From: Herbiconiux gentiana
Lineage (GTDB): Bacteria; Actinomycetota; Actinomycetes; Actinomycetales; Microbacteriaceae
Direction of reading: 5' to 3'
DNA: 64,000 bases
Assembly (NCBI RefSeq): GCF_024978135.1
Contig: NZ_JANTEZ010000001.1
Coordinates: forward strand, 124,001 to 188,000
A program made the translations under genes and the position numbers. Under the pieces are notes generated by a model. That model was not told the origin of the DNA. It saw nothing but the letters and a program-made list of their open reading frames with translations, and searched no databases. Position 1 is the stretch's first letter. Every line of letters begins with the position of its first letter. Below, in pieces: positions 1 to 64,000 of the stretch.

Positions 1-615
1 CTCGAGTCGATGATCTCCTCCCCGCGCCCCACCCGCGCCGAAGCCTCCGACTGCGCCAACGCGGTGCTCGACGGCACCGACGCGGTCATGCTCTCGGGCG
101 AGACCAGCGTCGGCGAGTTCCCCGTCATCACCGTGCAGACGATGGCGCGCATCATCGAGTCCACGGAAGACCACGGCCTCGAGCGCATCCCCGCGCTCGG
201 CACGAAGCCCCGCACCCAGGGCGGCGCGGTCACCCTCGCCGCCGCCGAGGTCGGCGACTTCGTGGGCGCGAAGTTCCTCTGCGTGTTCACCGAGTCGGGC
301 GACTCGGTGCGGCGCATGACGCGGCTGCGGTCGAGCATCCCCATCCTCGGCTTCACGCCGGAGCCGGGCATCCGGGACCGCATGGCGCTGAGCTGGGGCG
401 TGCAGTCGTACCTCGTCGACCGCGTGACGCACACCGACGAGCTGATGGGCCAGGTCGACGACGTGCTGCTCGGCCTCGGCCGCGCGCAGATCGGCGACAA
501 GGTCATCGTCATCTCCGGGTCCCCTCCCGGAGTGGCCGGCACCACCAATGACATGCGCGTGCACGTCATCGGCTCGGCGCACAACCCGCTGGTGCCCGAG
601 AAGTTCGACAACTAG
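1..615 (+). CDS. pyk: Pyruvate kinase, C-terminal part (5' end outside window)
   Basis: The frame is open from the first base and supplies the last 204 residues of pyruvate kinase, which makes pyruvate and ATP from phosphoenolpyruvate and ADP at the end of glycolysis. The first visible residues, [17 protein letters not shown], are the typical stretch of the catalytic barrel, followed by [18 protein letters not shown]. The rest is the C-terminal domain with the usual closing strand [16 protein letters not shown]. The ATG at base 10 is an internal methionine, not a start. A hairpin terminator follows at 652-690. The family is certain; only the N-terminal half is missing from view. Confidence 0.97.
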
Positions 616-651
616 CACGCGACACGGCACCCGAGGTCATACCTCAGGATT

Positions 652-690
652 CGGCCAGGATTCGATCAGTGTTCGATCGATTCCTGGCCG
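652..690 (+). terminator. Putative rho-independent terminator of pyk
   Basis: Bases 652-667 and 675-690 form a 16-bp stem with one mismatch and a 7-nt loop (AGTGTTC), followed by a TTCGCTGTTT stretch. It lies 37 bases after the pyk stop codon. The rest of the 616-855 gap shows no other clear element. Confidence 0.6.
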
Positions 691-855
691 TTCGCTGTTT
701 CCGGGTGCAGGCGGGGCGATAGATTTCGGATGCCCTGCAGCACTCGTGCGGGGGCTGCACCCTTGCACCCGTGGCAGTCCCCGCACCTCCGCTCTCCCGA
801 GCGGTTCGGCCGGGCATCCGTCGACCGTGCGACACCGCGACCGAAAGATCACCTC

Positions 856-1674
856 ATGCCTCGTCAGACCCTCGTCCTCCGCACCGCGGGCATCGCCGCG
901 GCCCTCGCGACCGTCGTCGCCCTCTCGGGCTGCTCCACGATCATGCCCTTCTTCGGCGTGCAGCCGACCGCGCCCGGCGCCGCCGGTTCGGCCGGAGCCG
1001 CCGGAGCGGGAGCGGGCGCCACCGGGGCCAAGGATTCGACGACCGCCGACCTCGGAGCCAGCACCACCGACGGCGCGCTGCAGTTCGCCTCGGTCTTCAC
1101 CGACATGGGCTCGGTGCACCCCACGGTCGACATCGCCGACCAGCTGCAGCTGAAGCTCGACGTCTGGACCGAGCAGAAGACGCACGACTGGACGCCCATG
1201 GCCGACAAGCGGTTCTCGTTCGTGATCGGCGTCTACGACAACAAGGTGCCGGCCGAGGCCCCCTTCGACCAGAAGCGTCGCGTCTACATGTCGAACATCA
1301 CGGTGACGGCCAAGACCACCACCGTCTCGGGCGCCGTCGAGACCGCGTACACCCTCAACAACGACCCGCTGAAGATCACCCTCGACCCCGAGGCGCTGCG
1401 CTCGGAGCAGGGGCTCGGGCTGCTGATCACCTCGCCGAAGGGCGGCTTCCAGCTGGAGTCGCAGCAGATCGGCGTCGTCGCCGACGACACGCTCGGCATG
1501 ATGCTCGACTTCGCGTTCCAGGTCTCGTACGAGACGGCGCCCCTCGCGAACACCTACATGACGCAGGTCGTGCACCAGTACGTGCCGGTGGCGATCTTCT
1601 CCGAGGCCGACGCCGTGGCGGCGAAGGCCGTGCCGACCCCCACCGCGACGCCGACGCCGATCCCCGCGGGCTAG
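856..1674 (+). CDS. Putative secreted lipoprotein of unknown function
   Basis: A 272-residue protein with a clear lipoprotein signal: positively charged start, hydrophobic core and lipobox LSGC with the lipidated Cys at residue 26. An Ala/Gly-rich linker (about residues 35-60) is followed by a mostly beta-type domain. The tail is rich in Thr and Pro (PTPTATPTPIPAG). An in-frame ATG at 730 would put 42 uncharacteristic residues before the signal peptide, so the ATG at 856 is preferred. I do not recognise the domain. The gene stands alone, and its stop codon overlaps the stop of the minus-strand ORF at 1671 in a shared CTAG. Confidence 0.75.
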   Translation: MPRQTLVLRTAGIAAALATVVALSGCSTIMPFFGVQPTAPGAAGSAGAAGAGAGATGAKDSTTADLGASTTDGALQFASVFTDMGSVHPTVDIADQLQLKLDVWTEQKTHDWTPMADKRFSFVIGVYDNKVPAEAPFDQKRRVYMSNITVTAKTTTVSGAVETAYTLNNDPLKITLDPEALRSEQGLGLLITSPKGGFQLESQQIGVVADDTLGMMLDFAFQVSYETAPLANTYMTQVVHQYVPVAIFSEADAVAAKAVPTPTATPTPIPAG

Positions 1675-1934
1675 GCGAGCCCTTCTATCGCCGGCCGCCC
1701 GACCGTCGCGGGCCCTTCGAGGGCCGCGGATCGCCCGACCGTCTCGATCAGCGCCTGGGCCAGCACCTCGCCGAGCAGCGTGGTGCCCGACGCCCGGTCG
1801 AGGAAGGACCGGGCCCGGTCGTCCAGCACACCGCGGCGCGTCACGTTGATGACGAGCTCGCGCACGGCCTCGCGACGGGCGGGGGACAGGGCGCCGACGA
1901 TCGCGTCGGCCTCGACCAGCAGCTCGTGTCGCAT
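1671..1934 (-). CDS. Small hypothetical protein, last gene of the oxdC group
   Basis: An 87-residue ORF starting with ATG at 1934, 8 bases after the oxalate decarboxylase stop, with GAGG shortly upstream as a possible ribosome site. The composition is helix-rich, amphipathic and charged in the middle (REAVRELVINVTRRG, RARSFLDRAS), with no signal peptide, Cys or membrane segment. I know of no family it belongs to. Tight spacing suggests co-translation with the bicupin gene. Its stop overlaps the convergent lipoprotein stop by 4 bases. It could also be a non-functional frame. Confidence 0.5.
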   Translation of the reverse strand: MRHELLVEADAIVGALSPARREAVRELVINVTRRGVLDDRARSFLDRASGTTLLGEVLAQALIETVGRSAALEGPATVGRPAIEGLA

Positions 1935-1942
1935 CCCGGCCT

Positions 1943-3157
1943 CTAACGCTTCGGCGTGATGCCCTGGGCACCCCGCGGGAACGTGGCGATCACGTCCTCG
2001 GGGATGTTCAGGTGCGCCGCCACGAGGGCCGGCGGCAGGTGGCTCAGCCAGTTCGCCAGCGACACCTCCTCGTAGTGGTCGCTCTTGAACGTCTCGAGGA
2101 AGACGAGCTGCTCGTCGCCCGTGTTCTCGACGTAGTGGCCGAAGTTGCGGCGCACCACCCCCACGTCGCCCGCCTTGAAGTCGGTGGTGTTGGCGTGCGG
2201 GCCGGTGTTGAACACGGTCATCCGCCCCTGGCCGCGCAGGTAGTACTGCCATTCGTCGGCGTTGGGGTGCCAGTGCAGCTCGCGCATCGCGCCCGGTTCC
2301 AGGGTCACGAGGGCGGCGGCCACGGTGGTGGCGGCGGGGAAGTTGGTGCTGTCCGCGATCCGGATGCTCCCGCCGCTGTTGCTGTGCACGGGCTCCGAGC
2401 GGCCGAGCCGGTAGATCACGGGTTCGGTCGCGCCCCAGGTGACGCCCGCGGCCGCCTGGTCCTTCTCGAGCTCGCCCGGCACGTCGCCGGGGAAGATCCA
2501 CAGGTTGTGCAACGGGATGTCCTTGAACACCTCCTGGGCCACGCCGAAGTTCTTCGCGAGCACCTCGGGGGGTGTGTGCGCGAACCAGTCGGTGATCAGC
2601 AGCGTGTTGCTCTCCGACTGAGCTCCGTCGTCGAAGGCGAGCACGAACTCCGCCCCGTCCGGTCCGAGCCCCTGCAGGGAGTGCGGGAGGCCGGCCGGGA
2701 AGTACCAGAGGTCGCCCTCCTCGACGTCCTCGACGCTCGGCAGGCCCTCCCGGCTGAGCGTGGTGACCCGGCAGCGTCCGCGGGTCATGATCGCCCACTC
2801 CGCCGTCTGGTGCCAGTGCAGCTCGCGGATGCCGCCGGCTTCGAGGTACATGTTGACCCCCGAGATCTCGTCCGAGATCGCGAAGTCCTGCTGGGTGACC
2901 TCGCGCGCCCAGCCGCCGCGCTGCACCCGGCGGGGCGAGATGTTGAAGCTGCTCCAGAAGAAGGCCTGGGTGCTGATGTCGGTGCCCGGAGCATCCATCT
3001 GATTCGGGAACTGACTCTCGAGCGCCGTGTTCTGCGGGCCCGTCATCACCAGGCTCGCCGGGTCGTCGACCACGTTCGACTCGCCCTCCTGGGGAAGGTC
3101 GGGGTCTCCCAGGCTCGGGGTCTCGTGGTGCGGCGCCGATGCCGTGTCGTCTGCCAT
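1943..3157 (-). CDS. oxdC: Oxalate decarboxylase, Mn-dependent bicupin
   Basis: A 404-residue bicupin that should split oxalate to formate and CO2 using Mn. The N-terminal cupin has the metal set H114, H116, E120 (in RELHWHQTAEW) and H159 (in PAGLPHS). The C-terminal cupin has H295, H297 and E302 (in RELHWHPNADEW). The flexible active-site lid, SENS in the Bacillus subtilis enzyme, reads S-E-S-N here at 181-184. The catalytic Glu (E182) is kept, which favours decarboxylase over oxidase. Length matches the family apart from an acidic N-terminal extension of about 20 residues. The ATG at 3157 is preferred over the one at 3196 because AGGGAGA precedes it. No signal peptide is seen. It follows an NTF2-like gene and a YoaK-like gene on the same strand. 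Confidence 0.9.
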   Translation of the reverse strand: MADDTASAPHHETPSLGDPDLPQEGESNVVDDPASLVMTGPQNTALESQFPNQMDAPGTDISTQAFFWSSFNISPRRVQRGGWAREVTQQDFAISDEISGVNMYLEAGGIRELHWHQTAEWAIMTRGRCRVTTLSREGLPSVEDVEEGDLWYFPAGLPHSLQGLGPDGAEFVLAFDDGAQSESNTLLITDWFAHTPPEVLAKNFGVAQEVFKDIPLHNLWIFPGDVPGELEKDQAAAGVTWGATEPVIYRLGRSEPVHSNSGGSIRIADSTNFPAATTVAAALVTLEPGAMRELHWHPNADEWQYYLRGQGRMTVFNTGPHANTTDFKAGDVGVVRRNFGHYVENTGDEQLVFLETFKSDHYEEVSLANWLSHLPPALVAAHLNIPEDVIATFPRGAQGITPKR

Positions 3158-3280
3158 GTCGGTTCTCCCTGTCTCGAACGGTCTGATCCTCCCCATGCCA
3201 TCACCGGCACCGGGCGAGCTGAAGGGACTCGTGACTCATCCTGTTGCGGCAGTTGTCGAAAGCGTGCCGGCTGTTGGTTG

Positions 3281-3345
3281 TCGATGCCGATGTCGGTGCC
3301 GGTGCCGATGTCGATGTCGGTGCCGATGTCGGCTGTCGGTGTCGG
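3281..3345. repeat. Degenerate hexanucleotide tandem repeat, YCGRTG
   Basis: Eight uninterrupted units of YCGRTG run from 3281 to 3328, alternating C/T at position 1 and A/G at position 4, and a broken continuation reaches about 3345. The array lies between the stop of the NTF2-like gene and the start of oxdC, in the transcribed direction of both. The remaining bases of this 188-base gap show no clear promoter. Confidence 0.8.
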
Positions 3346-3711
3346 CTAGGCCCGGTCCTCGACCCACGAGCCGATCAGGCCGTCGCGCACCTCCAGCGCC
3401 GCGAACGGCGCGCCCTGATCCGGCTCGTCGCCTCCGCTGTGCAGCAGCACGAACGGTTCGAGCACGACCACCCGCCGGAGATCCACGGAGCGACGCCGGA
3501 ACACCGATCCGCGCCGAAGCACCCGGGCCACCGCCGCGCGGCCGTCGAACGCGGCCCCGGAGATGCAGCGCAGCCGCGCATCCGTCACGAAAAGAGCCTC
3601 GAACCTCGTGGCGTCGGGGAAGTGGATCAGCTGGAGGGCGTCCCGCGCGAGCAGCTCGAGCTCCAGCGCGCTGATGGAGTGCACGATCGAGGTCACCGGG
3701 TCCGCATTCAT
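3346..3711 (-). CDS. NTF2-like / SnoaL-type fold protein
   Basis: A 121-residue protein with the pattern of the NTF2-like (SnoaL/DUF4440) cone fold. An N-terminal helix pair includes LLARDALQLIHFPDA. It is followed by strands ending in conserved-looking segments such as FDGRAAVARVLRRGS and FAALEVRDGLIGSWVED. Members of this fold include small enzymes and ligand binders, so no substrate can be named. The ATG at 3711 has a strong GAGGAGAGGG ribosome site. The YoaK-like gene ends 15 bases upstream on the same strand, so the two are probably co-transcribed, and oxdC lies downstream beyond the hexamer repeat. Confidence 0.7.
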   Translation of the reverse strand: MNADPVTSIVHSISALELELLARDALQLIHFPDATRFEALFVTDARLRCISGAAFDGRAAVARVLRRGSVFRRRSVDLRRVVVLEPFVLLHSGGDEPDQGAPFAALEVRDGLIGSWVEDRA

Positions 3712-3726
3712 CTGTGCCCTCTCCTC

Positions 3727-4401
3727 TCAGGTGGTGCGGCGGATGCGCGGCAGGGCGACGAGGGCTGCTGCCGTCGCGACGACGAACGCGACCAGGGGGC
3801 CGGCACCCAGCGCCAGGTGCAGGACCGCGGTGGCGACGACCGCTCCCGCCGGGACCGCGGCGATCGACAGCAGCCGGAAGAGCTGGCCGGCGTCGTGACG
3901 TTCGGCGAGGTCCTGCATGGTGGTGGTGAGCGAGCCGGTGACGTAGGTCGTGGTGATGCCGTCGATGTCGCTCAGACGCTTCGCGGCCACGGTCTGCAGC
4001 GCGAGGGCGCCCGCCGACAGGGCGATCACCGCGCACTGCACCGCCACGTCGGGAGCCGCCCCGGTCGCCAGCCAGACCACGACGACCACACCCTGCGCGG
4101 CCGAGGACGGCACGAGCAGGCGCCGCACCAGCCGTCGGTGGTCGCCGGCGAGCACCTGGCCGCGGCTGTGCCGGAAGCCCAGGTAGAGCACGACGGCGAA
4201 CGAGGCGACGGCGACCAGCGCGCAGAGGGCCGTCCGCAGCCAGCCCGGGCGGGTGAACATCGCGGCGAGCACGAGGTTGCCCGTCATGTTCGCGGTGAAG
4301 GTGCCGCTGAGGGCCAGGAAGGCGAACGCATCCGCCGCCCCCGCTGCGAACGACAGCATGACGAGCGCGAGGTGCAGCCGTGCACTGGGTGCTGTCGTCA
4401 T
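3727..4401 (-). CDS. YoaK / DUF1275 family membrane protein
   Basis: A 224-residue integral membrane protein of the DUF1275 (YoaK) family, with about six hydrophobic segments and the family-typical sequences AAGAADAFAFLALSGTFTAN, MTGNLVLAA and GITTTYVTGSLTT. The function of the family is unknown; a transport role is often guessed. The ATG at 4401 is chosen because GGAGGGATCGGG precedes it. An earlier in-frame start would run back through the tRNA gene. A possible -10 hexamer TACTGT (4434-4429, minus strand) would start the transcript for this gene and the NTF2-like gene after it. Confidence 0.85.
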   Translation of the reverse strand: MTTAPSARLHLALVMLSFAAGAADAFAFLALSGTFTANMTGNLVLAAMFTRPGWLRTALCALVAVASFAVVLYLGFRHSRGQVLAGDHRRLVRRLLVPSSAAQGVVVVVWLATGAAPDVAVQCAVIALSAGALALQTVAAKRLSDIDGITTTYVTGSLTTTMQDLAERHDAGQLFRLLSIAAVPAGAVVATAVLHLALGAGPLVAFVVATAAALVALPRIRRTT

Positions 4402-4521
4402 CCCGATCCCTCCGACTCCGGTGGGGACACAGTAGGACGGGTGGGGGCCGACGCGGTACGGACGACTGTCGACTCGGGATGCGACAGATCGCGGATCTCG
4501 AGGACGCCCGCTCGAGCGCCG

Positions 4522-4604
4522 TACCGGTGGTGGGACTCGAACCCACACGCCCTTTCGGACAGCGCATTTTGAGTGCGCAGCGTCTGCCATTCCGCCACAC
4601 CGGC
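4522..4604 (-). tRNA. tRNA-Leu(CAA)
   Basis: An 83-nt class II tRNA. It has a 7-bp acceptor stem, a D arm with GAATGGCAGA, an anticodon stem GCGCA/TGCGC around loop CTCAAAA giving anticodon CAA, a long variable arm GTCC-GAAA-GGGC, a T arm GTGGG-TTCGAGT-CCCAC and discriminator A73, as expected for leucine. CCA is not encoded. The first acceptor pair is G1-U72 instead of a Watson-Crick pair. Confidence 0.95.
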
Positions 4605-4631
4605 CTGCTACGAGCGAGCTCAAGAATACCG

Positions 4632-4637
4632 TAGGGT
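4632..4637 (+). promoter_or_regulatory. -10 hexamer for a leaderless pdtaR transcript
   Basis: TAGGGT ends exactly 6 nt before the GTG start at 4644, the spacing expected if transcription begins at or next to the start codon. No well-placed Shine-Dalgarno sequence is separable from the hexamer. Confidence 0.55.
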
Positions 4638-4643
4638 TGAAAC

Positions 4644-5249
4644 GTGACTGACCAAGAGCCGACGACAGCAGTGCCCCGCCGCGTAGTGGTGGCCGAAGAC
4701 GAGTCCCTGATCCGCCTCGACATCGTCGAGATCCTGCGTGACAACGGGTTCGACGTCGTGGGCGAGGCCGGCGACGGTGAGACCGCGGTGGCCCTGGCCA
4801 CCGAGCTGCGTCCCGACCTGGTCATCATGGACGTGAAGATGCCCCAGCTCGATGGCATCTCGGCGGCCGAGCGCCTCTCGAAAGACCACATCGCGCCCGT
4901 CGTTCTGCTCACCGCGTTCAGCCAGAAGGAGCTCGTCGAGCGGGCCACCGAGGCCGGCGCCCTGGCCTACGTCGTGAAGCCCTTCACGCCCAACGACCTG
5001 CTGCCCGCGATCGAGATCGCCCTCTCGCGCTACGCCCAGATCATCACGCTCGAGTCCGAGGTCGCCGACCTCGTCGAGCGCTTCGAGACCCGCAAGCTCG
5101 TCGACCGGGCCAAGGGCCTGCTGAACGAGAAGATGGGGCTCACCGAGCCCGAGGCCTTCCGGTGGATCCAGAAGGCGTCGATGGACCGCCGGCTCACCAT
5201 GCACGACGTGGCGCAGGCCATCATCGAGCAGCTGTCGCCGAAGAAGTAG
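4644..5249 (+). CDS. pdtaR: ANTAR-domain response regulator, PdtaR type
   Basis: A 201-residue two-component regulator. The receiver domain (about 12-125) has the acidic pair at E18/D19, phospho-acceptor D63 in LVIMDVKMPQLDG, the Thr of VVLLTAF and the Lys of VVKPF. The C-terminal ANTAR domain (about 140-197) should bind paired hairpins in RNA and block transcription termination, as shown for this family. In mycobacteria the partner kinase is PdtaS, which is not in this window. The start is GTG at 4644, directly behind a -10 hexamer, so the mRNA is probably leaderless. The protein has the usual family length. Confidence 0.93.
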   Translation: MTDQEPTTAVPRRVVVAEDESLIRLDIVEILRDNGFDVVGEAGDGETAVALATELRPDLVIMDVKMPQLDGISAAERLSKDHIAPVVLLTAFSQKELVERATEAGALAYVVKPFTPNDLLPAIEIALSRYAQIITLESEVADLVERFETRKLVDRAKGLLNEKMGLTEPEAFRWIQKASMDRRLTMHDVAQAIIEQLSPKK

Positions 5250-5289
5250 GGCTCTCACCCTTCTCGTCGGCTAGTACGCCGGTCTTCGG

Positions 5290-5787
5290 CTACTTCTGCT
5301 CGAAGACCTGCTGGGGCCGTCGCTCCTTGATGATGTTCGTGATGCGCACCGTCGAGAGGCGGCGGCCCTTCTCGTCGTCGATCTCGATCTGATGCGTCGC
5401 GAGGCTCCTGCCGAGGTGGATGGCCGTGCAGGTGCCGATCACCCAGCCCTCGGTCGCCGAACCGGAGTGGCTGGCGTTGATCTCGATGCCCATGGCCACC
5501 TTGGTGGGGCCCGCGTGCAGGTTCGCGGCGGTCGATCCGAGGCTCTCGGCCAAGACGACGTAGGCCCCGCCGTGCACGAGACCGAGCGGTTGCGTGTTGC
5601 CCTCGACGGGCATCCGCGCCACCGACCGCTCGGCACTGAGCTCGAGGAACTCGATGCCCATCTTCTCGGCCAGCGTGCCGATGCCGCGGTAGCCGAACAC
5701 CGACATCACGTCGATCGGGAGGGCCTCGGCGGTGCTCGCGGGGGCCGTGTCGGGGCGTGGTTCCTCGAGGGATTCTGGCTGCGTCAT
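5290..5787 (-). CDS. Hotdog-fold thioesterase, PaaI/EntH-like
   Basis: A 165-residue acyl-CoA thioesterase of the 4HBT (PaaI-like) family. The core has PLGLVHGGAYVVLAESLGST, where HGG starts the central helix and the Glu/Ser region carries the catalytic residues, followed by the beta-sheet strands MGIEINASHSG and VIGTCTAIHLGRS. A disordered 25-residue N-terminal segment rich in Glu, Pro and Ala precedes it. The ATG at 5787 has AGGA upstream at somewhat long spacing. The gene is divergent from polA (54 bp) and convergent with pdtaR. The substrate is unknown; hydroxybenzoyl- or phenylacetyl-type CoA esters are typical for the family. Confidence 0.85.
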   Translation of the reverse strand: MTQPESLEEPRPDTAPASTAEALPIDVMSVFGYRGIGTLAEKMGIEFLELSAERSVARMPVEGNTQPLGLVHGGAYVVLAESLGSTAANLHAGPTKVAMGIEINASHSGSATEGWVIGTCTAIHLGRSLATHQIEIDDEKGRRLSTVRITNIIKERRPQQVFEQK

Positions 5788-5813
5788 CGGTGTGGAATCC
5801 TGTCTCGAATGAC

Positions 5814-5835
5814 TGTCGGAGGCCCTGTGTAGGCT
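5814..5835 (+). promoter_or_regulatory. RecA-NDp / PafBC-type promoter of polA
   Basis: TGTCGGAG (5814-5821), 8 nt, TAGGCT (5830-5835), 6 nt, then the GTG start of polA. The first element differs by one base from the TGTCRGTG consensus and the spacing is exact. The transcript would be leaderless. Confidence 0.6.
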
Positions 5836-5841
5836 GGCCGT

Positions 5842-8544
5842 GTGCCGGACAAAGAACAGCCTACCCTCCTCGTCATCGACGGTCATTCGCTCGCGTTCCG
5901 GGCGTTCTACGCCCTTCCGGTCGACAGTTTCCAGACCCGCAACGGGCAGCACACGAACGCCATCCACGGCTTCCTCGCGATGCTCATCAACCTGCTGAAG
6001 GCCGAGAACCCCACCCACCTCGCCGTGGCCTTCGACATCTCGCGGCACTCGTTCCGCACCCGCGAGTACCCCGACTACAAGGGCACCCGCGGCGAGACGC
6101 CGTCGGAGTTCATCGGGCAGGTGCCGCTGCTGCAGGAGTGCCTGCACGCGCTCGGCATCACCACCATCGAGAAAGAAGACTTCGAAGCCGACGACATCCT
6201 CGCCACGCTGGCCCGCCAAGGTGTCGACGAGGGCTTCAAGGTCTACGTCGTCTCCGGTGACCGGGATGCGATCCAGCTCGTCAACGACAAGGTGACGCTG
6301 CTCTACCCGTCCCGTCAGGGCGTGTCCGACCTCACCCGCTACGACGAGGCGAAGGTGCAGGAGCGCTACGGCATCCGCCCCGAGCAGTACCCCGACATCG
6401 CGGCCCTCGTCGGCGAGACGAGCGACAACCTCCCCGGTGTGCCCAAGGTGGGCGAGAAGACGGCGGTGAAGTGGTTGAACCAGTTCGGCACGCTCGACGC
6501 CATCCTCGAGCACCGCGACGAGATCCCGGGCGTGGTCGGCAACAACCTGCGCGAGCACGTCGACAACGTGGTGCGCAACCGCAAGCTCAACCGTCTGCTC
6601 ACCGACGTCGACCTGCCGGTCGGCCCCTCCGACCTGCTGCGGGCTCCAGCCGACGAGCAGCAGGTGCGCGACGTGTTCGCGCGACTGGAGTTCCGCACCC
6701 TGCTCGACCGGGTGCTGAAGCTCGAGGGCATCTCGGGTGACTCCGAGGTCGGTCAGGCTGCCGCCGCCGAGGCCGCGGCGAAGGCCGAGAACGCGCCGGT
6801 GCCGGTCACCCTGCTCGACGAGGAGCTCGCGGGCTGGCTCGCCCGCCACACGGCCACCGCGGCCGAGGCGGCGGCCGACATCACCAAGGCCGTCTCGGTG
6901 CAGGTCGAGACCATCGACGGCTACCCGGTGGCGGTCGGGCTCGCCACGCTGCACGAGACGGTCTTCCTGCCGTGGACTCAGGGCAGCCGCGACTACGCGC
7001 CCTTCGAGGCGTGGCTCGCGAGCGACGCCCCCAAGACCTTCTTCGACGCGAAGCGCCAGATCAAGGCGCTCCGCACGGCCGGGCTCGCCGTCTCGGGCCT
7101 CGCGTTCGATCCGGTGATCGCGGCCTGGCTGCTGAAGCCCGACTCCAGCGCCGACCGCTCGCTCGAGAAGCTCGTCGACCGCCACCTGCTCGAGATCCTG
7201 CCGAAGTCCGACCCGAACCAGCTGGTGCCCGAAGACGACACCGTCGTCGGGCCGGCCGGCGAGGCCTGGTACGCCCTGCGCGTCGCCCGCGCCCTCACCG
7301 CCCAGCTCGACGAGCGCACCCTGCGCGTGCTCACCGAGATCGAGCTGCCGACCCTCATGGTGCTGGCCGAGATGGAGCTCACCGGCGTCACGGTGAGCCA
7401 CCCCGAGCTCGTCGCGCTCTCCGACGAGCTGGGCAGCTCGGCCACCGAGATCGCCACCGAGGCCTTCGGCATCATCGGGCGCGAGGTCAACCTCGGTTCG
7501 CCGAAGCAGATCCAGGAGGTGCTCTTCGACCAGCTCGACATGCCGAAGACGCGTGCCACCAAGACGGGCTATTCGACGGATGCGGGAGCTCTCGCCGATC
7601 TGCAGGCCTCCAACCCGCACCCGTTCCTGGGGCTCCTGCTCGCGCACCGCGACGCCACGAAGCTCCGGCAGATCATCGAGGGCGTCGACAAGGCCATCGC
7701 GACCGACGGCCGGGTGCACACCACCTACGTTCAGACCGGCTCGTCGACCGGCCGCATCTCGTCCACCGACCCCAACCTGCAGAACATCCCGGTGCGCACG
7801 GAGGAGGGCCGGCGCATCCGGCATGCCTTCCGCGTCGGCGAGGGCTACGAGTGCCTGCTCACCGCCGACTACTCGCAGATCGAGATGCGCATCATGGCGC
7901 ACCTCTCCGGCGACCAGGGCCTGATCGACGCGTTCCACTCGGGCGAAGACCTGCACCGCTTCGTCGGCTCGCGCATCTTCTCGGTCGACCCGGCCGACGT
8001 CACGCCGAACATGCGCTCGAAGGTCAAGGCCATGTCGTACGGCCTGGCCTACGGCCTCTCGGCCTTCGGCCTGTCGAAGCAGCTGCGCATCGAGACCGCC
8101 GAGGCGAAGCAGCTCATGAGCGACTACTTCGAGCGCTTCGGCGGCGTGCGCGACTACCTCCGCAACGTCGTCGTGCAGGCCAAGGTCGACGGCTACACCG
8201 AGACAATCTTCGGCCGCCGCCGCCCCTTCGCGAACCTCACCAGCGCCAACCGCGTGCTCCGCGACAACGACGAGCGCGCCGCCCTGAACGCCCCCATCCA
8301 GGGCACCGCCGCCGACATCATCAAGATCGCGATGATCGACATCGCGGCCGACCTCGCCGCCCAGGGTCTCGCCTCCAAGCTGCTCCTCCAGGTGCACGAC
8401 GAACTCGTCTTCGATGTCGCCCCGGGCGAGTGGGACGCGCTGTCGGCGCTCGTCACGGCCCGCATGTCGTCGGCCGCCGACCTCTCGGTGCCCCTCGAGG
8501 TGCAGATCGGCCGCGGCGAGAACTGGAACGAGGCGGCACACTAG
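5842..8544 (+). CDS. polA: DNA polymerase I
   Basis: A 900-residue Pol I for Okazaki-fragment processing and repair synthesis. The 5' nuclease domain (about 1-300) shows VIDGHSLAFRAFYAL, FEADDILATLAR and VSGDRDAIQLV. The middle domain (about 315-490) is a degenerate proofreading exonuclease: where Escherichia coli has DTET there is QVET, and the later catalytic Asp residues are not found. The polymerase domain has motif A TADYSQIEMRIMAHLSGD, motif B RSKVKAMSYGLAYG and motif C QVHDELVFDV. The GTG start at 5842 sits 6 nt behind a -10 hexamer with no Shine-Dalgarno. The upstream element is of the PafBC type, so damage induction is likely. Confidence 0.98.
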   Translation: MPDKEQPTLLVIDGHSLAFRAFYALPVDSFQTRNGQHTNAIHGFLAMLINLLKAENPTHLAVAFDISRHSFRTREYPDYKGTRGETPSEFIGQVPLLQECLHALGITTIEKEDFEADDILATLARQGVDEGFKVYVVSGDRDAIQLVNDKVTLLYPSRQGVSDLTRYDEAKVQERYGIRPEQYPDIAALVGETSDNLPGVPKVGEKTAVKWLNQFGTLDAILEHRDEIPGVVGNNLREHVDNVVRNRKLNRLLTDVDLPVGPSDLLRAPADEQQVRDVFARLEFRTLLDRVLKLEGISGDSEVGQAAAAEAAAKAENAPVPVTLLDEELAGWLARHTATAAEAAADITKAVSVQVETIDGYPVAVGLATLHETVFLPWTQGSRDYAPFEAWLASDAPKTFFDAKRQIKALRTAGLAVSGLAFDPVIAAWLLKPDSSADRSLEKLVDRHLLEILPKSDPNQLVPEDDTVVGPAGEAWYALRVARALTAQLDERTLRVLTEIELPTLMVLAEMELTGVTVSHPELVALSDELGSSATEIATEAFGIIGREVNLGSPKQIQEVLFDQLDMPKTRATKTGYSTDAGALADLQASNPHPFLGLLLAHRDATKLRQIIEGVDKAIATDGRVHTTYVQTGSSTGRISSTDPNLQNIPVRTEEGRRIRHAFRVGEGYECLLTADYSQIEMRIMAHLSGDQGLIDAFHSGEDLHRFVGSRIFSVDPADVTPNMRSKVKAMSYGLAYGLSAFGLSKQLRIETAEAKQLMSDYFERFGGVRDYLRNVVVQAKVDGYTETIFGRRRPFANLTSANRVLRDNDERAALNAPIQGTAADIIKIAMIDIAADLAAQGLASKLLLQVHDELVFDVAPGEWDALSALVTARMSSAADLSVPLEVQIGRGENWNEAAH

Positions 8545-8598
8545 CGCGTGCGGGCCCCGCGGGCGGGCCCCGCGGGGGCGCGGGGGCGCGACCTTCTT

Positions 8599-8658
8599 GG
8601 CGAGTGGTCACTTTCGGCGCCAAGCTCGACGCTTTGGCGCCGAAAGTGACCAGTCGCC
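8599..8658. repeat. Long imperfect palindrome between convergent polA and dnaE2
   Basis: Arms 8599-8623 and 8634-8658 are complementary at 24 of 25 positions with a 10-nt spacer. The core CACTTTCGGCGCCAA and its complement are perfect. There is no T tract on either side. It could act as a two-way terminator for the convergent genes, or be a copy of a dispersed palindromic repeat. Just upstream (about 8552-8578) the block CGGGCCCCGCGGG occurs twice. Confidence 0.75.
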
Positions 8659-8690
8659 GGGCGTCGGGTCGAGATGGGGCGGGTCGGGGG

Positions 8691-11600
8691 TCAGCGGAAG
8701 TCGCGGGACGAGGTCTTGGCCGCGAGGGAGAGGGGCTCGAGCTGGTCGGCCACGAGGTTGGTGATGCCCTCGTCGGTGCGCTCGAGGATGCCGCGCACCA
8801 CGAGCGCCGGTGAGTCCCGCGCGATGCGGCGGTAGCGCTTCCACACGCCGACCCCGCAGATCACGTTCAGGATCCCCGTCTCGTCCTCGATGTTCATGAA
8901 CGTGATGCCGCTCGCCGTCGCCGGACGCTGCCGGTGCGTCACCACGCCGCCCACCTCGATGCGCCGCCCGTTCTCGGCCGTCGCGAGGTCACCCACCGAC
9001 AGCGCCCCGCGCCGCCGCAGCTCGGCTCGCGCGTGCGCCAGCGGATGGTCATCGGGCGAGATCCCCGTCGCCCACAGGTCGTAGACCACCTGCTCCTCGG
9101 CCGAGAGCATCGGCAGCAGCGGAGGCTGCACCGACACGAAGGTGCCCGGCAGGTACTCCGCCTTCTCCTGCGCGGCGTTACCCGCCTCCCACAGCGCCTC
9201 CCGCTTCGTCAGCCCCAGACTCTCGAACGCGCCGGCGGTCGCGAGCGCCTCGAGCTGCGGGGTCGTGAGCCCCACCCGCCGAGCCAGATCGGCCATGCTC
9301 AGGTAGAGCCCGTTCTCGTCGCGCTCGGCCACGATCTTCTCGGCCAGCGCGGTGCCGATCGAGGTCACCTCATCGAGCCCCAGCCGCACCGCGACGTCGC
9401 CGTCGCGCCGGTGCTCGAGCGTGCGATCGGGCTTCGAGCGGTCGAACACCTTCGGCACCGGGGGCGGCTCGTGCAGGCACGCGTCGAGCCCCGTCTCGGC
9501 AACGATGCTGTGCCCGGAGTCGTGCGTGGCGACAGGGCCGGAGTGGGCGGCGGAGAGACGGAGGGGCTCGAGGCCGGCCTGCACGCCCGAGCACTGGATG
9601 TCAGGGCGTCGCACCTCGACACCGTGCCGCCGAGCATCCGCCGTCAGAGTCTGGGGTGAGTAGAAGCCCATCGGCTGCGCCCGGAGCAGACCGGCGAGGA
9701 AGGCGGCGGGGTAGTGCAGTTTGATCCAGGAGCTGGCGTAGACCAGCAGGGCGAAGCTCGTGGAGTGGCTCTCGGCGAAGCCGAAGTTCGCGAACGCCTC
9801 GATCTTCGTGTAGATGATGTCGGAATCGGCGGCGTTGATGCCGTTGTTCGCCATGCCTTCGTAGAGCTTCTCGCGCAGGCTCGAGATCTTCTCGAGCCCG
9901 CGTTTGGAGCCCATCGCCCGGCGGAGCAAATCGGCGTCCTCGGCCGAGCAGTCGCCGACGGCCATCGCCATCTGCATCAGCTGCTCCTGGAACAGCGGCA
10001 CGCCGAGGGTGCGCTCCAGCACCGGCTTCAGCTTCGGGTGCAGGTAGGTCACCGGCTCCTGCCCGAGTTTGCGCCTGATGTACGGATGTACGGCACCACC
10101 CTGGATCGGACCGGGACGGATCAGCGCGATCTCGACCACGAGATCGTAGAAGGCGCGGGGCTGCAGGCGGGGGAGCGTGCCCATCTGCGCCCGGCTCTCC
10201 ACCTGGAAGACGCCGATGGAGTCGGCGCGGCAGAGCATGTCGTAGACGGCCTCCTCCTCCTTGGGGAGGGTGTCGAGGGTCCAGCGCCGGCCGGTCGACT
10301 CGTGCACGAGGTCGAAGCAGGACTGCAGCGCGGAGAGCATGCCGAGGCCGAGCAGGTCGAACTTCACGAGGCCCATCCAGGCGCAGTCGTCTTTGTCCCA
10401 CTGCAGCACCGTGCGGTCGGCCATGCGACCGTTCTCGATCGGGCAGACCTCGCCGACGGGTCGGTCGGTGAGCACCATGCCGCCGGAGTGGATGCCGAGA
10501 TGGCGCGGGAACTTCAGCACCTCGGTGGCGAGGGCGATCACCTCGTCGGGGATGTCGTGGTCGTCGCTCTCGACCGCCGGGCCCCAGCGCTCGATCTGTT
10601 TCGACCAGGCGTCCTGCTGGCCCGGGCTGTGGCCGAGGGCCTTGGCCATGTCGCGCACCGCGAACTTCGGGCGGTACTGGATGACGTTCGCCACCTGGGC
10701 GGCGTTGCGGCGGCCGTACTTCTCGTAGACGTACTGGATGACCTCCTCGCGACGCTCGGAGTCGAAGTCGACGTCGATGTCGGGCTCCTCGTCGCGCATG
10801 CTCGACAGGAAGCGCTCGAAGGGCAGCTCGCGGGCGATCGCGTCGACCGCGGTGATGTCGAGCAGGTAGCAGACGGCCGAGTTCGCGGCCGAACCCCGGC
10901 CCTGGCAGAGGATGCCGCGGCTGCGGGCCTCGCGCACGATGTCGTAGACGATCAGGAAGTAGCCCGGGAAGTCCTTCATCTCGATCACGTCGAGCTCGCG
11001 GTCGATGCGCGCCAGGTCGTCGGCGCTCGCCCGCGGGTACTTGCGCGGGATCGCATCGAGCACGAGCTGACGCAGCCACGACATGGGGGTATGGCCCTCG
11101 GGCACCTTCTGCCGGGGGAGCCGGGGCTTCGCCATGCGGAGCTGGAAGGAGAGGTCGGCCGCCACCTCGACGGTGCGCTCGACGGCGCCGGGGTAGCGGG
11201 CGAAACGCCGCGCCATCTCCGCGCCGGAGCGCAGGTGCGCCGTCGGGGCAGCGGGCAGCCAGCCGTCGAGCTCGTCGAGACTGCGGCGGGCGCGTACCGC
11301 GGCCAGCGCCTGCGAGAGCCGGTGCTGCTTGGTGGTGGCGTAGTGCACGTTGCCGGTGGCGACCGTACCGAGGCGCCGCTGCTGGGCGATGCCGGCCAGG
11401 GCGTCGTTGCGGGTGCTGTCGAGCGGGTCGCCCCGGTCGGTGAGCTCGACCAGCACGTTCTCGCGGCCGAAGAGGGCGACGAGCCGGTCGACCTCCCGGG
11501 CGGCTCCGTCGACCCCCTCGAACTCGAGCGCCTGGCGCACCGGACCCTTGCGGCAGCCGGTGAGCACCATCCAGTCGCCCTGGGCCTGGGCGGCGAGGTC

Positions 11601-12146
11601 GTCGAGATCGTAGAGCGGGCGACCCTTCTCGGCGCTCGGGGCGAGCTGGGCGGAGGTGATGGCGCCGGCCAGGCGGTGGTAGCCCTCCTTCTTGCGGGCG
11701 AGCACGAGCAGGTGGGAGCCCTCGGGGTCGGCGACACCGTTCTGCGGCTTACTGAGGTCGAGCGAGAGCTCGGCACCGAAGATCGTGGCCATGCCATGCT
11801 TCTCGGCGGCCTCGGCGAAGCGCACGATGCCGTAGAAGCCGTCGTGGTCGGAGAGGGCGAGGGCGTTCAGGCGCAGGCGGGCGGCCTCCTCGATCAGCAT
11901 CTCGGGCGAGGACGCGCCGTCGAGGAAGCTGAAGTTGGAGTGCGCGTGCAGTTCGGCATAGGGAACCACCGGTTCGGCGGGTTCTGTGGGCGTCTCCGGC
12001 TGAAGGTTCTCGGCGGCCTCGGGATCGTAGGGCGCTCGCTTGGCCGACTCGGTCACGCCGTCGCCCGGGGGTGGGCCCGGTCTCGTGCGGTCGGACAGGG
12101 TGCGCTCGAGTTCCGACCAGGGGATCGCGGGGTTGTTGAAGCCCAT
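8691..12146 (-). CDS. dnaE2: Error-prone DNA polymerase DnaE2 (translesion C-family)
   Basis: An 1151-residue C-family polymerase alpha subunit of the DnaE2/ImuC type, the catalytic part of the damage-induced mutasome. The PHP domain begins at ELHAHSNFSFLDGASSPE. The polymerase active site has GRGSAANSAVCYLL and the acidic cluster EEPDIDVDFDSERREEV. HhH, OB-fold (VTHRQRPATASGITFMNIED) and C-terminal parts follow. It ends in SRDFR, a hallmark of the DnaE2 branch. An insertion of about 50 residues rich in Ser, His and Pro lies before AVRLGLDEV. The ATG at 12146 has GGAG upstream. It lies 63 bases after imuB and should be co-transcribed from the LexA-controlled promoter at 14889. Confidence 0.96.
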   Translation of the reverse strand: MGFNNPAIPWSELERTLSDRTRPGPPPGDGVTESAKRAPYDPEAAENLQPETPTEPAEPVVPYAELHAHSNFSFLDGASSPEMLIEEAARLRLNALALSDHDGFYGIVRFAEAAEKHGMATIFGAELSLDLSKPQNGVADPEGSHLLVLARKKEGYHRLAGAITSAQLAPSAEKGRPLYDLDDLAAQAQGDWMVLTGCRKGPVRQALEFEGVDGAAREVDRLVALFGRENVLVELTDRGDPLDSTRNDALAGIAQQRRLGTVATGNVHYATTKQHRLSQALAAVRARRSLDELDGWLPAAPTAHLRSGAEMARRFARYPGAVERTVEVAADLSFQLRMAKPRLPRQKVPEGHTPMSWLRQLVLDAIPRKYPRASADDLARIDRELDVIEMKDFPGYFLIVYDIVREARSRGILCQGRGSAANSAVCYLLDITAVDAIARELPFERFLSSMRDEEPDIDVDFDSERREEVIQYVYEKYGRRNAAQVANVIQYRPKFAVRDMAKALGHSPGQQDAWSKQIERWGPAVESDDHDIPDEVIALATEVLKFPRHLGIHSGGMVLTDRPVGEVCPIENGRMADRTVLQWDKDDCAWMGLVKFDLLGLGMLSALQSCFDLVHESTGRRWTLDTLPKEEEAVYDMLCRADSIGVFQVESRAQMGTLPRLQPRAFYDLVVEIALIRPGPIQGGAVHPYIRRKLGQEPVTYLHPKLKPVLERTLGVPLFQEQLMQMAMAVGDCSAEDADLLRRAMGSKRGLEKISSLREKLYEGMANNGINAADSDIIYTKIEAFANFGFAESHSTSFALLVYASSWIKLHYPAAFLAGLLRAQPMGFYSPQTLTADARRHGVEVRRPDIQCSGVQAGLEPLRLSAAHSGPVATHDSGHSIVAETGLDACLHEPPPVPKVFDRSKPDRTLEHRRDGDVAVRLGLDEVTSIGTALAEKIVAERDENGLYLSMADLARRVGLTTPQLEALATAGAFESLGLTKREALWEAGNAAQEKAEYLPGTFVSVQPPLLPMLSAEEQVVYDLWATGISPDDHPLAHARAELRRRGALSVGDLATAENGRRIEVGGVVTHRQRPATASGITFMNIEDETGILNVICGVGVWKRYRRIARDSPALVVRGILERTDEGITNLVADQLEPLSLAAKTSSRDFR

Positions 12147-12209
12147 CAGCTCTCCTTCGGTCGCGCGTGGTGGGTGGACGTGGTGACAGGGCGGTGCGGG
12201 GCGAGGCGG

Positions 12210-14090
12210 TCAGTCATAGCGGGCCTCCGCCCACCAGAGGTGGCGGTCGAGGGCGAGGAGCCAGGCGGTGCCGTCGGCGTCGATGAGTTGGAGGCGATCG
12301 AGGCGGCGGGCCTTGCGGCTGTCCCACCAGCGTTCGGACACCGGCCAGGGGCCGGCCCAGGCCTGCACCGGACGGAGCGAGCGACTGGAGACGTCGGGGG
12401 AGAAGCGTGCGGGCTCGCCGATGAGCTCGCCGGAGTCGTCGACGTCGACCAGTTCGTTGCGGCTCGTCAGGAGCAGCACCTGCCGGCGCTGCTCGAACAC
12501 CGTGGTGGGCAGCGGCGGCGGCAGGCTGCCCGGCCACGGCGCCACCTCGGCCCGGGCCGAACTCTTCGGCCCGCGGCGCCGGGCGCCGGCAGACGCCGGT
12601 CGCGGCGTCGCGGCGGTGGTGCCGGGCGCGGTCGACGCAGCGGTGATGGAGGGGGTGGCGGAGGTGGGGATGACGGAGGTAGGGGTGGCGGAGGAGGAGG
12701 AGGTGGAGGAGGGACCGATCATGTCTTCGGTGCCGGCCAGCGTCAGTCGGGCGCCGCCATTCGGCGACGCGGAGGTGGGGGCGATGCGAGCCAGAGCGCC
12801 GCTAGCCGATGCAGTGGATGCCGCACGGCCGGGCAAGCCGGCGGGTGCCGCGCGGCCGGGCGCCGCCGCGGGTGTCGGGGGGCGGTCGCCCCAGGGGACC
12901 AGCAGCTGCCGTTCCCGCGGCGAGCGGCCGCCACCGATGGAGGCGGTGAGCACACCCTCGTGGCCCACGATGCTCTGCACCCGCGAGAGGCCGTGGTGGA
13001 TGCGCTCCTCGGAGCCCGTGCCCCAGAGGCCGGTCTCGTGGCGGGCGCTGTCGTCGACCGTCTCGGCGGTGAGCCGCACACGCACGACCGGCGCCGAGAG
13101 GGTGCTCTCGATGGTGCTGCCGCCCTGCAGCTGCCAGCGCACCCGATCGACCACGTCGTTCGCCCCGAACCAGCGCGGGTGCAGCCAGGTGCGCTCCCGC
13201 ACCTCGCCCCGCTCGGTGGCGATCTCGACGCGCAGCTCGGTGCAGACCAGGCGGGCGGCCGCGAGCTCGCCCACGAAGCGATCGGCCTCGGCCCGGATGC
13301 TGAACGTGATCTGGTCGATGCGCTCGAGCGGCGGCTCGAAGGCGTTGACGCTCTCCCGCACCTCGGGCGGGATGCGCGGGACGACCCGCCGCGGGTCGGT
13401 GCCGCTGGCACGCTCGTGCGCCCGCGCCCCCGGCTCACCGAAGCGGGAACGCACGTCTTCGGCCGGCAGTGCCGCGAAGTCGCCCAGGGTGCGGATGCCC
13501 AGACGCCAGAGCAGGGCGCACAGCTCCTCCTCGCCCAGCAGCTGCAGCGGGAGCCGGGCGAGGAACTCGGGGGAGGCGCCCTCGGGCACGATGCGGATGA
13601 GGTCGACCCCCGGCAGCCGCGCCGCCTGCTCGGCGGCGAACAGGCCGTCGGCCACACCGACCCGCGCCTCCGTGACCCCGAGCTCGGCGAAGCGCTCGAG
13701 GAAGGCGAGGGCCGCCACGTGCTCGGTGCCGTAGAACCGCTTCGGACCGCGGGCGCGCAGGGCGCAGCTGCCGGCGCGCATGACCTGGACATTCGGGCTC
13801 ATCTCCTCCAGCGCGCCGATGAGCGGCTCGAAGGCACGGTTGACCCGCACCGGGTCGTAGGGGAAGTCGCGGAGCCGGGGACTGCGCGCCTGCGCTTCCC
13901 GGAGACGGAGCCCGCGCCGCACCCCGTCGGAGCGCGCCCCCTCGGAGCAGGCGTAGACCAGCCCCTTCTCGATCACCGCGATCGGGTCGTCGAGTGTCAG
14001 CCCCTCGGCCTCGGCCGTGGCCGCCACGGGCCAGTCGGGGCACCACAGCACCATGGTGCGCACGGCTCCGGCCGCCGCGCCGGCGCTCAC
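12210..14090 (-). CDS. imuB: ImuB, Y-family polymerase-like mutasome scaffold
   Basis: A 626-residue protein of the catalytically dead Y-family branch. ImuB proteins bridge DnaE2, ImuA and the beta clamp. The fold is recognisable (VYACSEGARSDGVRRGLRL, KRFYGTEHVAALAFLERF), but the metal-binding acids are missing: the first motif is LWCPDWPVAA, and where SIDE is expected there is RAGSCALRARG. A low-complexity Ala/Ser/Thr/Pro linker of about 120 residues (roughly 400-525) precedes a conserved C-terminal domain ending DRHLWWAEARYD. The GTG start at 14090 overlaps the imuA stop as GTGA, so translation is coupled. Confidence 0.93.
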   Translation of the reverse strand: MSAGAAAGAVRTMVLWCPDWPVAATAEAEGLTLDDPIAVIEKGLVYACSEGARSDGVRRGLRLREAQARSPRLRDFPYDPVRVNRAFEPLIGALEEMSPNVQVMRAGSCALRARGPKRFYGTEHVAALAFLERFAELGVTEARVGVADGLFAAEQAARLPGVDLIRIVPEGASPEFLARLPLQLLGEEELCALLWRLGIRTLGDFAALPAEDVRSRFGEPGARAHERASGTDPRRVVPRIPPEVRESVNAFEPPLERIDQITFSIRAEADRFVGELAAARLVCTELRVEIATERGEVRERTWLHPRWFGANDVVDRVRWQLQGGSTIESTLSAPVVRVRLTAETVDDSARHETGLWGTGSEERIHHGLSRVQSIVGHEGVLTASIGGGRSPRERQLLVPWGDRPPTPAAAPGRAAPAGLPGRAASTASASGALARIAPTSASPNGGARLTLAGTEDMIGPSSTSSSSATPTSVIPTSATPSITAASTAPGTTAATPRPASAGARRRGPKSSARAEVAPWPGSLPPPLPTTVFEQRRQVLLLTSRNELVDVDDSGELIGEPARFSPDVSSRSLRPVQAWAGPWPVSERWWDSRKARRLDRLQLIDADGTAWLLALDRHLWWAEARYD

Positions 14091-14878
14091 CCGTTCACCT
14101 CGCGCAGCAGTCGCATCGGGGCGAAGGCAGGAGCAGCAGCAGGGGCAAAGGCAGCAGCAGAGGCAGCAACAGCGGCAGCACCCTCACCCCGCCCCGCCAT
14201 CCCCGGCAACTCGATCACCGGCCGGAACAGCTCGTCGCCGTCGGGCAGCCACAGCCGCCCCCGCCGTGGCCGCCCGTTGCCGGTGCGCGCGGTGACCGAC
14301 ACCATCGCCTGCCGCCCGGCGAGATAGCCGTGCCCCGCGCCGATGCCCGTCCAGGTGCTCTCGGTGATGCGCAGGGTCGCCTCGCTCTGCGGCCAGTCGC
14401 CGAGCACGATGAGCGTCGCCTCACGCTGCCGGATGCGCGCCTGCAGCCGCGCCAGAGCGCCGTCGGACACCCGACCCGGCACGCGGGTCACGACGACCCC
14501 CACCACGTCGGCCATCGCCGCGGTGACGGTGAGCCACTCGTCTCCCGGATGCGGCACCAGCGCCAGCCGCTCCAGGTCGACTCCGAACCGGGCGGCCGCC
14601 TCGACCCCGAAGTCGGGCAGGCCAACGACCCCGCACCAGATGCCGTCGGCCGAGGGCCCCGCCATCAGCGCCATGACGAGCGCGGTCGAGCTCTCGACCG
14701 AGTAGGCGGCCCCGGCACGCAGCGACCCCCCGGGCAGCAGCGGCGCGATCGCCGGATGCGTGCGCACCGCCCGGGTGTCGAGCTTGGTGGCCTGCATCTG
14801 GGCGATGCGCGACTGGAGCGCCCGGATATCCTCGCCCGCGGAAGCGGGGGAGGAGACGTCGAGTGCGGCATCGGTCAT
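14087..14878 (-). CDS. imuA: ImuA-type RecA-like mutasome accessory protein
   Basis: A 263-residue RecA-related protein of the actinobacterial ImuA type and the first gene of the mutasome operon. An N-terminal helix (IRALQSRIAQMQATKLDTRA) leads into a RecA-like core with AAYSVESSTALVMALMAG in place of a canonical P-loop, GIWCGVVGLPDFGVEAAARF and TLIVLGDWPQSEATL. Without a good Walker A it may not hydrolyse ATP. The C-terminus is an Ala/Phe/Pro-rich segment followed by MRLLREVNG. The ATG at 14878 has GGGG 4-7 nt upstream. An in-frame ATG at 14887 overlaps the LexA box region and is less likely. Confidence 0.88.
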   Translation of the reverse strand: MTDAALDVSSPASAGEDIRALQSRIAQMQATKLDTRAVRTHPAIAPLLPGGSLRAGAAYSVESSTALVMALMAGPSADGIWCGVVGLPDFGVEAAARFGVDLERLALVPHPGDEWLTVTAAMADVVGVVVTRVPGRVSDGALARLQARIRQREATLIVLGDWPQSEATLRITESTWTGIGAGHGYLAGRQAMVSVTARTGNGRPRRGRLWLPDGDELFRPVIELPGMAGRGEGAAAVAASAAAFAPAAAPAFAPMRLLREVNG

Positions 14879-14888
14879 GGCCCCATGT

Positions 14889-14904
14889 TCGAACATATGT
14901 TCGA
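14889..14904 (-). promoter_or_regulatory. LexA (SOS) box of imuA-imuB-dnaE2
   Basis: A perfect 16-bp palindrome of the form TCGAAC-ATAT-GTTCGA, the actinobacterial LexA operator, 10 bases upstream of the imuA ATG. On the minus strand a TTGACT hexamer (14913-14908) lies 3 bases before it, so the operator would sit between the -35 and -10 regions of the promoter. Confidence 0.93.
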
Positions 14905-14970
14905 AGAAGTCAATCGGGTGGATGAGGCTGTGCAGAGCATCCTGAGCCTGTGAGGAACCCTCGACGCCGG

Positions 14971-14992
14971 TGTCGGTGGGGTGCCCTAGGGT
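14971..14992 (+). promoter_or_regulatory. RecA-NDp / PafBC-type promoter of the DUF885 gene
   Basis: TGTCGGTG (14971-14978), 8 nt, TAGGGT (14987-14992), 6 nt, then the ATG at 14999. All invariant positions of the RecA-NDp consensus are met. Confidence 0.75.
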
Positions 14993-14998
14993 CGTTCC

Positions 14999-16672
14999 AT
15001 GACCAGTTCGACAGTACGTCCGACAACCGACATCGACCGCATCGCGGAGCGCTGGGTCGACACCGTGGTGGAACTCGAGCCCGTGATCGGCACCTACATC
15101 GGCCGCACCGAGGTGAACGACCGGTTCGGCGATCTCTCGCCGGCCGGGCACGAGCGCTACGTGGCCGCGGTGACCTCCGTGCTCGCCGAGCTCGACAAGG
15201 CCACGCCGGTCGACGAGGTCGACCAGGTCACCAAGACCGACCTGTCGAACGAGCTGCGGCTGAGCCTGGCGAGCAGCGAGGCCGGTCTGCAGCTGCGCGA
15301 CCTGAACGTGATCGACTCGCCCAGCCAGCACATCCGCGAGGTCTTCGACCTCATGCCCACCGAGACCGAAGACGACTGGGCCGTCGTCTCGAAGCGCCTC
15401 TCGGCCGTCGAGGAGGCCGTGAACGGCTACATCGTCACCCTGCGCGAAGGCATGCGGCAGGGTGTCGTGCCCGCACGCCGGCAGGTGCTCGAGGTGCTCG
15501 CCCAGGCGCGCACCAACTCCGGCCCCGACAGCTTCTTCACCACCTTCGCCACGAGCGCCGAGGCCACCGCCCGCACGGGCGAGGCTCTGCACCGCGACCT
15601 CGGCCGCGCCGCCGAGACGGCCTCCGAGGCCTACACGAAGCTCGCGCAGTTCCTCGAGAACGAGCTGGCGCCGGTCGCCGGTGAGCAGGATGCGGTGGGT
15701 CGCGAGATCTACGCCCTGCAGTCCCGTCGCTTCCTCGGCGCGACGATCGACCTCGACGAGACCTATGAATGGGGTATCGAGGAGCTGGCGCGCATGGTCC
15801 GCGAACAGGAGGCCATCGCCGAGGAGATCACGCCCGGCGCATCCGTTCTCGAAGCCATCGCCCACCTCGACGAAGACCCGAGCCGCAAGCTCCACGGCAC
15901 CGAGGCGCTGCGGGTCTGGATGCAGGAGACCAGCGACCGCGCGGTGGCGGAGCTCGGCGCGACCCACTTCGACATCCCCGAGGAGGTGCGAACGATCGAG
16001 TGCATGATCGCGCCCACCCACGAGGGCGGCATCTATTACACGGGCCCCACCGACGACTTCTCGCGCCCCGGCCGCATGTGGTGGTCGGTGCCCGAGGGCG
16101 TCACCGAGTTCGACACCTGGCGCGAGCTCACCACCGTCTACCACGAGGGCGTTCCGGGTCACCACCTGCAGATCGGCCAGGCCGTCGTCAACCGCGCCAA
16201 GCTCAACACCTGGCGCCGTCAGCTCGCCGGCACGAGCGGCCATGCCGAGGGCTGGGCGCTCTACGCCGAGCGGCTGATGGAGGAGCTCGGCTACCTCGAC
16301 GACCCGGCCGACCGCCTCGGCATGCTCGACGGGCAGCGGATGCGCGCGGCCCGCGTGGTGCTCGACATCGGCGTTCACCTGCAGAAGCCGCGGCTCGACG
16401 GTCAGGGTGTGTGGGATGCGGGGTACGCCCTCGAGTTCATGCGCCGGAACGTGAACATGGACGACGCGTTCATCCGCTTCGAGGTGAACCGCTACCTCGG
16501 CTGGCCCGGGCAGGCCCCCTCCTACAAGGTGGGCCAGCGCATCTGGGAGGAGGTGCGCGACACCCTGCGCGCCCGCGAGAAGGAGGCCTTCTCGTCGAAG
16601 GAGTTCCACCGTCGCGCCCTCGACCTCGGCGGCGTGGGCCTCGACACCCTGCGCTCGACGCTCCTGGGCTGA
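14999..16672 (+). CDS. DUF885 family protein, putative zinc metallopeptidase
   Basis: A 557-residue DUF885 protein. The family is predicted to be peptidases with a gluzincin-like fold. The metal motif is YHEGVPGHHLQ (H, E and H visible), and a second motif GHAEGWALYAERL supplies another Glu. There is no signal peptide, so the protein should be cytoplasmic. The ATG at 14999 lies 6 nt behind a TAGGGT hexamer that belongs to a PafBC-type promoter, so the gene is probably damage-induced and leaderless. It is divergent from the SOS-controlled imuA. The DUF4166 gene begins 2 bases after its stop. The substrate is unknown. Confidence 0.9.
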   Translation: MTSSTVRPTTDIDRIAERWVDTVVELEPVIGTYIGRTEVNDRFGDLSPAGHERYVAAVTSVLAELDKATPVDEVDQVTKTDLSNELRLSLASSEAGLQLRDLNVIDSPSQHIREVFDLMPTETEDDWAVVSKRLSAVEEAVNGYIVTLREGMRQGVVPARRQVLEVLAQARTNSGPDSFFTTFATSAEATARTGEALHRDLGRAAETASEAYTKLAQFLENELAPVAGEQDAVGREIYALQSRRFLGATIDLDETYEWGIEELARMVREQEAIAEEITPGASVLEAIAHLDEDPSRKLHGTEALRVWMQETSDRAVAELGATHFDIPEEVRTIECMIAPTHEGGIYYTGPTDDFSRPGRMWWSVPEGVTEFDTWRELTTVYHEGVPGHHLQIGQAVVNRAKLNTWRRQLAGTSGHAEGWALYAERLMEELGYLDDPADRLGMLDGQRMRAARVVLDIGVHLQKPRLDGQGVWDAGYALEFMRRNVNMDDAFIRFEVNRYLGWPGQAPSYKVGQRIWEEVRDTLRAREKEAFSSKEFHRRALDLGGVGLDTLRSTLLG

Positions 16673-16674
16673 TC

Positions 16675-17418
16675 GTGGTCGCCCGCGCGCGTTCCCCGTA
16701 CGAGCTGACCTCCGGGTCGTCGCTCGACGACCTGCATCCGGTGGTGCGCCGCTACGTCGGCGGCATCCGCCCCGGCTTCCGCGGCTACGGCAGCGGTGTG
16801 TTCGAGCAGATCGGCACACCCCGGCGCTGGCTCTGGCCTCTGCTCCGGATGCTCGGCCCGCAGGGCATCCTGTTCCCGGCGTGGGAGCACAACGTGCCGT
16901 TCAGCGTCATCAACGCGCCGCTCGTCGACCGCGACGGGCGCACGGGAGTCGTGGCGGTGCGTCGCTTCCACTTCCTCACCGGCGCCCAGACGATGGTCGA
17001 CGTGATCACCGCCGAGAACCCCGGCCCCGACGGGCTCGTCGACCATCTCGGCGTCGACCGGCGCTTCCGGGTGCGGCTCTCCACCCGGGTGGTGCGAGGT
17101 GAGCTGCACCTCGTCTCCACCGCGGTCGAGCTGCGCGTGGGCCGGCACTTCGTTCCGCTGCCGCGTGCGGTGACACCGCGGGTCACCGTCGTCGAACGCT
17201 TCGACGACGCCGCGAACGCGGGCGAGGGGGCGCAGCGGGTGACCGCCGTCGTCGAGGCGCCACTCGTGGGGCGGGTGTACGAGTACACGGGAACGTTCGG
17301 GTACGAGGTCCGGGCCGAGCCCGTGAGGGCCGAGCCGTCACTCTCAGGCACCGAGCCGTCTGAGCGCACCGAATCGGCGGCGCCCGCCCCGTCCACCCGT
17401 CCCGGTCGCCCCGAATGA
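16675..17418 (+). CDS. DUF4166 domain protein
   Basis: A 247-residue protein with a DUF4166-like core. It starts with LDDLHPVVRRYVGGIRPG and continues with RRFHFLTGAQTMVDVI and a C-terminal half of alternating strands. The last 40 residues are a low-complexity Glu/Pro/Ser tail. Function is unknown. The GTG at 16675 follows the DUF885 stop by 2 bases, and the next gene starts in its stop codon (ATGA), so the three genes form one translationally coupled unit. DUF4166 domains are often found next to or fused with epimerase-like proteins, which fits the neighbour. Confidence 0.8.
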   Translation: MVARARSPYELTSGSSLDDLHPVVRRYVGGIRPGFRGYGSGVFEQIGTPRRWLWPLLRMLGPQGILFPAWEHNVPFSVINAPLVDRDGRTGVVAVRRFHFLTGAQTMVDVITAENPGPDGLVDHLGVDRRFRVRLSTRVVRGELHLVSTAVELRVGRHFVPLPRAVTPRVTVVERFDDAANAGEGAQRVTAVVEAPLVGRVYEYTGTFGYEVRAEPVRAEPSLSGTEPSERTESAAPAPSTRPGRPE

Positions 17419-18431
17419 CCGCGCCGCGGCGGGTCGTACTCGCCGGAGCATCCGGCTTCATCGGCACCGCGCTCGCGCAGTCCTTCCGCGACGAGGGCGC
17501 CGAGGTGCTGCTCATCGGGCGTCGGGGGCCGGATGCGCGGTGGAACGACTCCGCCGCGATCCTCGCCGCCGTCGACGGCGCCGACCTGGTGATCAACATG
17601 GCCGGCAAGAGCGTGAACTGCCGCTACGACGCGGCGAACCGTGCCGAGATCTTCCGGTCGCGGCTGGAGACCACGCGAGCGCTGCACGATGCCGTGACCG
17701 CCGCCGCGCATCCGCCCCGCCTGTGGATCAACTCGTCGACGGCCACCATCTACCGCCACGCCGACGACCGGCCCATGACCGAGTCGACCGGGGAGATCGG
17801 CGAGGGCTTCTCGGTCAACGTCGCGACGAGCTGGGAGGCCGAGTTCTTCCGCGGCGGGCTGCCGTCGACCCGCCGGGTGGCCCTGCGCACCGCGATCGTG
17901 CTGGGCGACGGCAGCGCGCTCGCGCCCATCATGATGCTCGCGCGCCTCGGTCTCGGCGGCCCGCAGTTCGACGGGCGCTGGCCCGCCACCCGCGCCGGGA
18001 TCGCCGCGGGTACGTACCACCGCTACCGCCCGAACTCTCGGCACGGCCGGCAGCGGTTCAGCTGGATCCATCTCGACGACGTGGTGGGCATCGTGCGCTT
18101 CGTCGACGACCACCCTGAGCTCGAGGGCGTCGTGAACGTCTCGGCGCCGAACCCCACCGACAACCGCACCTTCATGGCGTCGGTGCGTCGAGCCGTCGGG
18201 GCGCGCATCGGCATCCCCACGTGGCGGTGGATGCTCGAGCTCGGGTCGATCGCCATCCGCACCGAGACCGAGCTGGCGCTGAAGAGCCGGTGGGTGCTGC
18301 CCGAGCGGCTGGAGGCGGCGGGCTACCCCTTCCGCTACCGCGACCACGACGCGGCCCTCGCCGCGATCGTCGCCGCCCGCGGCGCGAGCAGTCGCGGGCC
18401 CCGCGGTGCGCCTCGCGCGCCGCGTCCCTGA
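17415..18431 (+). CDS. TIGR01777 family NAD(P)-binding epimerase-like protein
   Basis: A 338-residue extended short-chain dehydrogenase of the TIGR01777 (SulA/YfcH-like) type. The Rossmann motif is GASGFIGTALA near the N-terminus, NMAGKSVNCRY is family-typical, and the active-site region INSSTATIYRH keeps Ser and Tyr. RFSWIHLDDVVGIV and the later VVNVSAPNPTDN are also characteristic. The C-terminal 20 residues are Arg/Pro-rich. It overlaps the DUF4166 gene by 4 bases. The substrate is unknown. Confidence 0.87.
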   Translation: MTAPRRVVLAGASGFIGTALAQSFRDEGAEVLLIGRRGPDARWNDSAAILAAVDGADLVINMAGKSVNCRYDAANRAEIFRSRLETTRALHDAVTAAAHPPRLWINSSTATIYRHADDRPMTESTGEIGEGFSVNVATSWEAEFFRGGLPSTRRVALRTAIVLGDGSALAPIMMLARLGLGGPQFDGRWPATRAGIAAGTYHRYRPNSRHGRQRFSWIHLDDVVGIVRFVDDHPELEGVVNVSAPNPTDNRTFMASVRRAVGARIGIPTWRWMLELGSIAIRTETELALKSRWVLPERLEAAGYPFRYRDHDAALAAIVAARGASSRGPRGAPRAPRP

Positions 18432-18483
18432 AGGAATGCCCGGCGCCACCCCGGCGTTGATCAGAGAGTGCCTGAATCTGCGC

Positions 18484-18513
18484 TTGCCGCGCCCCTTCCC
18501 GCATAGCTAGACT
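18484..18513 (+). promoter_or_regulatory. Sigma-A-type promoter of rpsA
   Basis: TTGCCG (18484-18489), 18 nt, TAGACT (18508-18513). Transcription would start near 18520 and give a leader of about 105 nt before rpsA. Confidence 0.55.
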
Positions 18514-18548
18514 AGAGCGTCACTTCTGTGACTTCTATCCGCCTGCCA

Positions 18549-18589
18549 GTCGCGGAAAACCTCGATCCTCAACCGGGATCCCGCGCGAC
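18549..18589 (+). other. Structured rpsA leader
   Basis: In the leader, GTCGCG (18549-18554) can pair with CGCGAC (18584-18589), enclosing an inner stem GATCC/GGATC (18564-18568 with 18576-18580). A short inverted repeat GTCAC-TTCT-GTGAC lies earlier, at 18519-18532. This may be a translational control site. Confidence 0.35.
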
Positions 18590-18625
18590 CGGCCTGAATC
18601 ATGTCCATAACGGAGCAACCACTAC

Positions 18626-20077
18626 ATGACAATCGCAACGACCGAAAAGGCAACCAAGCAGGTCGCCATCAATGACATCGGATCTGCTGAAGACTTCCTC
18701 GCCGCGGTCGAAAAGACTCTGAAATTCTTCAACGACGGAGACCTCATCGAGGGCACCGTCGTGAAGATCGACCGCGACGAGGTCCTCCTCGACGTCGGTT
18801 ACAAGACGGAGGGCGTCATCCCTTCGCGTGAACTCTCGATCAAGCACGACGTCGACCCGACCGAGGTCGTTCAGGTCGGTGACCTGGTCGAGGCCCTCGT
18901 CCTCCAGAAGGAGGACAAGGAAGGCCGTCTGATCCTGTCGAAGAAGCGCGCCCAGTACGAGCGCGCCTGGGGCGACGTCGAGAAGATCAAGGACGCCGAC
19001 GGCGTGGTGACCGGTTCGGTCATCGAGGTCGTCAAGGGCGGTCTGATCGTCGACATCGGCCTGCGCGGCTTCCTCCCCGCCTCGCTGATCGAGCTCCGCC
19101 GCGTTCGCGACCTGACCCCCTACCTGGGCCAGGAGATCGAGGCGAAGATCCTCGAGCTCGACAAGAACCGCAACAACGTCGTGCTGTCGCGCCGCGCCCT
19201 GCTCGAGCAGACGCAGTCCGAGAGCCGCACCACCTTCCTCAACAACCTCCAGAAGGGGCAGGTCCGCAAGGGCGTCGTCTCGTCGATCGTCAACTTCGGT
19301 GCGTTCGTCGACCTGGGCGGCGTCGACGGTCTGGTGCACGTCTCCGAGCTCTCCTGGAAGCACATCGAGCACGCCTCCGAGGTCGTCGAGGTGGGCCAGG
19401 AGGTCACCGTCGAGATCCTCGAGGTCGACCTCGACCGCGAGCGCGTCTCCCTGTCGCTCAAGGCGACGCAGGAAGACCCGTGGCAGGTGTTCGCCCGTAC
19501 CCACGCCATCGGCCAGGTCGCGCCCGGAAAGGTCACCAAGCTGGTGCCGTTCGGTGCGTTCGTCCGTGTCGCCGAGGGCATCGAGGGTCTGGTGCACATC
19601 TCCGAGCTCTCCGGCAAGCACGTCGAGCTCGCCGAGCAGGTCGTGTCGGTCGGCGACGAGGTCTTCGTCAAGGTCATCGACATCGACCTCGAGCGTCGCC
19701 GCATCAGCCTCTCGCTGAAGCAGGCGAACGACGGAGTCGACCCCGAGGGCACCGAGTTCGACCCGGCGCTCTACGGCATGCTCACGGAGTACGACGACCA
19801 GGGGAACTACAAGTACCCCGAGGGCTTCGACCCCGAGACCAACGAGTGGAAGGAAGGCTTCGACACCCAGCGCGAGGCATGGGAGCAGCAGTACGCTGAG
19901 GCCCAGGCTCGCTGGGAGGCCCACAAGAAGCAGGTCGCCACGTCGAACGCCGAGGCGCTCAACAGCGACATCCCCTCGGGCTCGAACTCGTTCTCGAGCG
20001 AGTCGACCGGCGCCGGCACCCTCGCCGACGACGAGACCCTCGCCGCTCTGCGCGAGAAGCTCAGCTCGAACAGCTAG
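18626..20077 (+). CDS. rpsA: 30S ribosomal protein S1
   Basis: A 483-residue S1 protein that helps the ribosome bind and unfold mRNA. Four S1 RNA-binding repeats are visible: about 34-104, 120-190, 205-277 and 292-365. The last two carry the typical NFGAFVDLGGVDGLVHVSEL and PFGAFVRVAEGIEGLVHISEL-type sequences. The acidic, Ser-rich C-terminal tail is typical of actinobacterial S1. The ATG at 18626 has GGAG upstream. A promoter and a structured leader precede it and a hairpin terminator follows at 20113. Confidence 0.98.
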   Translation: MTIATTEKATKQVAINDIGSAEDFLAAVEKTLKFFNDGDLIEGTVVKIDRDEVLLDVGYKTEGVIPSRELSIKHDVDPTEVVQVGDLVEALVLQKEDKEGRLILSKKRAQYERAWGDVEKIKDADGVVTGSVIEVVKGGLIVDIGLRGFLPASLIELRRVRDLTPYLGQEIEAKILELDKNRNNVVLSRRALLEQTQSESRTTFLNNLQKGQVRKGVVSSIVNFGAFVDLGGVDGLVHVSELSWKHIEHASEVVEVGQEVTVEILEVDLDRERVSLSLKATQEDPWQVFARTHAIGQVAPGKVTKLVPFGAFVRVAEGIEGLVHISELSGKHVELAEQVVSVGDEVFVKVIDIDLERRRISLSLKQANDGVDPEGTEFDPALYGMLTEYDDQGNYKYPEGFDPETNEWKEGFDTQREAWEQQYAEAQARWEAHKKQVATSNAEALNSDIPSGSNSFSSESTGAGTLADDETLAALREKLSSNS

Positions 20078-20112
20078 TAGTCGAACACCCCGCAGCAGAA
20101 CACCGCTGCACC

Positions 20113-20150
20113 GGATGGCCGTCCCTCTCCAGGGGCGGCCATCCGCCGTT
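20113..20150 (+). terminator. Terminator after rpsA
   Basis: Arms 20113-20125 and 20132-20144 (GGATGGCCGTCCC against GGGGCGGCCATCC) form a 13-bp stem with one G-U pair and a 6-nt loop, followed by GCCGTTT. Confidence 0.75.
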
Positions 20151-20159
20151 TCCGGCCGG

Positions 20160-20181
20160 CGTCGGAGGCTCCCGCTAGCAT
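20160..20181 (+). promoter_or_regulatory. Leaderless coaE promoter with a weak PafBC-like element
   Basis: TAGCAT (20176-20181) ends 6 nt before the GTG of coaE. Eight nt before it is CGTCGGAG (20160-20167), which matches the TGTCRGTG box at 6 of 8 positions. The -10 is credible; damage control is doubtful. Confidence 0.4.
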
Positions 20182-20187
20182 GGGCAC

Positions 20188-20835
20188 GTGTTCGTGACAG
20201 CTCTCACCGGAGGCATCGCCGCCGGCAAATCCACTGTGGCCCGCCGCTTCGCCGAGCACGGTGCGGTCGTGATCGACGCCGACCGGCTGGCCCGTGAGGC
20301 CGTCGAGCCGGGCACCCCCGGCCTCGCCGCCATCGCCGAGCGCTTCGGCCCCGGGGTCATCGACTCTGAGGGCCGTCTCGACCGCCCCGCCCTGGGTGCC
20401 GTCGTCTTCGCCGACGACGCGGCCCGCCTCGATCTCAACGGCATCACCCACCCGGCCGTCGCCGAGCTGCTGAAGCATCGCCTCGCCGAGTCGACCGCCG
20501 CCGACCCCGACGCGATCGTGGTCTACGACGTGCCGCTCCTCGCCGAGTCAGGCGGGCGCCGCGACGGCCTGTTCCGCTATGTCGTCGTGGTCGAGGCGCC
20601 GGCCGATACTCGGGTGAGGCGCCTGATCGAACTCCGCGGAATGGCGGCCGACGAGGCCGAGCGGCGGGTGGCGTCCCAGGCTTCCGACGACGAGCGCCGC
20701 GCCCTCGCCGATGTCGTCATCACCACGGGCGGCACCCTCGACGAGACGGTGCAGCAGACCGACGCCGCGTGGCTCTCCATCCGCGAGGCGGCCGCCCGAG
20801 CATCCGCTGCCGACCGACCGGCCTGGCAGAGCTGA
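20188..20835 (+). CDS. coaE: Dephospho-CoA kinase
   Basis: A 215-residue kinase for the last step of coenzyme A synthesis, phosphorylating dephospho-CoA with ATP. The P-loop is TGGIAAGKST near the N-terminus. VVIDADRLAREAVEPGTPGL and the lid region typical of CoaE follow, with YDVPLLAESG and RRVASQ. The GTG at 20188 is close behind a -10 hexamer. The rpsA-coaE order is common in actinobacteria, but a terminator separates the two here. pxpA starts 34 bases after its stop. Confidence 0.96.
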   Translation: MFVTALTGGIAAGKSTVARRFAEHGAVVIDADRLAREAVEPGTPGLAAIAERFGPGVIDSEGRLDRPALGAVVFADDAARLDLNGITHPAVAELLKHRLAESTAADPDAIVVYDVPLLAESGGRRDGLFRYVVVVEAPADTRVRRLIELRGMAADEAERRVASQASDDERRALADVVITTGGTLDETVQQTDAAWLSIREAAARASAADRPAWQS

Positions 20836-20869
20836 ACCCACCAAGAGTGACACCAAGAGCGACGACACC

Positions 20870-21634
20870 GTGACCACCATCGACCTCAACGCCGACCTCG
20901 GCGAGTCGTACGGCGCCTGGACTCTCGGCGACGACCGCTCGATGCTCGAGCTCGTCACCAGCGCGAACGTCGCGTGCGGTTTCCACGCCGGCGATCCGTC
21001 CGGCCTGCTCGCGACGGTGCGCCAGGCCGCCGCGCACCGCGTGAGCATCGGCGCCCAGGTGTCCTACCCCGACCTCCGCGGCTTCGGCCGCCGTGACCTC
21101 GACCTCCCGCCCGCCGACCTGATGGCCGACGTCGTCTACCAGCTGGGGGCTCTGCAGGGGCTGGCCACCGCATCCGGCACCCGCGTCGCCTACCTCAAGC
21201 CCCACGGCGCCCTCTACAACCGGGTCGTGCACGACGAGCTGCAGGCGGCGGCCGTGATCGAGGCGGTGCTCGCCGTCGACGCGACGCTGCCCGTCGTCGG
21301 GCTGCCCGACTCTGAGATCGGCCGGCTGGCCGAGGCCGAGGGTCTGCGCTTCGTGCCCGAGGCGTTCGCCGACCGCAATTACCGTCCCGACGGCACGCTG
21401 GTGCCGCGCAGCGAGCCCGGCGCCGTGCTGCACGATCCCGACGAGATCGCCGAACGGATGCTCCGCCTGGCCGCCGAGGGCGTCGTCATCGCGATCGACG
21501 GCAGCGACCTGGCCCTCTCGGCCGAGACCATCTGCGTGCACGGCGACACCCCCGGCGCCGTGCGCATCGCCCGAGCCGTGCGCGACGCCCTGGAGTCTTC
21601 GGGGCTGACGGTCGCGGCCTTCGCGGTGCGATGA
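20870..21634 (+). CDS. pxpA: 5-oxoprolinase subunit A (LamB/YcsF)
   Basis: A 254-residue LamB/YcsF protein, subunit A of the ATP-dependent 5-oxoprolinase that returns the damage metabolite 5-oxoproline to glutamate. The N-terminus IDLNADLGESYGAW is the family signature. It is followed by NVACGFHAGDP, GAQVSYPDLRGFGRR, YLKPHGALYN and EAFADRNYRPDGTLVPR. The GTG at 20870 puts the conserved start right after the initiator; longer frames add unrelated residues. Its stop overlaps the pxpB start. Confidence 0.95.
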   Translation: MTTIDLNADLGESYGAWTLGDDRSMLELVTSANVACGFHAGDPSGLLATVRQAAAHRVSIGAQVSYPDLRGFGRRDLDLPPADLMADVVYQLGALQGLATASGTRVAYLKPHGALYNRVVHDELQAAAVIEAVLAVDATLPVVGLPDSEIGRLAEAEGLRFVPEAFADRNYRPDGTLVPRSEPGAVLHDPDEIAERMLRLAAEGVVIAIDGSDLALSAETICVHGDTPGAVRIARAVRDALESSGLTVAAFAVR

Positions 21635-22344
21635 TGCCGCCTGGTCCGGTGGCGGGCGGGCCGCCGGTGGGCCGGCCGTCACGTGGCGAGCCACTCGCGG
21701 GCCTCGTCGTGCGGCCGGCGGGCGAGGCGGCGCTGCTGGCCGAGGTTCCGGATGCCCGTTCCGCCCTCGCCCTGTACTCCGCACTCCGGGCGCATCCGTC
21801 GGCACAGCCGTCGCTCGACGGCGTGATCGACGTCGTGCCCGCCGAGCGCACGGTGCTCGTCACCTTCGACGCCGACCGGCTGACGTCAGCGCGCGTGCAC
21901 CACTGGCTGCAGGAGGCGGCGACCGCTCCGCACTCGCCCGAGCCGACCGCTGTGCAGGCACCGCGGGTCGAGATCGCGGTGACCTACGACGGCGCCGATC
22001 TCGACGAGGTGGCGACCACACTGGGTCTCACCGTCGCCGAGCTGATCGCGCTGCACACTTCCACCCGCTGGACTGCCGCCTTCATCGGCTTCGCCCCGGG
22101 CTTCGCCTACCTGATGGGCGACGACGCCGGACGGCTCACCCTGCCCCGACGGTCGAGCCCGCGGGCGGTCGTGCCCTCGGGATCGGTCGCGCTGGCGGCG
22201 GGCTACTGCGGGATCTACCCACGCGAGTCGCCCGGCGGCTGGCACCTGATCGGCCGCACCGACGCCGTGTTGTGGGACAGCGCGCGCAGCGAGCCGGCCC
22301 TGCTCGCCCCCGGAACCGTCGTGGGCTTCGTCGATGCCGGCTGA
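21631..22344 (+). CDS. pxpB: 5-oxoprolinase subunit B (KipI-like)
   Basis: A 237-residue protein of the allophanate-hydrolase subunit 1 / KipI type. The family core is TAAFIGFAPGFAYLMGDD, LPRRSSPRAVVPSGSVALA and GYCGIYPRESPGGWHLIGRT. The first 25 residues are Pro/Gly-rich and unusual. Start ATG at 21631 overlaps the pxpA stop; a second ATG follows at once at 21634. It overlaps pxpC by 11 bases, so PxpB and PxpC are probably made in equal amounts for their complex. Confidence 0.93.
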   Translation: MMPPGPVAGGPPVGRPSRGEPLAGLVVRPAGEAALLAEVPDARSALALYSALRAHPSAQPSLDGVIDVVPAERTVLVTFDADRLTSARVHHWLQEAATAPHSPEPTAVQAPRVEIAVTYDGADLDEVATTLGLTVAELIALHTSTRWTAAFIGFAPGFAYLMGDDAGRLTLPRRSSPRAVVPSGSVALAAGYCGIYPRESPGGWHLIGRTDAVLWDSARSEPALLAPGTVVGFVDAG

Positions 22345-23260
22345 GCACGCCGTCGAGGTGCGGGCGACCGGGCCGCTGACCCTGCTGCAGGATGCGGGCC
22401 GGCCGGGCTTCGCGCACCTCGGCGTCACCGGGTCGGGCGCCGCCGACCAGGGCGCGTATCGGGCCGCCAACCGGCTCGTCGGCAACACTCCGGGGGAGGC
22501 GGTGCTGGAGTCCGTGCTCGGCGGCGTCGCCCTGCGTGCGCGGGGGGCGCTGCTCGTGGCGGTCACGGGGGCGAGCGCGTCGGTCGTGGTGGAGCGGGGC
22601 GACGGGCGGGCGGCGGTCGAGCATCCGATGGGCTGTTCGTTCACCCTCGGCGACGGAGACGTCGTGACGGTGGGGATGCCGACGGCGGGACTGCGCACGA
22701 TGCTCGCCGTGCGCGGCGGATTCGCCGTGCCGACGACGCTCGGCAGCCGGTCGAGCGACGTGCTGAGCGGTCTCGGGCCGGCGCCGGTGCGGGTGGGTGA
22801 CGTGCTGACGGTGGGCGAGCATCCGGGTGACTGGCCCGAGGCGACGCTGCTGCCTGCCGTCGTGGGCCGGCAGGTCGCCTCCGGTCGGCGCGGTGACGAG
22901 CGGATGCTCGCGGTGATGCCCGGGCCCCGCGCCGACCTGGCGGGCGCCGCCGGCTGGCCGCGGCTGCTCGCGTCGGCGTGGACGGTCTCGCCCTCGTCGA
23001 ACCGCGTCGGGGTGCGGCTCCTCAGCGCGCCGGGCAGCGCCGCACCTCTGGACACCGCACCCGCGAGCACCCTGCCCAGCGAGGGGATGGTCGTCGGCGC
23101 GGTGCAGCTGCCGCCGAACGGCGAGCCGGTGGTGTTCCTCCGCGACCATCCGGTGACCGGGGGCTACCCCGTGATCGCGGTGCTCACGGCCGCCGCCGTC
23201 GACCTCGCGGCGCAGCTGCGGCCCGGCGACGTCGTGCTCTTCGCCGCGGTGCGGGGCTAG
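22334..23260 (+). CDS. pxpC: 5-oxoprolinase subunit C (biotin-dependent carboxylase-like domain)
   Basis: A 308-residue KipA/PxpC protein (AHS2 domain), the third subunit of 5-oxoprolinase. Visible signatures are LQDAGRPGFAHLGVTGSGA, DQGAYRAANRLVGN, TMLAVRGGFAVPTTLGSRS and VTGGYPVIAVLT, all standard for the family. It starts inside the 3' end of pxpB. A hairpin between it and the convergent pfkA ends the operon. Confidence 0.95.
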   Translation: MPAEHAVEVRATGPLTLLQDAGRPGFAHLGVTGSGAADQGAYRAANRLVGNTPGEAVLESVLGGVALRARGALLVAVTGASASVVVERGDGRAAVEHPMGCSFTLGDGDVVTVGMPTAGLRTMLAVRGGFAVPTTLGSRSSDVLSGLGPAPVRVGDVLTVGEHPGDWPEATLLPAVVGRQVASGRRGDERMLAVMPGPRADLAGAAGWPRLLASAWTVSPSSNRVGVRLLSAPGSAAPLDTAPASTLPSEGMVVGAVQLPPNGEPVVFLRDHPVTGGYPVIAVLTAAAVDLAAQLRPGDVVLFAAVRG

Positions 23261-23268
23261 ACGCACGA

Positions 23269-23309
23269 ATGCGGGCTGCCGAACACCCTGGAGCGTCGGC
23301 GGCCCGCAT
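23269..23309. terminator. Two-way terminator between pxpC and pfkA
   Basis: Arms 23269-23281 and 23297-23309 (ATGCGGGCTGCCG against CGGCGGCCCGCAT) form a 13-bp stem with one G-U pair and a 15-nt loop in the gap between the convergent genes. Confidence 0.6.
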
Positions 23310-23331
23310 CCGAGCGCGAAGCCCGCCGGGA

Positions 23332-24357
23332 TCAGCCGAAAAGCATCGCCGCTTCGTCGTAGCGGTGCTGCGGCACGGTCTTGAGCTTGCCGAGCGCCTC
23401 CTCGAAGCCGACCGTCTCGATCTCGGTGCCGCGGAGCGCCACCATACGGCCCCAGGCGCCCTCCTGCACGATGTCGCTCGCGGCCATGCCGAGGCGGGTG
23501 GCGAGCACCCGGTCGTAGGCCGTCGGTACACCGCCGCGCTGGATGTGGCCGAGCGTGGTGGCCCGGGTCTCGATGCCGGTGATCTCCTCGATCATGGGGG
23601 CGAGCCGCTCGCCGATTCCGCCGAGGCGCGGGCGGCCGAAGGCGTCGAGGCCGCGCTCGGAGTGGGCGTCGTCGGCGTGGTCGGGCGTGAAGCCCTCGGC
23701 GACGACGACGAGCGGCGCGCGACCGCGGTCGGCGGCGCTGCGCACCCACTCGGCGACCTGCTCCATGCTGGTCTTCTGCTCGGGGATGAGGATCGCGTGG
23801 GCGCCTGCGGCCATGCCGGAGTGCAGGGCGATCCAGCCGACGTGCCGGCCCATCACCTCGGCCACCATGCAGCGGCTGTGCGAGTCGCCGGTGGTGCGCA
23901 GGCGATCCATGGCCTCGGTTGCGATCTCGACGGCGGTGTCGAAGCCGAAGGTGTAGTCGGTCGCGTCGAGGTCGTTGTCGACGGTCTTCGGCACACCCAC
24001 GATCTTCAGTCCCGCATCCGTCAGCCGCTTGGCCGCCGCGAGGGTGCCCTCGCCGCCGATGGCGATGATGGCGTCGATGCCGAGACGGTCGAGGGTCTCC
24101 TGGATGCGCTCGGGGCCGCCGTTGCCCTCGAAGGGGTTCGTGCGCGAGGTGCCGAGGATAGTGCCGCCCTGCTTGGCGATGCCGCGCACGTCGCTGCGCT
24201 CGAGCGGGCGGATGTCGCCCGCCACGACGCCGCGCCAGCCGTCCTTGAAGCCGACGAACTCCTGGTCGTTGATCTCCGTGCCCTTGAGCACGGCGCCGCG
24301 GATGACGGCGTTCAGACCGGGGCAGTCGCCGCCGCTGGTGAGGATTCCGATTCGCAT
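23332..24357 (-). CDS. pfkA: 6-phosphofructokinase, group III, ATP type
   Basis: A 341-residue phosphofructokinase that phosphorylates fructose-6-phosphate, the committed step of glycolysis. TSGGDCPGLNAVIRG is the first nucleotide-site motif. IAIGGEGTLAAA has Gly where PPi-using enzymes have Asp (GGEDT), so ATP is the likely donor. PKTVDNDLDATDYTFGFDTA with Lys in PKT places it in the mixed-substrate group III common in actinobacteria. MVAEVMGRHVGWIAL and LGHIQRGG complete the active site. The ATG at 24357 has GAGG upstream within a run of GGT repeats (minus-strand ACC). It is divergent from uvrB. Confidence 0.95.
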   Translation of the reverse strand: MRIGILTSGGDCPGLNAVIRGAVLKGTEINDQEFVGFKDGWRGVVAGDIRPLERSDVRGIAKQGGTILGTSRTNPFEGNGGPERIQETLDRLGIDAIIAIGGEGTLAAAKRLTDAGLKIVGVPKTVDNDLDATDYTFGFDTAVEIATEAMDRLRTTGDSHSRCMVAEVMGRHVGWIALHSGMAAGAHAILIPEQKTSMEQVAEWVRSAADRGRAPLVVVAEGFTPDHADDAHSERGLDAFGRPRLGGIGERLAPMIEEITGIETRATTLGHIQRGGVPTAYDRVLATRLGMAASDIVQEGAWGRMVALRGTEIETVGFEEALGKLKTVPQHRYDEAAMLFG

Positions 24358-24430
24358 GGTGATGTCTGCCTCGTGGTGGTGGTGGTGAGGTAACGCTCGG
24401 CATGACGCTCTGAGCGAGCACCGACGCTGA

Positions 24431-24452
24431 TGTCGGTGGCTCTCCCTAAACT
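24431..24452 (+). promoter_or_regulatory. RecA-NDp / PafBC-type promoter of uvrB
   Basis: TGTCGGTG (24431-24438), 8 nt, TAAACT (24447-24452), 6 nt, then the uvrB ATG. The box is the right half of a local inverted repeat, CACCGAC (24419-24425) with GTCGGTG (24432-24438). No Shine-Dalgarno is present, so the mRNA should be leaderless. Confidence 0.8.
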
Positions 24453-24458
24453 TAACGC

Positions 24459-26528
24459 ATGGAACCCACCCGCTCCGTGCACCCCTTTGAAGTCATCTCT
24501 GAATACACGCCGAGCGGAGACCAGCCGGCGGCCATCGCCGAGCTCGCCGGGCGCATCAACGCGGGCGAGACCGACATCGTGCTGCTCGGCGCCACCGGCA
24601 CGGGCAAGTCGGCCACCACGGCCTGGCTGATCGAGCAGGTGCAGCGCCCGACCCTCGTGCTCGCGCACAACAAGACCCTGGCGGCGCAGCTGGCGAACGA
24701 GTTCCGCGAGCTCATGCCGAACAACGCGGTCGAGTACTTCGTGTCGTACTACGACTACTACCAGCCCGAGGCGTACGTGCCGCAGACCGACACCTTCATC
24801 GAGAAAGACAGCTCGGTCAACGCCGAGGTCGAGCGGCTGCGTCACTCCACCACCAACTCGCTGCTGTCGCGCCGCGACGTCGTGGTGGTCTCGACCGTGT
24901 CGTGCATCTACGGCCTCGGCAAGCCGGAGCAGTACCTGAACGCGATGATGGCCCTGCAGGTGGGGCAGCGTATCGACCGCGACCACCTCATCCGTCGCTT
25001 CGTCTCGATGCAGTACCAGCGCAACGACATCGACTTCTCGCGCGGCAACTTCCGGGTTCGGGGCGACACCATCGAGATCATCCCGATGTACGAAGAACTG
25101 GCCATCCGCATCGAGATGTTCGGCGACGAGATCGAGGGGCTCTACAGCCTGCACCCGCTGACCGGCGACATCGTGCAGAAACTCGAGAGCGTCTCCGTCT
25201 TCCCCGGCTCGCACTACGTGGCCGACACGAACGTCATGCACCGCGCCATCGAGACCATCCAGACCGAACTGCACGACCGGCTGGCCCAGCTCGAGCGCGA
25301 GGGCAAGCTGCTCGAAGCCCAGAGGCTGCGGATGCGCACGACCTTCGACCTCGAGATGATGCAGCAGATCGGCTTCTGCTCCGGCATCGAGAACTACTCC
25401 CGCCACATCGACGGGCGCAACCCGGGCGAGGCGCCGCACTGCCTGATCGACTACTTCCCCGACGACTTCCTGGTCGTCATTGACGAGTCGCACGTGACGG
25501 TGCCGCAGATCGGCGCGATGTACGAGGGCGACTCCTCGCGCAAGCGCACTCTGGTCGACCACGGCTTCCGGCTGCCGAGTGCGCTCGACAACCGTCCGCT
25601 GAAGTGGAACGAGTTCAAGGAGCGCGTCGGCCAGACCGTCTACCTCTCCGCGACGCCGGGGCGCTACGAGATGGGCATCGCCGACGGGGTGGTGGAGCAG
25701 ATCATCCGCCCCACCGGCCTGATCGACCCGACCCTCATCGTGAAGCCCTCGAAGGGGCAGATCGACGATCTGCTCGAGGAGATCCGGCTGCGCTCGGCGC
25801 GCGACGAGCGTGTGCTCGTCACCACCCTCACGAAGAAGATGGCCGAGGAGCTCACCGACTTCCTCACTGAGGCGGGGGTGCGGGTGCGGTATCTGCACTC
25901 GGATGTCGACACGCTGCGCCGGGTCGAGCTCCTGACCGAGCTCCGGCAGGGTGTCTACGACGTGCTCGTCGGCATCAACCTGCTGCGTGAAGGTCTCGAC
26001 CTGCCCGAGGTGTCGCTCGTGGCGATCCTCGACGCCGACAAGGAGGGCTTCCTGCGGTCGTCGACGTCGCTCATCCAGACGATCGGTCGCGCGGCGCGCA
26101 ACGTCTCGGGCGAGGTGCACCTCTACGCCGACAAGATGACCGACTCGATGCGGCTCGCCATCGACGAGACCGACCGGCGGCGCGAGAAGCAGGTCGCGTA
26201 CAACACGCTGCACGGCATCGACCCGCAGCCGCTGCGCAAGAAGATCGCCGACATCACCGAGGCCCTGGCCCGCGAGGGCGCCGACACCGCCGACCTGCTC
26301 AAGGAGCGCGCCGGCCGCGGCAAGAAGAGCCCCACGCCGAACCTGCGCCGCGAGGGCATCGCCGCACAGGGCGCGAACGACCTCGAGTCGATCATCGCCG
26401 ACCTGAACGGCCAGATGCTCGAGGCGGCGGCCGAGCTCAAGTTCGAGCTGGCGGGCCGCCTCCGCGACGAGGTCTCGGAACTCAAGCGCGAACTCCGCCA
26501 GATGGAGAAGGCGGGCCACATCGCCTGA
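24459..26528 (+). CDS. uvrB: Excinuclease ABC subunit B
   Basis: A 689-residue UvrB, the damage-verifying helicase of nucleotide excision repair. Walker A is GATGTGKSA at residues 44-52. The beta-hairpin region starts at [16 protein letters not shown] (97-112). The DEAD-box-like motif is VVIDESHVT, and helicase motifs V and VI are [14 protein letters not shown] and QTIGRAARN. The C-terminal UVR domain that binds UvrC is at the end ([20 protein letters not shown]). The ATG at 24459 is fixed by the -10 hexamer 6 nt upstream. It shares its promoter class with uvrA. Confidence 0.99.
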
Positions 26529-26599
26529 CCTGGACGGCGGAGTGACACCGGAGCAGATTGAGTAGAAACTGACCATCACGCCAGAAGGTTCGGCCGACG

Positions 26600-26605
26600 T
26601 AGCTT
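26600..26605 (+). promoter_or_regulatory. -10 hexamer of the small secreted protein gene
   Basis: TAGCTT lies 6 nt before the ATG at 26612. No TGTCRGTG box and no Shine-Dalgarno are present, so transcription should be leaderless and not of the PafBC class. Confidence 0.5.
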
Positions 26606-26611
26606 TCTGGA

Positions 26612-26983
26612 ATGATCCGAATCAATCGCACACTCCTGTCCGCCGTCCTCGGCGGCGTCCTGGCCACGACCGCCGTGGTCGCCGCCCCGCTGGCCGCACA
26701 CGCCGAGCTGACCAACCCGCCGGCGTGCGTCGAGAGCCCGTACGGTGGCTGCCAGGACGGACCGCTCGGCAACGGCGGTGGCGGCTCCTGGTCGACCACC
26801 GGCGACGTGTTCTCCGAGTTCTTCGCGTACTCCGACGGGACGATCCGGTACGAGGGGATCTGGGAGTTCCGTCGTTTCGACGGCGCGGCCCCTCGGGCTG
26901 AAGATGCCTCCCGCATCCTGTCGACCTCCAACACATTCACCAGTTGCACGGTCTGGGATATGAGCGTGACCTGCTTCGACTGA
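26612..26983 (+). CDS. Small secreted protein of unknown function
   Basis: A 123-residue protein with a Sec-type signal peptide (basic start MIRINR, hydrophobic core to about residue 27, likely cleavage after AAHA at residue 31). The mature part of about 92 residues has four Cys: two in ACVESPYGGC near the start and two in SCTVWDMSVTC at the end, a layout that would allow two disulfides. A Gly/Ser-rich segment, GNGGGGSWST, lies between. I recognise no family. It sits between uvrB and uvrA on the same strand but has its own -10. Confidence 0.65.
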   Translation: MIRINRTLLSAVLGGVLATTAVVAAPLAAHAELTNPPACVESPYGGCQDGPLGNGGGGSWSTTGDVFSEFFAYSDGTIRYEGIWEFRRFDGAAPRAEDASRILSTSNTFTSCTVWDMSVTCFD

Positions 26984-27034
26984 TCGGTGAGACGACCCAC
27001 CGGCGGTGTCGCTCCGAGCGAACGGGGACGTCAG

Positions 27035-27056
27035 TGTCGGTGGGTCCACGTACAGT
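27035..27056 (+). promoter_or_regulatory. RecA-NDp / PafBC-type promoter of uvrA
   Basis: TGTCGGTG (27035-27042), 8 nt, TACAGT (27051-27056), 6 nt, then the uvrA GTG. Box, spacing and -10 all match the consensus. Confidence 0.8.
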
Positions 27057-27062
27057 TGAGGG

Positions 27063-30047
<2,985 letters not shown>

Positions 30048-30056
30048 CGACGGCCC

Positions 30057-31979
30057 ATGGCAGACACCGTCTCCTACCGCCCCAAGGCGGGGGAGATCCC
30101 CACCCAGCCCGGCGTCTACCGCTTCAAGGACGCGAAGGGCCGCGTGCTCTACGTCGGCAAGGCGAAGAACCTCCGCGCCCGCCTGAGCAACTACTTCGCG
30201 CCGCTCCGCAGCCTGCACGAGCGCACCCGCCGCATGGTGCTGAGCGCCTCCGGCGTGGAGTGGACGGTGGTGGCGACCGACATCGAGTCGCTGCAGCTCG
30301 AGTACACCTGGATCAAGGAGTTCGACCCGCCGTTCAACGTCAAGTTCCGGGACGACAAGACCTACCCCTTCATGGCGGTGACGCTCGGCGACGAGGCGCC
30401 CCGGGTGATGGTGACCCGCAACCACCGCATCAAGGGCGCCAAGTACTTCGGGCCCTACCCGAAGATCTGGGCGGTGCGCGACACCATCGACCTGATGATC
30501 AAGGCCTTCCCCATCCGCACCTGCTCCGACTCGAGCTACAAGCACGCGATGCAGACCGGCCGCCCCTGCTTCCCGGGTCAGATCGGCCGCTGCGGCGGCC
30601 CCTGCTCCGGCAAGGTCACGATCGAGGAGCACCGGAAGGTGGTCGACGACTTCGTGGCCTTCATGGCGGGCGGCGACAAGCGCTTCGTCACGGCGGCGAC
30701 CAAGAACATGAAGGCCGCGGCCGAACGTCAGGACTACGAGGCGGCCGCGAAGTACCGCGACCAGCTGCAGGCCCTCGAGGCCGTGCTCGCGAAGAGCGCC
30801 GTGGTGCTCCGCGACAAGGTCGACGCCGACCTCTTCGGCATCGAGCACGACGAACTGGCCGCCAGTGTGCAGCAGTTCATCGTGCGCGGCGGGCGCATCC
30901 GGGGCGAGCGCTCGTGGACGGTCGACAAGGAGATCGACATCGACACGGGCGAGCTCGTCGACACGATCCTCCTCCAGGCCTACGAGGGCGAGGTGCCGCC
31001 GAAGGAGATCATCGTGCCGGCGCTGCCCGACGACACCGACGAGCTCGAGGCCTGGCTCGGCGAGCGGCGCGGCCGCGGCCAGGTGCATCTGCGCACGGCG
31101 CAGCGCGGCGAGAAGGCGGCGCTCATGTCGACCGCCACGATGAACGCCAAGAACAACCTGATGCTCTACAAGACCCGGCGCTCCTCCGACTTCGTCGCCC
31201 GCTCGCAGGCGCTCACCGACATCCAGGAGGCGCTCGGCATGACCGACGCCCCGCTGCGCATGGAGTGTTACGACGTCTCGCACCTGCAGGGCACGAACAT
31301 CGTGGCCTCGATGGTCGTCTTCGAAGACGGCCTGGCCCGGAAAGACCAGTACCGCCGCTTCTCGATCGCCGATTCGACAGATGACACCGAGTCGATCTAC
31401 CAGGTCATCACCCGGCGGCTCGCCTACCTGAAGACCGACGAGAGCCCCGAAGCGGTGGCCGCCGAGGCCAAGGCCGCCCTCGAGGCGCAGACGCAGGTCT
31501 TCGCCGAGGGGGAGGGGCCGGTCGAGCCCGAGCGCAAGAAGAAATTCGCCTATCCGCCGAACCTGCTCATCGTCGACGGCGGCCAGCCGCAGGTCAACGC
31601 GGCGGCCAGGGCCCTCGAGGAGTCGGGCGTGCAGGGCATCTTCCTCGCGGGCATCGCCAAGCGGCTCGAGGAGATCTGGCTGCCCGAGAGCGACTACCCG
31701 GTCATCCTGCCCCGCGGCAGCGAGGCGCTGTTCATGATCCAGCGCATCCGCGACGAGGCGCACCGCTTCGCCATCACGCATCAGCGTTCGAGGCGCAAGC
31801 GCGACATCGCCAGCGTGCTCACCGAGGTGCCCGGCCTCGGCCCCTCACGGGTGCGTGAACTGCTGCGGCACTTCGGCTCGGTCGCCGAGCTGAAGAAGGC
31901 CGATGTCGCGGCGATCTCCGAGGTCAAGGGCATCGGTCCGCTTCTCGCCGAGCAGATCCGCACCACCCTGCACCGGTAG
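30057..31979 (+). CDS. uvrC: Excinuclease ABC subunit C
   Basis: A 640-residue UvrC, the nuclease that cuts on both sides of the lesion. The GIY-YIG domain (about 16-95) has GVYRFKD and [14 protein letters not shown]. The Cys cluster [16 protein letters not shown] is typical. A UVR helix pair for UvrB contact is near residue 225, the RNase H-like domain includes [13 protein letters not shown] and [10 protein letters not shown], and C-terminal tandem helix-hairpin-helix motifs end the protein ([30 protein letters not shown]). There are only 9 bases between uvrA and uvrC, so it should be read from the damage-type uvrA promoter. Confidence 0.98.
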
Positions 31980-32022
31980 GCTTGACAGCATCCCGTCCCG
32001 ATCCCCAGAGCGAAAGCGTGTG

Positions 32023-32898
32023 ATGTCCGACTCACCTCAGCAGCAGGAAGTGCTGATCGTCACGGGCATGTCGGGGGCGGGCCGGTCCACCGTGGCCAAC
32101 GCCCTCGAAGACCTGGGCTGGTACGTCGTCGACAACCTCCCGCCGCAGATGCTCAGGCCGCTCGTCGATCTCGCCGAGCACGCCGGGTCGACCCTGCCGC
32201 GCATCGCCGCGGTGGTCGACGTGCGCGGGCGCGACTTCTTCGCCGACCTGCAAGACATGATCCAGGCGCTCCGCAGCGGCACCCAGCTGCGCGTGGTGTT
32301 CCTCGAGGCCACCGACCAGGCGCTGGTGCGGCGGTTCGAGCAGGTGCGGCGACCGCATCCGCTGCAGGGCAACGGCACCCTGCTCGACGGCATCGGGGCC
32401 GAGCGTTCGCGCCTCAGCCCCATCCGGGAGTCGAGCGACATCATCATCGACACCTCCGACCTGAACATCCACCAGCTCGCCACGGTCGTGCAGGAGAAGT
32501 TCTCGCACGCCGACACGGCCGGCGTGCAGGTCACGGTGATGAGCTTCGGCTTCAAGTACGGTGCGCCCACCGATGCCGACGGCATCGCCGACGCCCGTTT
32601 CCTGCCCAACCCGTTCTGGGTGCCCGAACTGCGGGCCCACACGGGGCTCGACCCCGAGGTGAGCGAGTACGTGCTCGGGCAGTCGGGCGCGCGCGAGTTC
32701 GTCGAGGCCTACGCCAAGGCCCTCGAGCCGGTGCTCGCCGGCTACCAGCGCGAGAACAAGCGCCACGCGACCATCGCGATCGGCTGCACGGGCGGCAAGC
32801 ACCGCTCCGTCGCCATCGCCCGCGAGCTCTCCGAGCTGATCGGCGCCTTCCCCGGCGTGGTGGTCAACGTCAAGCACCGCGACCTCGGTCGCGAGTGA
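32023..32898 (+). CDS. rapZ: RapZ-like nucleotide-binding protein (RNase adapter family)
   Basis: A 291-residue RapZ/YvcJ protein. P-loop TGMSGAGRST (about 14-23) has Arg where the classical Walker A has Lys, usual in actinobacterial members. WYVVDNLPPQML, VVDVRGRDFF and FLEATDQALVRRFEQVRRPHP are family motifs, and the C-terminal domain has MSFGFKYGAPTDAD and IAIGCTGGKHRSV. In gammaproteobacteria RapZ guides RNase E to small RNAs; the role in actinobacteria is not settled. The ATG at 32023 is preferred; longer frames add an Arg/Ser-rich stretch. A TAGGCT hexamer overlaps the uvrC stop (31977-31982) and could start a separate transcript. Confidence 0.93.
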   Translation: MSDSPQQQEVLIVTGMSGAGRSTVANALEDLGWYVVDNLPPQMLRPLVDLAEHAGSTLPRIAAVVDVRGRDFFADLQDMIQALRSGTQLRVVFLEATDQALVRRFEQVRRPHPLQGNGTLLDGIGAERSRLSPIRESSDIIIDTSDLNIHQLATVVQEKFSHADTAGVQVTVMSFGFKYGAPTDADGIADARFLPNPFWVPELRAHTGLDPEVSEYVLGQSGAREFVEAYAKALEPVLAGYQRENKRHATIAIGCTGGKHRSVAIARELSELIGAFPGVVVNVKHRDLGRE

Positions 32899-32924
32899 CC
32901 AGCAACAGAAGAAGGTTCTGAATA

Positions 32925-33902
32925 GTGGCTCTCACAGCCGATGTGAAAGACGAGCTCGCCCGGGTCGTCGTCACCAAGACGACGGTCCGCGCGGCCGAGC
33001 TCGCGACCGTCCTCCGCTTCGCCGGCGGGCTGCACCTCATCTCGTCCCGCATCGCCATCGAGGCCGAGCTCGACACCGCCGACATCGTCAAGCGCGTGCT
33101 GCGCGACCTGGCCGAGCTCTACGGCGTGAAGGGCGACGTCTCGAAGGTCGCGCCCTCGGGCGTCCGACGCGAGGGCTTCTTCCTCGTGCGCGTCATCGAG
33201 GGCGGCGAGACCCTGGCCCGTCAGACCGGGCTGCTGGATGCGCGGCGGCGCCCCATCCGCGGCCTCCCCAACCGGCTGACCACGGGCGGCCGAGACGACC
33301 TGGCGGCCGTCTGGCGCGGCGCGTTCCTCGCCGCCGGCTCGCTCACCGACCCCGGACGCTCGGCGGCCCTCGAGGTCACCTGCCCCGGCAACGAGGCGGC
33401 CATGGCGCTCGTCGGCGCGGCCTCCCGGCTCGGCATCGCCACCAAGGCCCGCGAGGTGCGCGGCGTGCACCGTGTCGTCATCCGCGACGGCGAGGCCATC
33501 GCCGCGATGCTCTCCGTGATGGGCGCCGCCAAGACGGTGACCACCTGGGAGGAGATGCGCCAGCGCCGCGAGGTGCGCGCCACGGCGAACCGCCTGGTGA
33601 ACTTCGACGACGCGAACCTCCGCCGCTCGGCGCAAGCCGCCGTCGCCGCCTGCGCCCGCGTCGAGCGTGCCATGGAGATCCTCGGCCCCGAGATCCCCGA
33701 CCACCTCAAGTACGCCGGCGAGCTGCGACTGGCGCACCGGGAGTCGAGCCTCGACGAGCTCGGCCACCACGCCGACCCGCCCATGACGAAGGACGCGATC
33801 GCCGGCCGCATCCGCCGCCTGCTCGCGATGGCCGACAAGCAGGCCGTCGACCTGGGAATCCCCGGTACGGAGGCCAACCTTCCGCCCGACCTCGACGACT
33901 GA
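32925..33902 (+). CDS. whiA: DNA-binding regulator WhiA
   Basis: A 325-residue WhiA, a protein with a degenerate homing-endonuclease fold and a C-terminal helix-turn-helix. In Streptomyces it controls sporulation division with WhiB; in non-sporulating bacteria it is linked to growth and division. N-terminal [14 protein letters not shown] and [11 protein letters not shown], the endonuclease-like [15 protein letters not shown], and C-terminal [14 protein letters not shown] with [15 protein letters not shown] are clear. The GTG at 32925 has GAAGG upstream. yvcK, usual between rapZ and whiA, is absent. Confidence 0.96.
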
Positions 33903-33919
33903 TCCCGCCCCAGCGGGAA

Positions 33920-33925
33920 TAGACT
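33920..33925 (+). promoter_or_regulatory. -10 hexamer of sodA
   Basis: TAGACT just after the whiA stop would start transcription near 33932, leaving a leader of about 56 nt with a GAGGAG ribosome site before sodA. No convincing -35 is seen. Confidence 0.45.
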
Positions 33926-33987
33926 GATCAGGTCACTCACAGCCGCCGCTCATCCGGCCGGCGGCCTCTAGAACGAGGAGATCATCA

Positions 33988-35722
<1,735 letters not shown>

Positions 35723-35731
35723 CAACCCCTC

Positions 35732-35776
35732 AGCCGGTGGTGCCCCCTCGCTCTGCGCGTCCGGGCACCACCGGCT
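35732..35776 (+). terminator. Hairpin between gap and pgk
   Basis: Arms 35732-35745 and 35763-35776 form a perfect 14-bp stem (AGCCGGTGGTGCCC) with a 17-nt loop and no T tract. It may reduce read-through or protect the gap mRNA 3' end, giving more Gap than Pgk. Confidence 0.5.
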
Positions 35777-35795
35777 CCTGACTGAAAGCGATCCC

Positions 35796-37010
35796 GTGAC
35801 GCTCCGCACCCTCGACTCCCTCGGATCGCTCGCCGGCAAGCGTGTCGTCGTCCGCTGCGACCTCAACGTTCCTGTGAAGGACGGGGTCATCACCGACGAC
35901 GGCCGCGTGCGCGCGAGCCTCCCCACCCTCACCGCGCTGCTCGAGCAGGGCGCCCGCGTCGTGGTCGTCAGCCACCTCGGCCGCCCCGACGGCGCTCCCG
36001 AGGCCAAGTACTCACTCGAGCCCGTCGCGAAGCGCCTCGGCGAGCTGCTCGACGCCCCCGTCGCGTTCGCCCACGACACCGTCGGTGACGAGGCGACGGA
36101 TGCGGTGGCCGCCCTAGAGGACGGTCAGATCGTCGTGCTCGAGAACCTGCGCTTCAACCCCGGCGAGACCAGCAAGGACGAGGGGGAGCGCCGCGCGTTC
36201 GCCGAGAAGCTGGCCGCCTACGGCGACGCCTTCGTGTCCGACGGCTTCGGCGTGGTGCACCGCAAGCAGGCGAGCGTCTACGACCTCGCCGAGCTGCTGC
36301 CGAGCGCCGCGGGTCTCCTCATCCAGACCGAGCTCGAGGTGCTCGACCGTCTCACCGCGAACCCGGAGCGTCCTTACACCGTGGTGCTCGGCGGCTCGAA
36401 GGTCTCCGACAAGCTCGGGGTGATCGGCCACCTGCTTCCCAAGGTGAACACGCTCCTCATCGGCGGCGGGATGCTCTTCACCTTCCTGAAGGCCCAGGGT
36501 CACGCCGTGGGCTCGAGCCTCCTCGAGGAGGACCAGCTCGACACCGTGCGCGGCTACCTCTCGAAGGCCGACGAGCTGGGCGTGCGCATCGTGCTGCCGA
36601 CCGACATCGTCGTGGCCTCGAAATTCGGCGCCGACGCCGACACCGCGGTCACCTCGGCCGACTCCATCGAGGAGACGCCGTTCGGTGCATCCGGTCTCGG
36701 GCTCGACATCGGCCCCGACACCGCCGCCGCGTTCGCGGAGATCATCGCCGACTCGAAGACCGTGTTCTGGAACGGGCCCATGGGCGTATTCGAGCTCGAG
36801 CCCTTCGCGGCCGGCACCAAAGCCGTGGCGCAGGCCCTCACCGAGGTCGACGGCCTCGGTGTGGTCGGAGGCGGTGACTCGGCCGCGGCCGTTCGCGCCC
36901 TCGGCTTCACTGACGACCAGTTCGGTCACATTTCAACCGGAGGCGGTGCCAGTCTCGAATTCCTCGAGGGCAAGCGTCTCCCCGGCCTGGAGGTCCTCGG
37001 ATGGTCCTGA
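35796..37010 (+). CDS. pgk: Phosphoglycerate kinase
   Basis: A 404-residue Pgk, making ATP from 1,3-bisphosphoglycerate. N-terminal RVVVRCDLNVPVKDG, SHLGRPDG, LENLRFNPGE and AFVSDGFGVVHRKQAS are family motifs; the nucleotide site has VLGGSKVSDKLGV, VFWNGPMGVFE and GGGDSAAAV. The second site reads DGFGVVHR, whereas many Pgks have DAFG. The GTG at 35796 follows AAAG. It overlaps tpiA by 10 bases. Confidence 0.98.
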   Translation: MTLRTLDSLGSLAGKRVVVRCDLNVPVKDGVITDDGRVRASLPTLTALLEQGARVVVVSHLGRPDGAPEAKYSLEPVAKRLGELLDAPVAFAHDTVGDEATDAVAALEDGQIVVLENLRFNPGETSKDEGERRAFAEKLAAYGDAFVSDGFGVVHRKQASVYDLAELLPSAAGLLIQTELEVLDRLTANPERPYTVVLGGSKVSDKLGVIGHLLPKVNTLLIGGGMLFTFLKAQGHAVGSSLLEEDQLDTVRGYLSKADELGVRIVLPTDIVVASKFGADADTAVTSADSIEETPFGASGLGLDIGPDTAAAFAEIIADSKTVFWNGPMGVFELEPFAAGTKAVAQALTEVDGLGVVGGGDSAAAVRALGFTDDQFGHISTGGGASLEFLEGKRLPGLEVLGWS

Positions 37011-37789
37011 AGCGCACGCCCCTGATCGCGGGCAACTGGAAGATGAACCTCGACCACCTGCAGGCGATCGCCTTCGTGCAGAAGCTCGCCTGGTCGCTCG
37101 ACGACGCGAAGCACAGCTTCGACGACGTCGAGGTCGCGGTGTTCCCCCCGTTCACCGACCTGCGGTCGGTGCAGACCCTGGTGGCGGCCGACAAGCTGTC
37201 GCTGGCCTACGGCGGGCAGGACATCTCCGAGCACGAGTCCGGTGCCTACACCGGCGAGATCTCGGGGCAGTTCCTCGCCCAGCTCGACACGAAGTTCGTC
37301 ATCATCGGCCACTCCGAGCGGCGCACGCTGCACGGCGAGACCGACGAGATCGTCGCGGCCAAGACCAAGGCGGCCGTGAAGCACGGCATCGTGCCGATCA
37401 TCTGCGTCGGCGAGACCGCCGACGACCTCGAGAAGCACGGCCAGAGCGCCGTGCCCGTGGCGCAGCTGACCGCGGCGATCGAGGGCCTCAAGGCCGGCGT
37501 CGACATCGTCGTCGCCTACGAGCCGGTCTGGGCCATCGGCTCGGGTCAGGCCGCCACGCCCGAGCAGGCCGAGACGGTGGGCGCCGCGCTGCGCGCCGTG
37601 CTCGCCGAGAAGCTCGGTGACGACACGGCCGCGGCGACCCGCATCCTCTACGGCGGCTCGGTGAAGTCGGGCAACATCGCCGGCTTCATGCGTGAGCCGA
37701 ACGTCGACGGAGCCCTCGTCGGCGGCGCGAGCCTCGACGTGACGGAGTTCGCCGCCATCGTCCGCTACCAGAAGCACGTTGGAGTGTAG
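37001..37789 (+). CDS. tpiA: Triosephosphate isomerase
   Basis: A 262-residue TIM-barrel enzyme interconverting dihydroxyacetone phosphate and glyceraldehyde-3-phosphate. LIAGNWKMN carries the catalytic Lys, FVIIGHSERR the His, and VAYEPVWAIGSG the Glu. RILYGGSVKSGN and VDGALVGGASL close the phosphate site. The ATG at 37001 lies inside the end of pgk, so translation is coupled. Its stop codon is part of a TAGACT hexamer that may serve secG. Confidence 0.98.
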   Translation: MVLKRTPLIAGNWKMNLDHLQAIAFVQKLAWSLDDAKHSFDDVEVAVFPPFTDLRSVQTLVAADKLSLAYGGQDISEHESGAYTGEISGQFLAQLDTKFVIIGHSERRTLHGETDEIVAAKTKAAVKHGIVPIICVGETADDLEKHGQSAVPVAQLTAAIEGLKAGVDIVVAYEPVWAIGSGQAATPEQAETVGAALRAVLAEKLGDDTAAATRILYGGSVKSGNIAGFMREPNVDGALVGGASLDVTEFAAIVRYQKHVGV

Positions 37790-37792
37790 ACT
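37787..37792 (+). promoter_or_regulatory. -10 hexamer of secG inside the tpiA stop codon
   Basis: TAGACT begins with the TAG stop of tpiA and would give a leader of about 50 nt for secG. Confidence 0.4.
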
Positions 37793-37848
37793 GACCTCTG
37801 GTCTTCGGGGGAAGCAACCCCGCTACCGACGTATGTGAAAGGCAAGCA

Positions 37849-38100
37849 GTGCAAATCCTTCAGGTCATCCTCCAGGTGGTTCTCGCCATCACGAGCCTGC
37901 TTCTGACACTCCTCATCCTGCTCCACAAGGGGCGCGGTGGCGGTCTGTCCGACATGTTCGGCGGCGGCGTCACGTCCAACCTGGGAGCGTCCGGCGTCGC
38001 CGAGCGCAACCTGAACCGCATCACCGTCATCCTGGGGCTCGTCTGGGTCGCCAGCATCATCGTGCTCGGGCTGATCACCAAGTTCGACACGGGACTGTAG
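37849..38100 (+). CDS. secG: Preprotein translocase subunit SecG
   Basis: An 83-residue SecG, the small partner of SecYE. Two membrane helices (about 4-24 and 56-76) flank the conserved cytoplasmic loop HKGRGGGLSDMFGGGV. The GTG at 37849 has AAAGG upstream. Downstream of tpiA and upstream of rbpA is its normal place in actinobacteria. Confidence 0.96.
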   Translation: MQILQVILQVVLAITSLLLTLLILLHKGRGGGLSDMFGGGVTSNLGASGVAERNLNRITVILGLVWVASIIVLGLITKFDTGL

Positions 38101-38111
38101 GGGGAATACGA

Positions 38112-38474
38112 ATGGCTTCAGGAGGAAGTGCGATCCGCGGATCGCGCGTCGGCGCCGGTCCGATGGGGGAGCAGGACCGCGGTTTCCACGCGGAGCGCAT
38201 CCAGGTCTCGTACTGGGACGCCCTCGGCAACGAGACGGTGCGCTACTTCGCGGCGAACCTGCCCGACGAGGAGATCCCCGAGGTCATCGACTGCCCGACC
38301 TCGGGTCTGCCCGCCGGTCGCGACAAGGCCAACCCGCCGTCGGTCGCCAAGCTCGAGCCCTACAAGACGCACCTCGCCTACGTGAAGGAGCGCCGCACCG
38401 AGCAGGAGGCCGAGCAGCTGCTCGAAGACGCTCTGACCCAGCTGCGCGAGCGTCGCGGCACGGTCGCCAAGTAG
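38112..38474 (+). CDS. rbpA: RNA polymerase-binding protein RbpA
   Basis: A 120-residue RbpA, the actinobacterial factor that binds the principal sigma factor and stabilises the open promoter complex. An N-terminal flexible part (AIRGSRVGAGPM) is followed by a core with RIQVSYWDALGNETVRYFAA and a C-terminal sigma-interaction helix region ending EDALTQLRERRG. Only one Cys (in DCPTSG) is present, so it is not a classical zinc site. It starts 11 bases after secG. A very strong hairpin follows. Confidence 0.96.
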   Translation: MASGGSAIRGSRVGAGPMGEQDRGFHAERIQVSYWDALGNETVRYFAANLPDEEIPEVIDCPTSGLPAGRDKANPPSVAKLEPYKTHLAYVKERRTEQEAEQLLEDALTQLRERRGTVAK

Positions 38475-38516
38475 CTCGGACCGAAGCACAGCAGCACGTC
38501 GGCACGTCAGCACGGA

Positions 38517-38549
38517 AAAGGGAGGCTCTCGATTCGAGAGCCTCCCTTT
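38517..38549. terminator. Strong two-way terminator between rbpA and pgl
   Basis: Arms 38517-38530 and 38536-38549 form a perfect 14-bp stem (AAAGGGAGGCTCTC) with a 5-nt loop. It has A residues on one side and T residues on the other, so it can stop both convergent transcripts. Confidence 0.92.
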
Positions 38550-38577
38550 CGCGTACCCGGCGCCGCCGGGATGAACC

Positions 38578-39348
38578 TCAGTAGCTGGGAGCGATCAGCG
38601 CCTCGGGAACCTCGGCCGCAGCCTCCTGGTCGACGAAGAACACGGTGCGCTTGCGCCCCTGGGCGCCGGCGACCGGAACCTCGTCGACGCTCGCGCCCGC
38701 CAGGGCCAAGCCGATAGCCGAGGCCTTGTCGGCACCGGCGAGCACCATCCAGATGCGGTCGGCCGACTGGAGCACCGGAAGGGTGAGGCTCAGGCGCTCG
38801 GGCGGAGGCTTGGGCGAGTTGCGCACCGGCACCACCGTGGCGTCGGTGATGCGGATCTCGTCGTGCCCGGGGAAGAGCGAGGCGATGTGCCCGTCGGGCC
38901 CGACACCGAGGAACATGATGTCGAAGCGCGGGAACTCCTTGCCCTCCGGCGCGGCCTCGGCGAGCTCCCGGGCGTAGACCCGGGCCGCCTCGTCGAGGTC
39001 GATGCCGTCGTCGGACGAGGGGAACGCATGCACCTTCGACTCGTCGACCGGAACGTGGTCGAGGAGCGCGCGGCGCGCCTGCAGCTCGTTCCGGTCGGCA
39101 TCGTCGCGGGCCACGAAGCGCTCGTCACCCCACCAGAAGGTGATGCGCGACCAGTCGATCGAGTGCGAGGCGGGGGAGGTGCGGATGGCCTCCAGCACCT
39201 TCTCGCCCATCGTGCCTCCGGTGAGCACGACGTTCGCCTCGTCGAACTCGTCGAGGATGTCGATCATCTTGGTGATGAACCGTGCGGCCACCGAGCCCGC
39301 GAGGGACTCCTTGTCGGGGTGCACGAGGACTCGGCGGTCAGTGGTCAT
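38578..39348 (-). CDS. pgl: 6-phosphogluconolactonase
   Basis: A 256-residue DevB-type lactonase for the second step of the oxidative pentose-phosphate path. The pattern NVVLTGGTMGEKVLEAI, ITFWWGDERFVARDDADRN and IMFLGVGPDGHIASLFPG is diagnostic. It is the last gene of the tkt-tal-pgi-zwf-opcA-pgl run; opcA ends 20 bases before its start. The ATG at 39348 is preceded by GGGACGA. Confidence 0.96.
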   Translation of the reverse strand: MTTDRRVLVHPDKESLAGSVAARFITKMIDILDEFDEANVVLTGGTMGEKVLEAIRTSPASHSIDWSRITFWWGDERFVARDDADRNELQARRALLDHVPVDESKVHAFPSSDDGIDLDEAARVYARELAEAAPEGKEFPRFDIMFLGVGPDGHIASLFPGHDEIRITDATVVPVRNSPKPPPERLSLTLPVLQSADRIWMVLAGADKASAIGLALAGASVDEVPVAGAQGRKRTVFFVDQEAAAEVPEALIAPSY

Positions 39349-39368
39349 CGAATATCGTCCCTACCCTG

Positions 39369-40343
39369 TCAGACCGCGTCGCGGACGCCGGCGTCTTTCG
39401 ACTCCAGCAGCTCGGACAGCCCCTGGGAGATCACTTCACCATACAGGTCGTCCGGATCGAGCCGTCGCAGCTCCTCGGCCAGGCAGTCGCGCAGATTGCG
39501 GCGCGGCAGCGACAGGTCGTGGGTGGGCTGGTTGGGCTGGCTGAGACGGGCCACGTTGGGCACGTCGCGCACCAGTTCGATGTCGCCGCTCTCCCGCGTG
39601 AGGATCACGCCGTGGATACCGCTCGACCCGTTCGACCGCGACAGCAGACCGTACTTCACGGGCACCTGCAGCTGGTGCCGCAGCCAGGCGGCGAGCAGCA
39701 GGGTCGAGGGGGAGTCGGACGCGCCGGAGACCTCGATGGCCGTGACCGGCTCGTAGGGCGGCTGGTCGAGCACCGCGGCGAGCTGGGCGCGCCACAGGGT
39801 GAGGCGCGTCCAGGCGAAGTCGGTGTCGCCCGGGGCGTAGCTCTCGGCCCGGCGCAGCAGCGCCTCGTAGGGGTTCGGCTGGTTCGACGAGTCGGTGATG
39901 CGGCGGGTCGCGATGCGGCCGAGGTCGGACGTCGACACGTCGTCGGGTGCCGCGCCGGGCCACCAGACGACCACGGGGGCGTCGGAGAGGAGCAGCCCGG
40001 TCACGAGCCCCTCCTGGTCGCTCGCCGCGGCGCCGTAGGCGCGCAGCACGACGACCTCGCTCGCCCCGGCGTCGCCGCCGACGCGGATCTGCGCGTCGAG
40101 ACGCGCACCCCGGCCGGTGTTCATGCCGTCGTTCGCGGTGTCGGTGGAGACCACGATGACGCGCATCGGGTGCTCACGGGAGGCGTCGTTGGCCGCCTCG
40201 ATGGCGTCCTCCTCCTCGCCGAGCGAGGTGACGATCACGAGGGTGAGCACCCGGCCCAGGGCGACGGCGCCGCCCTCCTCGCGGATCTTCACCAGGGACT
40301 TCGAGATCTTGCTGGTGGTGGTGTCGGGCAGATCGACGATCAC
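39369..40343 (-). CDS. opcA: Glucose-6-phosphate dehydrogenase assembly protein OpcA
   Basis: A 324-residue OpcA, which activates glucose-6-phosphate dehydrogenase in actinobacteria and cyanobacteria. Family features include the N-terminal VDLPDTTTSKISKSLVKIRE, REHPMRVIVVS, SDAPVVVWWPG and DLAWTRL-like DFAWTRLTLWRAQLA. The GTG at 40343 overlaps the zwf stop (GTGA), showing coupled translation with its partner enzyme. Confidence 0.95.
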   Translation of the reverse strand: MIVDLPDTTTSKISKSLVKIREEGGAVALGRVLTLVIVTSLGEEEDAIEAANDASREHPMRVIVVSTDTANDGMNTGRGARLDAQIRVGGDAGASEVVVLRAYGAAASDQEGLVTGLLLSDAPVVVWWPGAAPDDVSTSDLGRIATRRITDSSNQPNPYEALLRRAESYAPGDTDFAWTRLTLWRAQLAAVLDQPPYEPVTAIEVSGASDSPSTLLLAAWLRHQLQVPVKYGLLSRSNGSSGIHGVILTRESGDIELVRDVPNVARLSQPNQPTHDLSLPRRNLRDCLAEELRRLDPDDLYGEVISQGLSELLESKDAGVRDAV

Positions 40344-41881
40344 GGGCGTCTCCAAACTCTTCCGTCGCGGGCCAGCAGTTCGTCGGCCGAAGCGGGGCCC
40401 CAGGTTCCGGGACGGTACTGCTCGGGCTGGCCCTGGGTGCTCCAGTACTCTTCGATGGGGTCGAGGATCATCCACGACAGCTCCACCTCGCGCTGACGCG
40501 GGAACAGGGGCGGGTCGCCGAGCAGCACGTCGAGGATGAGCCGCTCGTAGGCCTCGGGGCTCGCCTCGGTGAAGGCGTGGCCGTAGCCGAAGTCCATGGT
40601 GACGTCGCGCACCTGCACGCCGGCGCCCGGCACCTTCGAGCCGAAGCGGATGGTCACTCCCTCGTCGGGCTGAACCCGGATCACCAGGGCGTTCTGCCCC
40701 AGCTCCGAGGTCTGACTCTCGGCGAAGAGGTACTGCGGGGCGCGCTTGAACACGACCGCGATCTCGGTGACGCGACGGCCGAGGCGCTTGCCGGCGCGGA
40801 GGTAGAACGGCACCCCGGCCCAGCGGCGCGTTCCCACGTCGAGCTTGACCGCGGCGTAGGTCTCGGTGGTGGACTGCGGGTTCATGCCGTCTTCCTCGAG
40901 GAAGCCGAGCACCTTCTCGCCGCCCTGCCAGCCGCCGGAGTACTGCCCGCGGGCGGTCACCGTGCTGAGGTCGTCGGGCAGCTTCACCGCGGCGAGCACC
41001 TTCTCCTTCTCGGCGCGCAGGTCGGCGGCGTCGAACGAGATCGGCTCCTCCATGGCCGTGAGGGCCATCAGCTGGAGCAGGTGGTTCTGGATGACGTCGC
41101 GCGCCGCACCGATGCCGTCGTAGTAGCCGGCACGGCCGCCCACCCCGATGTCCTCGGCCATGGTGATCTGCACGTGGTCGACGTAGTTCGCGTTCCAGAT
41201 GGGCTCGTAGAGCTGGTTCGCGAAGCGGAGCGCCAGGATGTTCTGGACGGTCTCCTTGCCGAGGTAGTGGTCGATGCGGAACACCGAGTCGGCCGGGAAG
41301 ACCGACTCGACGACGTCGTTCAGCTCGCGGGCGGTCTTCAGGTCGCTGCCGAAGGGCTTCTCGATGACGACGCGGCGCCAGCGGCCCTCCTGCTGGTCGG
41401 CCAGCCCGGAGCGGCGCAGCTGTTCGGTGACGAGCGGGAACGCCTTCGGCGGGATCGACAGGTAGAAGGCGTAGTTGCCCATCGTGCCGCGGTCGCGGTC
41501 GAGCTCGTCGATCGTCTCCTTCAGCTGCTCGAAGGCCGCGTCGTCGTCGAACTCGCCCGAGACGAAGCGGATGCCCTCGGACAGCTGACGCCACACGTCC
41601 TCGTCGAACGGGGTGCGGGAGTGCTCCTTGACGGCGTCGTGCACGACGCGCTCGAAGTCCTGGTCCTCCCAGTCGCGCCGGGCGAAGCCGACGAGGGAGA
41701 AGCCGGGCGGCAGGAGGCCGCGGCTGGCGAGGTCGTAGACCGCCGGCATCAGCTTCTTGCGCGAGAGGTCGCCGGTGACACCGAAGATCACGAGGCCGGA
41801 GGGGCCCGCGATGCGGTTCAGACGGCGATCTGTGGGAAGCCGGAGCGGGTTGTACTCCGGGGTGATCTCAACGGGAGGCAT
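40340..41881 (-). CDS. zwf: Glucose-6-phosphate dehydrogenase
   Basis: A 513-residue Zwf, feeding glucose-6-phosphate into the oxidative pentose-phosphate path with NADPH production. The dinucleotide motif is VIFGVTGDLSRKKLMPAVYD and the active-site motif RIDHYLGKETVQN, with FGSDLKTA and EKPFG nearby. It ends with GTWGPASADELLARDGRVWR. The ATG at 41881 has AGGAG upstream. It lies 29 bases after pgi and overlaps opcA by 4 bases. Confidence 0.98.
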   Translation of the reverse strand: MPPVEITPEYNPLRLPTDRRLNRIAGPSGLVIFGVTGDLSRKKLMPAVYDLASRGLLPPGFSLVGFARRDWEDQDFERVVHDAVKEHSRTPFDEDVWRQLSEGIRFVSGEFDDDAAFEQLKETIDELDRDRGTMGNYAFYLSIPPKAFPLVTEQLRRSGLADQQEGRWRRVVIEKPFGSDLKTARELNDVVESVFPADSVFRIDHYLGKETVQNILALRFANQLYEPIWNANYVDHVQITMAEDIGVGGRAGYYDGIGAARDVIQNHLLQLMALTAMEEPISFDAADLRAEKEKVLAAVKLPDDLSTVTARGQYSGGWQGGEKVLGFLEEDGMNPQSTTETYAAVKLDVGTRRWAGVPFYLRAGKRLGRRVTEIAVVFKRAPQYLFAESQTSELGQNALVIRVQPDEGVTIRFGSKVPGAGVQVRDVTMDFGYGHAFTEASPEAYERLILDVLLGDPPLFPRQREVELSWMILDPIEEYWSTQGQPEQYRPGTWGPASADELLARDGRVWRRP

Positions 41882-41910
41882 TGATCTCCTAGGTTCGGGG
41901 CCGGACCTCC

Positions 41911-43515
41911 TCAGCGCAGGACGCTGAGGAGGGTCGCGGAATCGAGGGACGCGTCAGTGAGGTTCAGTCGCAGCACGGGCCGGCCGTGCTGCTCGAGGAC
42001 GGCGGCATCACCCGCGGCCTGGGCCTGGATGAGCTGGCCGAAGCTGAACGGGCGGTCGGGGATGGCGAGGTCGGCGCCGGTGTCGGCGGTGATCTGCAGG
42101 AACACGCCGGTGGCCGGGCCGCCCTTGTGGTACTGCCCCGTCGAGTGCAGGAACCGGGGGCCCCAGCCGAAGGTGACGGGACGCCCGGAGCGGGCGGCGA
42201 GCAGGTCGCGCAGCTCGGCGAGCTGCGGCAGCGCCGTGCGGTCGACGTACGCCATGACCGCGAGGTAGCCGTTCGCCGGCAGCGAGCCGATCAGGGCGTC
42301 GACGGATGCGCGCACCGACGTCGCTCCCGAGATCACGCCGGCCGTGCCGCGCACCTCGATGCCGTCGTCGACGAACGCGGGCGCCTCGGGTTCGGGGCGG
42401 GAGTCGAGCAGACCGCGGGCGGCCTGCTTCGCCGACTCCACGTCGGGCTGGTCGAACGGGTCGATGCCGAGCAGGCGCCCGGCGACGGCGACCGCGTACT
42501 CCCAGGTGAGCAGCATGGCCCCCAGGGAACCGCTGATCAGCACCTCGCCGGGGTGACGCTCGCGCAGGTGGAACTCGTTCGCGTCGGCGACCAGCCGCAC
42601 GATCTGCAGATCGGGCAGGTGCTCGGACAGCTCGGGGGAGTCGACGTCGAGCACGACGGGCAGGAGACCCTTGCCGTCTTTGCCCGTCGACTCGGCGATC
42701 AGCTGCTCGGCCCAGTCGGCGAAGCCCACGATGTGGGTTCCGTCGGAGACGATGCCGGTCTTGTCGCGGAGCGGGGTGGCTCCGGCGATCGCGGCCCCGA
42801 GGATGAGGCCGAAGTTCTCGTCGCCGTCCTCCGCGAGGTTCAGCGAGATCGCCTCGGCCTCGTCGAGCAGCTCGTCGATCGCCGCACCGGCGAGCCCCGA
42901 GGGCACGAGCCCGAAGGCGGTGAGCGCCGAGTAGCGCCCGCCCACGTCGGGGTCGGCCAGGAACACGCGGTAGCCGGCCGCCCGGGCCTCGGCCTCGAGC
43001 GGCGAACCGGGATCGGTGACGATCACGATGCGCTCGGCCGGGTCGATGCCCGCGGCGCGGAACGCCGCCTCGTAGGCCCGGCGCTGGCTGTCCGTCTCGA
43101 GCGTTCCGCCCGACTTCGACGAGGCGATCAGCACCGTCGAGGCCAGACGGTCATCGAGCGCGGCCCGGATCTGCTCCGGCGCGGTCGAGTCGAGGATGGT
43201 GAGCTCGACACCCAGTGTCTTCGTGATGACCTCGGGGGCGAGCGAGGAGCCGCCCATGCCCGCGAGCACGAAGTGGTCGATCCCGGCGGAGAGGAACTCG
43301 GCGCGCAGCGCCTCGATCTCGGCGACGAGCGGACGCGAGACGGAGACTGCCTCGACCCAGCCGAGCCGCTTGGAGGCCTCCGCCTCCGCGGCTGAACCCC
43401 ACAGCGTGGGGTTCAGCGCGGTGATGCCGGAGGCGACGAGGTCGCCCACCAGCACCGGGACCTGTGCCTGGACGGCCGCTCGCGCGTCGCCCGACACATG
43501 GATGGCGATCGTCAT
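41911..43515 (-). CDS. pgi: Glucose-6-phosphate isomerase
   Basis: A 534-residue Pgi of the bacterial type found next to tal. SIS-fold motifs are [13 protein letters not shown] and [14 protein letters not shown]; further on come [26 protein letters not shown] and the C-terminal [13 protein letters not shown] with the active-site His and Lys. It sits between tal and zwf, so the operon joins glycolysis and the pentose-phosphate path. The ATG at 43515 overlaps the tal stop (ATGA). Confidence 0.96.
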
Positions 43516-44618
43516 TCAGCAGCCTTCAGGGCGGCGGTGACGGTGTCGAGCAGCTCGTTCCAGGACACGATGAACTTCTCGACGCCCTCCTTCTCGAGCA
43601 GCTCGGTGACCTCGGCGTACGAGATGCCCAGGGCGCCGATGGCGTCGAGCACCTTGTTGGCCTCGGCGTAGGAGTGGGCGATGGTGTCACCGCGCACCTC
43701 GCCGTGGTCGGAGAGGGCCTCGAGGGTCTTCTCGGGCATCGTGTTGACGACCGACGGGGCGGCCAGCTCGACGACGTAGGCGGTGTCGGGAACGCTCGGG
43801 TCCTTCACACCGGTCGACGCCCAGAGCGGACGCTGGGTGTTCGCGCCGCCCTCGAGCAGCAGCAGGGCGCGCTCGGTGGCGAAGGCCTGGGTCCAGACCT
43901 CGTAGGCGAGCTGGGCGTTGGCGATGCCGGCCTTGCTCTTCAGCGCGAGCGCCTCGTCGGTGCCGATGGCGGTGAGGCGCTTGTCGATCTCGGTGTCGAC
44001 GCGCGACACGAAGAACGAGGCGACCGAGTGGATCTTCGACAGGTCGTGGCCCGCCTCCTTGGCCTTCTCGAGGCCGGAGAGGTAGGCGTTGATGACGTCG
44101 CGGTAGCGCTCGAGCGAGAAGATCAGCGTGACGTTCACCGAGATGCCGGCGGCGATGGTCTCGGTGATCGCCTCGAGGCCCTCGACGGTCGCGGGGATCT
44201 TGATCAGCACGTTCTCGCGGTCGACCTTGGCCGACAGCGCCTTCGCCTGGGCGATGGTGCCCTGGGCGTCGTGCGCGAGACCCGGCTCGACCTCGATCGA
44301 GACGCGGCCGTCGAAGCCCTTGGTGGCGTCGTAGATCGGCTTGAAGATGTCGCTGGCCGCGGCGACGTCGTCGGTGGTGATCTCGAACACGGCGTCGGTG
44401 ACGTCGGTGTTCGTGGCGGCCAGCGCGGCGACCTGCTCGCTGTACGACTCGCCGTTGGCGAGCGCGGCCGCGAAGATCGTCGGGTTGGTGGTGACGCCCA
44501 CGACGTTCTTCTCGTCGATGAGCTTCTGCAGCCCGCCGGAGGAGATGCGCTCGCGCGACAGGTCGTCGAGCCAGATCGAGACCCCGACGTCGGACAGCTT
44601 CTGAGTGTTCTCAGTCAT
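43512..44618 (-). CDS. tal: Transaldolase
   Basis: A 368-residue TIM-barrel transaldolase of the non-oxidative pentose-phosphate path. [39 protein letters not shown] and NVLIKIPAT with the Schiff-base Lys are clear, as are [16 protein letters not shown] and [12 protein letters not shown]. The ATG at 44618 follows AGAGAGAAGA. It is co-translated with pgi through a 4-base overlap and lies 39 bases after tkt. Confidence 0.98.
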
Positions 44619-44657
44619 TTCTTCTTCTCTCTTGATTTCTCGGCCGTCTGAGCGGAC

Positions 44658-46751
44658 TCAGAGCGCGGCGAGTGACGACTTGGCGGCTTCGACCGCCGCT
44701 TCGGCGGTGATGCCGAACTCGCGGAACAGCGTCTTGTAGTCGGCCGAGGCACCGAAGTGCTCGATCGACACGCTGCGGCCGGCGTCGCCGATGTACGTGC
44801 GCCAGCCCATGTCGATGCCGGCCTCGACCGAGACGCGGGCCTTGACGGCGGCGGGGAGCACGGACTCCTTGTACTCCTCGCTCTGCTCCTCGAACCATTC
44901 GAGGGAGGGCGCGGAGACGACGCGGGCGTTGATGCCCTCGCCGGCGAGGATCGAACGGGCCTCGACGGCCAGCTGCACCTCGGAGCCCGTGGCGATGAAG
45001 ATCACGTCGGGGGTTCCGTTCGGCGCCTCGGCGAGCACGTACGCGCCCTTCGAGACGTTCTTCGCCGAGGCGAAGACCTCACCGGAGGCGTCGCCGTCGC
45101 CGCGTTCGAACACCGGGATGTTCTGGCGGGTGAGCGCGATGCCGGCCGGGTTGTGCTTGCGGCCGAGGATGGTCAGCCAGGCGTGGCCGACCTCGTTGGC
45201 GTCGGCGGGGCGCACGACGTCGAGCCCGGGGATGGCCCGCAGCACGGTGAGCTGCTCGACCGGCTGGTGGGTCGGGCCGTCTTCGCCGAGGGCCACGGAG
45301 TCGTGGGTCCAGACGAAGATCGAGGGCACCTTCATCAGGGCGGCCAGACGCACCGCGGGGCGCATGTAGTCGCTGAAGATGAGGAAGGTGCCGCCGAACG
45401 GGCGGGTCTTGCCGTGCAGCACGATGCCGTTCAGGATCGAGCCCATCGCGTGCTCGCGGATGCCGAAGTGCAGCACGCGGCCGTAGGGGTTGCCCGACCA
45501 CTCGTGGGTGGAGTGCTCCGACGGCACGAACGACGCGGCCGACTCGATGGTGGTGTTGTTCGACTCGGCGAGGTCGGCCGAACCGCCCCAGAACTCGGGC
45601 AGCACGGGAGCGAGGGCGTTGATGACCTTGCCCGACGCGGCACGGGTCGAGACGTCCTTGCCCGCCTCGAACACGGGGAGCGCATCCTCGAGGCCCTCGG
45701 GGAGCTCGCCGGCCTCGAGACGGTCGAGCAGCTCCTTCTTCTCGGGGTTGGCGGCGGCCCAGGCGTCGAAGCCCTTCTGCCACTCCGCGCGCTCCTCGGA
45801 GCCGCGCTGGAGCGCCTTGCGGGTGTGCTCGATGACGTCGTCGTCGACCTGGAAGTGCTGCTCCGGGTCGAAGCCGACGATCTCCTTGAGGCCCTTCAGC
45901 TCGTCGGCGCCGAGCGCCGAGCCGTGGATCTTGCCGGTGTTCTGCTTCTTCGGCGACGGCCACCCGATGATGGTCTTCAGGATGATCAGCGAGGGCTTCG
46001 AGGTCTCGGCCTTCGCCTCCTCGATCGCGTCGAAGAGGGCCTGCACGTCTTCGACGTACTCGCCCGTCTTCTTCCAGTCGACCACCTGCACGTGCCAGTG
46101 ATAGGCCTCGTAGCGGGCCTTGACGTCTTCGGTGAAGGCGATGTTCGTGTCGTCCTCGATCGAGATCTGGTTCGAGTCGTAGATCGCGATCAGGTTGCCG
46201 AGCTGCTGGTGGCCGGCGAGCGAGGACGCCTCGCTGGTGACACCCTCCTCCATGTCGCCGTCGCCGGCGATCACGTAGGTGAAGTGGTCGAACGGGCTGG
46301 TGCCGGGTTCGGCCTCGGGGTCGAACAGACCGCGCTCGAAGCGCTGGGCGTAGGCGAAGCCGACCGAGGAGGCGAGGCCCTGGCCGAGCGGGCCGGTGGT
46401 GATCTCGACGCCCTTGGTGTGGCCGTATTCGGGGTGGCCGGGGGTGAGCGAACCCCAGGTGCGGAGCGCCTTCAGGTCGTCGAGCTCGAGGCCGTAGCCG
46501 CCCAGGTAGAGCTGGATGTACTGGGTGAGCGAGGAGTGGCCCACGGAGAGGATGAAGCGGTCGCGACCGAGCCAGTCCTGATCGGCGGGGTCTTTGCGCA
46601 TGACCTTCTGGAACAGCAGGTACGCGGCAGGAGCGAGGCTGATCGCCGTGCCCGGGTGCCCGTTGCCGACCTTCTCCACGGCGTCGGCCGCGAGGATCTT
46701 GGCGGTGGTAACTGCTTTGTCGTCAATGGGTTCCCATTGGAGTGTAGCCAC
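44658..46751 (-). CDS. tkt: Transketolase
   Basis: A 697-residue thiamine-diphosphate enzyme that moves two-carbon units between sugar phosphates. VGNGHPGTAISLAPAAYLLF, LSVGHSSLTQYIQLYLGG, the ThDP/Mg motif IAGDGDMEEGVTSEASSLAG, and FGIREHAMGSILNG with DYMRPAVRLAALM are standard. The GTG at 46751 gives the usual N-terminus; a TTG at 46808 would add 19 residues but lies on a TATGAT hexamer that looks like this gene's own -10, so it should not be transcribed. It heads the tkt-tal-pgi-zwf-opcA-pgl operon. Confidence 0.96.
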   Translation of the reverse strand: MATLQWEPIDDKAVTTAKILAADAVEKVGNGHPGTAISLAPAAYLLFQKVMRKDPADQDWLGRDRFILSVGHSSLTQYIQLYLGGYGLELDDLKALRTWGSLTPGHPEYGHTKGVEITTGPLGQGLASSVGFAYAQRFERGLFDPEAEPGTSPFDHFTYVIAGDGDMEEGVTSEASSLAGHQQLGNLIAIYDSNQISIEDDTNIAFTEDVKARYEAYHWHVQVVDWKKTGEYVEDVQALFDAIEEAKAETSKPSLIILKTIIGWPSPKKQNTGKIHGSALGADELKGLKEIVGFDPEQHFQVDDDVIEHTRKALQRGSEERAEWQKGFDAWAAANPEKKELLDRLEAGELPEGLEDALPVFEAGKDVSTRAASGKVINALAPVLPEFWGGSADLAESNNTTIESAASFVPSEHSTHEWSGNPYGRVLHFGIREHAMGSILNGIVLHGKTRPFGGTFLIFSDYMRPAVRLAALMKVPSIFVWTHDSVALGEDGPTHQPVEQLTVLRAIPGLDVVRPADANEVGHAWLTILGRKHNPAGIALTRQNIPVFERGDGDASGEVFASAKNVSKGAYVLAEAPNGTPDVIFIATGSEVQLAVEARSILAGEGINARVVSAPSLEWFEEQSEEYKESVLPAAVKARVSVEAGIDMGWRTYIGDAGRSVSIEHFGASADYKTLFREFGITAEAAVEAAKSSLAAL

Positions 46752-46807
46752 GAGGAAATTCGACCCCTTCTCGAGTGTGCGGACCAGTTCAAGGCCCGGG
46801 TTCTCCA

Positions 46808-46813
46808 ATCATA
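46808..46813 (-). promoter_or_regulatory. -10 hexamer of the tkt operon
   Basis: TATGAT on the minus strand would start transcription near 46801, about 50 nt before the tkt GTG. The ctaB -10 lies 33 bases away on the other strand. Confidence 0.45.
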
Positions 46814-46845
46814 TCGAGGCGGACGGGCGCAGCCGTTCGATCCAA

Positions 46846-46851
46846 TACACT
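46846..46851 (+). promoter_or_regulatory. -10 hexamer of ctaB
   Basis: TACACT would start transcription near 46858, about 32 nt before ctaB, whose ATG has GAGGAG upstream. Confidence 0.4.
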
Positions 46852-46889
46852 TGACATCGGGGACAGCGATGGTCACGTGACGAGGAGTA

Positions 46890-47810
46890 ATGGACGTAGC
46901 GGTAGACGGCCGGGTGGCCGAACGGCAGGTCAGCGCGATGGACAAGGTGCGGGGCTACATCTCCCTCACCAAGCCGCGTGTGATGGAACTGCTGCTCGTC
47001 ACGACCTTCCCCGTGATGATCCTGGCGCAGGGGGGCATCCCGAATCTCTGGCTGGTGCTCGCCACGCTGGTCGGCGGCGCACTGTCGGCCGGCAGCGCCT
47101 CGGCGTTCAACTGCTACATCGACCGCGACATCGACCGGCTGATGGATCGCACCTCGCAACGGCCGCTGGTCACCGGAGTGCTCTCCGACCGTGAAGCCCT
47201 CGTCTTCGCCTGGGCCACCGGCGTCGTCTCGATCGTCTGGCTCGCGCTCACCACGAACTACCTCGCCGCCGCGCTGGCGCTGGTCGCCATCCTCATCTAC
47301 GTGCTGCTCTACACGCTGGTGCTGAAGCGCCGCACCCCGCAGAACATCGTCTGGGGCGGCACCGCCGGCTGCATGCCGGTGCTCATCGGCTGGGCCGCCG
47401 TCACGAACTCCCTCTCCTGGGAGGCGCTCATCCTGTTCGGCATCATCTTCCTCTGGACGCCGCCGCACTACTGGCCGCTGTCGATGAAGTACCGCGACGA
47501 CTACAAGACCGCCGGCGTGCCCATGCTCGCCGTGGTGCGCGGCCGGGTCGTCGTGGGCCTGCAGATCGTGCTCTACGCCTGGGCGATGGTGGCGTGCTCG
47601 CTGCTGCTCATCCCGGTCGGCCACATGGGGCTCGTCTACACCGCCACCGCCGTCCTCGCGGGAGCCTGGTTCCTCTACGAGTCGCACCGGCTGTACAGCC
47701 GCTCCATCCGCGATCTCAGCATCAAGCCGATGCGCGTGTTCCACGGCTCGATCACCTACCTCACGCTGGTCTTCCTCGCCGTCGCGATCGACCCGCTGCT
47801 GCCGTTCTGA
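46890..47810 (+). CDS. ctaB: Protoheme IX farnesyltransferase (heme O synthase)
   Basis: A 306-residue UbiA-type membrane prenyltransferase that adds farnesyl to heme B to make heme O for the cytochrome oxidase. About nine membrane helices. The first Asp-rich motif is [19 protein letters not shown] and the second region is [30 protein letters not shown] is the typical N-terminal segment. The ATG at 46890 has GAGGAG. The next gene, ctaA, starts inside its stop codon (TGATG). Confidence 0.97.
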
Positions 47811-48775
47811 TGTCCACCCCGTTCAGCTGGCTCGCCGCCCGCGTGACGCTCACCCCCCGCGCCCTGCGCTGGGGCACGACCGCGGCACTCGTCGTGAGCA
47901 TCCTCATCATCGTCACCGGCGGGGTCGTGCGCGTCACCGGCTCGGGCCTCGGCTGCCCCACTTGGCCCACGTGCGACGGCTCGTCGATCGCCACGACTCC
48001 CGAGCTGGGCATCCACGGGTTCATCGAGTTCGCCAACCGGGCCCTCACGGGCGTTCTGATCGTGGCCGTCGGCTGGGCGATCGTCGCGGCGCGGCTGCAG
48101 AAGCCCCGCGTGCGCAGCATGACCCGGCTGGCCTGGTCGCAGTTCTGGCTCGTGGTCGCCAACGCCATCGCCGGCGGCGTCACCGTGCGCACCGACCTCA
48201 ACCCCTGGGTCGTCGCGATGCACTTCGTGATGGCCATGGCGCTGCTCACCACGACCACGCTGACGTGGCACCGTGCGCATCGCGGCCAGTCGGCCGCCGT
48301 CGACTTCCCCCGCACCGTCGGCCCGCTGGCCTGGGTGCTGGTCGCCGTCACGGCCGTGCTGATCGTCGTGGGCACCCTCGTCACCGGAACCGGCCCGCAC
48401 GCCGGAGACTCGGCCGACGTGCCGCGCATGCCCTTCGTCTGGGAGCACGTGACCGTCGCCCACGGCATCCTGGGCACGCTGTCGCTCGTGCTCGGCGTGG
48501 CCGTGCTGGTGCTGGTCTCCCGGGTTCCGGGCGCCACGCTCGCCCGCCGCCGCGCGGCCACCTTCGTCGTCGTGGTGCTGCTCCAGGCCGTGCTCGGCGT
48601 CGCGCAGGCACTGCTCGGGCTGCCCGAGTGGATGGTCGTGCTGCACCTGCTCGGCTCGGCCCTGGTGTGGGTCGGTGCGCTGCGCGTGCTGCTGGACGTG
48701 CATCCGCAGCTCTGGGCCCCACCCGCACCCAGCACGTATACAATGAAAGATCAGGAACCGGCCCTCAAGGCCTAG
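47810..48775 (+). CDS. ctaA: Heme A synthase (COX15/CtaA)
   Basis: A 321-residue membrane protein with about eight helices that oxidises the heme O methyl group to make heme A. The Cys pair is in GLGCPTWPTC after GGVVRVTGSG. Heme-ligand His candidates are in HGFIEFANR, VVAMHFVMA, VAHGILG and VVLHLLGSALVW. Translation is coupled to ctaB by a 1-base overlap. The C-terminal tail is short and charged. ctaB-ctaA next to tkt is common in actinobacteria. Confidence 0.95.
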   Translation: MSTPFSWLAARVTLTPRALRWGTTAALVVSILIIVTGGVVRVTGSGLGCPTWPTCDGSSIATTPELGIHGFIEFANRALTGVLIVAVGWAIVAARLQKPRVRSMTRLAWSQFWLVVANAIAGGVTVRTDLNPWVVAMHFVMAMALLTTTTLTWHRAHRGQSAAVDFPRTVGPLAWVLVAVTAVLIVVGTLVTGTGPHAGDSADVPRMPFVWEHVTVAHGILGTLSLVLGVAVLVLVSRVPGATLARRRAATFVVVVLLQAVLGVAQALLGLPEWMVVLHLLGSALVWVGALRVLLDVHPQLWAPPAPSTYTMKDQEPALKA

Positions 48776-48910
48776 GTTCCGCTCCCGACACACAATCTGC
48801 TCCGAGTCCGCGAATCGACGGGCATTTCGGTGTGACGATGGAATGTCGAAGACCTCTGTCCAGTTGTCCCTAACGGTAGAGGTTGCCAGCTGCAAGGAAT
48901 GGAGTCAGCC

Positions 48911-50329
48911 ATGTCAGACGTATTGATCGACCGGCCAGAACTCGAGAACCTCGGCGTGTACGAATTCGGCTGGTCGGATTCCGACACCGCCGGAGCCACG
49001 GCGACCCGCGGGATCAACGAAGCGGTGGTCGAGAACATCTCGGCCCTGAAGAACGAGCCCGAATGGATGCTCAAGACGCGCCTCAAGGCGTTGCAGATCT
49101 TCGGCCGCAAGCCCATGCCCACCTGGGGCGCCGACCTCTCGGGCATCGACTTCGACAACATCAAGTACTTCGTGCGCTCCACCGAGAAGCAGGCCACCAC
49201 GTGGGACGACCTGCCCGACGACATCAAGAACACCTACGAGAAGCTCGGCATCCCCGAGGCGGAGCGTCAGCGCCTCGTCTCCGGCGTGGCCGCGCAGTAC
49301 GAGTCCGAGGTGGTCTACCACCAGATCCGCGAAGACCTCGAGGCCCAGGGCGTCATCTTCATGGACACCGACACGGCGCTGCGTGAGCACCCCGAGTTCT
49401 TCGACGAGTACTTCGGCTCGGTCATCCCCTCGGGCGACAACAAGTTCGCCGCGCTGAACACGGCCGTCTGGTCGGGCGGCTCGTTCGTCTACGTGCCGAA
49501 GGGTGTGCACGTCGAGATCCCGCTGCAGGCCTACTTCCGCATCAACACCGAGAACATGGGCCAGTTCGAGCGCACGCTGATCATCGCCGACGAAGGCTCC
49601 TACGTGCACTACATCGAGGGCTGCACGGCGCCGATCTACAAGAGCGACTCGCTGCACTCGGCGGTCGTCGAGATCATCGTGAAGAAGAACGCCCGCGTGC
49701 GCTACACGACCATCCAGAACTGGTCGAACAACGTCTACAACCTCGTCACCAAGCGGGCGATCGCCCACGAGGGCGCGACGATGGAGTGGATCGACGGCAA
49801 CATCGGCTCCAAGGTGACGATGAAGTACCCGTCCATCTACCTCGCGGGCGAGCGCGCCAAGGGCGAGACGCTCTCGGTGGCCTTCGCGGGCCCCGGCCAG
49901 CACCAGGACGCCGGCGCGAAGATGATCCACATGGCGCCGTACACCCAGTCGTCGATCGTCTCGAAGTCGATCGCGCGGGGCGGTGGCCGCGCCGGCTACC
50001 GCGGTGAGGTGCGGGTCGACGAGAACGCCCACCACTCGGCCAACACCGTGCGCTGCGACGCGCTGCTGGTCGACACCATCTCCCGCTCCGACACCTACCC
50101 GGCCATCGACATCCGCGTCGACGACGTGCAGCTCGGGCACGAGGCCACGGTCTCGAAGGTCTCCGAGGAGCAGCTGTTCTACCTGATGTCGCGCGGCCTG
50201 CCCGAAGACGAGGCCATGGCCATGATCGTGCGCGGCTTCATCGAGCCGATCGCCCGCGAGCTGCCCATGGAGTACGCCCTCGAGCTGAACAAGCTGATCG
50301 AGATGGGCATGGAGGGCTCGGTCGGATGA
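48911..50329 (+). CDS. sufB: Fe-S cluster assembly protein SufB
   Basis: A 472-residue SufB, scaffold subunit of the SufBC2D complex for [4Fe-4S] building. [59 protein letters not shown] and the key Cys in NTVRCDALL are visible. The ATG at 48911 has AAGGAATGGAG upstream; the ATG at 48899 is too close to the same site. sufR, which often precedes sufB in actinobacteria, is absent. The 48776-48910 leader shows no clear regulator site; a TACAAT hexamer in the ctaA end (48739-48744) is one possible -10. Confidence 0.97.
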
Positions 50330-50409
50330 CCGTGCCACCCCTCGCTCACCCGGGCACCCTCGCCCACCCGACCACCGGGTCGACCCCGCCGAAAGGAAAC
50401 GCAGGCTAG

Positions 50410-51588
50410 ATGGCCCTCGCTTCACCGTCCCTCGTTCCCGTCCAGACGCGATCGGAGCGCCCGTCGTCGACCGACGTGTCCGATTTCCCCGCCGTCACCG
50501 GCCGGGAGTTCGAGTGGAAGTTCGCGCCCCTCGACCGCATCCGGCACCTGACCGAGGGAGCCCTCGACGGCGGCCCGGTCGCCTTCCAGTACTCCGAGTC
50601 GGCGGGCACCTCCGTCGAGTGGGTCGACCGCGCGACCGCCGTGGTCGGCGTGGCCGGCACTCCGGAGGACCGCGCCTCGGCGAACGCCTGGGGCGCCGTG
50701 GAGAAGGTGCTGACGATCACCGTCTCGTCCGAGGAGGCCGAGGAGCTGCTGGTGCGCCGGGAGCACTTCGACCGCTCGCCGCGGGCGGCGCACGTCGTGA
50801 TCGAGGCCCTGCCGAACAGCAGCGGAACGGTCATCCTGGAGCACCGCGGTGACGCCGAGCTGAGCGAGAACGTCGAGATCGTCGTGGGGGAGGGCGCCCA
50901 GCTCACCGTCGTGACCGTGCAGGAGTGGGCCGACTCGGCCGTGCACCTCTCGAGCCACTTCGCCACCGTCGGCCGCGACGCCAACCTGCGGCACGTGATC
51001 GTGTCGCTCGGCGGCGGTGTCGTGCGGGTGAACCCGTCGATCCACCTCGCGGGCCAGGGCTCGTCGACCGACGCGTTCGGCCTCTACTTCGCCGACGCCG
51101 GCCAGTACCTCGAGCAGCGCCCGTACATCGACCACCAGGCCGCCAACACGCGCAGCCGGGTCAACTACAAGGGCGCGCTGCAGGGCGCGAAGGCCCACAC
51201 CGTCTGGGTGGGCGACGTGCTGATCGGCCCCCACGCCGACGGCACCGACAGCTACGAGCAGAACCGCAACCTGGTGCTGAGCGACGGCACGCGCGCCGAC
51301 AGCATCCCGAACCTCGAGATCGAGACCGGCAACATCGTCGGGGCCGGCCACGCCTCCTCGACCGGGCGCTTCGACGACGAGCAGCTGTTCTACCTGCAGT
51401 CGCGCGGCATCTCCGAGGAGGAGGCGCGTCGCCTCGTCGTGCGCGGTTTCCTCGCCGAGATCATCACGCAGATCGGCTCGCCGGCCCTCGAGGAGCGGCT
51501 GACCGCCGCGGTCGAGGCCGAGCTCGTCGAGGCCGAGGTCGTGCGGGCCGCGGCCGCCGCCCCGACGCTCGACGGTGGTGCCGCATGA
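50410..51588 (+). CDS. sufD: Fe-S cluster assembly protein SufD
   Basis: A 392-residue SufD, partner of SufB in the SufBCD complex. The beta-helix core runs through HVIVSLGGGVVRVNPSIHLA and YIDHQAANTRSRVNYKGAL, and the conserved His lies in GAGHASSTGRFDDEQLFYL. The N-terminal 40 residues are variable. The ATG at 50410 is 80 bases after sufB, with AAAGGAAA upstream. Its stop overlaps the start of the ferredoxin gene. Confidence 0.96.
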   Translation: MALASPSLVPVQTRSERPSSTDVSDFPAVTGREFEWKFAPLDRIRHLTEGALDGGPVAFQYSESAGTSVEWVDRATAVVGVAGTPEDRASANAWGAVEKVLTITVSSEEAEELLVRREHFDRSPRAAHVVIEALPNSSGTVILEHRGDAELSENVEIVVGEGAQLTVVTVQEWADSAVHLSSHFATVGRDANLRHVIVSLGGGVVRVNPSIHLAGQGSSTDAFGLYFADAGQYLEQRPYIDHQAANTRSRVNYKGALQGAKAHTVWVGDVLIGPHADGTDSYEQNRNLVLSDGTRADSIPNLEIETGNIVGAGHASSTGRFDDEQLFYLQSRGISEEEARRLVVRGFLAEIITQIGSPALEERLTAAVEAELVEAEVVRAAAAAPTLDGGAA

Positions 51589-51914
51589 GCTCCGAGAAGG
51601 TCTGCGCCCTCGACGAGGTGCCCGTGAACCAGGCCCTCCGCGTCGTGGTGGGCGGCGTCGCGATCGCCCTGGTGAAGGACTCGGCGGGGGAGTGCCACGC
51701 CATCGGCGACACCTGCACGCACGGCGACATCTCGCTGGCCGAGGGCTTCGTTGAGGACGACACACTCGAATGCTGGGCCCACGGCTCCAAGTTCTCGCTC
51801 GAGACCGGGAAGCCGCTGACGCTGCCCGCCTACGAGCCCGTTCCCGTCTTCGCGATCGAGGTCGTCGACGGGGACATCTACATCGACCCAACCGTGACGA
51901 AAGTGATTGATTAG
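51585..51914 (+). CDS. Rieske-type [2Fe-2S] ferredoxin of the suf operon
   Basis: A 109-residue Rieske protein of the non-heme oxygenase ferredoxin subfamily. Cluster ligands are Cys-His in DTCTHGDISL and Cys-His in LECWAHGSKF, with the usual spacing. In actinobacterial suf operons such a gene normally stands between sufD and sufC; it may be an electron carrier or a cluster acceptor for assembly. The ATG overlaps the sufD stop (ATGA), and sufC starts 2 bases after its end. Confidence 0.93.
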   Translation: MSSEKVCALDEVPVNQALRVVVGGVAIALVKDSAGECHAIGDTCTHGDISLAEGFVEDDTLECWAHGSKFSLETGKPLTLPAYEPVPVFAIEVVDGDIYIDPTVTKVID

Positions 51915-51915
51915 C

Positions 51916-52680
<765 letters not shown>

Positions 52681-52684
52681 CGGT

Positions 52685-53014
52685 ATGGTCACGACACTCG
52701 AACCGAAGCTCTTCGACCAGGTCGAAGAAGCTCTCAAAGACGTGATGGACCCTGAGCTCGGCGTCAACATCGTCGACCTCGGCCTCATCTACGACCTCAA
52801 CTGGGACGACGAGCAGAACGCGCTCGTCATCTCGATGACGCTCACGAGCGCCGGATGCCCGTTGACCGACGTGCTCGAGGAGCAGACCGCCGAGGCGCTC
52901 GACGGCGTCGTGGAGCAGTTCCGCATCAACTGGGTGTGGATGCCGCCGTGGGGCCCCGACAAGATCACCGACGACGGCCGCGACATGATGCGCGCCCTCG
53001 GCTTCTCGATCTGA
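52685..53014 (+). CDS. sufT: SufT-like MIP18/DUF59 Fe-S assembly factor
   Basis: A 109-residue MIP18-family (DUF59) protein of the SufT/PaaD-like type, linked to maturation of Fe-S proteins. Signatures are EALKDVMDPELGVNIVDLGL and LTSAGCPLTDVLEEQ with the conserved Cys, and WMPPWGPDKIT. It starts 4 bases after sufC and ends the operon; a long hairpin follows. sufS and sufU, which often lie between sufC and sufT, are not here. Confidence 0.92.
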   Translation: MVTTLEPKLFDQVEEALKDVMDPELGVNIVDLGLIYDLNWDDEQNALVISMTLTSAGCPLTDVLEEQTAEALDGVVEQFRINWVWMPPWGPDKITDDGRDMMRALGFSI

Positions 53015-53050
53015 CCCTGCCCGGCTCGCCCCCTCGCGTCTAACTCGCAG

Positions 53051-53106
53051 CGAGCCGTCAAAAAACGCCCTTGACCGTCGGTCAGAGGGCGTTTTTTGAC
53101 GGCTCG
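53051..53106. terminator. Very long two-way terminator between sufT and bioY
   Basis: Arms 53051-53071 and 53086-53106 pair over 21 bp (CGAGCCGTCAAAAAACGCCC and its complement), extended by an inner TGACC/GGTCA stem with a 3-nt loop. Runs of A and T inside the arms give a T tract in both directions. Confidence 0.92.
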
Positions 53107-53121
53107 ACAGGAGTGAAGCGG

Positions 53122-53706
53122 TTACTTGCGGGAGGTGAGCTTCCAGGCCAGGGGGATGATGCCCGCGGCGAGCAGCGTCTTGACGATGCCGCCGACGATG
53201 AAGGGGTAGAGGCCCGCCTCGAGGGTCTGCGACAGCGTCAGACCGAGCGAGGCCGCGAGCCAGGGGAGACCGATCGCGAAGGTGATGAGCGTGCCGGCGG
53301 CGAAGGAGGCGACGGCGCCGAGCACGCGGCGGTCGATGCTGCGCTGCGCCAGCCAGCCGGTGAGGCCCGCCGCGACGATGAAGCCGATGATGTAGCCGCC
53401 CGTGGGGCCGGCGACGACGTGCCAGCCCGAGGTCGCCTCGCTGAACCACGGCACCCCCGCGATGCCGAGCACCGCGTAGACCGCGAGCGAGACCATGCCG
53501 CGCAGGGCTCCGAGCGTCGAGCCGACGAGCAGCACCGCGAGGGTCTGGCCGGTGATCGGCACGGGCCAGAGCGGCACGGCGATCTGGGCGAGCAGGCCGG
53601 TGAAGGCCGCTCCGCCGGCGACGAGCATGACATCGGTCAGGATGCTGCGGCTGACCAGGCGGTCGGCGAGCGTGGGGCGGCGCACGGCCGCAGTGAGGGA
53701 GGACAT
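53122..53706 (-). CDS. bioY: Biotin transporter substrate-binding subunit BioY
   Basis: A 194-residue S-component of an ECF-type vitamin transporter with about six membrane helices. BioY hallmarks are PLWPVPITGQTLAVLLVGS, LRGMVSLAVYAVLGIAGVPWF and GPTGGYIIGF. BioM and BioN are not adjacent, so it may work alone or with an energizing module coded elsewhere. The ATG at 53706 has no ribosome site but a -10 hexamer 6 nt upstream, so the mRNA is probably leaderless. Confidence 0.95.
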   Translation of the reverse strand: MSSLTAAVRRPTLADRLVSRSILTDVMLVAGGAAFTGLLAQIAVPLWPVPITGQTLAVLLVGSTLGALRGMVSLAVYAVLGIAGVPWFSEATSGWHVVAGPTGGYIIGFIVAAGLTGWLAQRSIDRRVLGAVASFAAGTLITFAIGLPWLAASLGLTLSQTLEAGLYPFIVGGIVKTLLAAGIIPLAWKLTSRK

Positions 53707-53711
53707 GGAAA

Positions 53712-53718
53712 TATACTA
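53712..53718. promoter_or_regulatory. Overlapping divergent -10 hexamers of bioY and the ABC-F gene
   Basis: The 7 bases TATACTA read as TATACT on the plus strand (53712-53717, toward the ABC-F gene) and as TAGTAT on the minus strand (53718-53713, 6 nt before the bioY ATG). Confidence 0.55.
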
Positions 53719-53775
53719 GAGAGATTCCCCCTCCCCCCGCGTTGTGGCGACGCAACGAAAGAATTGGATATCTCT

Positions 53776-55374
<1,599 letters not shown>

Positions 55375-55380
55375 CCAGGC

Positions 55381-55400
55381 CGCCCGCCGCTCAGCGGGCG
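55381..55400. terminator. Short hairpin between ABC-F gene and SURF1
   Basis: CGCCCGC (55381-55387) and GCGGGCG (55394-55400) form a 7-bp stem with a 6-nt loop just after the ABC-F stop; the SURF1 stop codon lies inside it. There is no T tract. Confidence 0.35.
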
Positions 55401-56239
55401 CGCGACTCAGAATCGAGGATCTCGTCCTCGACGTCGGCGTCGGAGCGCTTCGCCGCGCGGCGACGCTCCCGCTCGGCCGCGCGCTCCTGCTCCTCGGGGT
55501 CGTCCTCGTTCAGTCGACGGAACTCCTGCCGGACGATGTAGCCGAGCCCCACGAAGCCGAGCAGCCCGAAGCAGAACCACTGGAACGTGTACGACAGGTG
55601 GGCGCCCTCGTCGGGCGTCGGCTTCGGCATGGCCTGCGGGCGGGTGGCCGGCGCGGGGTCTTCCGACGCCATCAGACCGTAGGCGCCCGTGTAGGTCGGC
55701 AGGCCGAGCTGATCGGCGATGCGCGGCAGCTCGATCGTGGCGATCTGCCCGGCCACGGCGCCCCGGCCCGCGAGCTCGGGCTCCCCGGCCTTCAGACGGG
55801 CCACCACGGTGACGGTGCCCGTGGGCGCGGCTGGCACGACGTCGGGCACGTCCTGCGTCTGCCCGGTCGGCACCCAGCCGCGGTCGACGACGAAGACCTC
55901 GCCGTTCGCGAGCCGCAGCGGCACGAGCACGTCGAATCCGACGTCACCGCCAAGGGGGCGGTTGCGCACCAGGAGCTGGTCGTCGACGAGGTACTCGCCG
56001 GTCATCGACACGGTCAGCCACTCCTGGGAGGCGTCGTAGGAGTCGAGCGCCGGCAGCACCTCGGTGAGCGGCGTGGGGGAGGCGTCGAAGTTCGTCTCGA
56101 CCCGGTTGATCTCGGCCACCGCCTCGTCGCGGCGCGCGAGCTGCCACATCGCCAGCATCACGCAGACCAGGGCGAACACGACGGTGAGCGCGAGATAGCC
56201 CGCCCAGCGCCGCGAGAGCAGGAAGCGCCACCCGGTCAT
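55391..56239 (-). CDS. SURF1 family cytochrome oxidase assembly protein
   Basis: A 282-residue SURF1 protein, a helper for heme insertion into cytochrome c oxidase. A membrane helix near the N-terminus (about 13-34) and another near residue 228-247 flank an extracytoplasmic domain with EWLTVSMTGEYLVDDQLLVR and VFVVDRGWVPTG. The highly charged 45-residue tail is cytoplasmic. The ATG at 56239 overlaps the stop of the small gene upstream (ATGA). The heme A genes ctaA and ctaB are elsewhere in this window. Confidence 0.92.
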   Translation of the reverse strand: MTGWRFLLSRRWAGYLALTVVFALVCVMLAMWQLARRDEAVAEINRVETNFDASPTPLTEVLPALDSYDASQEWLTVSMTGEYLVDDQLLVRNRPLGGDVGFDVLVPLRLANGEVFVVDRGWVPTGQTQDVPDVVPAAPTGTVTVVARLKAGEPELAGRGAVAGQIATIELPRIADQLGLPTYTGAYGLMASEDPAPATRPQAMPKPTPDEGAHLSYTFQWFCFGLLGFVGLGYIVRQEFRRLNEDDPEEQERAAERERRRAAKRSDADVEDEILDSESRAR

Positions 56240-56442
56240 ACGGGAACCACCTCGAGCGGGAAGTCCCGCGCCGCCAGGAACTCGCGGAGGAACTCCTCGT
56301 GCTCGTCGCAGGCGAGCCAGACCTTCCGCCGATCCTCCGAGTGGATGCGCGGGTTGCGCCATTCGATGCGATGCGACGCCCGAGCGCGGCAGCCCGCCCG
56401 CGAGCACTCCTCGGGGGAGGGCTCGAGGCCGAGCGAGATCAC
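56236..56442 (-). CDS. Small putative zinc-binding protein
   Basis: A 68-residue protein with Cys-x4-Cys (CSRAGC) and Cys-x2-His (CDEH) pairs about 30 residues apart, a likely zinc site. Conserved-looking core: SHRIEWRNPRIHSEDRRKVW. Similar small actinobacterial proteins carry names such as acetone carboxylase, which I regard as unsupported. The GTG at 56442 overlaps the DUF3099 stop, and its own stop overlaps the SURF1 start, so the three genes are translationally chained. Confidence 0.8.
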   Translation of the reverse strand: MISLGLEPSPEECSRAGCRARASHRIEWRNPRIHSEDRRKVWLACDEHEEFLREFLAARDFPLEVVPV

Positions 56443-56726
56443 GACCGGGGCCCGTCTCCGGGAACCGGGCGGTACACCTCGATCGCCGTGGGCTGCTCGT
56501 GACGCTGGATGCTCGAGGTGCCGACGTTGCCGAGCACGACCGCGAAGTAGGGGAGGAGGATGGCACCGGCCGCGCAGACGGCCAGCCACCACCCGTGCAC
56601 GAACAGCATGAGCACGAGGCAGATCACGCGGATCGACATGGTGATCAGGTATTTGACCATGCGGGCGTGCCGCTCGGCATCGGGTGACGGCGGCAGGCTC
56701 GTGAGGGACTGCTGGCTGCTCTTCAT
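56439..56726 (-). CDS. DUF3099 membrane protein
   Basis: A 95-residue protein with two membrane helices (about 24-42 and 44-66). The core MVKYLITMSIRVICLVL, then GWWLAVCAAGAILLPYFAVV, is typical of DUF3099. Function unknown. ATG at 56726 with GAGG 5 nt upstream; TAGGCT (56741-56736, minus strand) is a likely -10, giving a very short leader. It is the first gene of the DUF3099, zinc protein, SURF1 unit. Confidence 0.85.
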   Translation of the reverse strand: MKSSQQSLTSLPPSPDAERHARMVKYLITMSIRVICLVLMLFVHGWWLAVCAAGAILLPYFAVVLGNVGTSSIQRHEQPTAIEVYRPVPGDGPRS

Positions 56727-56840
56727 GGTCACCTCAGCCTACGCTTCCCCAACTGCTTCTAAGCTGGTATCCGGCCGATTGCCCCGTCGGGTTCGCCGAT
56801 CGTCTCCCGCCCCGCCCCATCCCGTGAGGACCAGCTCTCC

Positions 56841-57563
56841 GTGACTTCCGCCAGCACCCCCCGTACCGTCCTCGTCACCGGAGGCAACCGCGGCATCGGC
56901 TATGCCATCGCCGAGGAGTTCGTGGCCCAGGGCCACCGCGTCGCCGTGACCTCGCGCACCGGTGAGGGCGGCCCGGCCGGAGCCCTGACCGTGAAGGGCG
57001 ACGTCACCGACACCGCGTCGATCGACGCCGCCTTCACCGAGGTCGAGAACGAGCTCGGCCCCGTCGAGGTGGTCGTCGCCAACGCCGGCATCACCCGCGA
57101 CATGCTGCTCATGCGCATGGGCGAGGACGACTTCACGAGCGTCGTCGACACGAACCTCACGGGCGCGTTCCGCGTCGTCAAGCGGGCGTCGAAGGGGATG
57201 CTCAAGGCGCGCTTCGGCCGCATCGTGCTGATCTCGAGCGTGGTCGGCCTCTACGGCGGCCCCGGCCAGGCGAACTACAGCGCGTCGAAGGCCGCGCTCG
57301 TCGGTTTCGCCCGCTCGATCTCGCGCGAACTCGGCGCCCGCGGCATCACCGCGAACGTCGTCGCCCCCGGCTTCATCGAGACCGACATGACCGCCGAGCT
57401 GCCCGAGGCGCAGCAGGCCGAGTACAAGAAGTCGATCCCCGCGGGCCGCTACGGCTCGGCGGCCGAGGTCGCGAAGGTCGTCGCCTGGATCTCCTCCGAC
57501 GACGCCGCCTACATCACCGGCGCCGTCGTGCCGGTCGATGGCGGTCTCGGCATGGGGCACTGA
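56841..57563 (+). CDS. fabG: 3-oxoacyl-ACP reductase FabG
   Basis: A 240-residue short-chain dehydrogenase of the FabG/FabG1 type, reducing 3-oxoacyl-ACP with NADPH in fatty acid synthesis. Cofactor motif VTGGNRGIGYAIA, VVANAGITRD with family-typical MLLMRM, catalytic Ser in LISSVVG and Tyr-x3-Lys in NYSASKAAL, and C-terminal ITGAVVPVDGGLGMGH. The GTG at 56841 follows GAGGA. A TAAGCT hexamer at 56760-56765 may be its -10. serB starts 1 base after the stop. Confidence 0.92.
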   Translation: MTSASTPRTVLVTGGNRGIGYAIAEEFVAQGHRVAVTSRTGEGGPAGALTVKGDVTDTASIDAAFTEVENELGPVEVVVANAGITRDMLLMRMGEDDFTSVVDTNLTGAFRVVKRASKGMLKARFGRIVLISSVVGLYGGPGQANYSASKAALVGFARSISRELGARGITANVVAPGFIETDMTAELPEAQQAEYKKSIPAGRYGSAAEVAKVVAWISSDDAAYITGAVVPVDGGLGMGH

Positions 57564-57564
57564 C

Positions 57565-58203
57565 ATGACGCCGCACCTCGTGGTGCTCGACGTCGACTCC
57601 ACGCTGATCGAGAACGAGGTCATTGAGATGCTGGCCGACTGCGCCGGCAAGCACGCCGAGGTGGCGCTCATCACCGAGCGCGCCATGCACGGGGAGCTCG
57701 ACTTCGCCGAGAGCCTGCGCGCCCGGGTGGCACTGCTCGAGGGCCTGAGCACCGACTGCTATCGCGAGATCGGCGAGCAGATCGTCGTCACGGAGGGCGT
57801 GCCGACGATGATCGCCGGGCTGCACGCGCAGGGCAGCCTGGTGGGCGTCGTCTCCGGCGGCTTCCACGAGCTGCTCGACCCGCTGGCCGACGGCCTGGGG
57901 CTCGACCATTGGCGGGCGAACCGCCTGCATTCGGCCGACGGCCGGCTCACGGGTGCCGTCAGCGGCCCGATCGTCGACCCGCAGAGCAAGGCGGATGCGC
58001 TCACCGAGTGGGCCGAGGCCCGCGGCATCCCGCTGGACCGCACGGTCGCCGTGGGCGACGGGGCCAACGACCTCCGCATGATGGAGATCGCCGGCCTCTC
58101 GGTGGCGTTCGACGCCAAGCCCGTCGTGCGGGCGGAGGCCGACCTGATCATGGACCGCCGAGACCTGTCGCAGCTGCTCCCGCTCCTCGGCCTGCGCGGC
58201 TAG
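57565..58203 (+). CDS. serB: Phosphoserine phosphatase
   Basis: A 212-residue HAD phosphatase for the last step of serine synthesis. Motif [19 protein letters not shown] has the two catalytic Asp; motif II is [14 protein letters not shown]; motif III/IV is the Lys in DPQSKADAL and [11 protein letters not shown]. It lacks the N-terminal ACT domain of some SerB proteins. It follows fabG directly. Its TAG stop overlaps the stop of the convergent glgC in a CTAG tetramer, so no terminator fits between them. Confidence 0.93.
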
Positions 58204-59444
58204 GGCAGAACCCGCTCGCCCTTGCCAACCACGGTGATGCCCGAGTCGGTGACCGTGAAGCCCCGCTCGCGGTCGCGCTCGGGGTCGACACCGATCTGTG
58301 CCCCGGCGGTGACCACCACGTTCTTGTCGAGGATCGCGCGCCGCACCACGGCATCGGGCTCGACGTGCACCCGGTCGAACAGCACCGACTGCTGCACGAG
58401 GGCTCCGGAGTCGACCGTGGCCCACGGCCCGACGACGCTGCCCTCGACGCGGGCGCCCGAGATGAGGCAGCCGAGCGAGACGATCGACTCGACCGTGACC
58501 CCGGGGTTGCCCTTGGAGTCGCGCACGAACTTCGCCGGCGGCGAGTTGAGCTGCTGGGTGAAGATCGGCCAGCGCTCGTTGTAGAGGTTGAACACCGGCA
58601 GGGCCGAGATGAGGTCTTGGTGGGCGTCGTAGAACGACTCGATCGTGCCCACGTCGCGCCAGTAGTACCGGTCGCGATCGGTGGAGCCCGGCACCTCGTT
58701 GCGGTTGAGGTCGTAGACCGCCGCGTTCCCGCGCGCCACGAAGTCGGGGATGATGTCGCCGCCCATGTCGTGGCTCGACTCGGGACGCTCGCCGTCGCGG
58801 ATGACGGCGTCGATCAGCTGGTCGGCGTCGAAGACGTAGTTGCCCATCGAGGCGAGCACCTCGTGGGGAGCGTCGTCGAGCCCGACCGGGTTCTTCGGCT
58901 TCTCGAGGAACTCCGCGATGCGGGTGGGGTTCGACGGCTCGGTCTGGATGACGCCGAACTGGTCGGCCAGCTCGATCGGCTGGCGGATGGCGGCGACCGT
59001 GGCGCCGGCGCCCGAGTCGATGTGCGCCTGGATCATCTGGCCGAAGTCCATGCGGTAGACGTGGTCGGCGCCGACCACGACGACGATGTCGGGGTTCTCG
59101 TCGCGGATGAGGTTCAGCGACTGCAGGATGGCGTCGGCCGATCCGCTGAACCAGCGCTTGCCGAGTCGCTGCTGAGCGGGCACCGACGCGATGTACGAGT
59201 TGAGCAGCCCGTCGAGGTGCCAGGTCTGCGAGACGTGGCGGTCGAGCGAGTGCGACTTGTACTGGGTCAGCACGACGATCTGACGGAGGCCGGAGTTCAC
59301 GAGGTTCGACAGGGCGAAGTCGATCAACCGGTAGCCGCCGCCGAAGGGCACGCCGGGCTTGGCCCGGTCGGCGGTGAGGGGCATGAGACGCTTGCCCTCG
59401 CCACCGGCGAGGACGATGCCGAAGATCTTCTTTGATGGTGCCAT
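58200..59444 (-). CDS. glgC: Glucose-1-phosphate adenylyltransferase
   Basis: A 414-residue ADP-glucose pyrophosphorylase. N-terminal [20 protein letters not shown] is the nucleotidyl-transfer motif, with [41 protein letters not shown] and EFLEKPKNP following. The C-terminal part is a left-handed beta-helix. It supplies ADP-glucose for the divergent glgA. On the minus strand a TAGGGT hexamer (59457-59452) ends 7 nt before the ATG at 59444, so a leaderless start is likely. Confidence 0.97.
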
Positions 59445-59451
59445 GGGACAA

Positions 59452-59457
59452 ACCCTA
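59452..59457 (-). promoter_or_regulatory. -10 hexamer of glgC
   Basis: TAGGGT on the minus strand, 7 nt before the glgC ATG; no Shine-Dalgarno. The glgA -10 lies 24 bases away facing the other way. Confidence 0.5.
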
Positions 59458-59480
59458 CTGAGGTTTCGTCGCAGGCGTAC

Positions 59481-59486
59481 TACGGT
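59481..59486 (+). promoter_or_regulatory. -10 hexamer of glgA
   Basis: TACGGT lies 6 nt before the ATG at 59493, with no Shine-Dalgarno, so a leaderless transcript is expected. Confidence 0.5.
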
Positions 59487-59492
59487 TCGACT

Positions 59493-60677
59493 ATGCGAGT
59501 CGATGTGATCACCAAGGAGTATCCGCCCGAGATCTACGGAGGGGCCGGCGTGCACGTCGCCGAGCTCGTGAAGGGCCTGCGGGCCCATCTCGACGTGGCC
59601 GTGCGGTGCTTCGGAGCGCCGCGCGACGAGCCCGAGGTCTACGCCTACCGGGTGCCGGCCGAGCTCGCCGACGCCAACGGCTCGCTCGCGACGCTCGGCG
59701 TAGACCTGCAGATCGCCGAGGCGGTGGCGGGCACCAGCCTCGTGCACTCGCACACCTGGTACGCCAACGCCGCCGGACGCCTGGCCGCCCTGCTGCACGA
59801 CGTGCCGCACGTCGTCACGGCGCACTCGCTCGAGCCGCTCCGCCCTTGGAAGGCCGAGCAGCTCGGCGGCGGCTACCGCATCTCCTCGCTGATCGAGAAG
59901 ACGGCCTTCGAGTCGGCGGATGCGGTGATCGCCGTCTCGAACGGCATGCGCCGCGACATCCTGCGCTCCTACCCGGCGATCGACGAGTCCCGGGTCGTCA
60001 CGGTCTACAACGGCATCGACCTCGACCGCTGGCGCCCGAATCACGACGCCGCGGTGCTCGCCGAGCACGGCATCGCCCCCGACCGGCCCACCGTGGTCTT
60101 CGTGGGCCGGATCACCCGGCAGAAGGGCCTGCCGTACCTCCTCCGCGCCCTCGCGCAGCTGCCGGCCGAGGTGCAGGTCGTGCTCTGCGCCGGCGCACCC
60201 GACACCCCGGCCATCCTCGAGGAGGTCTCGAGCGCGGTGCGAGCCCTGCAGGAGACGCGTTCAGGCATCGTTTGGATCGACGAGATCCTGCCGCAGCCCT
60301 CGCTCACCGCGATCCTCACCGCGGCGACCGTCTTCGTCTGCCCGAGCGTCTACGAACCGCTCGGTATCGTGAACCTCGAGGCGATGGCCTGCGGGCTGCC
60401 CGTGGTGGGCACCGCCACCGGCGGCATCCCCGAGGTCGTCGACGACGGGGTCACGGGCATCCTCGTGCCGATCGATCAGGCCCAGGACGGCACGGGCACC
60501 CCCACCGACCCCGACCGCTTCGTCGCCGACCTCGCCCGGGCGCTCACCGAGGTCGTCTCCGACCCGGTCCGCGCCAAGGCGATGGGGGAGGCCGGCCGGG
60601 CCCGCGCCGAGGCCGAGTTCAGCTGGGGCGCGATCGCCTCCCAGACCGCCGACATCTATCGCTCGTTGGTCAACTAG
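59493..60677 (+). CDS. glgA: Actinobacterial GlgA: glycogen synthase or maltose-1-phosphate synthase (GlgM type)
   Basis: A 394-residue GT4 glycosyltransferase using ADP-glucose. N-terminal [49 protein letters not shown] and [19 protein letters not shown] are clear. At this length it belongs to the actinobacterial GT4 type, not the 480-residue GT5 GlgA. The mycobacterial member makes alpha-maltose-1-phosphate for the GlgE route, so this could be GlgM. Divergent from glgC with 48 bp between starts; a treS-type gene lies nearby. Confidence 0.92.
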
Positions 60678-60692
60678 ACGGCTGTCGCTGGG

Positions 60693-60698
60693 TAGGGT
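60693..60698 (+). promoter_or_regulatory. -10 hexamer of the orphan ABC ATPase gene
   Basis: TAGGGT lies 6 nt before the ATG at 60705. A GGAG sequence is also present but sits only 1 nt before the ATG, too close to act as a ribosome site. Confidence 0.45.
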
Positions 60699-60704
60699 TG
60701 GAGC

Positions 60705-61487
60705 ATGCCCAATGTGCTCGATTTCGAAGACGTTTCGGTTGTCCGCGATGGGAATCAGATCCTCAGCGGCGTGAACTGGAAAGTCGACGGCGATCAGCGC
60801 TGGGTGGTGCTCGGCCCGAACGGCGCGGGCAAGACCACGCTGCTGCAGATCGCCGCGGCGATGAACCACCCCTCCGAGGGCACCGTGCAGGTGCTCGAGG
60901 GCACGCTCGGCGAGGTCGACCTGTTCGAGCTGCGCCCGCGGGTGGGATTCGCGTCGAGCGCGATGGCCCGTCGTTTCCCGGCCAACGAGACCGTGCTGAA
61001 CGTGGTGCTCACCGCCGCGTACTCCGTCACGGGCCGCTGGAACGAGTCCTACGAGGACATCGACCTCCGCCGCGCCCAGCGCGTGCTGAACGAATGGAAG
61101 CTCGATCACCTCGCCGAGCGCCTGTTCGGCTCGCTCAGCGACGGCGAGCAGAAGCGCGTTCAGATCGCCCGCTCGGTGATGACCGATCCCGAGCTGCTGC
61201 TGCTCGACGAGCCGGCCGCCAGCCTCGATCTCGGCGCCCGCGAGGAGCTGCTGCAGCTGCTCGGCGGCTACGCCTCCGCCCCCGAGGCGCCAGCCATCGT
61301 GATGGTCACGCACCACGTCGAGGAGATCCCGCGCGGCTTCACCCACGCCCTGCTGCTCGGCCGTGACGGCATCGTCGCGACCGGCCCGCTCGGCGAGGTG
61401 CTCACCGCCGAGAACCTGGGTTCTGCCTTCGGGCTGCCGATCGAGCTGACCGAGACCGACGGGCGCTACAGCGCTCGCGCGGCCTGA
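60705..61487 (+). CDS. Stand-alone ABC transporter ATPase
   Basis: A 260-residue ABC ATPase. Walker [18 protein letters not shown]; a variant signature [17 protein letters not shown], with Asp where the second position of LSGGQ is usually Gly; Walker [15 protein letters not shown]; switch His in [10 protein letters not shown]. The region between Walker A and the signature resembles ModF/molybdenum-type and iron-type ATPases ([20 protein letters not shown]). No permease gene is adjacent, so the transported substrate or other role is unknown. Confidence 0.85.
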
Positions 61488-61588
61488 TCGGCTGCACCGC
61501 GCATCCGGAGCTTTCTGCTAAACTGTCTAGCTGGCCCTCGCGGCCTCTGACTTCACTCTCACCCATCGCCGTAACCAAGGACAGAATC

Positions 61589-61849
61589 ATGAAGACTGAC
61601 ACCCACCCCACGTACGAAGCAGTGGTCTTCCGCGACCTCGCCTCCGGTGCGACCTTCCTCACCCGCTCGACCGTGTCGTCGTCGAAGACGATCGAGTGGG
61701 AGGACGGCAACACCTACCCCGTCATCGACGTCGAGATCTCGTCGGAGTCGCACCCGTTCTACACGGGTAAGCAGCGCATCATGGACTCGGCCGGCCGTGT
61801 CGAGAAGTTCAACAACCGCTACAAGGGCTTCGGCGGCGGCAGCAAGTAG
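61589..61849 (+). CDS. rpmE2: 50S ribosomal protein L31, type B
   Basis: An 86-residue L31 of the zinc-free type B: no Cys is present. [20 protein letters not shown], then [20 protein letters not shown], is diagnostic. The ATG at 61589 has AAGGA upstream. Type B L31 is often under Zur control in actinobacteria, but I see no convincing Zur palindrome in 61488-61588. A strong terminator follows. Confidence 0.96.
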
Positions 61850-61870
61850 GCTGCAGCTCCCAGAACGTCA

Positions 61871-61905
61871 GAACCCCCGTCGACTCCGGTCGGCGGGGGT
61901 TCTTC
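61871..61905 (+). terminator. Terminator after rpmE2
   Basis: Arms 61871-61884 and 61889-61902 pair over 14 bp with one G-U pair (GAACCCCCGTCGAC), with a 4-nt loop and TTC after the stem. Confidence 0.85.
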
Positions 61906-61958
61906 GTGCAGCGAGCGGGTGCGTGGCCCTGTGGGGCTCCGGATGCCCGGCGGCGCGC

Positions 61959-62747
61959 TCAGGGCTTGAGCGGCACCTCGGGCCAGCCGCGGCGCGCGGT
62001 GTAGGACGGGTCGCGGGTGCGGCGCATGTAGTCCTCGAAAGAGTCGCACTGGGCGTCGTGCCAGGCGATCTGCTGCTCGTGCAGCTCGTGCGGGGAGAGG
62101 TCGAGCTCGGCCGCGTAGCGCTCGCCGATCGCCCGGGCCACGAGGCCGGCCGCGATGGCGTCGGCTCCGGCGTCGTGGGCGTCGACGAGGGACACGCCGT
62201 AGTGCTCGGCCGCCGCGGTGAGCGTGCGCTTGCCCTTGCGATAGCGGTCGATCTGCTTGTCGACCACCAGCGGGTCGACGACGGGCAGCGGGCCCTCGAG
62301 CGGGGCGACGCCGTGCCGGAGCGACTCGCGGTGCAGCAGCGTCAGATCGTAGGGGGCGTTGTAGACGACGAGCGAGTAGCCGTCGTCGAACGCGGCTCGC
62401 AGTGCCGCGACGATCTCGCCGACGACCTCGGCCGCCGGGCGGCCCTCGGCGCGGGCGCGCTGGGTGGTGACGCCGTGCACGGCCGTGGCCTGCTCGGGGA
62501 TCTCGACCCCGGGGTCGGCCAGCCAGTCGCGGCGGAGCGCCGGGGCGCCCGAGTCGTCGAGCAGGGTGACGTTCGCGGTGACCACGCGGCTGGTGTCGAC
62601 GTCGATGCCGGTGGTCTCGAGGTCGAAGACGGCGAGCCGGGAAGCCCAGGCGGGCAGGAGCGGGGTGAGCCGCGCATCCGCTTCGACCGGAACGACCGGA
62701 TCGACCAGGGTGTCGATCTCGAACAGGGGCACCTCGACGATGGTCAT
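61959..62747 (-). CDS. DEDDh 3'-5' exonuclease, DnaQ-like
   Basis: A 262-residue exonuclease of the DnaQ/epsilon type. Motif I is VFDLETTGIDVDTSRVVT (D and E), motif II NAPYDLTLL (D), and motif III DAHDAGADAIA (H and D). A 37-residue N-terminal extension and a 45-residue C-terminal part ending WPEVPLKP are specific to actinobacterial members. The ATG at 62747 lies 6 nt behind a CAGACT hexamer, itself 8 nt behind a TGTCGGTG box, so damage induction is suggested. It may trim 3' ends in repair; its substrate is not known. Confidence 0.9.
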   Translation of the reverse strand: MTIVEVPLFEIDTLVDPVVPVEADARLTPLLPAWASRLAVFDLETTGIDVDTSRVVTANVTLLDDSGAPALRRDWLADPGVEIPEQATAVHGVTTQRARAEGRPAAEVVGEIVAALRAAFDDGYSLVVYNAPYDLTLLHRESLRHGVAPLEGPLPVVDPLVVDKQIDRYRKGKRTLTAAAEHYGVSLVDAHDAGADAIAAGLVARAIGERYAAELDLSPHELHEQQIAWHDAQCDSFEDYMRRTRDPSYTARRGWPEVPLKP

Positions 62748-62753
62748 GCAGTC

Positions 62754-62775
62754 AGTCTGCACGCCACCACCGACA
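62754..62775 (-). promoter_or_regulatory. RecA-NDp / PafBC-type promoter of the DEDDh exonuclease gene
   Basis: On the minus strand: TGTCGGTG (62775-62768), 8 nt, CAGACT (62759-62754), 6 nt, ATG at 62747. The -10 has C in place of the first T of TANNNT; spacing is exact. A second box, TGTCGGTC (62791-62784), lies 16 bp upstream in the same direction. Confidence 0.65.
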
Positions 62776-62809
62776 CCCCGGGTGACCGACACCCGCGAGG
62801 CGCGAGTTG

Positions 62810-64000
<1,191 letters not shown>

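Follow-up and report, generated by a model that had tools for sequence, protein, structure and literature searches.

Putative PafBC-dependent promoters of a genome-wide DNA-damage regulon, predicted to be mostly leaderless, in Herbiconiux

The window analysed here, a stretch of 64 kb (64,000 nucleotides) of the Herbiconiux gentiana genome, carries polA, uvrB, uvrA, coaE, genes for a DUF885 protein and an RNase_T exonuclease, and a mutasome cassette transcribed divergently from the DUF885 gene. The features are collected in Table 1.

Table 1. Promoter elements, LexA-type box and genes discussed in the text (positions count from the first letter of the window).
Feature	Position	Strand	Basis or details
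dnaE2-like DNA polymerase III alpha	8691..12146	-	domain scan; dnaE2 by neighbours
imuB-like Y-family protein	12210..14090	-	IMS domain
imuA'-like first gene of mutasome cassette	14087..14878	-	name presumed from neighbours; no Pfam match
Perfect LexA-type SOS box	14889..14904	.	TCGAACATATGTTCGA; immediately 5' of imuA'; distance to the DUF885 PafBC-type element 66 bp
PafBC-type promoter element of polA	5814..5835	+	TGTCGGAG-N8-TAGGCT, GTG start 6 nt 3'
polA, DNA polymerase I, predicted leaderless	5842..8544	+	domains 5_3_exonuc_N, DNA_pol_A
PafBC-type element of DUF885 gene	14971..14992	+	TGTCGGTG-N8-TAGGGT, ATG 6 nt 3'
DUF885 protein gene	14999..16672	+	profile match; relative of PDB 3iuk
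One-mismatch PafBC-type element before coaE	20160..20181	+	CGTCGGAG-N8-TAGCAT, GTG 6 nt 3'
coaE, dephospho-CoA kinase	20188..20835	+	CoaE domain
PafBC-type element of uvrB	24431..24452	+	TGTCGGTG-N8-TAAACT, ATG 6 nt 3'
uvrB	24459..26528	+	domain scan
PafBC-type element of uvrA	27035..27056	+	TGTCGGTG-N8-TACAGT, GTG 6 nt 3'
uvrA	27063..30047	+	domain scan
PafBC-type element, weak -10, of RNase_T exonuclease gene	62754..62775	-	TGTCGGTG-N8-CAGACT, ATG 6 nt 3'
RNase_T (DEDDh-type) exonuclease, 262 aa	61959..62747	-	domain scan

Exact matches to TGTCRGNG-N{7,9}-TANNNT occur at four places in the window and nowhere else in it, directly before polA, the DUF885 gene, uvrB and uvrA, at the positions given in the initial annotation; shuffled versions of the window gave a mean of 0.10 matches and never more than one. 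All four have N8 between the two parts, and in each the start codon (GTG 5842, ATG 14999, ATG 24459 and GTG 27063, respectively) follows the -10 by 6 nt. The 8-mer TGTCGGTG by itself is abundant, with 19 copies in the window against a mean of 3.04 in the shuffles. Just three of these are followed by TANNNT at N7-N9, in agreement with the earlier remark that the other copies lack a -10, and the copy at 62775 on the minus strand has it with one mismatch. This last copy constitutes a fifth site, also found where it had been described, in which one base of the -10 is off and the ATG (62747) of the exonuclease gene comes 6 nt later. A sixth site with one mismatch, at 20160 before coaE, had been overlooked. 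Standard promoters have a spacing longer than 8 nt between -35 and -10, and a -35 role was rejected for the element, which ends 8 nt before the -10 and is too near to it.

At the scale of the whole genome there are 64 exact matches to TGTCRGNG-N7-N9-TANNNT and a single one to a reversed-pattern control, and the spacing is N8 in 63 of the 64 though N7-N9 was allowed. The genomic consensus is TGTCRGNGG, with position 7 free and a G after the 8-mer in 52 of 63 sites; of the motif originally proposed, TGTCRGTG, the core and N8-TANNNT hold and the fixed seventh position does not. Among the 56 downstream proteins scanned, 15 are repair proteins and 41 were not counted as such, compared with none of 19 sampled upstream neighbours (8 of the 64 sites are without a scanned protein, five having no GC-rich ORF and L009, L046 and one L052 site being omitted). 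The enrichment before repair genes proposed as a check was thus found, with recA among the targets. Domain scans identify recA, uvrA, uvrB and polA behind exact sites, together with genes of mfd-, radA-, dinB-, dnaX-, holB-, UvrD/AdnA- and AlkZ-type. Allowing one mismatch yields 33 new sites, two in the window and 31 in stretches that were examined, from which 20 proteins were picked by eye and scanned, so that no rate is claimed; these add the MgsA/RarA, RecG, RecQ, Lhr, RmuC, Fpg/Nei and photolyase families.

Orthologues of pafB and pafC form a tandem pair some 21 kb outside the window. Their products carry WYL, WCX and HTH_PafC domains, and the greater part of each protein matches PafBC (6sj9). 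Both genes had been expected near a proteasome locus; they are indeed in the genome, and among the seven ORFs scanned around them no pupylation-pathway family was matched, three giving Pfam matches (TrmI, HAD hydrolase, TatC) and four none. Autoregulation of pafBC was rejected, as no exact site on its contig comes closer than those at 197 kb and 296 kb. The PafBC regulon supposed in the initial annotation is supported by the enrichment of the pattern before repair genes and by the presence of pafB and pafC, and we consider it very probable that the elements are promoters of the RecA-NDp type through which PafBC controls a DNA-damage regulon spread over the genome and predicted to be mostly leaderless. 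As expected from mycobacterial work, single-stranded DNA made by damage would bind the WYL domains of PafBC, the activated PafBC would join sigma-A RNA polymerase at promoters with TGTCRGNGG around -26 and a TANNNT -10, and the transcription of repair genes would rise.

Leaderless actinobacterial genes have TANNNT about 6 nt before ATG or GTG, a layout that the Herbiconiux sites share and that appears, with the start at N6, in 13 of 76 other genes, a baseline that counts genes rather than promoters and so understates leaderless use by other promoters. What is different in Herbiconiux is the association of this layout with a single stress regulon and the -26 element belonging to it. An ATG or GTG stands 5-8 nt after the -10 in 47 of 63 sites and exactly 6 nt after it in 39 of 63, and the N5-N8 spacing is seen in 23 of 32 and 24 of 28 sites of two genomes from other families (G026 and G028, respectively), chance ATG/GTG codons being included in the N5-N8 counts. 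At about three quarters of the promoters the -10 is thus followed after 5-8 nt, mostly 6 nt, by a start codon; transcription would be expected to start on that codon or beside it, and a mostly leaderless regulon is predicted. The recA gene was dropped as an example: its site precedes an in-frame ATG, the start first used, by 12 nt, but the likely start of RecA comes 123 nt further downstream, 135 nt from the site, so that recA is probably not leaderless. Among the matches listed in literature searches on PafBC, RecA-NDp and leaderless transcripts, no title or abstract opening described a leaderless PafBC regulon.

The mycobacterial RecA-NDp motif is printed as tTGTCRgtg-8 nt-TannnT (PMC5656591), and the same core and N8 spacing are found in Herbiconiux. 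Further likenesses to the mycobacterial PafBC regulon are the PafB and PafC orthologues, the second, LexA arm and targets including recA, uvrA and AdnAB-type genes (PMC8223512). Herbiconiux differs in the degenerate position 7 and the G that follows the 8-mer, in giving no pupylation-pathway match among the seven ORFs scanned beside pafBC, and in a placement of most sites that suits leaderless transcripts, whereas for Rv1955 the transcript from the RecA-NDp promoter is given as having its start some 50 nt ahead of the coding sequence (PMC2897130). The actinobacterial LexA SOS regulon overlaps in function and has its own representatives here, lexA and a perfect box before imuA', but LexA reads a palindromic repressor box and the element described here would be a -26 activator site.

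In G026 and G028 the Herbiconiux site genes are matched by 18 of 60 downstream regions compared with 5 of 60 upstream ones; both genomes have sites before recA, uvrB and polA, with a uvrA site in G028 and an exonuclease site in G026. Over the class (148 genomes) the matches number 3051 against 294 for the control. A comparison of motif and PafC in 40 genomes gave a broad but imperfect agreement: G035 has a strong PafC and no exact site, and G026 (32 sites) and G039 (11 sites) have no PafC over the cut-off, which weakens the idea that motif and PafC are always paired. Around the best hit in G026, PafC was matched only in part, at 26%, and PafB was not found. Outside the class, in a phylum sample inspected by eye only, many genomes with PafC matches have site counts near those of the control.

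That a frequent 8-mer merely happens to fall in front of ordinary -10 elements might be suggested by the 19 copies in the window, most of them without a -10, yet the window and genome counts, on which a chance origin was rejected, together with the fixed N8 and the recurring target genes make this explanation extremely improbable. The element could also be read by a regulator other than PafBC, such as a ClgR-like protein or another WYL protein. The genome has five WYL domains that pass the cut-off, PafB and PafC included, and G026 and G039 carry the motif but no PafC that reaches the cut-off; ClgR, moreover, is reported to recognise the recA P1 (RecA-NDp) promoter in mycobacteria (PMC5656591). 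Against this, the HTH of PafB engages the -26 motif in M. smegmatis (PMC11804915), both orthologues are intact in Herbiconiux, and the PafC-less relatives G020 and G027 have 9 sites versus 3 and 2 versus 2 in the control, the exonuclease orthologue of G020 (L199) being without a site. Another regulator is thus an unlikely reader of these promoters, and PafBC is preferred.

The product of the DUF885 gene is related over residues 4-556 to an uncharacterized protein (PDB 3iuk). The site of this gene may lie outside the functional regulon, as a recent or decaying -26 element before an ordinary leaderless -10, and this we regard as quite possible. The element, at one mismatch or fewer, is present in just 12 of 80 relatives, other relatives keep TANNNT-N6-start without it, and where imuA'/imuB lie upstream 6 of 8 loci have it, versus 6 of the 72 others, a bias that shared ancestry alone could explain. 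The reversed control, however, gives 1 of 80, and versions with one mismatch or fewer in Agreia and Agromyces and with two mismatches in Cryobacterium fit an older, decayed site. The exact site given in the initial annotation stands, and the DUF885 gene is, as judged from its promoter, a weak, lineage-restricted candidate member of the PafBC regulon. The same intergenic region holds the LexA box, which the initial annotation had missed. There are three exact LexA boxes in the genome and looser ones near lexA and upstream of recA, and with lexA and the perfect box at the mutasome operon a putative LexA arm is also present. Two damage arms would adjoin in this intergenic region of 120 bp, the mutasome cassette having the LexA box and the DUF885 gene, which diverges from it, the PafBC element.

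When a relaxed -10 was allowed and an in-frame start was required 6-7 nt behind the site, the exonuclease element was found at 18 of 30 orthologous loci, its own included, and at 0 of 30 in the control; the loci divide into 8 of 15 within the genus (own included), the other 7 having no such site, and 10 of 15 outside it. A scan disregarding start placement (one mismatch or fewer, relaxed -10) gave 20 of 30 versus 3 of 30, matches away from starts included. A sequence search returned no solved relative of this conserved protein, which is named here as a likely damage-response nuclease.

These results extend to another family a damage pathway known from mycobacteria and provide a list of 64 exact promoters. 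A simple prediction follows from their layout, namely that the start codon is also the first codon transcribed in the majority of PafBC-controlled mRNAs. We suggest, tentatively and as a possibility we hold in some doubt, that the PafBC targets of Microbacteriaceae are built as a leaderless regulon. The activator site would make transcription begin on the start codon in most of them, so that repair proteins may be made from leaderless mRNAs, perhaps via 70S initiation, under damage or stress that impairs canonical initiation.

A search of the 3.85-Mb Herbiconiux gentiana assembly, of which the window forms a part of contig 1, located 64 matches to TGTCRGNG-N7-9-TANNNT (27 + 37) against one for the reversed control, and with spacers from 7 to 9 nt permitted the spacer was exactly 8 nt in 63 of them. 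The initial annotation had inferred a PafBC regulon from the motif TGTCRGTG; when the 63 N8 sites are profiled, the core of this motif is retained and its T at position 7 is not, this position being free (T in 26), and G is found at -2 in 51 sites and at position 9 in 52. The density of 16.4 sites per Mb is the highest among 148 class genomes, its own included. Together these genomes hold 3051 matches against 294 in the control, with 143 genomes above their own control, two ties and three below.

In the 64-kb window four exact matches stand against a shuffle mean of 0.10, the 8-mer TGTCGGTG by itself being present in 19 copies. The elements that had been assigned to five promoters are borne out by these four matches and by the exonuclease site, read directly from the sequence together with the distances to the start codons; Pfam supports the identities of all five genes, and a sixth element precedes coaE.

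Features of the predicted PafBC-type regulon and its LexA-type counterpart in the window and beyond its end
Feature	Position	Strand	Description
polA element	5814	+	exact; -10 to start codon 6 nt
imuA'-imuB-dnaE2-like mutasome cassette, SOS box included	8691-14904	minus	perfect SOS box at cassette start
Perfect LexA-type box	14889-14904		intergenic, flanked by imuA' (minus strand, start 14878) and the DUF885 gene (plus strand, start 14999)
DUF885 gene element	14971-14992	+	exact; -10 to start codon 6 nt
coaE element	20160		one mismatch
uvrB element	24431	+	exact; -10 to start codon 6 nt
uvrA element	27035	+	exact; -10 to start codon 6 nt
RNase_T exonuclease, 262 aa	61959-62747	minus
Exonuclease gene element		minus	TGTCGGTG-N8-CAGACT-N6-ATG
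pafB and pafC, tandem	contig 1, ~209.4-211.5 kb		~21 kb past window end

A Pfam scan covering the downstream proteins of 56 of the 64 exact sites assigned 15, by our count, to replication, recombination or repair, while no repair gene was found among 19 upstream neighbours (20 random draws from 33, one drawn twice), in agreement with the enrichment anticipated from the window. This class comprises polA, uvrA, uvrB and recA, together with mfd-, radA-, dinB-, dnaX-, holB-, xthA-, AlkZ- and UvrD/AdnA-type genes, a DEDDh exonuclease (locus L019), a ResIII helicase (L007) and an RNase_H_2 nuclease (L050), names other than the first four being readings of domain matches. The remaining 41 proteins are mixed, including ClpX, a Dps-like ferritin, MnmA, M4/M13/S11 peptidases, aminotransferases and transporters. 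Allowing one mismatch, the leaderless pattern gave 74 genome matches, 39 of them exact, against two in the control; the inexact sites, judged from 20 proteins picked by eye, add the MgsA/RarA, RecG, RecQ, Lhr, RmuC, Fpg/Nei, photolyase, spore-photoproduct-lyase-like and thymidylate synthase families.

At the 63 N8 sites the -10 is followed by ATG or GTG at exactly 6 nt in 39, at 7 nt in six and at 5-8 nt in 47, any other single offset up to 16 nt holding 0-4. Transcription starts about 7 nt after a -10 element. This spacing, taken with the placement of the start codon, predicts that mRNAs from sites with the N6-type placement would begin at the start codon. There are exceptions: the recA site lies 135 nt upstream of the likely RecA start, and PMC2897130 gives the mapped RecA-NDp promoter of M. 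tuberculosis Rv1955 a leader some 50 nt long. In 76 other Herbiconiux genes, with sequence fetched from the genome, TANNNT-N6-start occurs in 13 and any other single offset in the 2-15 nt range in 0-2. The N6-RTG placement is found in 730 of 3051 sites class-wide, in 82 of 155 in five Microbacteriaceae of the class sample (own included), and in 109/600 and 79/509 in its families f18 and f99. In genomes G026 and G028, from two other families, the start lies at 5-8 nt in 23 of 32 sites (17 at N6) and 24 of 28 (14 at N7), respectively.

Every listed site of these two genomes was fetched and compared with the Herbiconiux site genes, coaE and the exonuclease included. A relative of a site gene was found downstream of 18 of the 60 sites versus 5 of 60 upstream regions. 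Sites before recA, uvrB and polA recur in both, those before uvrA, radA and mfd in G028 and that before the exonuclease orthologue in G026. Matches of the UvrD/AdnA, xthA, DEDDh and ABC types are weaker and hold at family level only. Sites before uvrA, uvrB, polA and the exonuclease gene are found again beyond the genus, and that of DUF885 is lineage-restricted. For the exonuclease, 18 of 30 orthologous loci, own included, carry the element at no more than one mismatch (with the -10 relaxed) and an in-frame start codon 6-7 nt downstream, against none of 30 in the reversed control: 8 of 15 within the genus, mostly with CAGACT, and 10 of 15 outside it, nine with a proper TANNNT. A sequence search gave no solved relative of this protein, which is a candidate damage-response nuclease.

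All five top-scoring relatives of the DUF885 protein come from Herbiconiux (the first 96% identical), which places the organism in this genus of Microbacteriaceae. Among 80 relatives, polA lies directly upstream in 68 and imuA'/imuB in eight (five Herbiconiux, three Subtercola); in the present genome the mutasome cassette separates polA from the DUF885 gene. The element, with up to one mismatch, precedes 12 of the 80 (control, one), six of them among the eight imuA'/imuB loci versus six among the other 72 (Fisher p = 7e-5, relatedness ignored). The imuA'-DUF885 intergenic region carries both the PafBC element and one of the three exact LexA-type boxes of the genome, and each of the five Herbiconiux loci has a box of the looser form TCGAA-N6-TTCGA ahead of the DUF885 gene. 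LexA is present. Looser SOS-like boxes are also located near lexA and upstream of recA (L311:1140 and L311:14299), and such boxes suggest that recA may be under dual control as in mycobacteria; PafBC and the SOS system both control recA and uvrA in M. smegmatis, according to published work.

Five WYL domains exceed the cut-off in the genome, and the expected pafB and pafC were identified in tandem. PafB shows WYL and WCX domains and PafC HTH_PafC, WYL and WCX; the PafBC fusion 6sj9 is the best solved relative of both, PafB residues 15-328 aligning to 6-319 and PafC residues 11-279 to 345-617. Seven surrounding ORFs were also scanned; three of them gave matches, to TrmI, HAD hydrolase and TatC, and the other four gave none. 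Across 40 genomes, own included, a PafC-family match over cut-off is found in 36 and sites in 39. Two genomes with no PafC match hold nine sites against three control (G020) and two against two (G027). Against a simple correspondence of motif and PafC stand G035, with a strong PafC match yet no exact N8 site, and, with no PafC over cut-off, G026 (32 sites, one control) and G039 (11 sites, one control). Around the best G026 hit (L312) there was a partial PafC match at 26% and no PafB within 5 kb; G007 combines 36 sites with only weak PafC matches in a fragmented assembly. The G035 match (L313) belongs to an open frame of 1247 aa that may encode a fused PafBC.

PMC11804915 describes activation of PafBC by ssDNA binding to the WYL domains, engagement of the -26 motif by the PafB HTH and contact of the PafC HTH with sigma-A domain 4. 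The anatomy of element and regulator in Herbiconiux, as read from sequence, fits this mechanism; we infer that ssDNA would bind the WYL domains and that activated PafBC would then act at the -26 motif with sigma-A, leading to induction. The regulon is very probably real and of a known kind. Among the papers listed in literature searches none describes it for the lineage of Herbiconiux, and what a specialist may not expect is its predicted leaderless layout.
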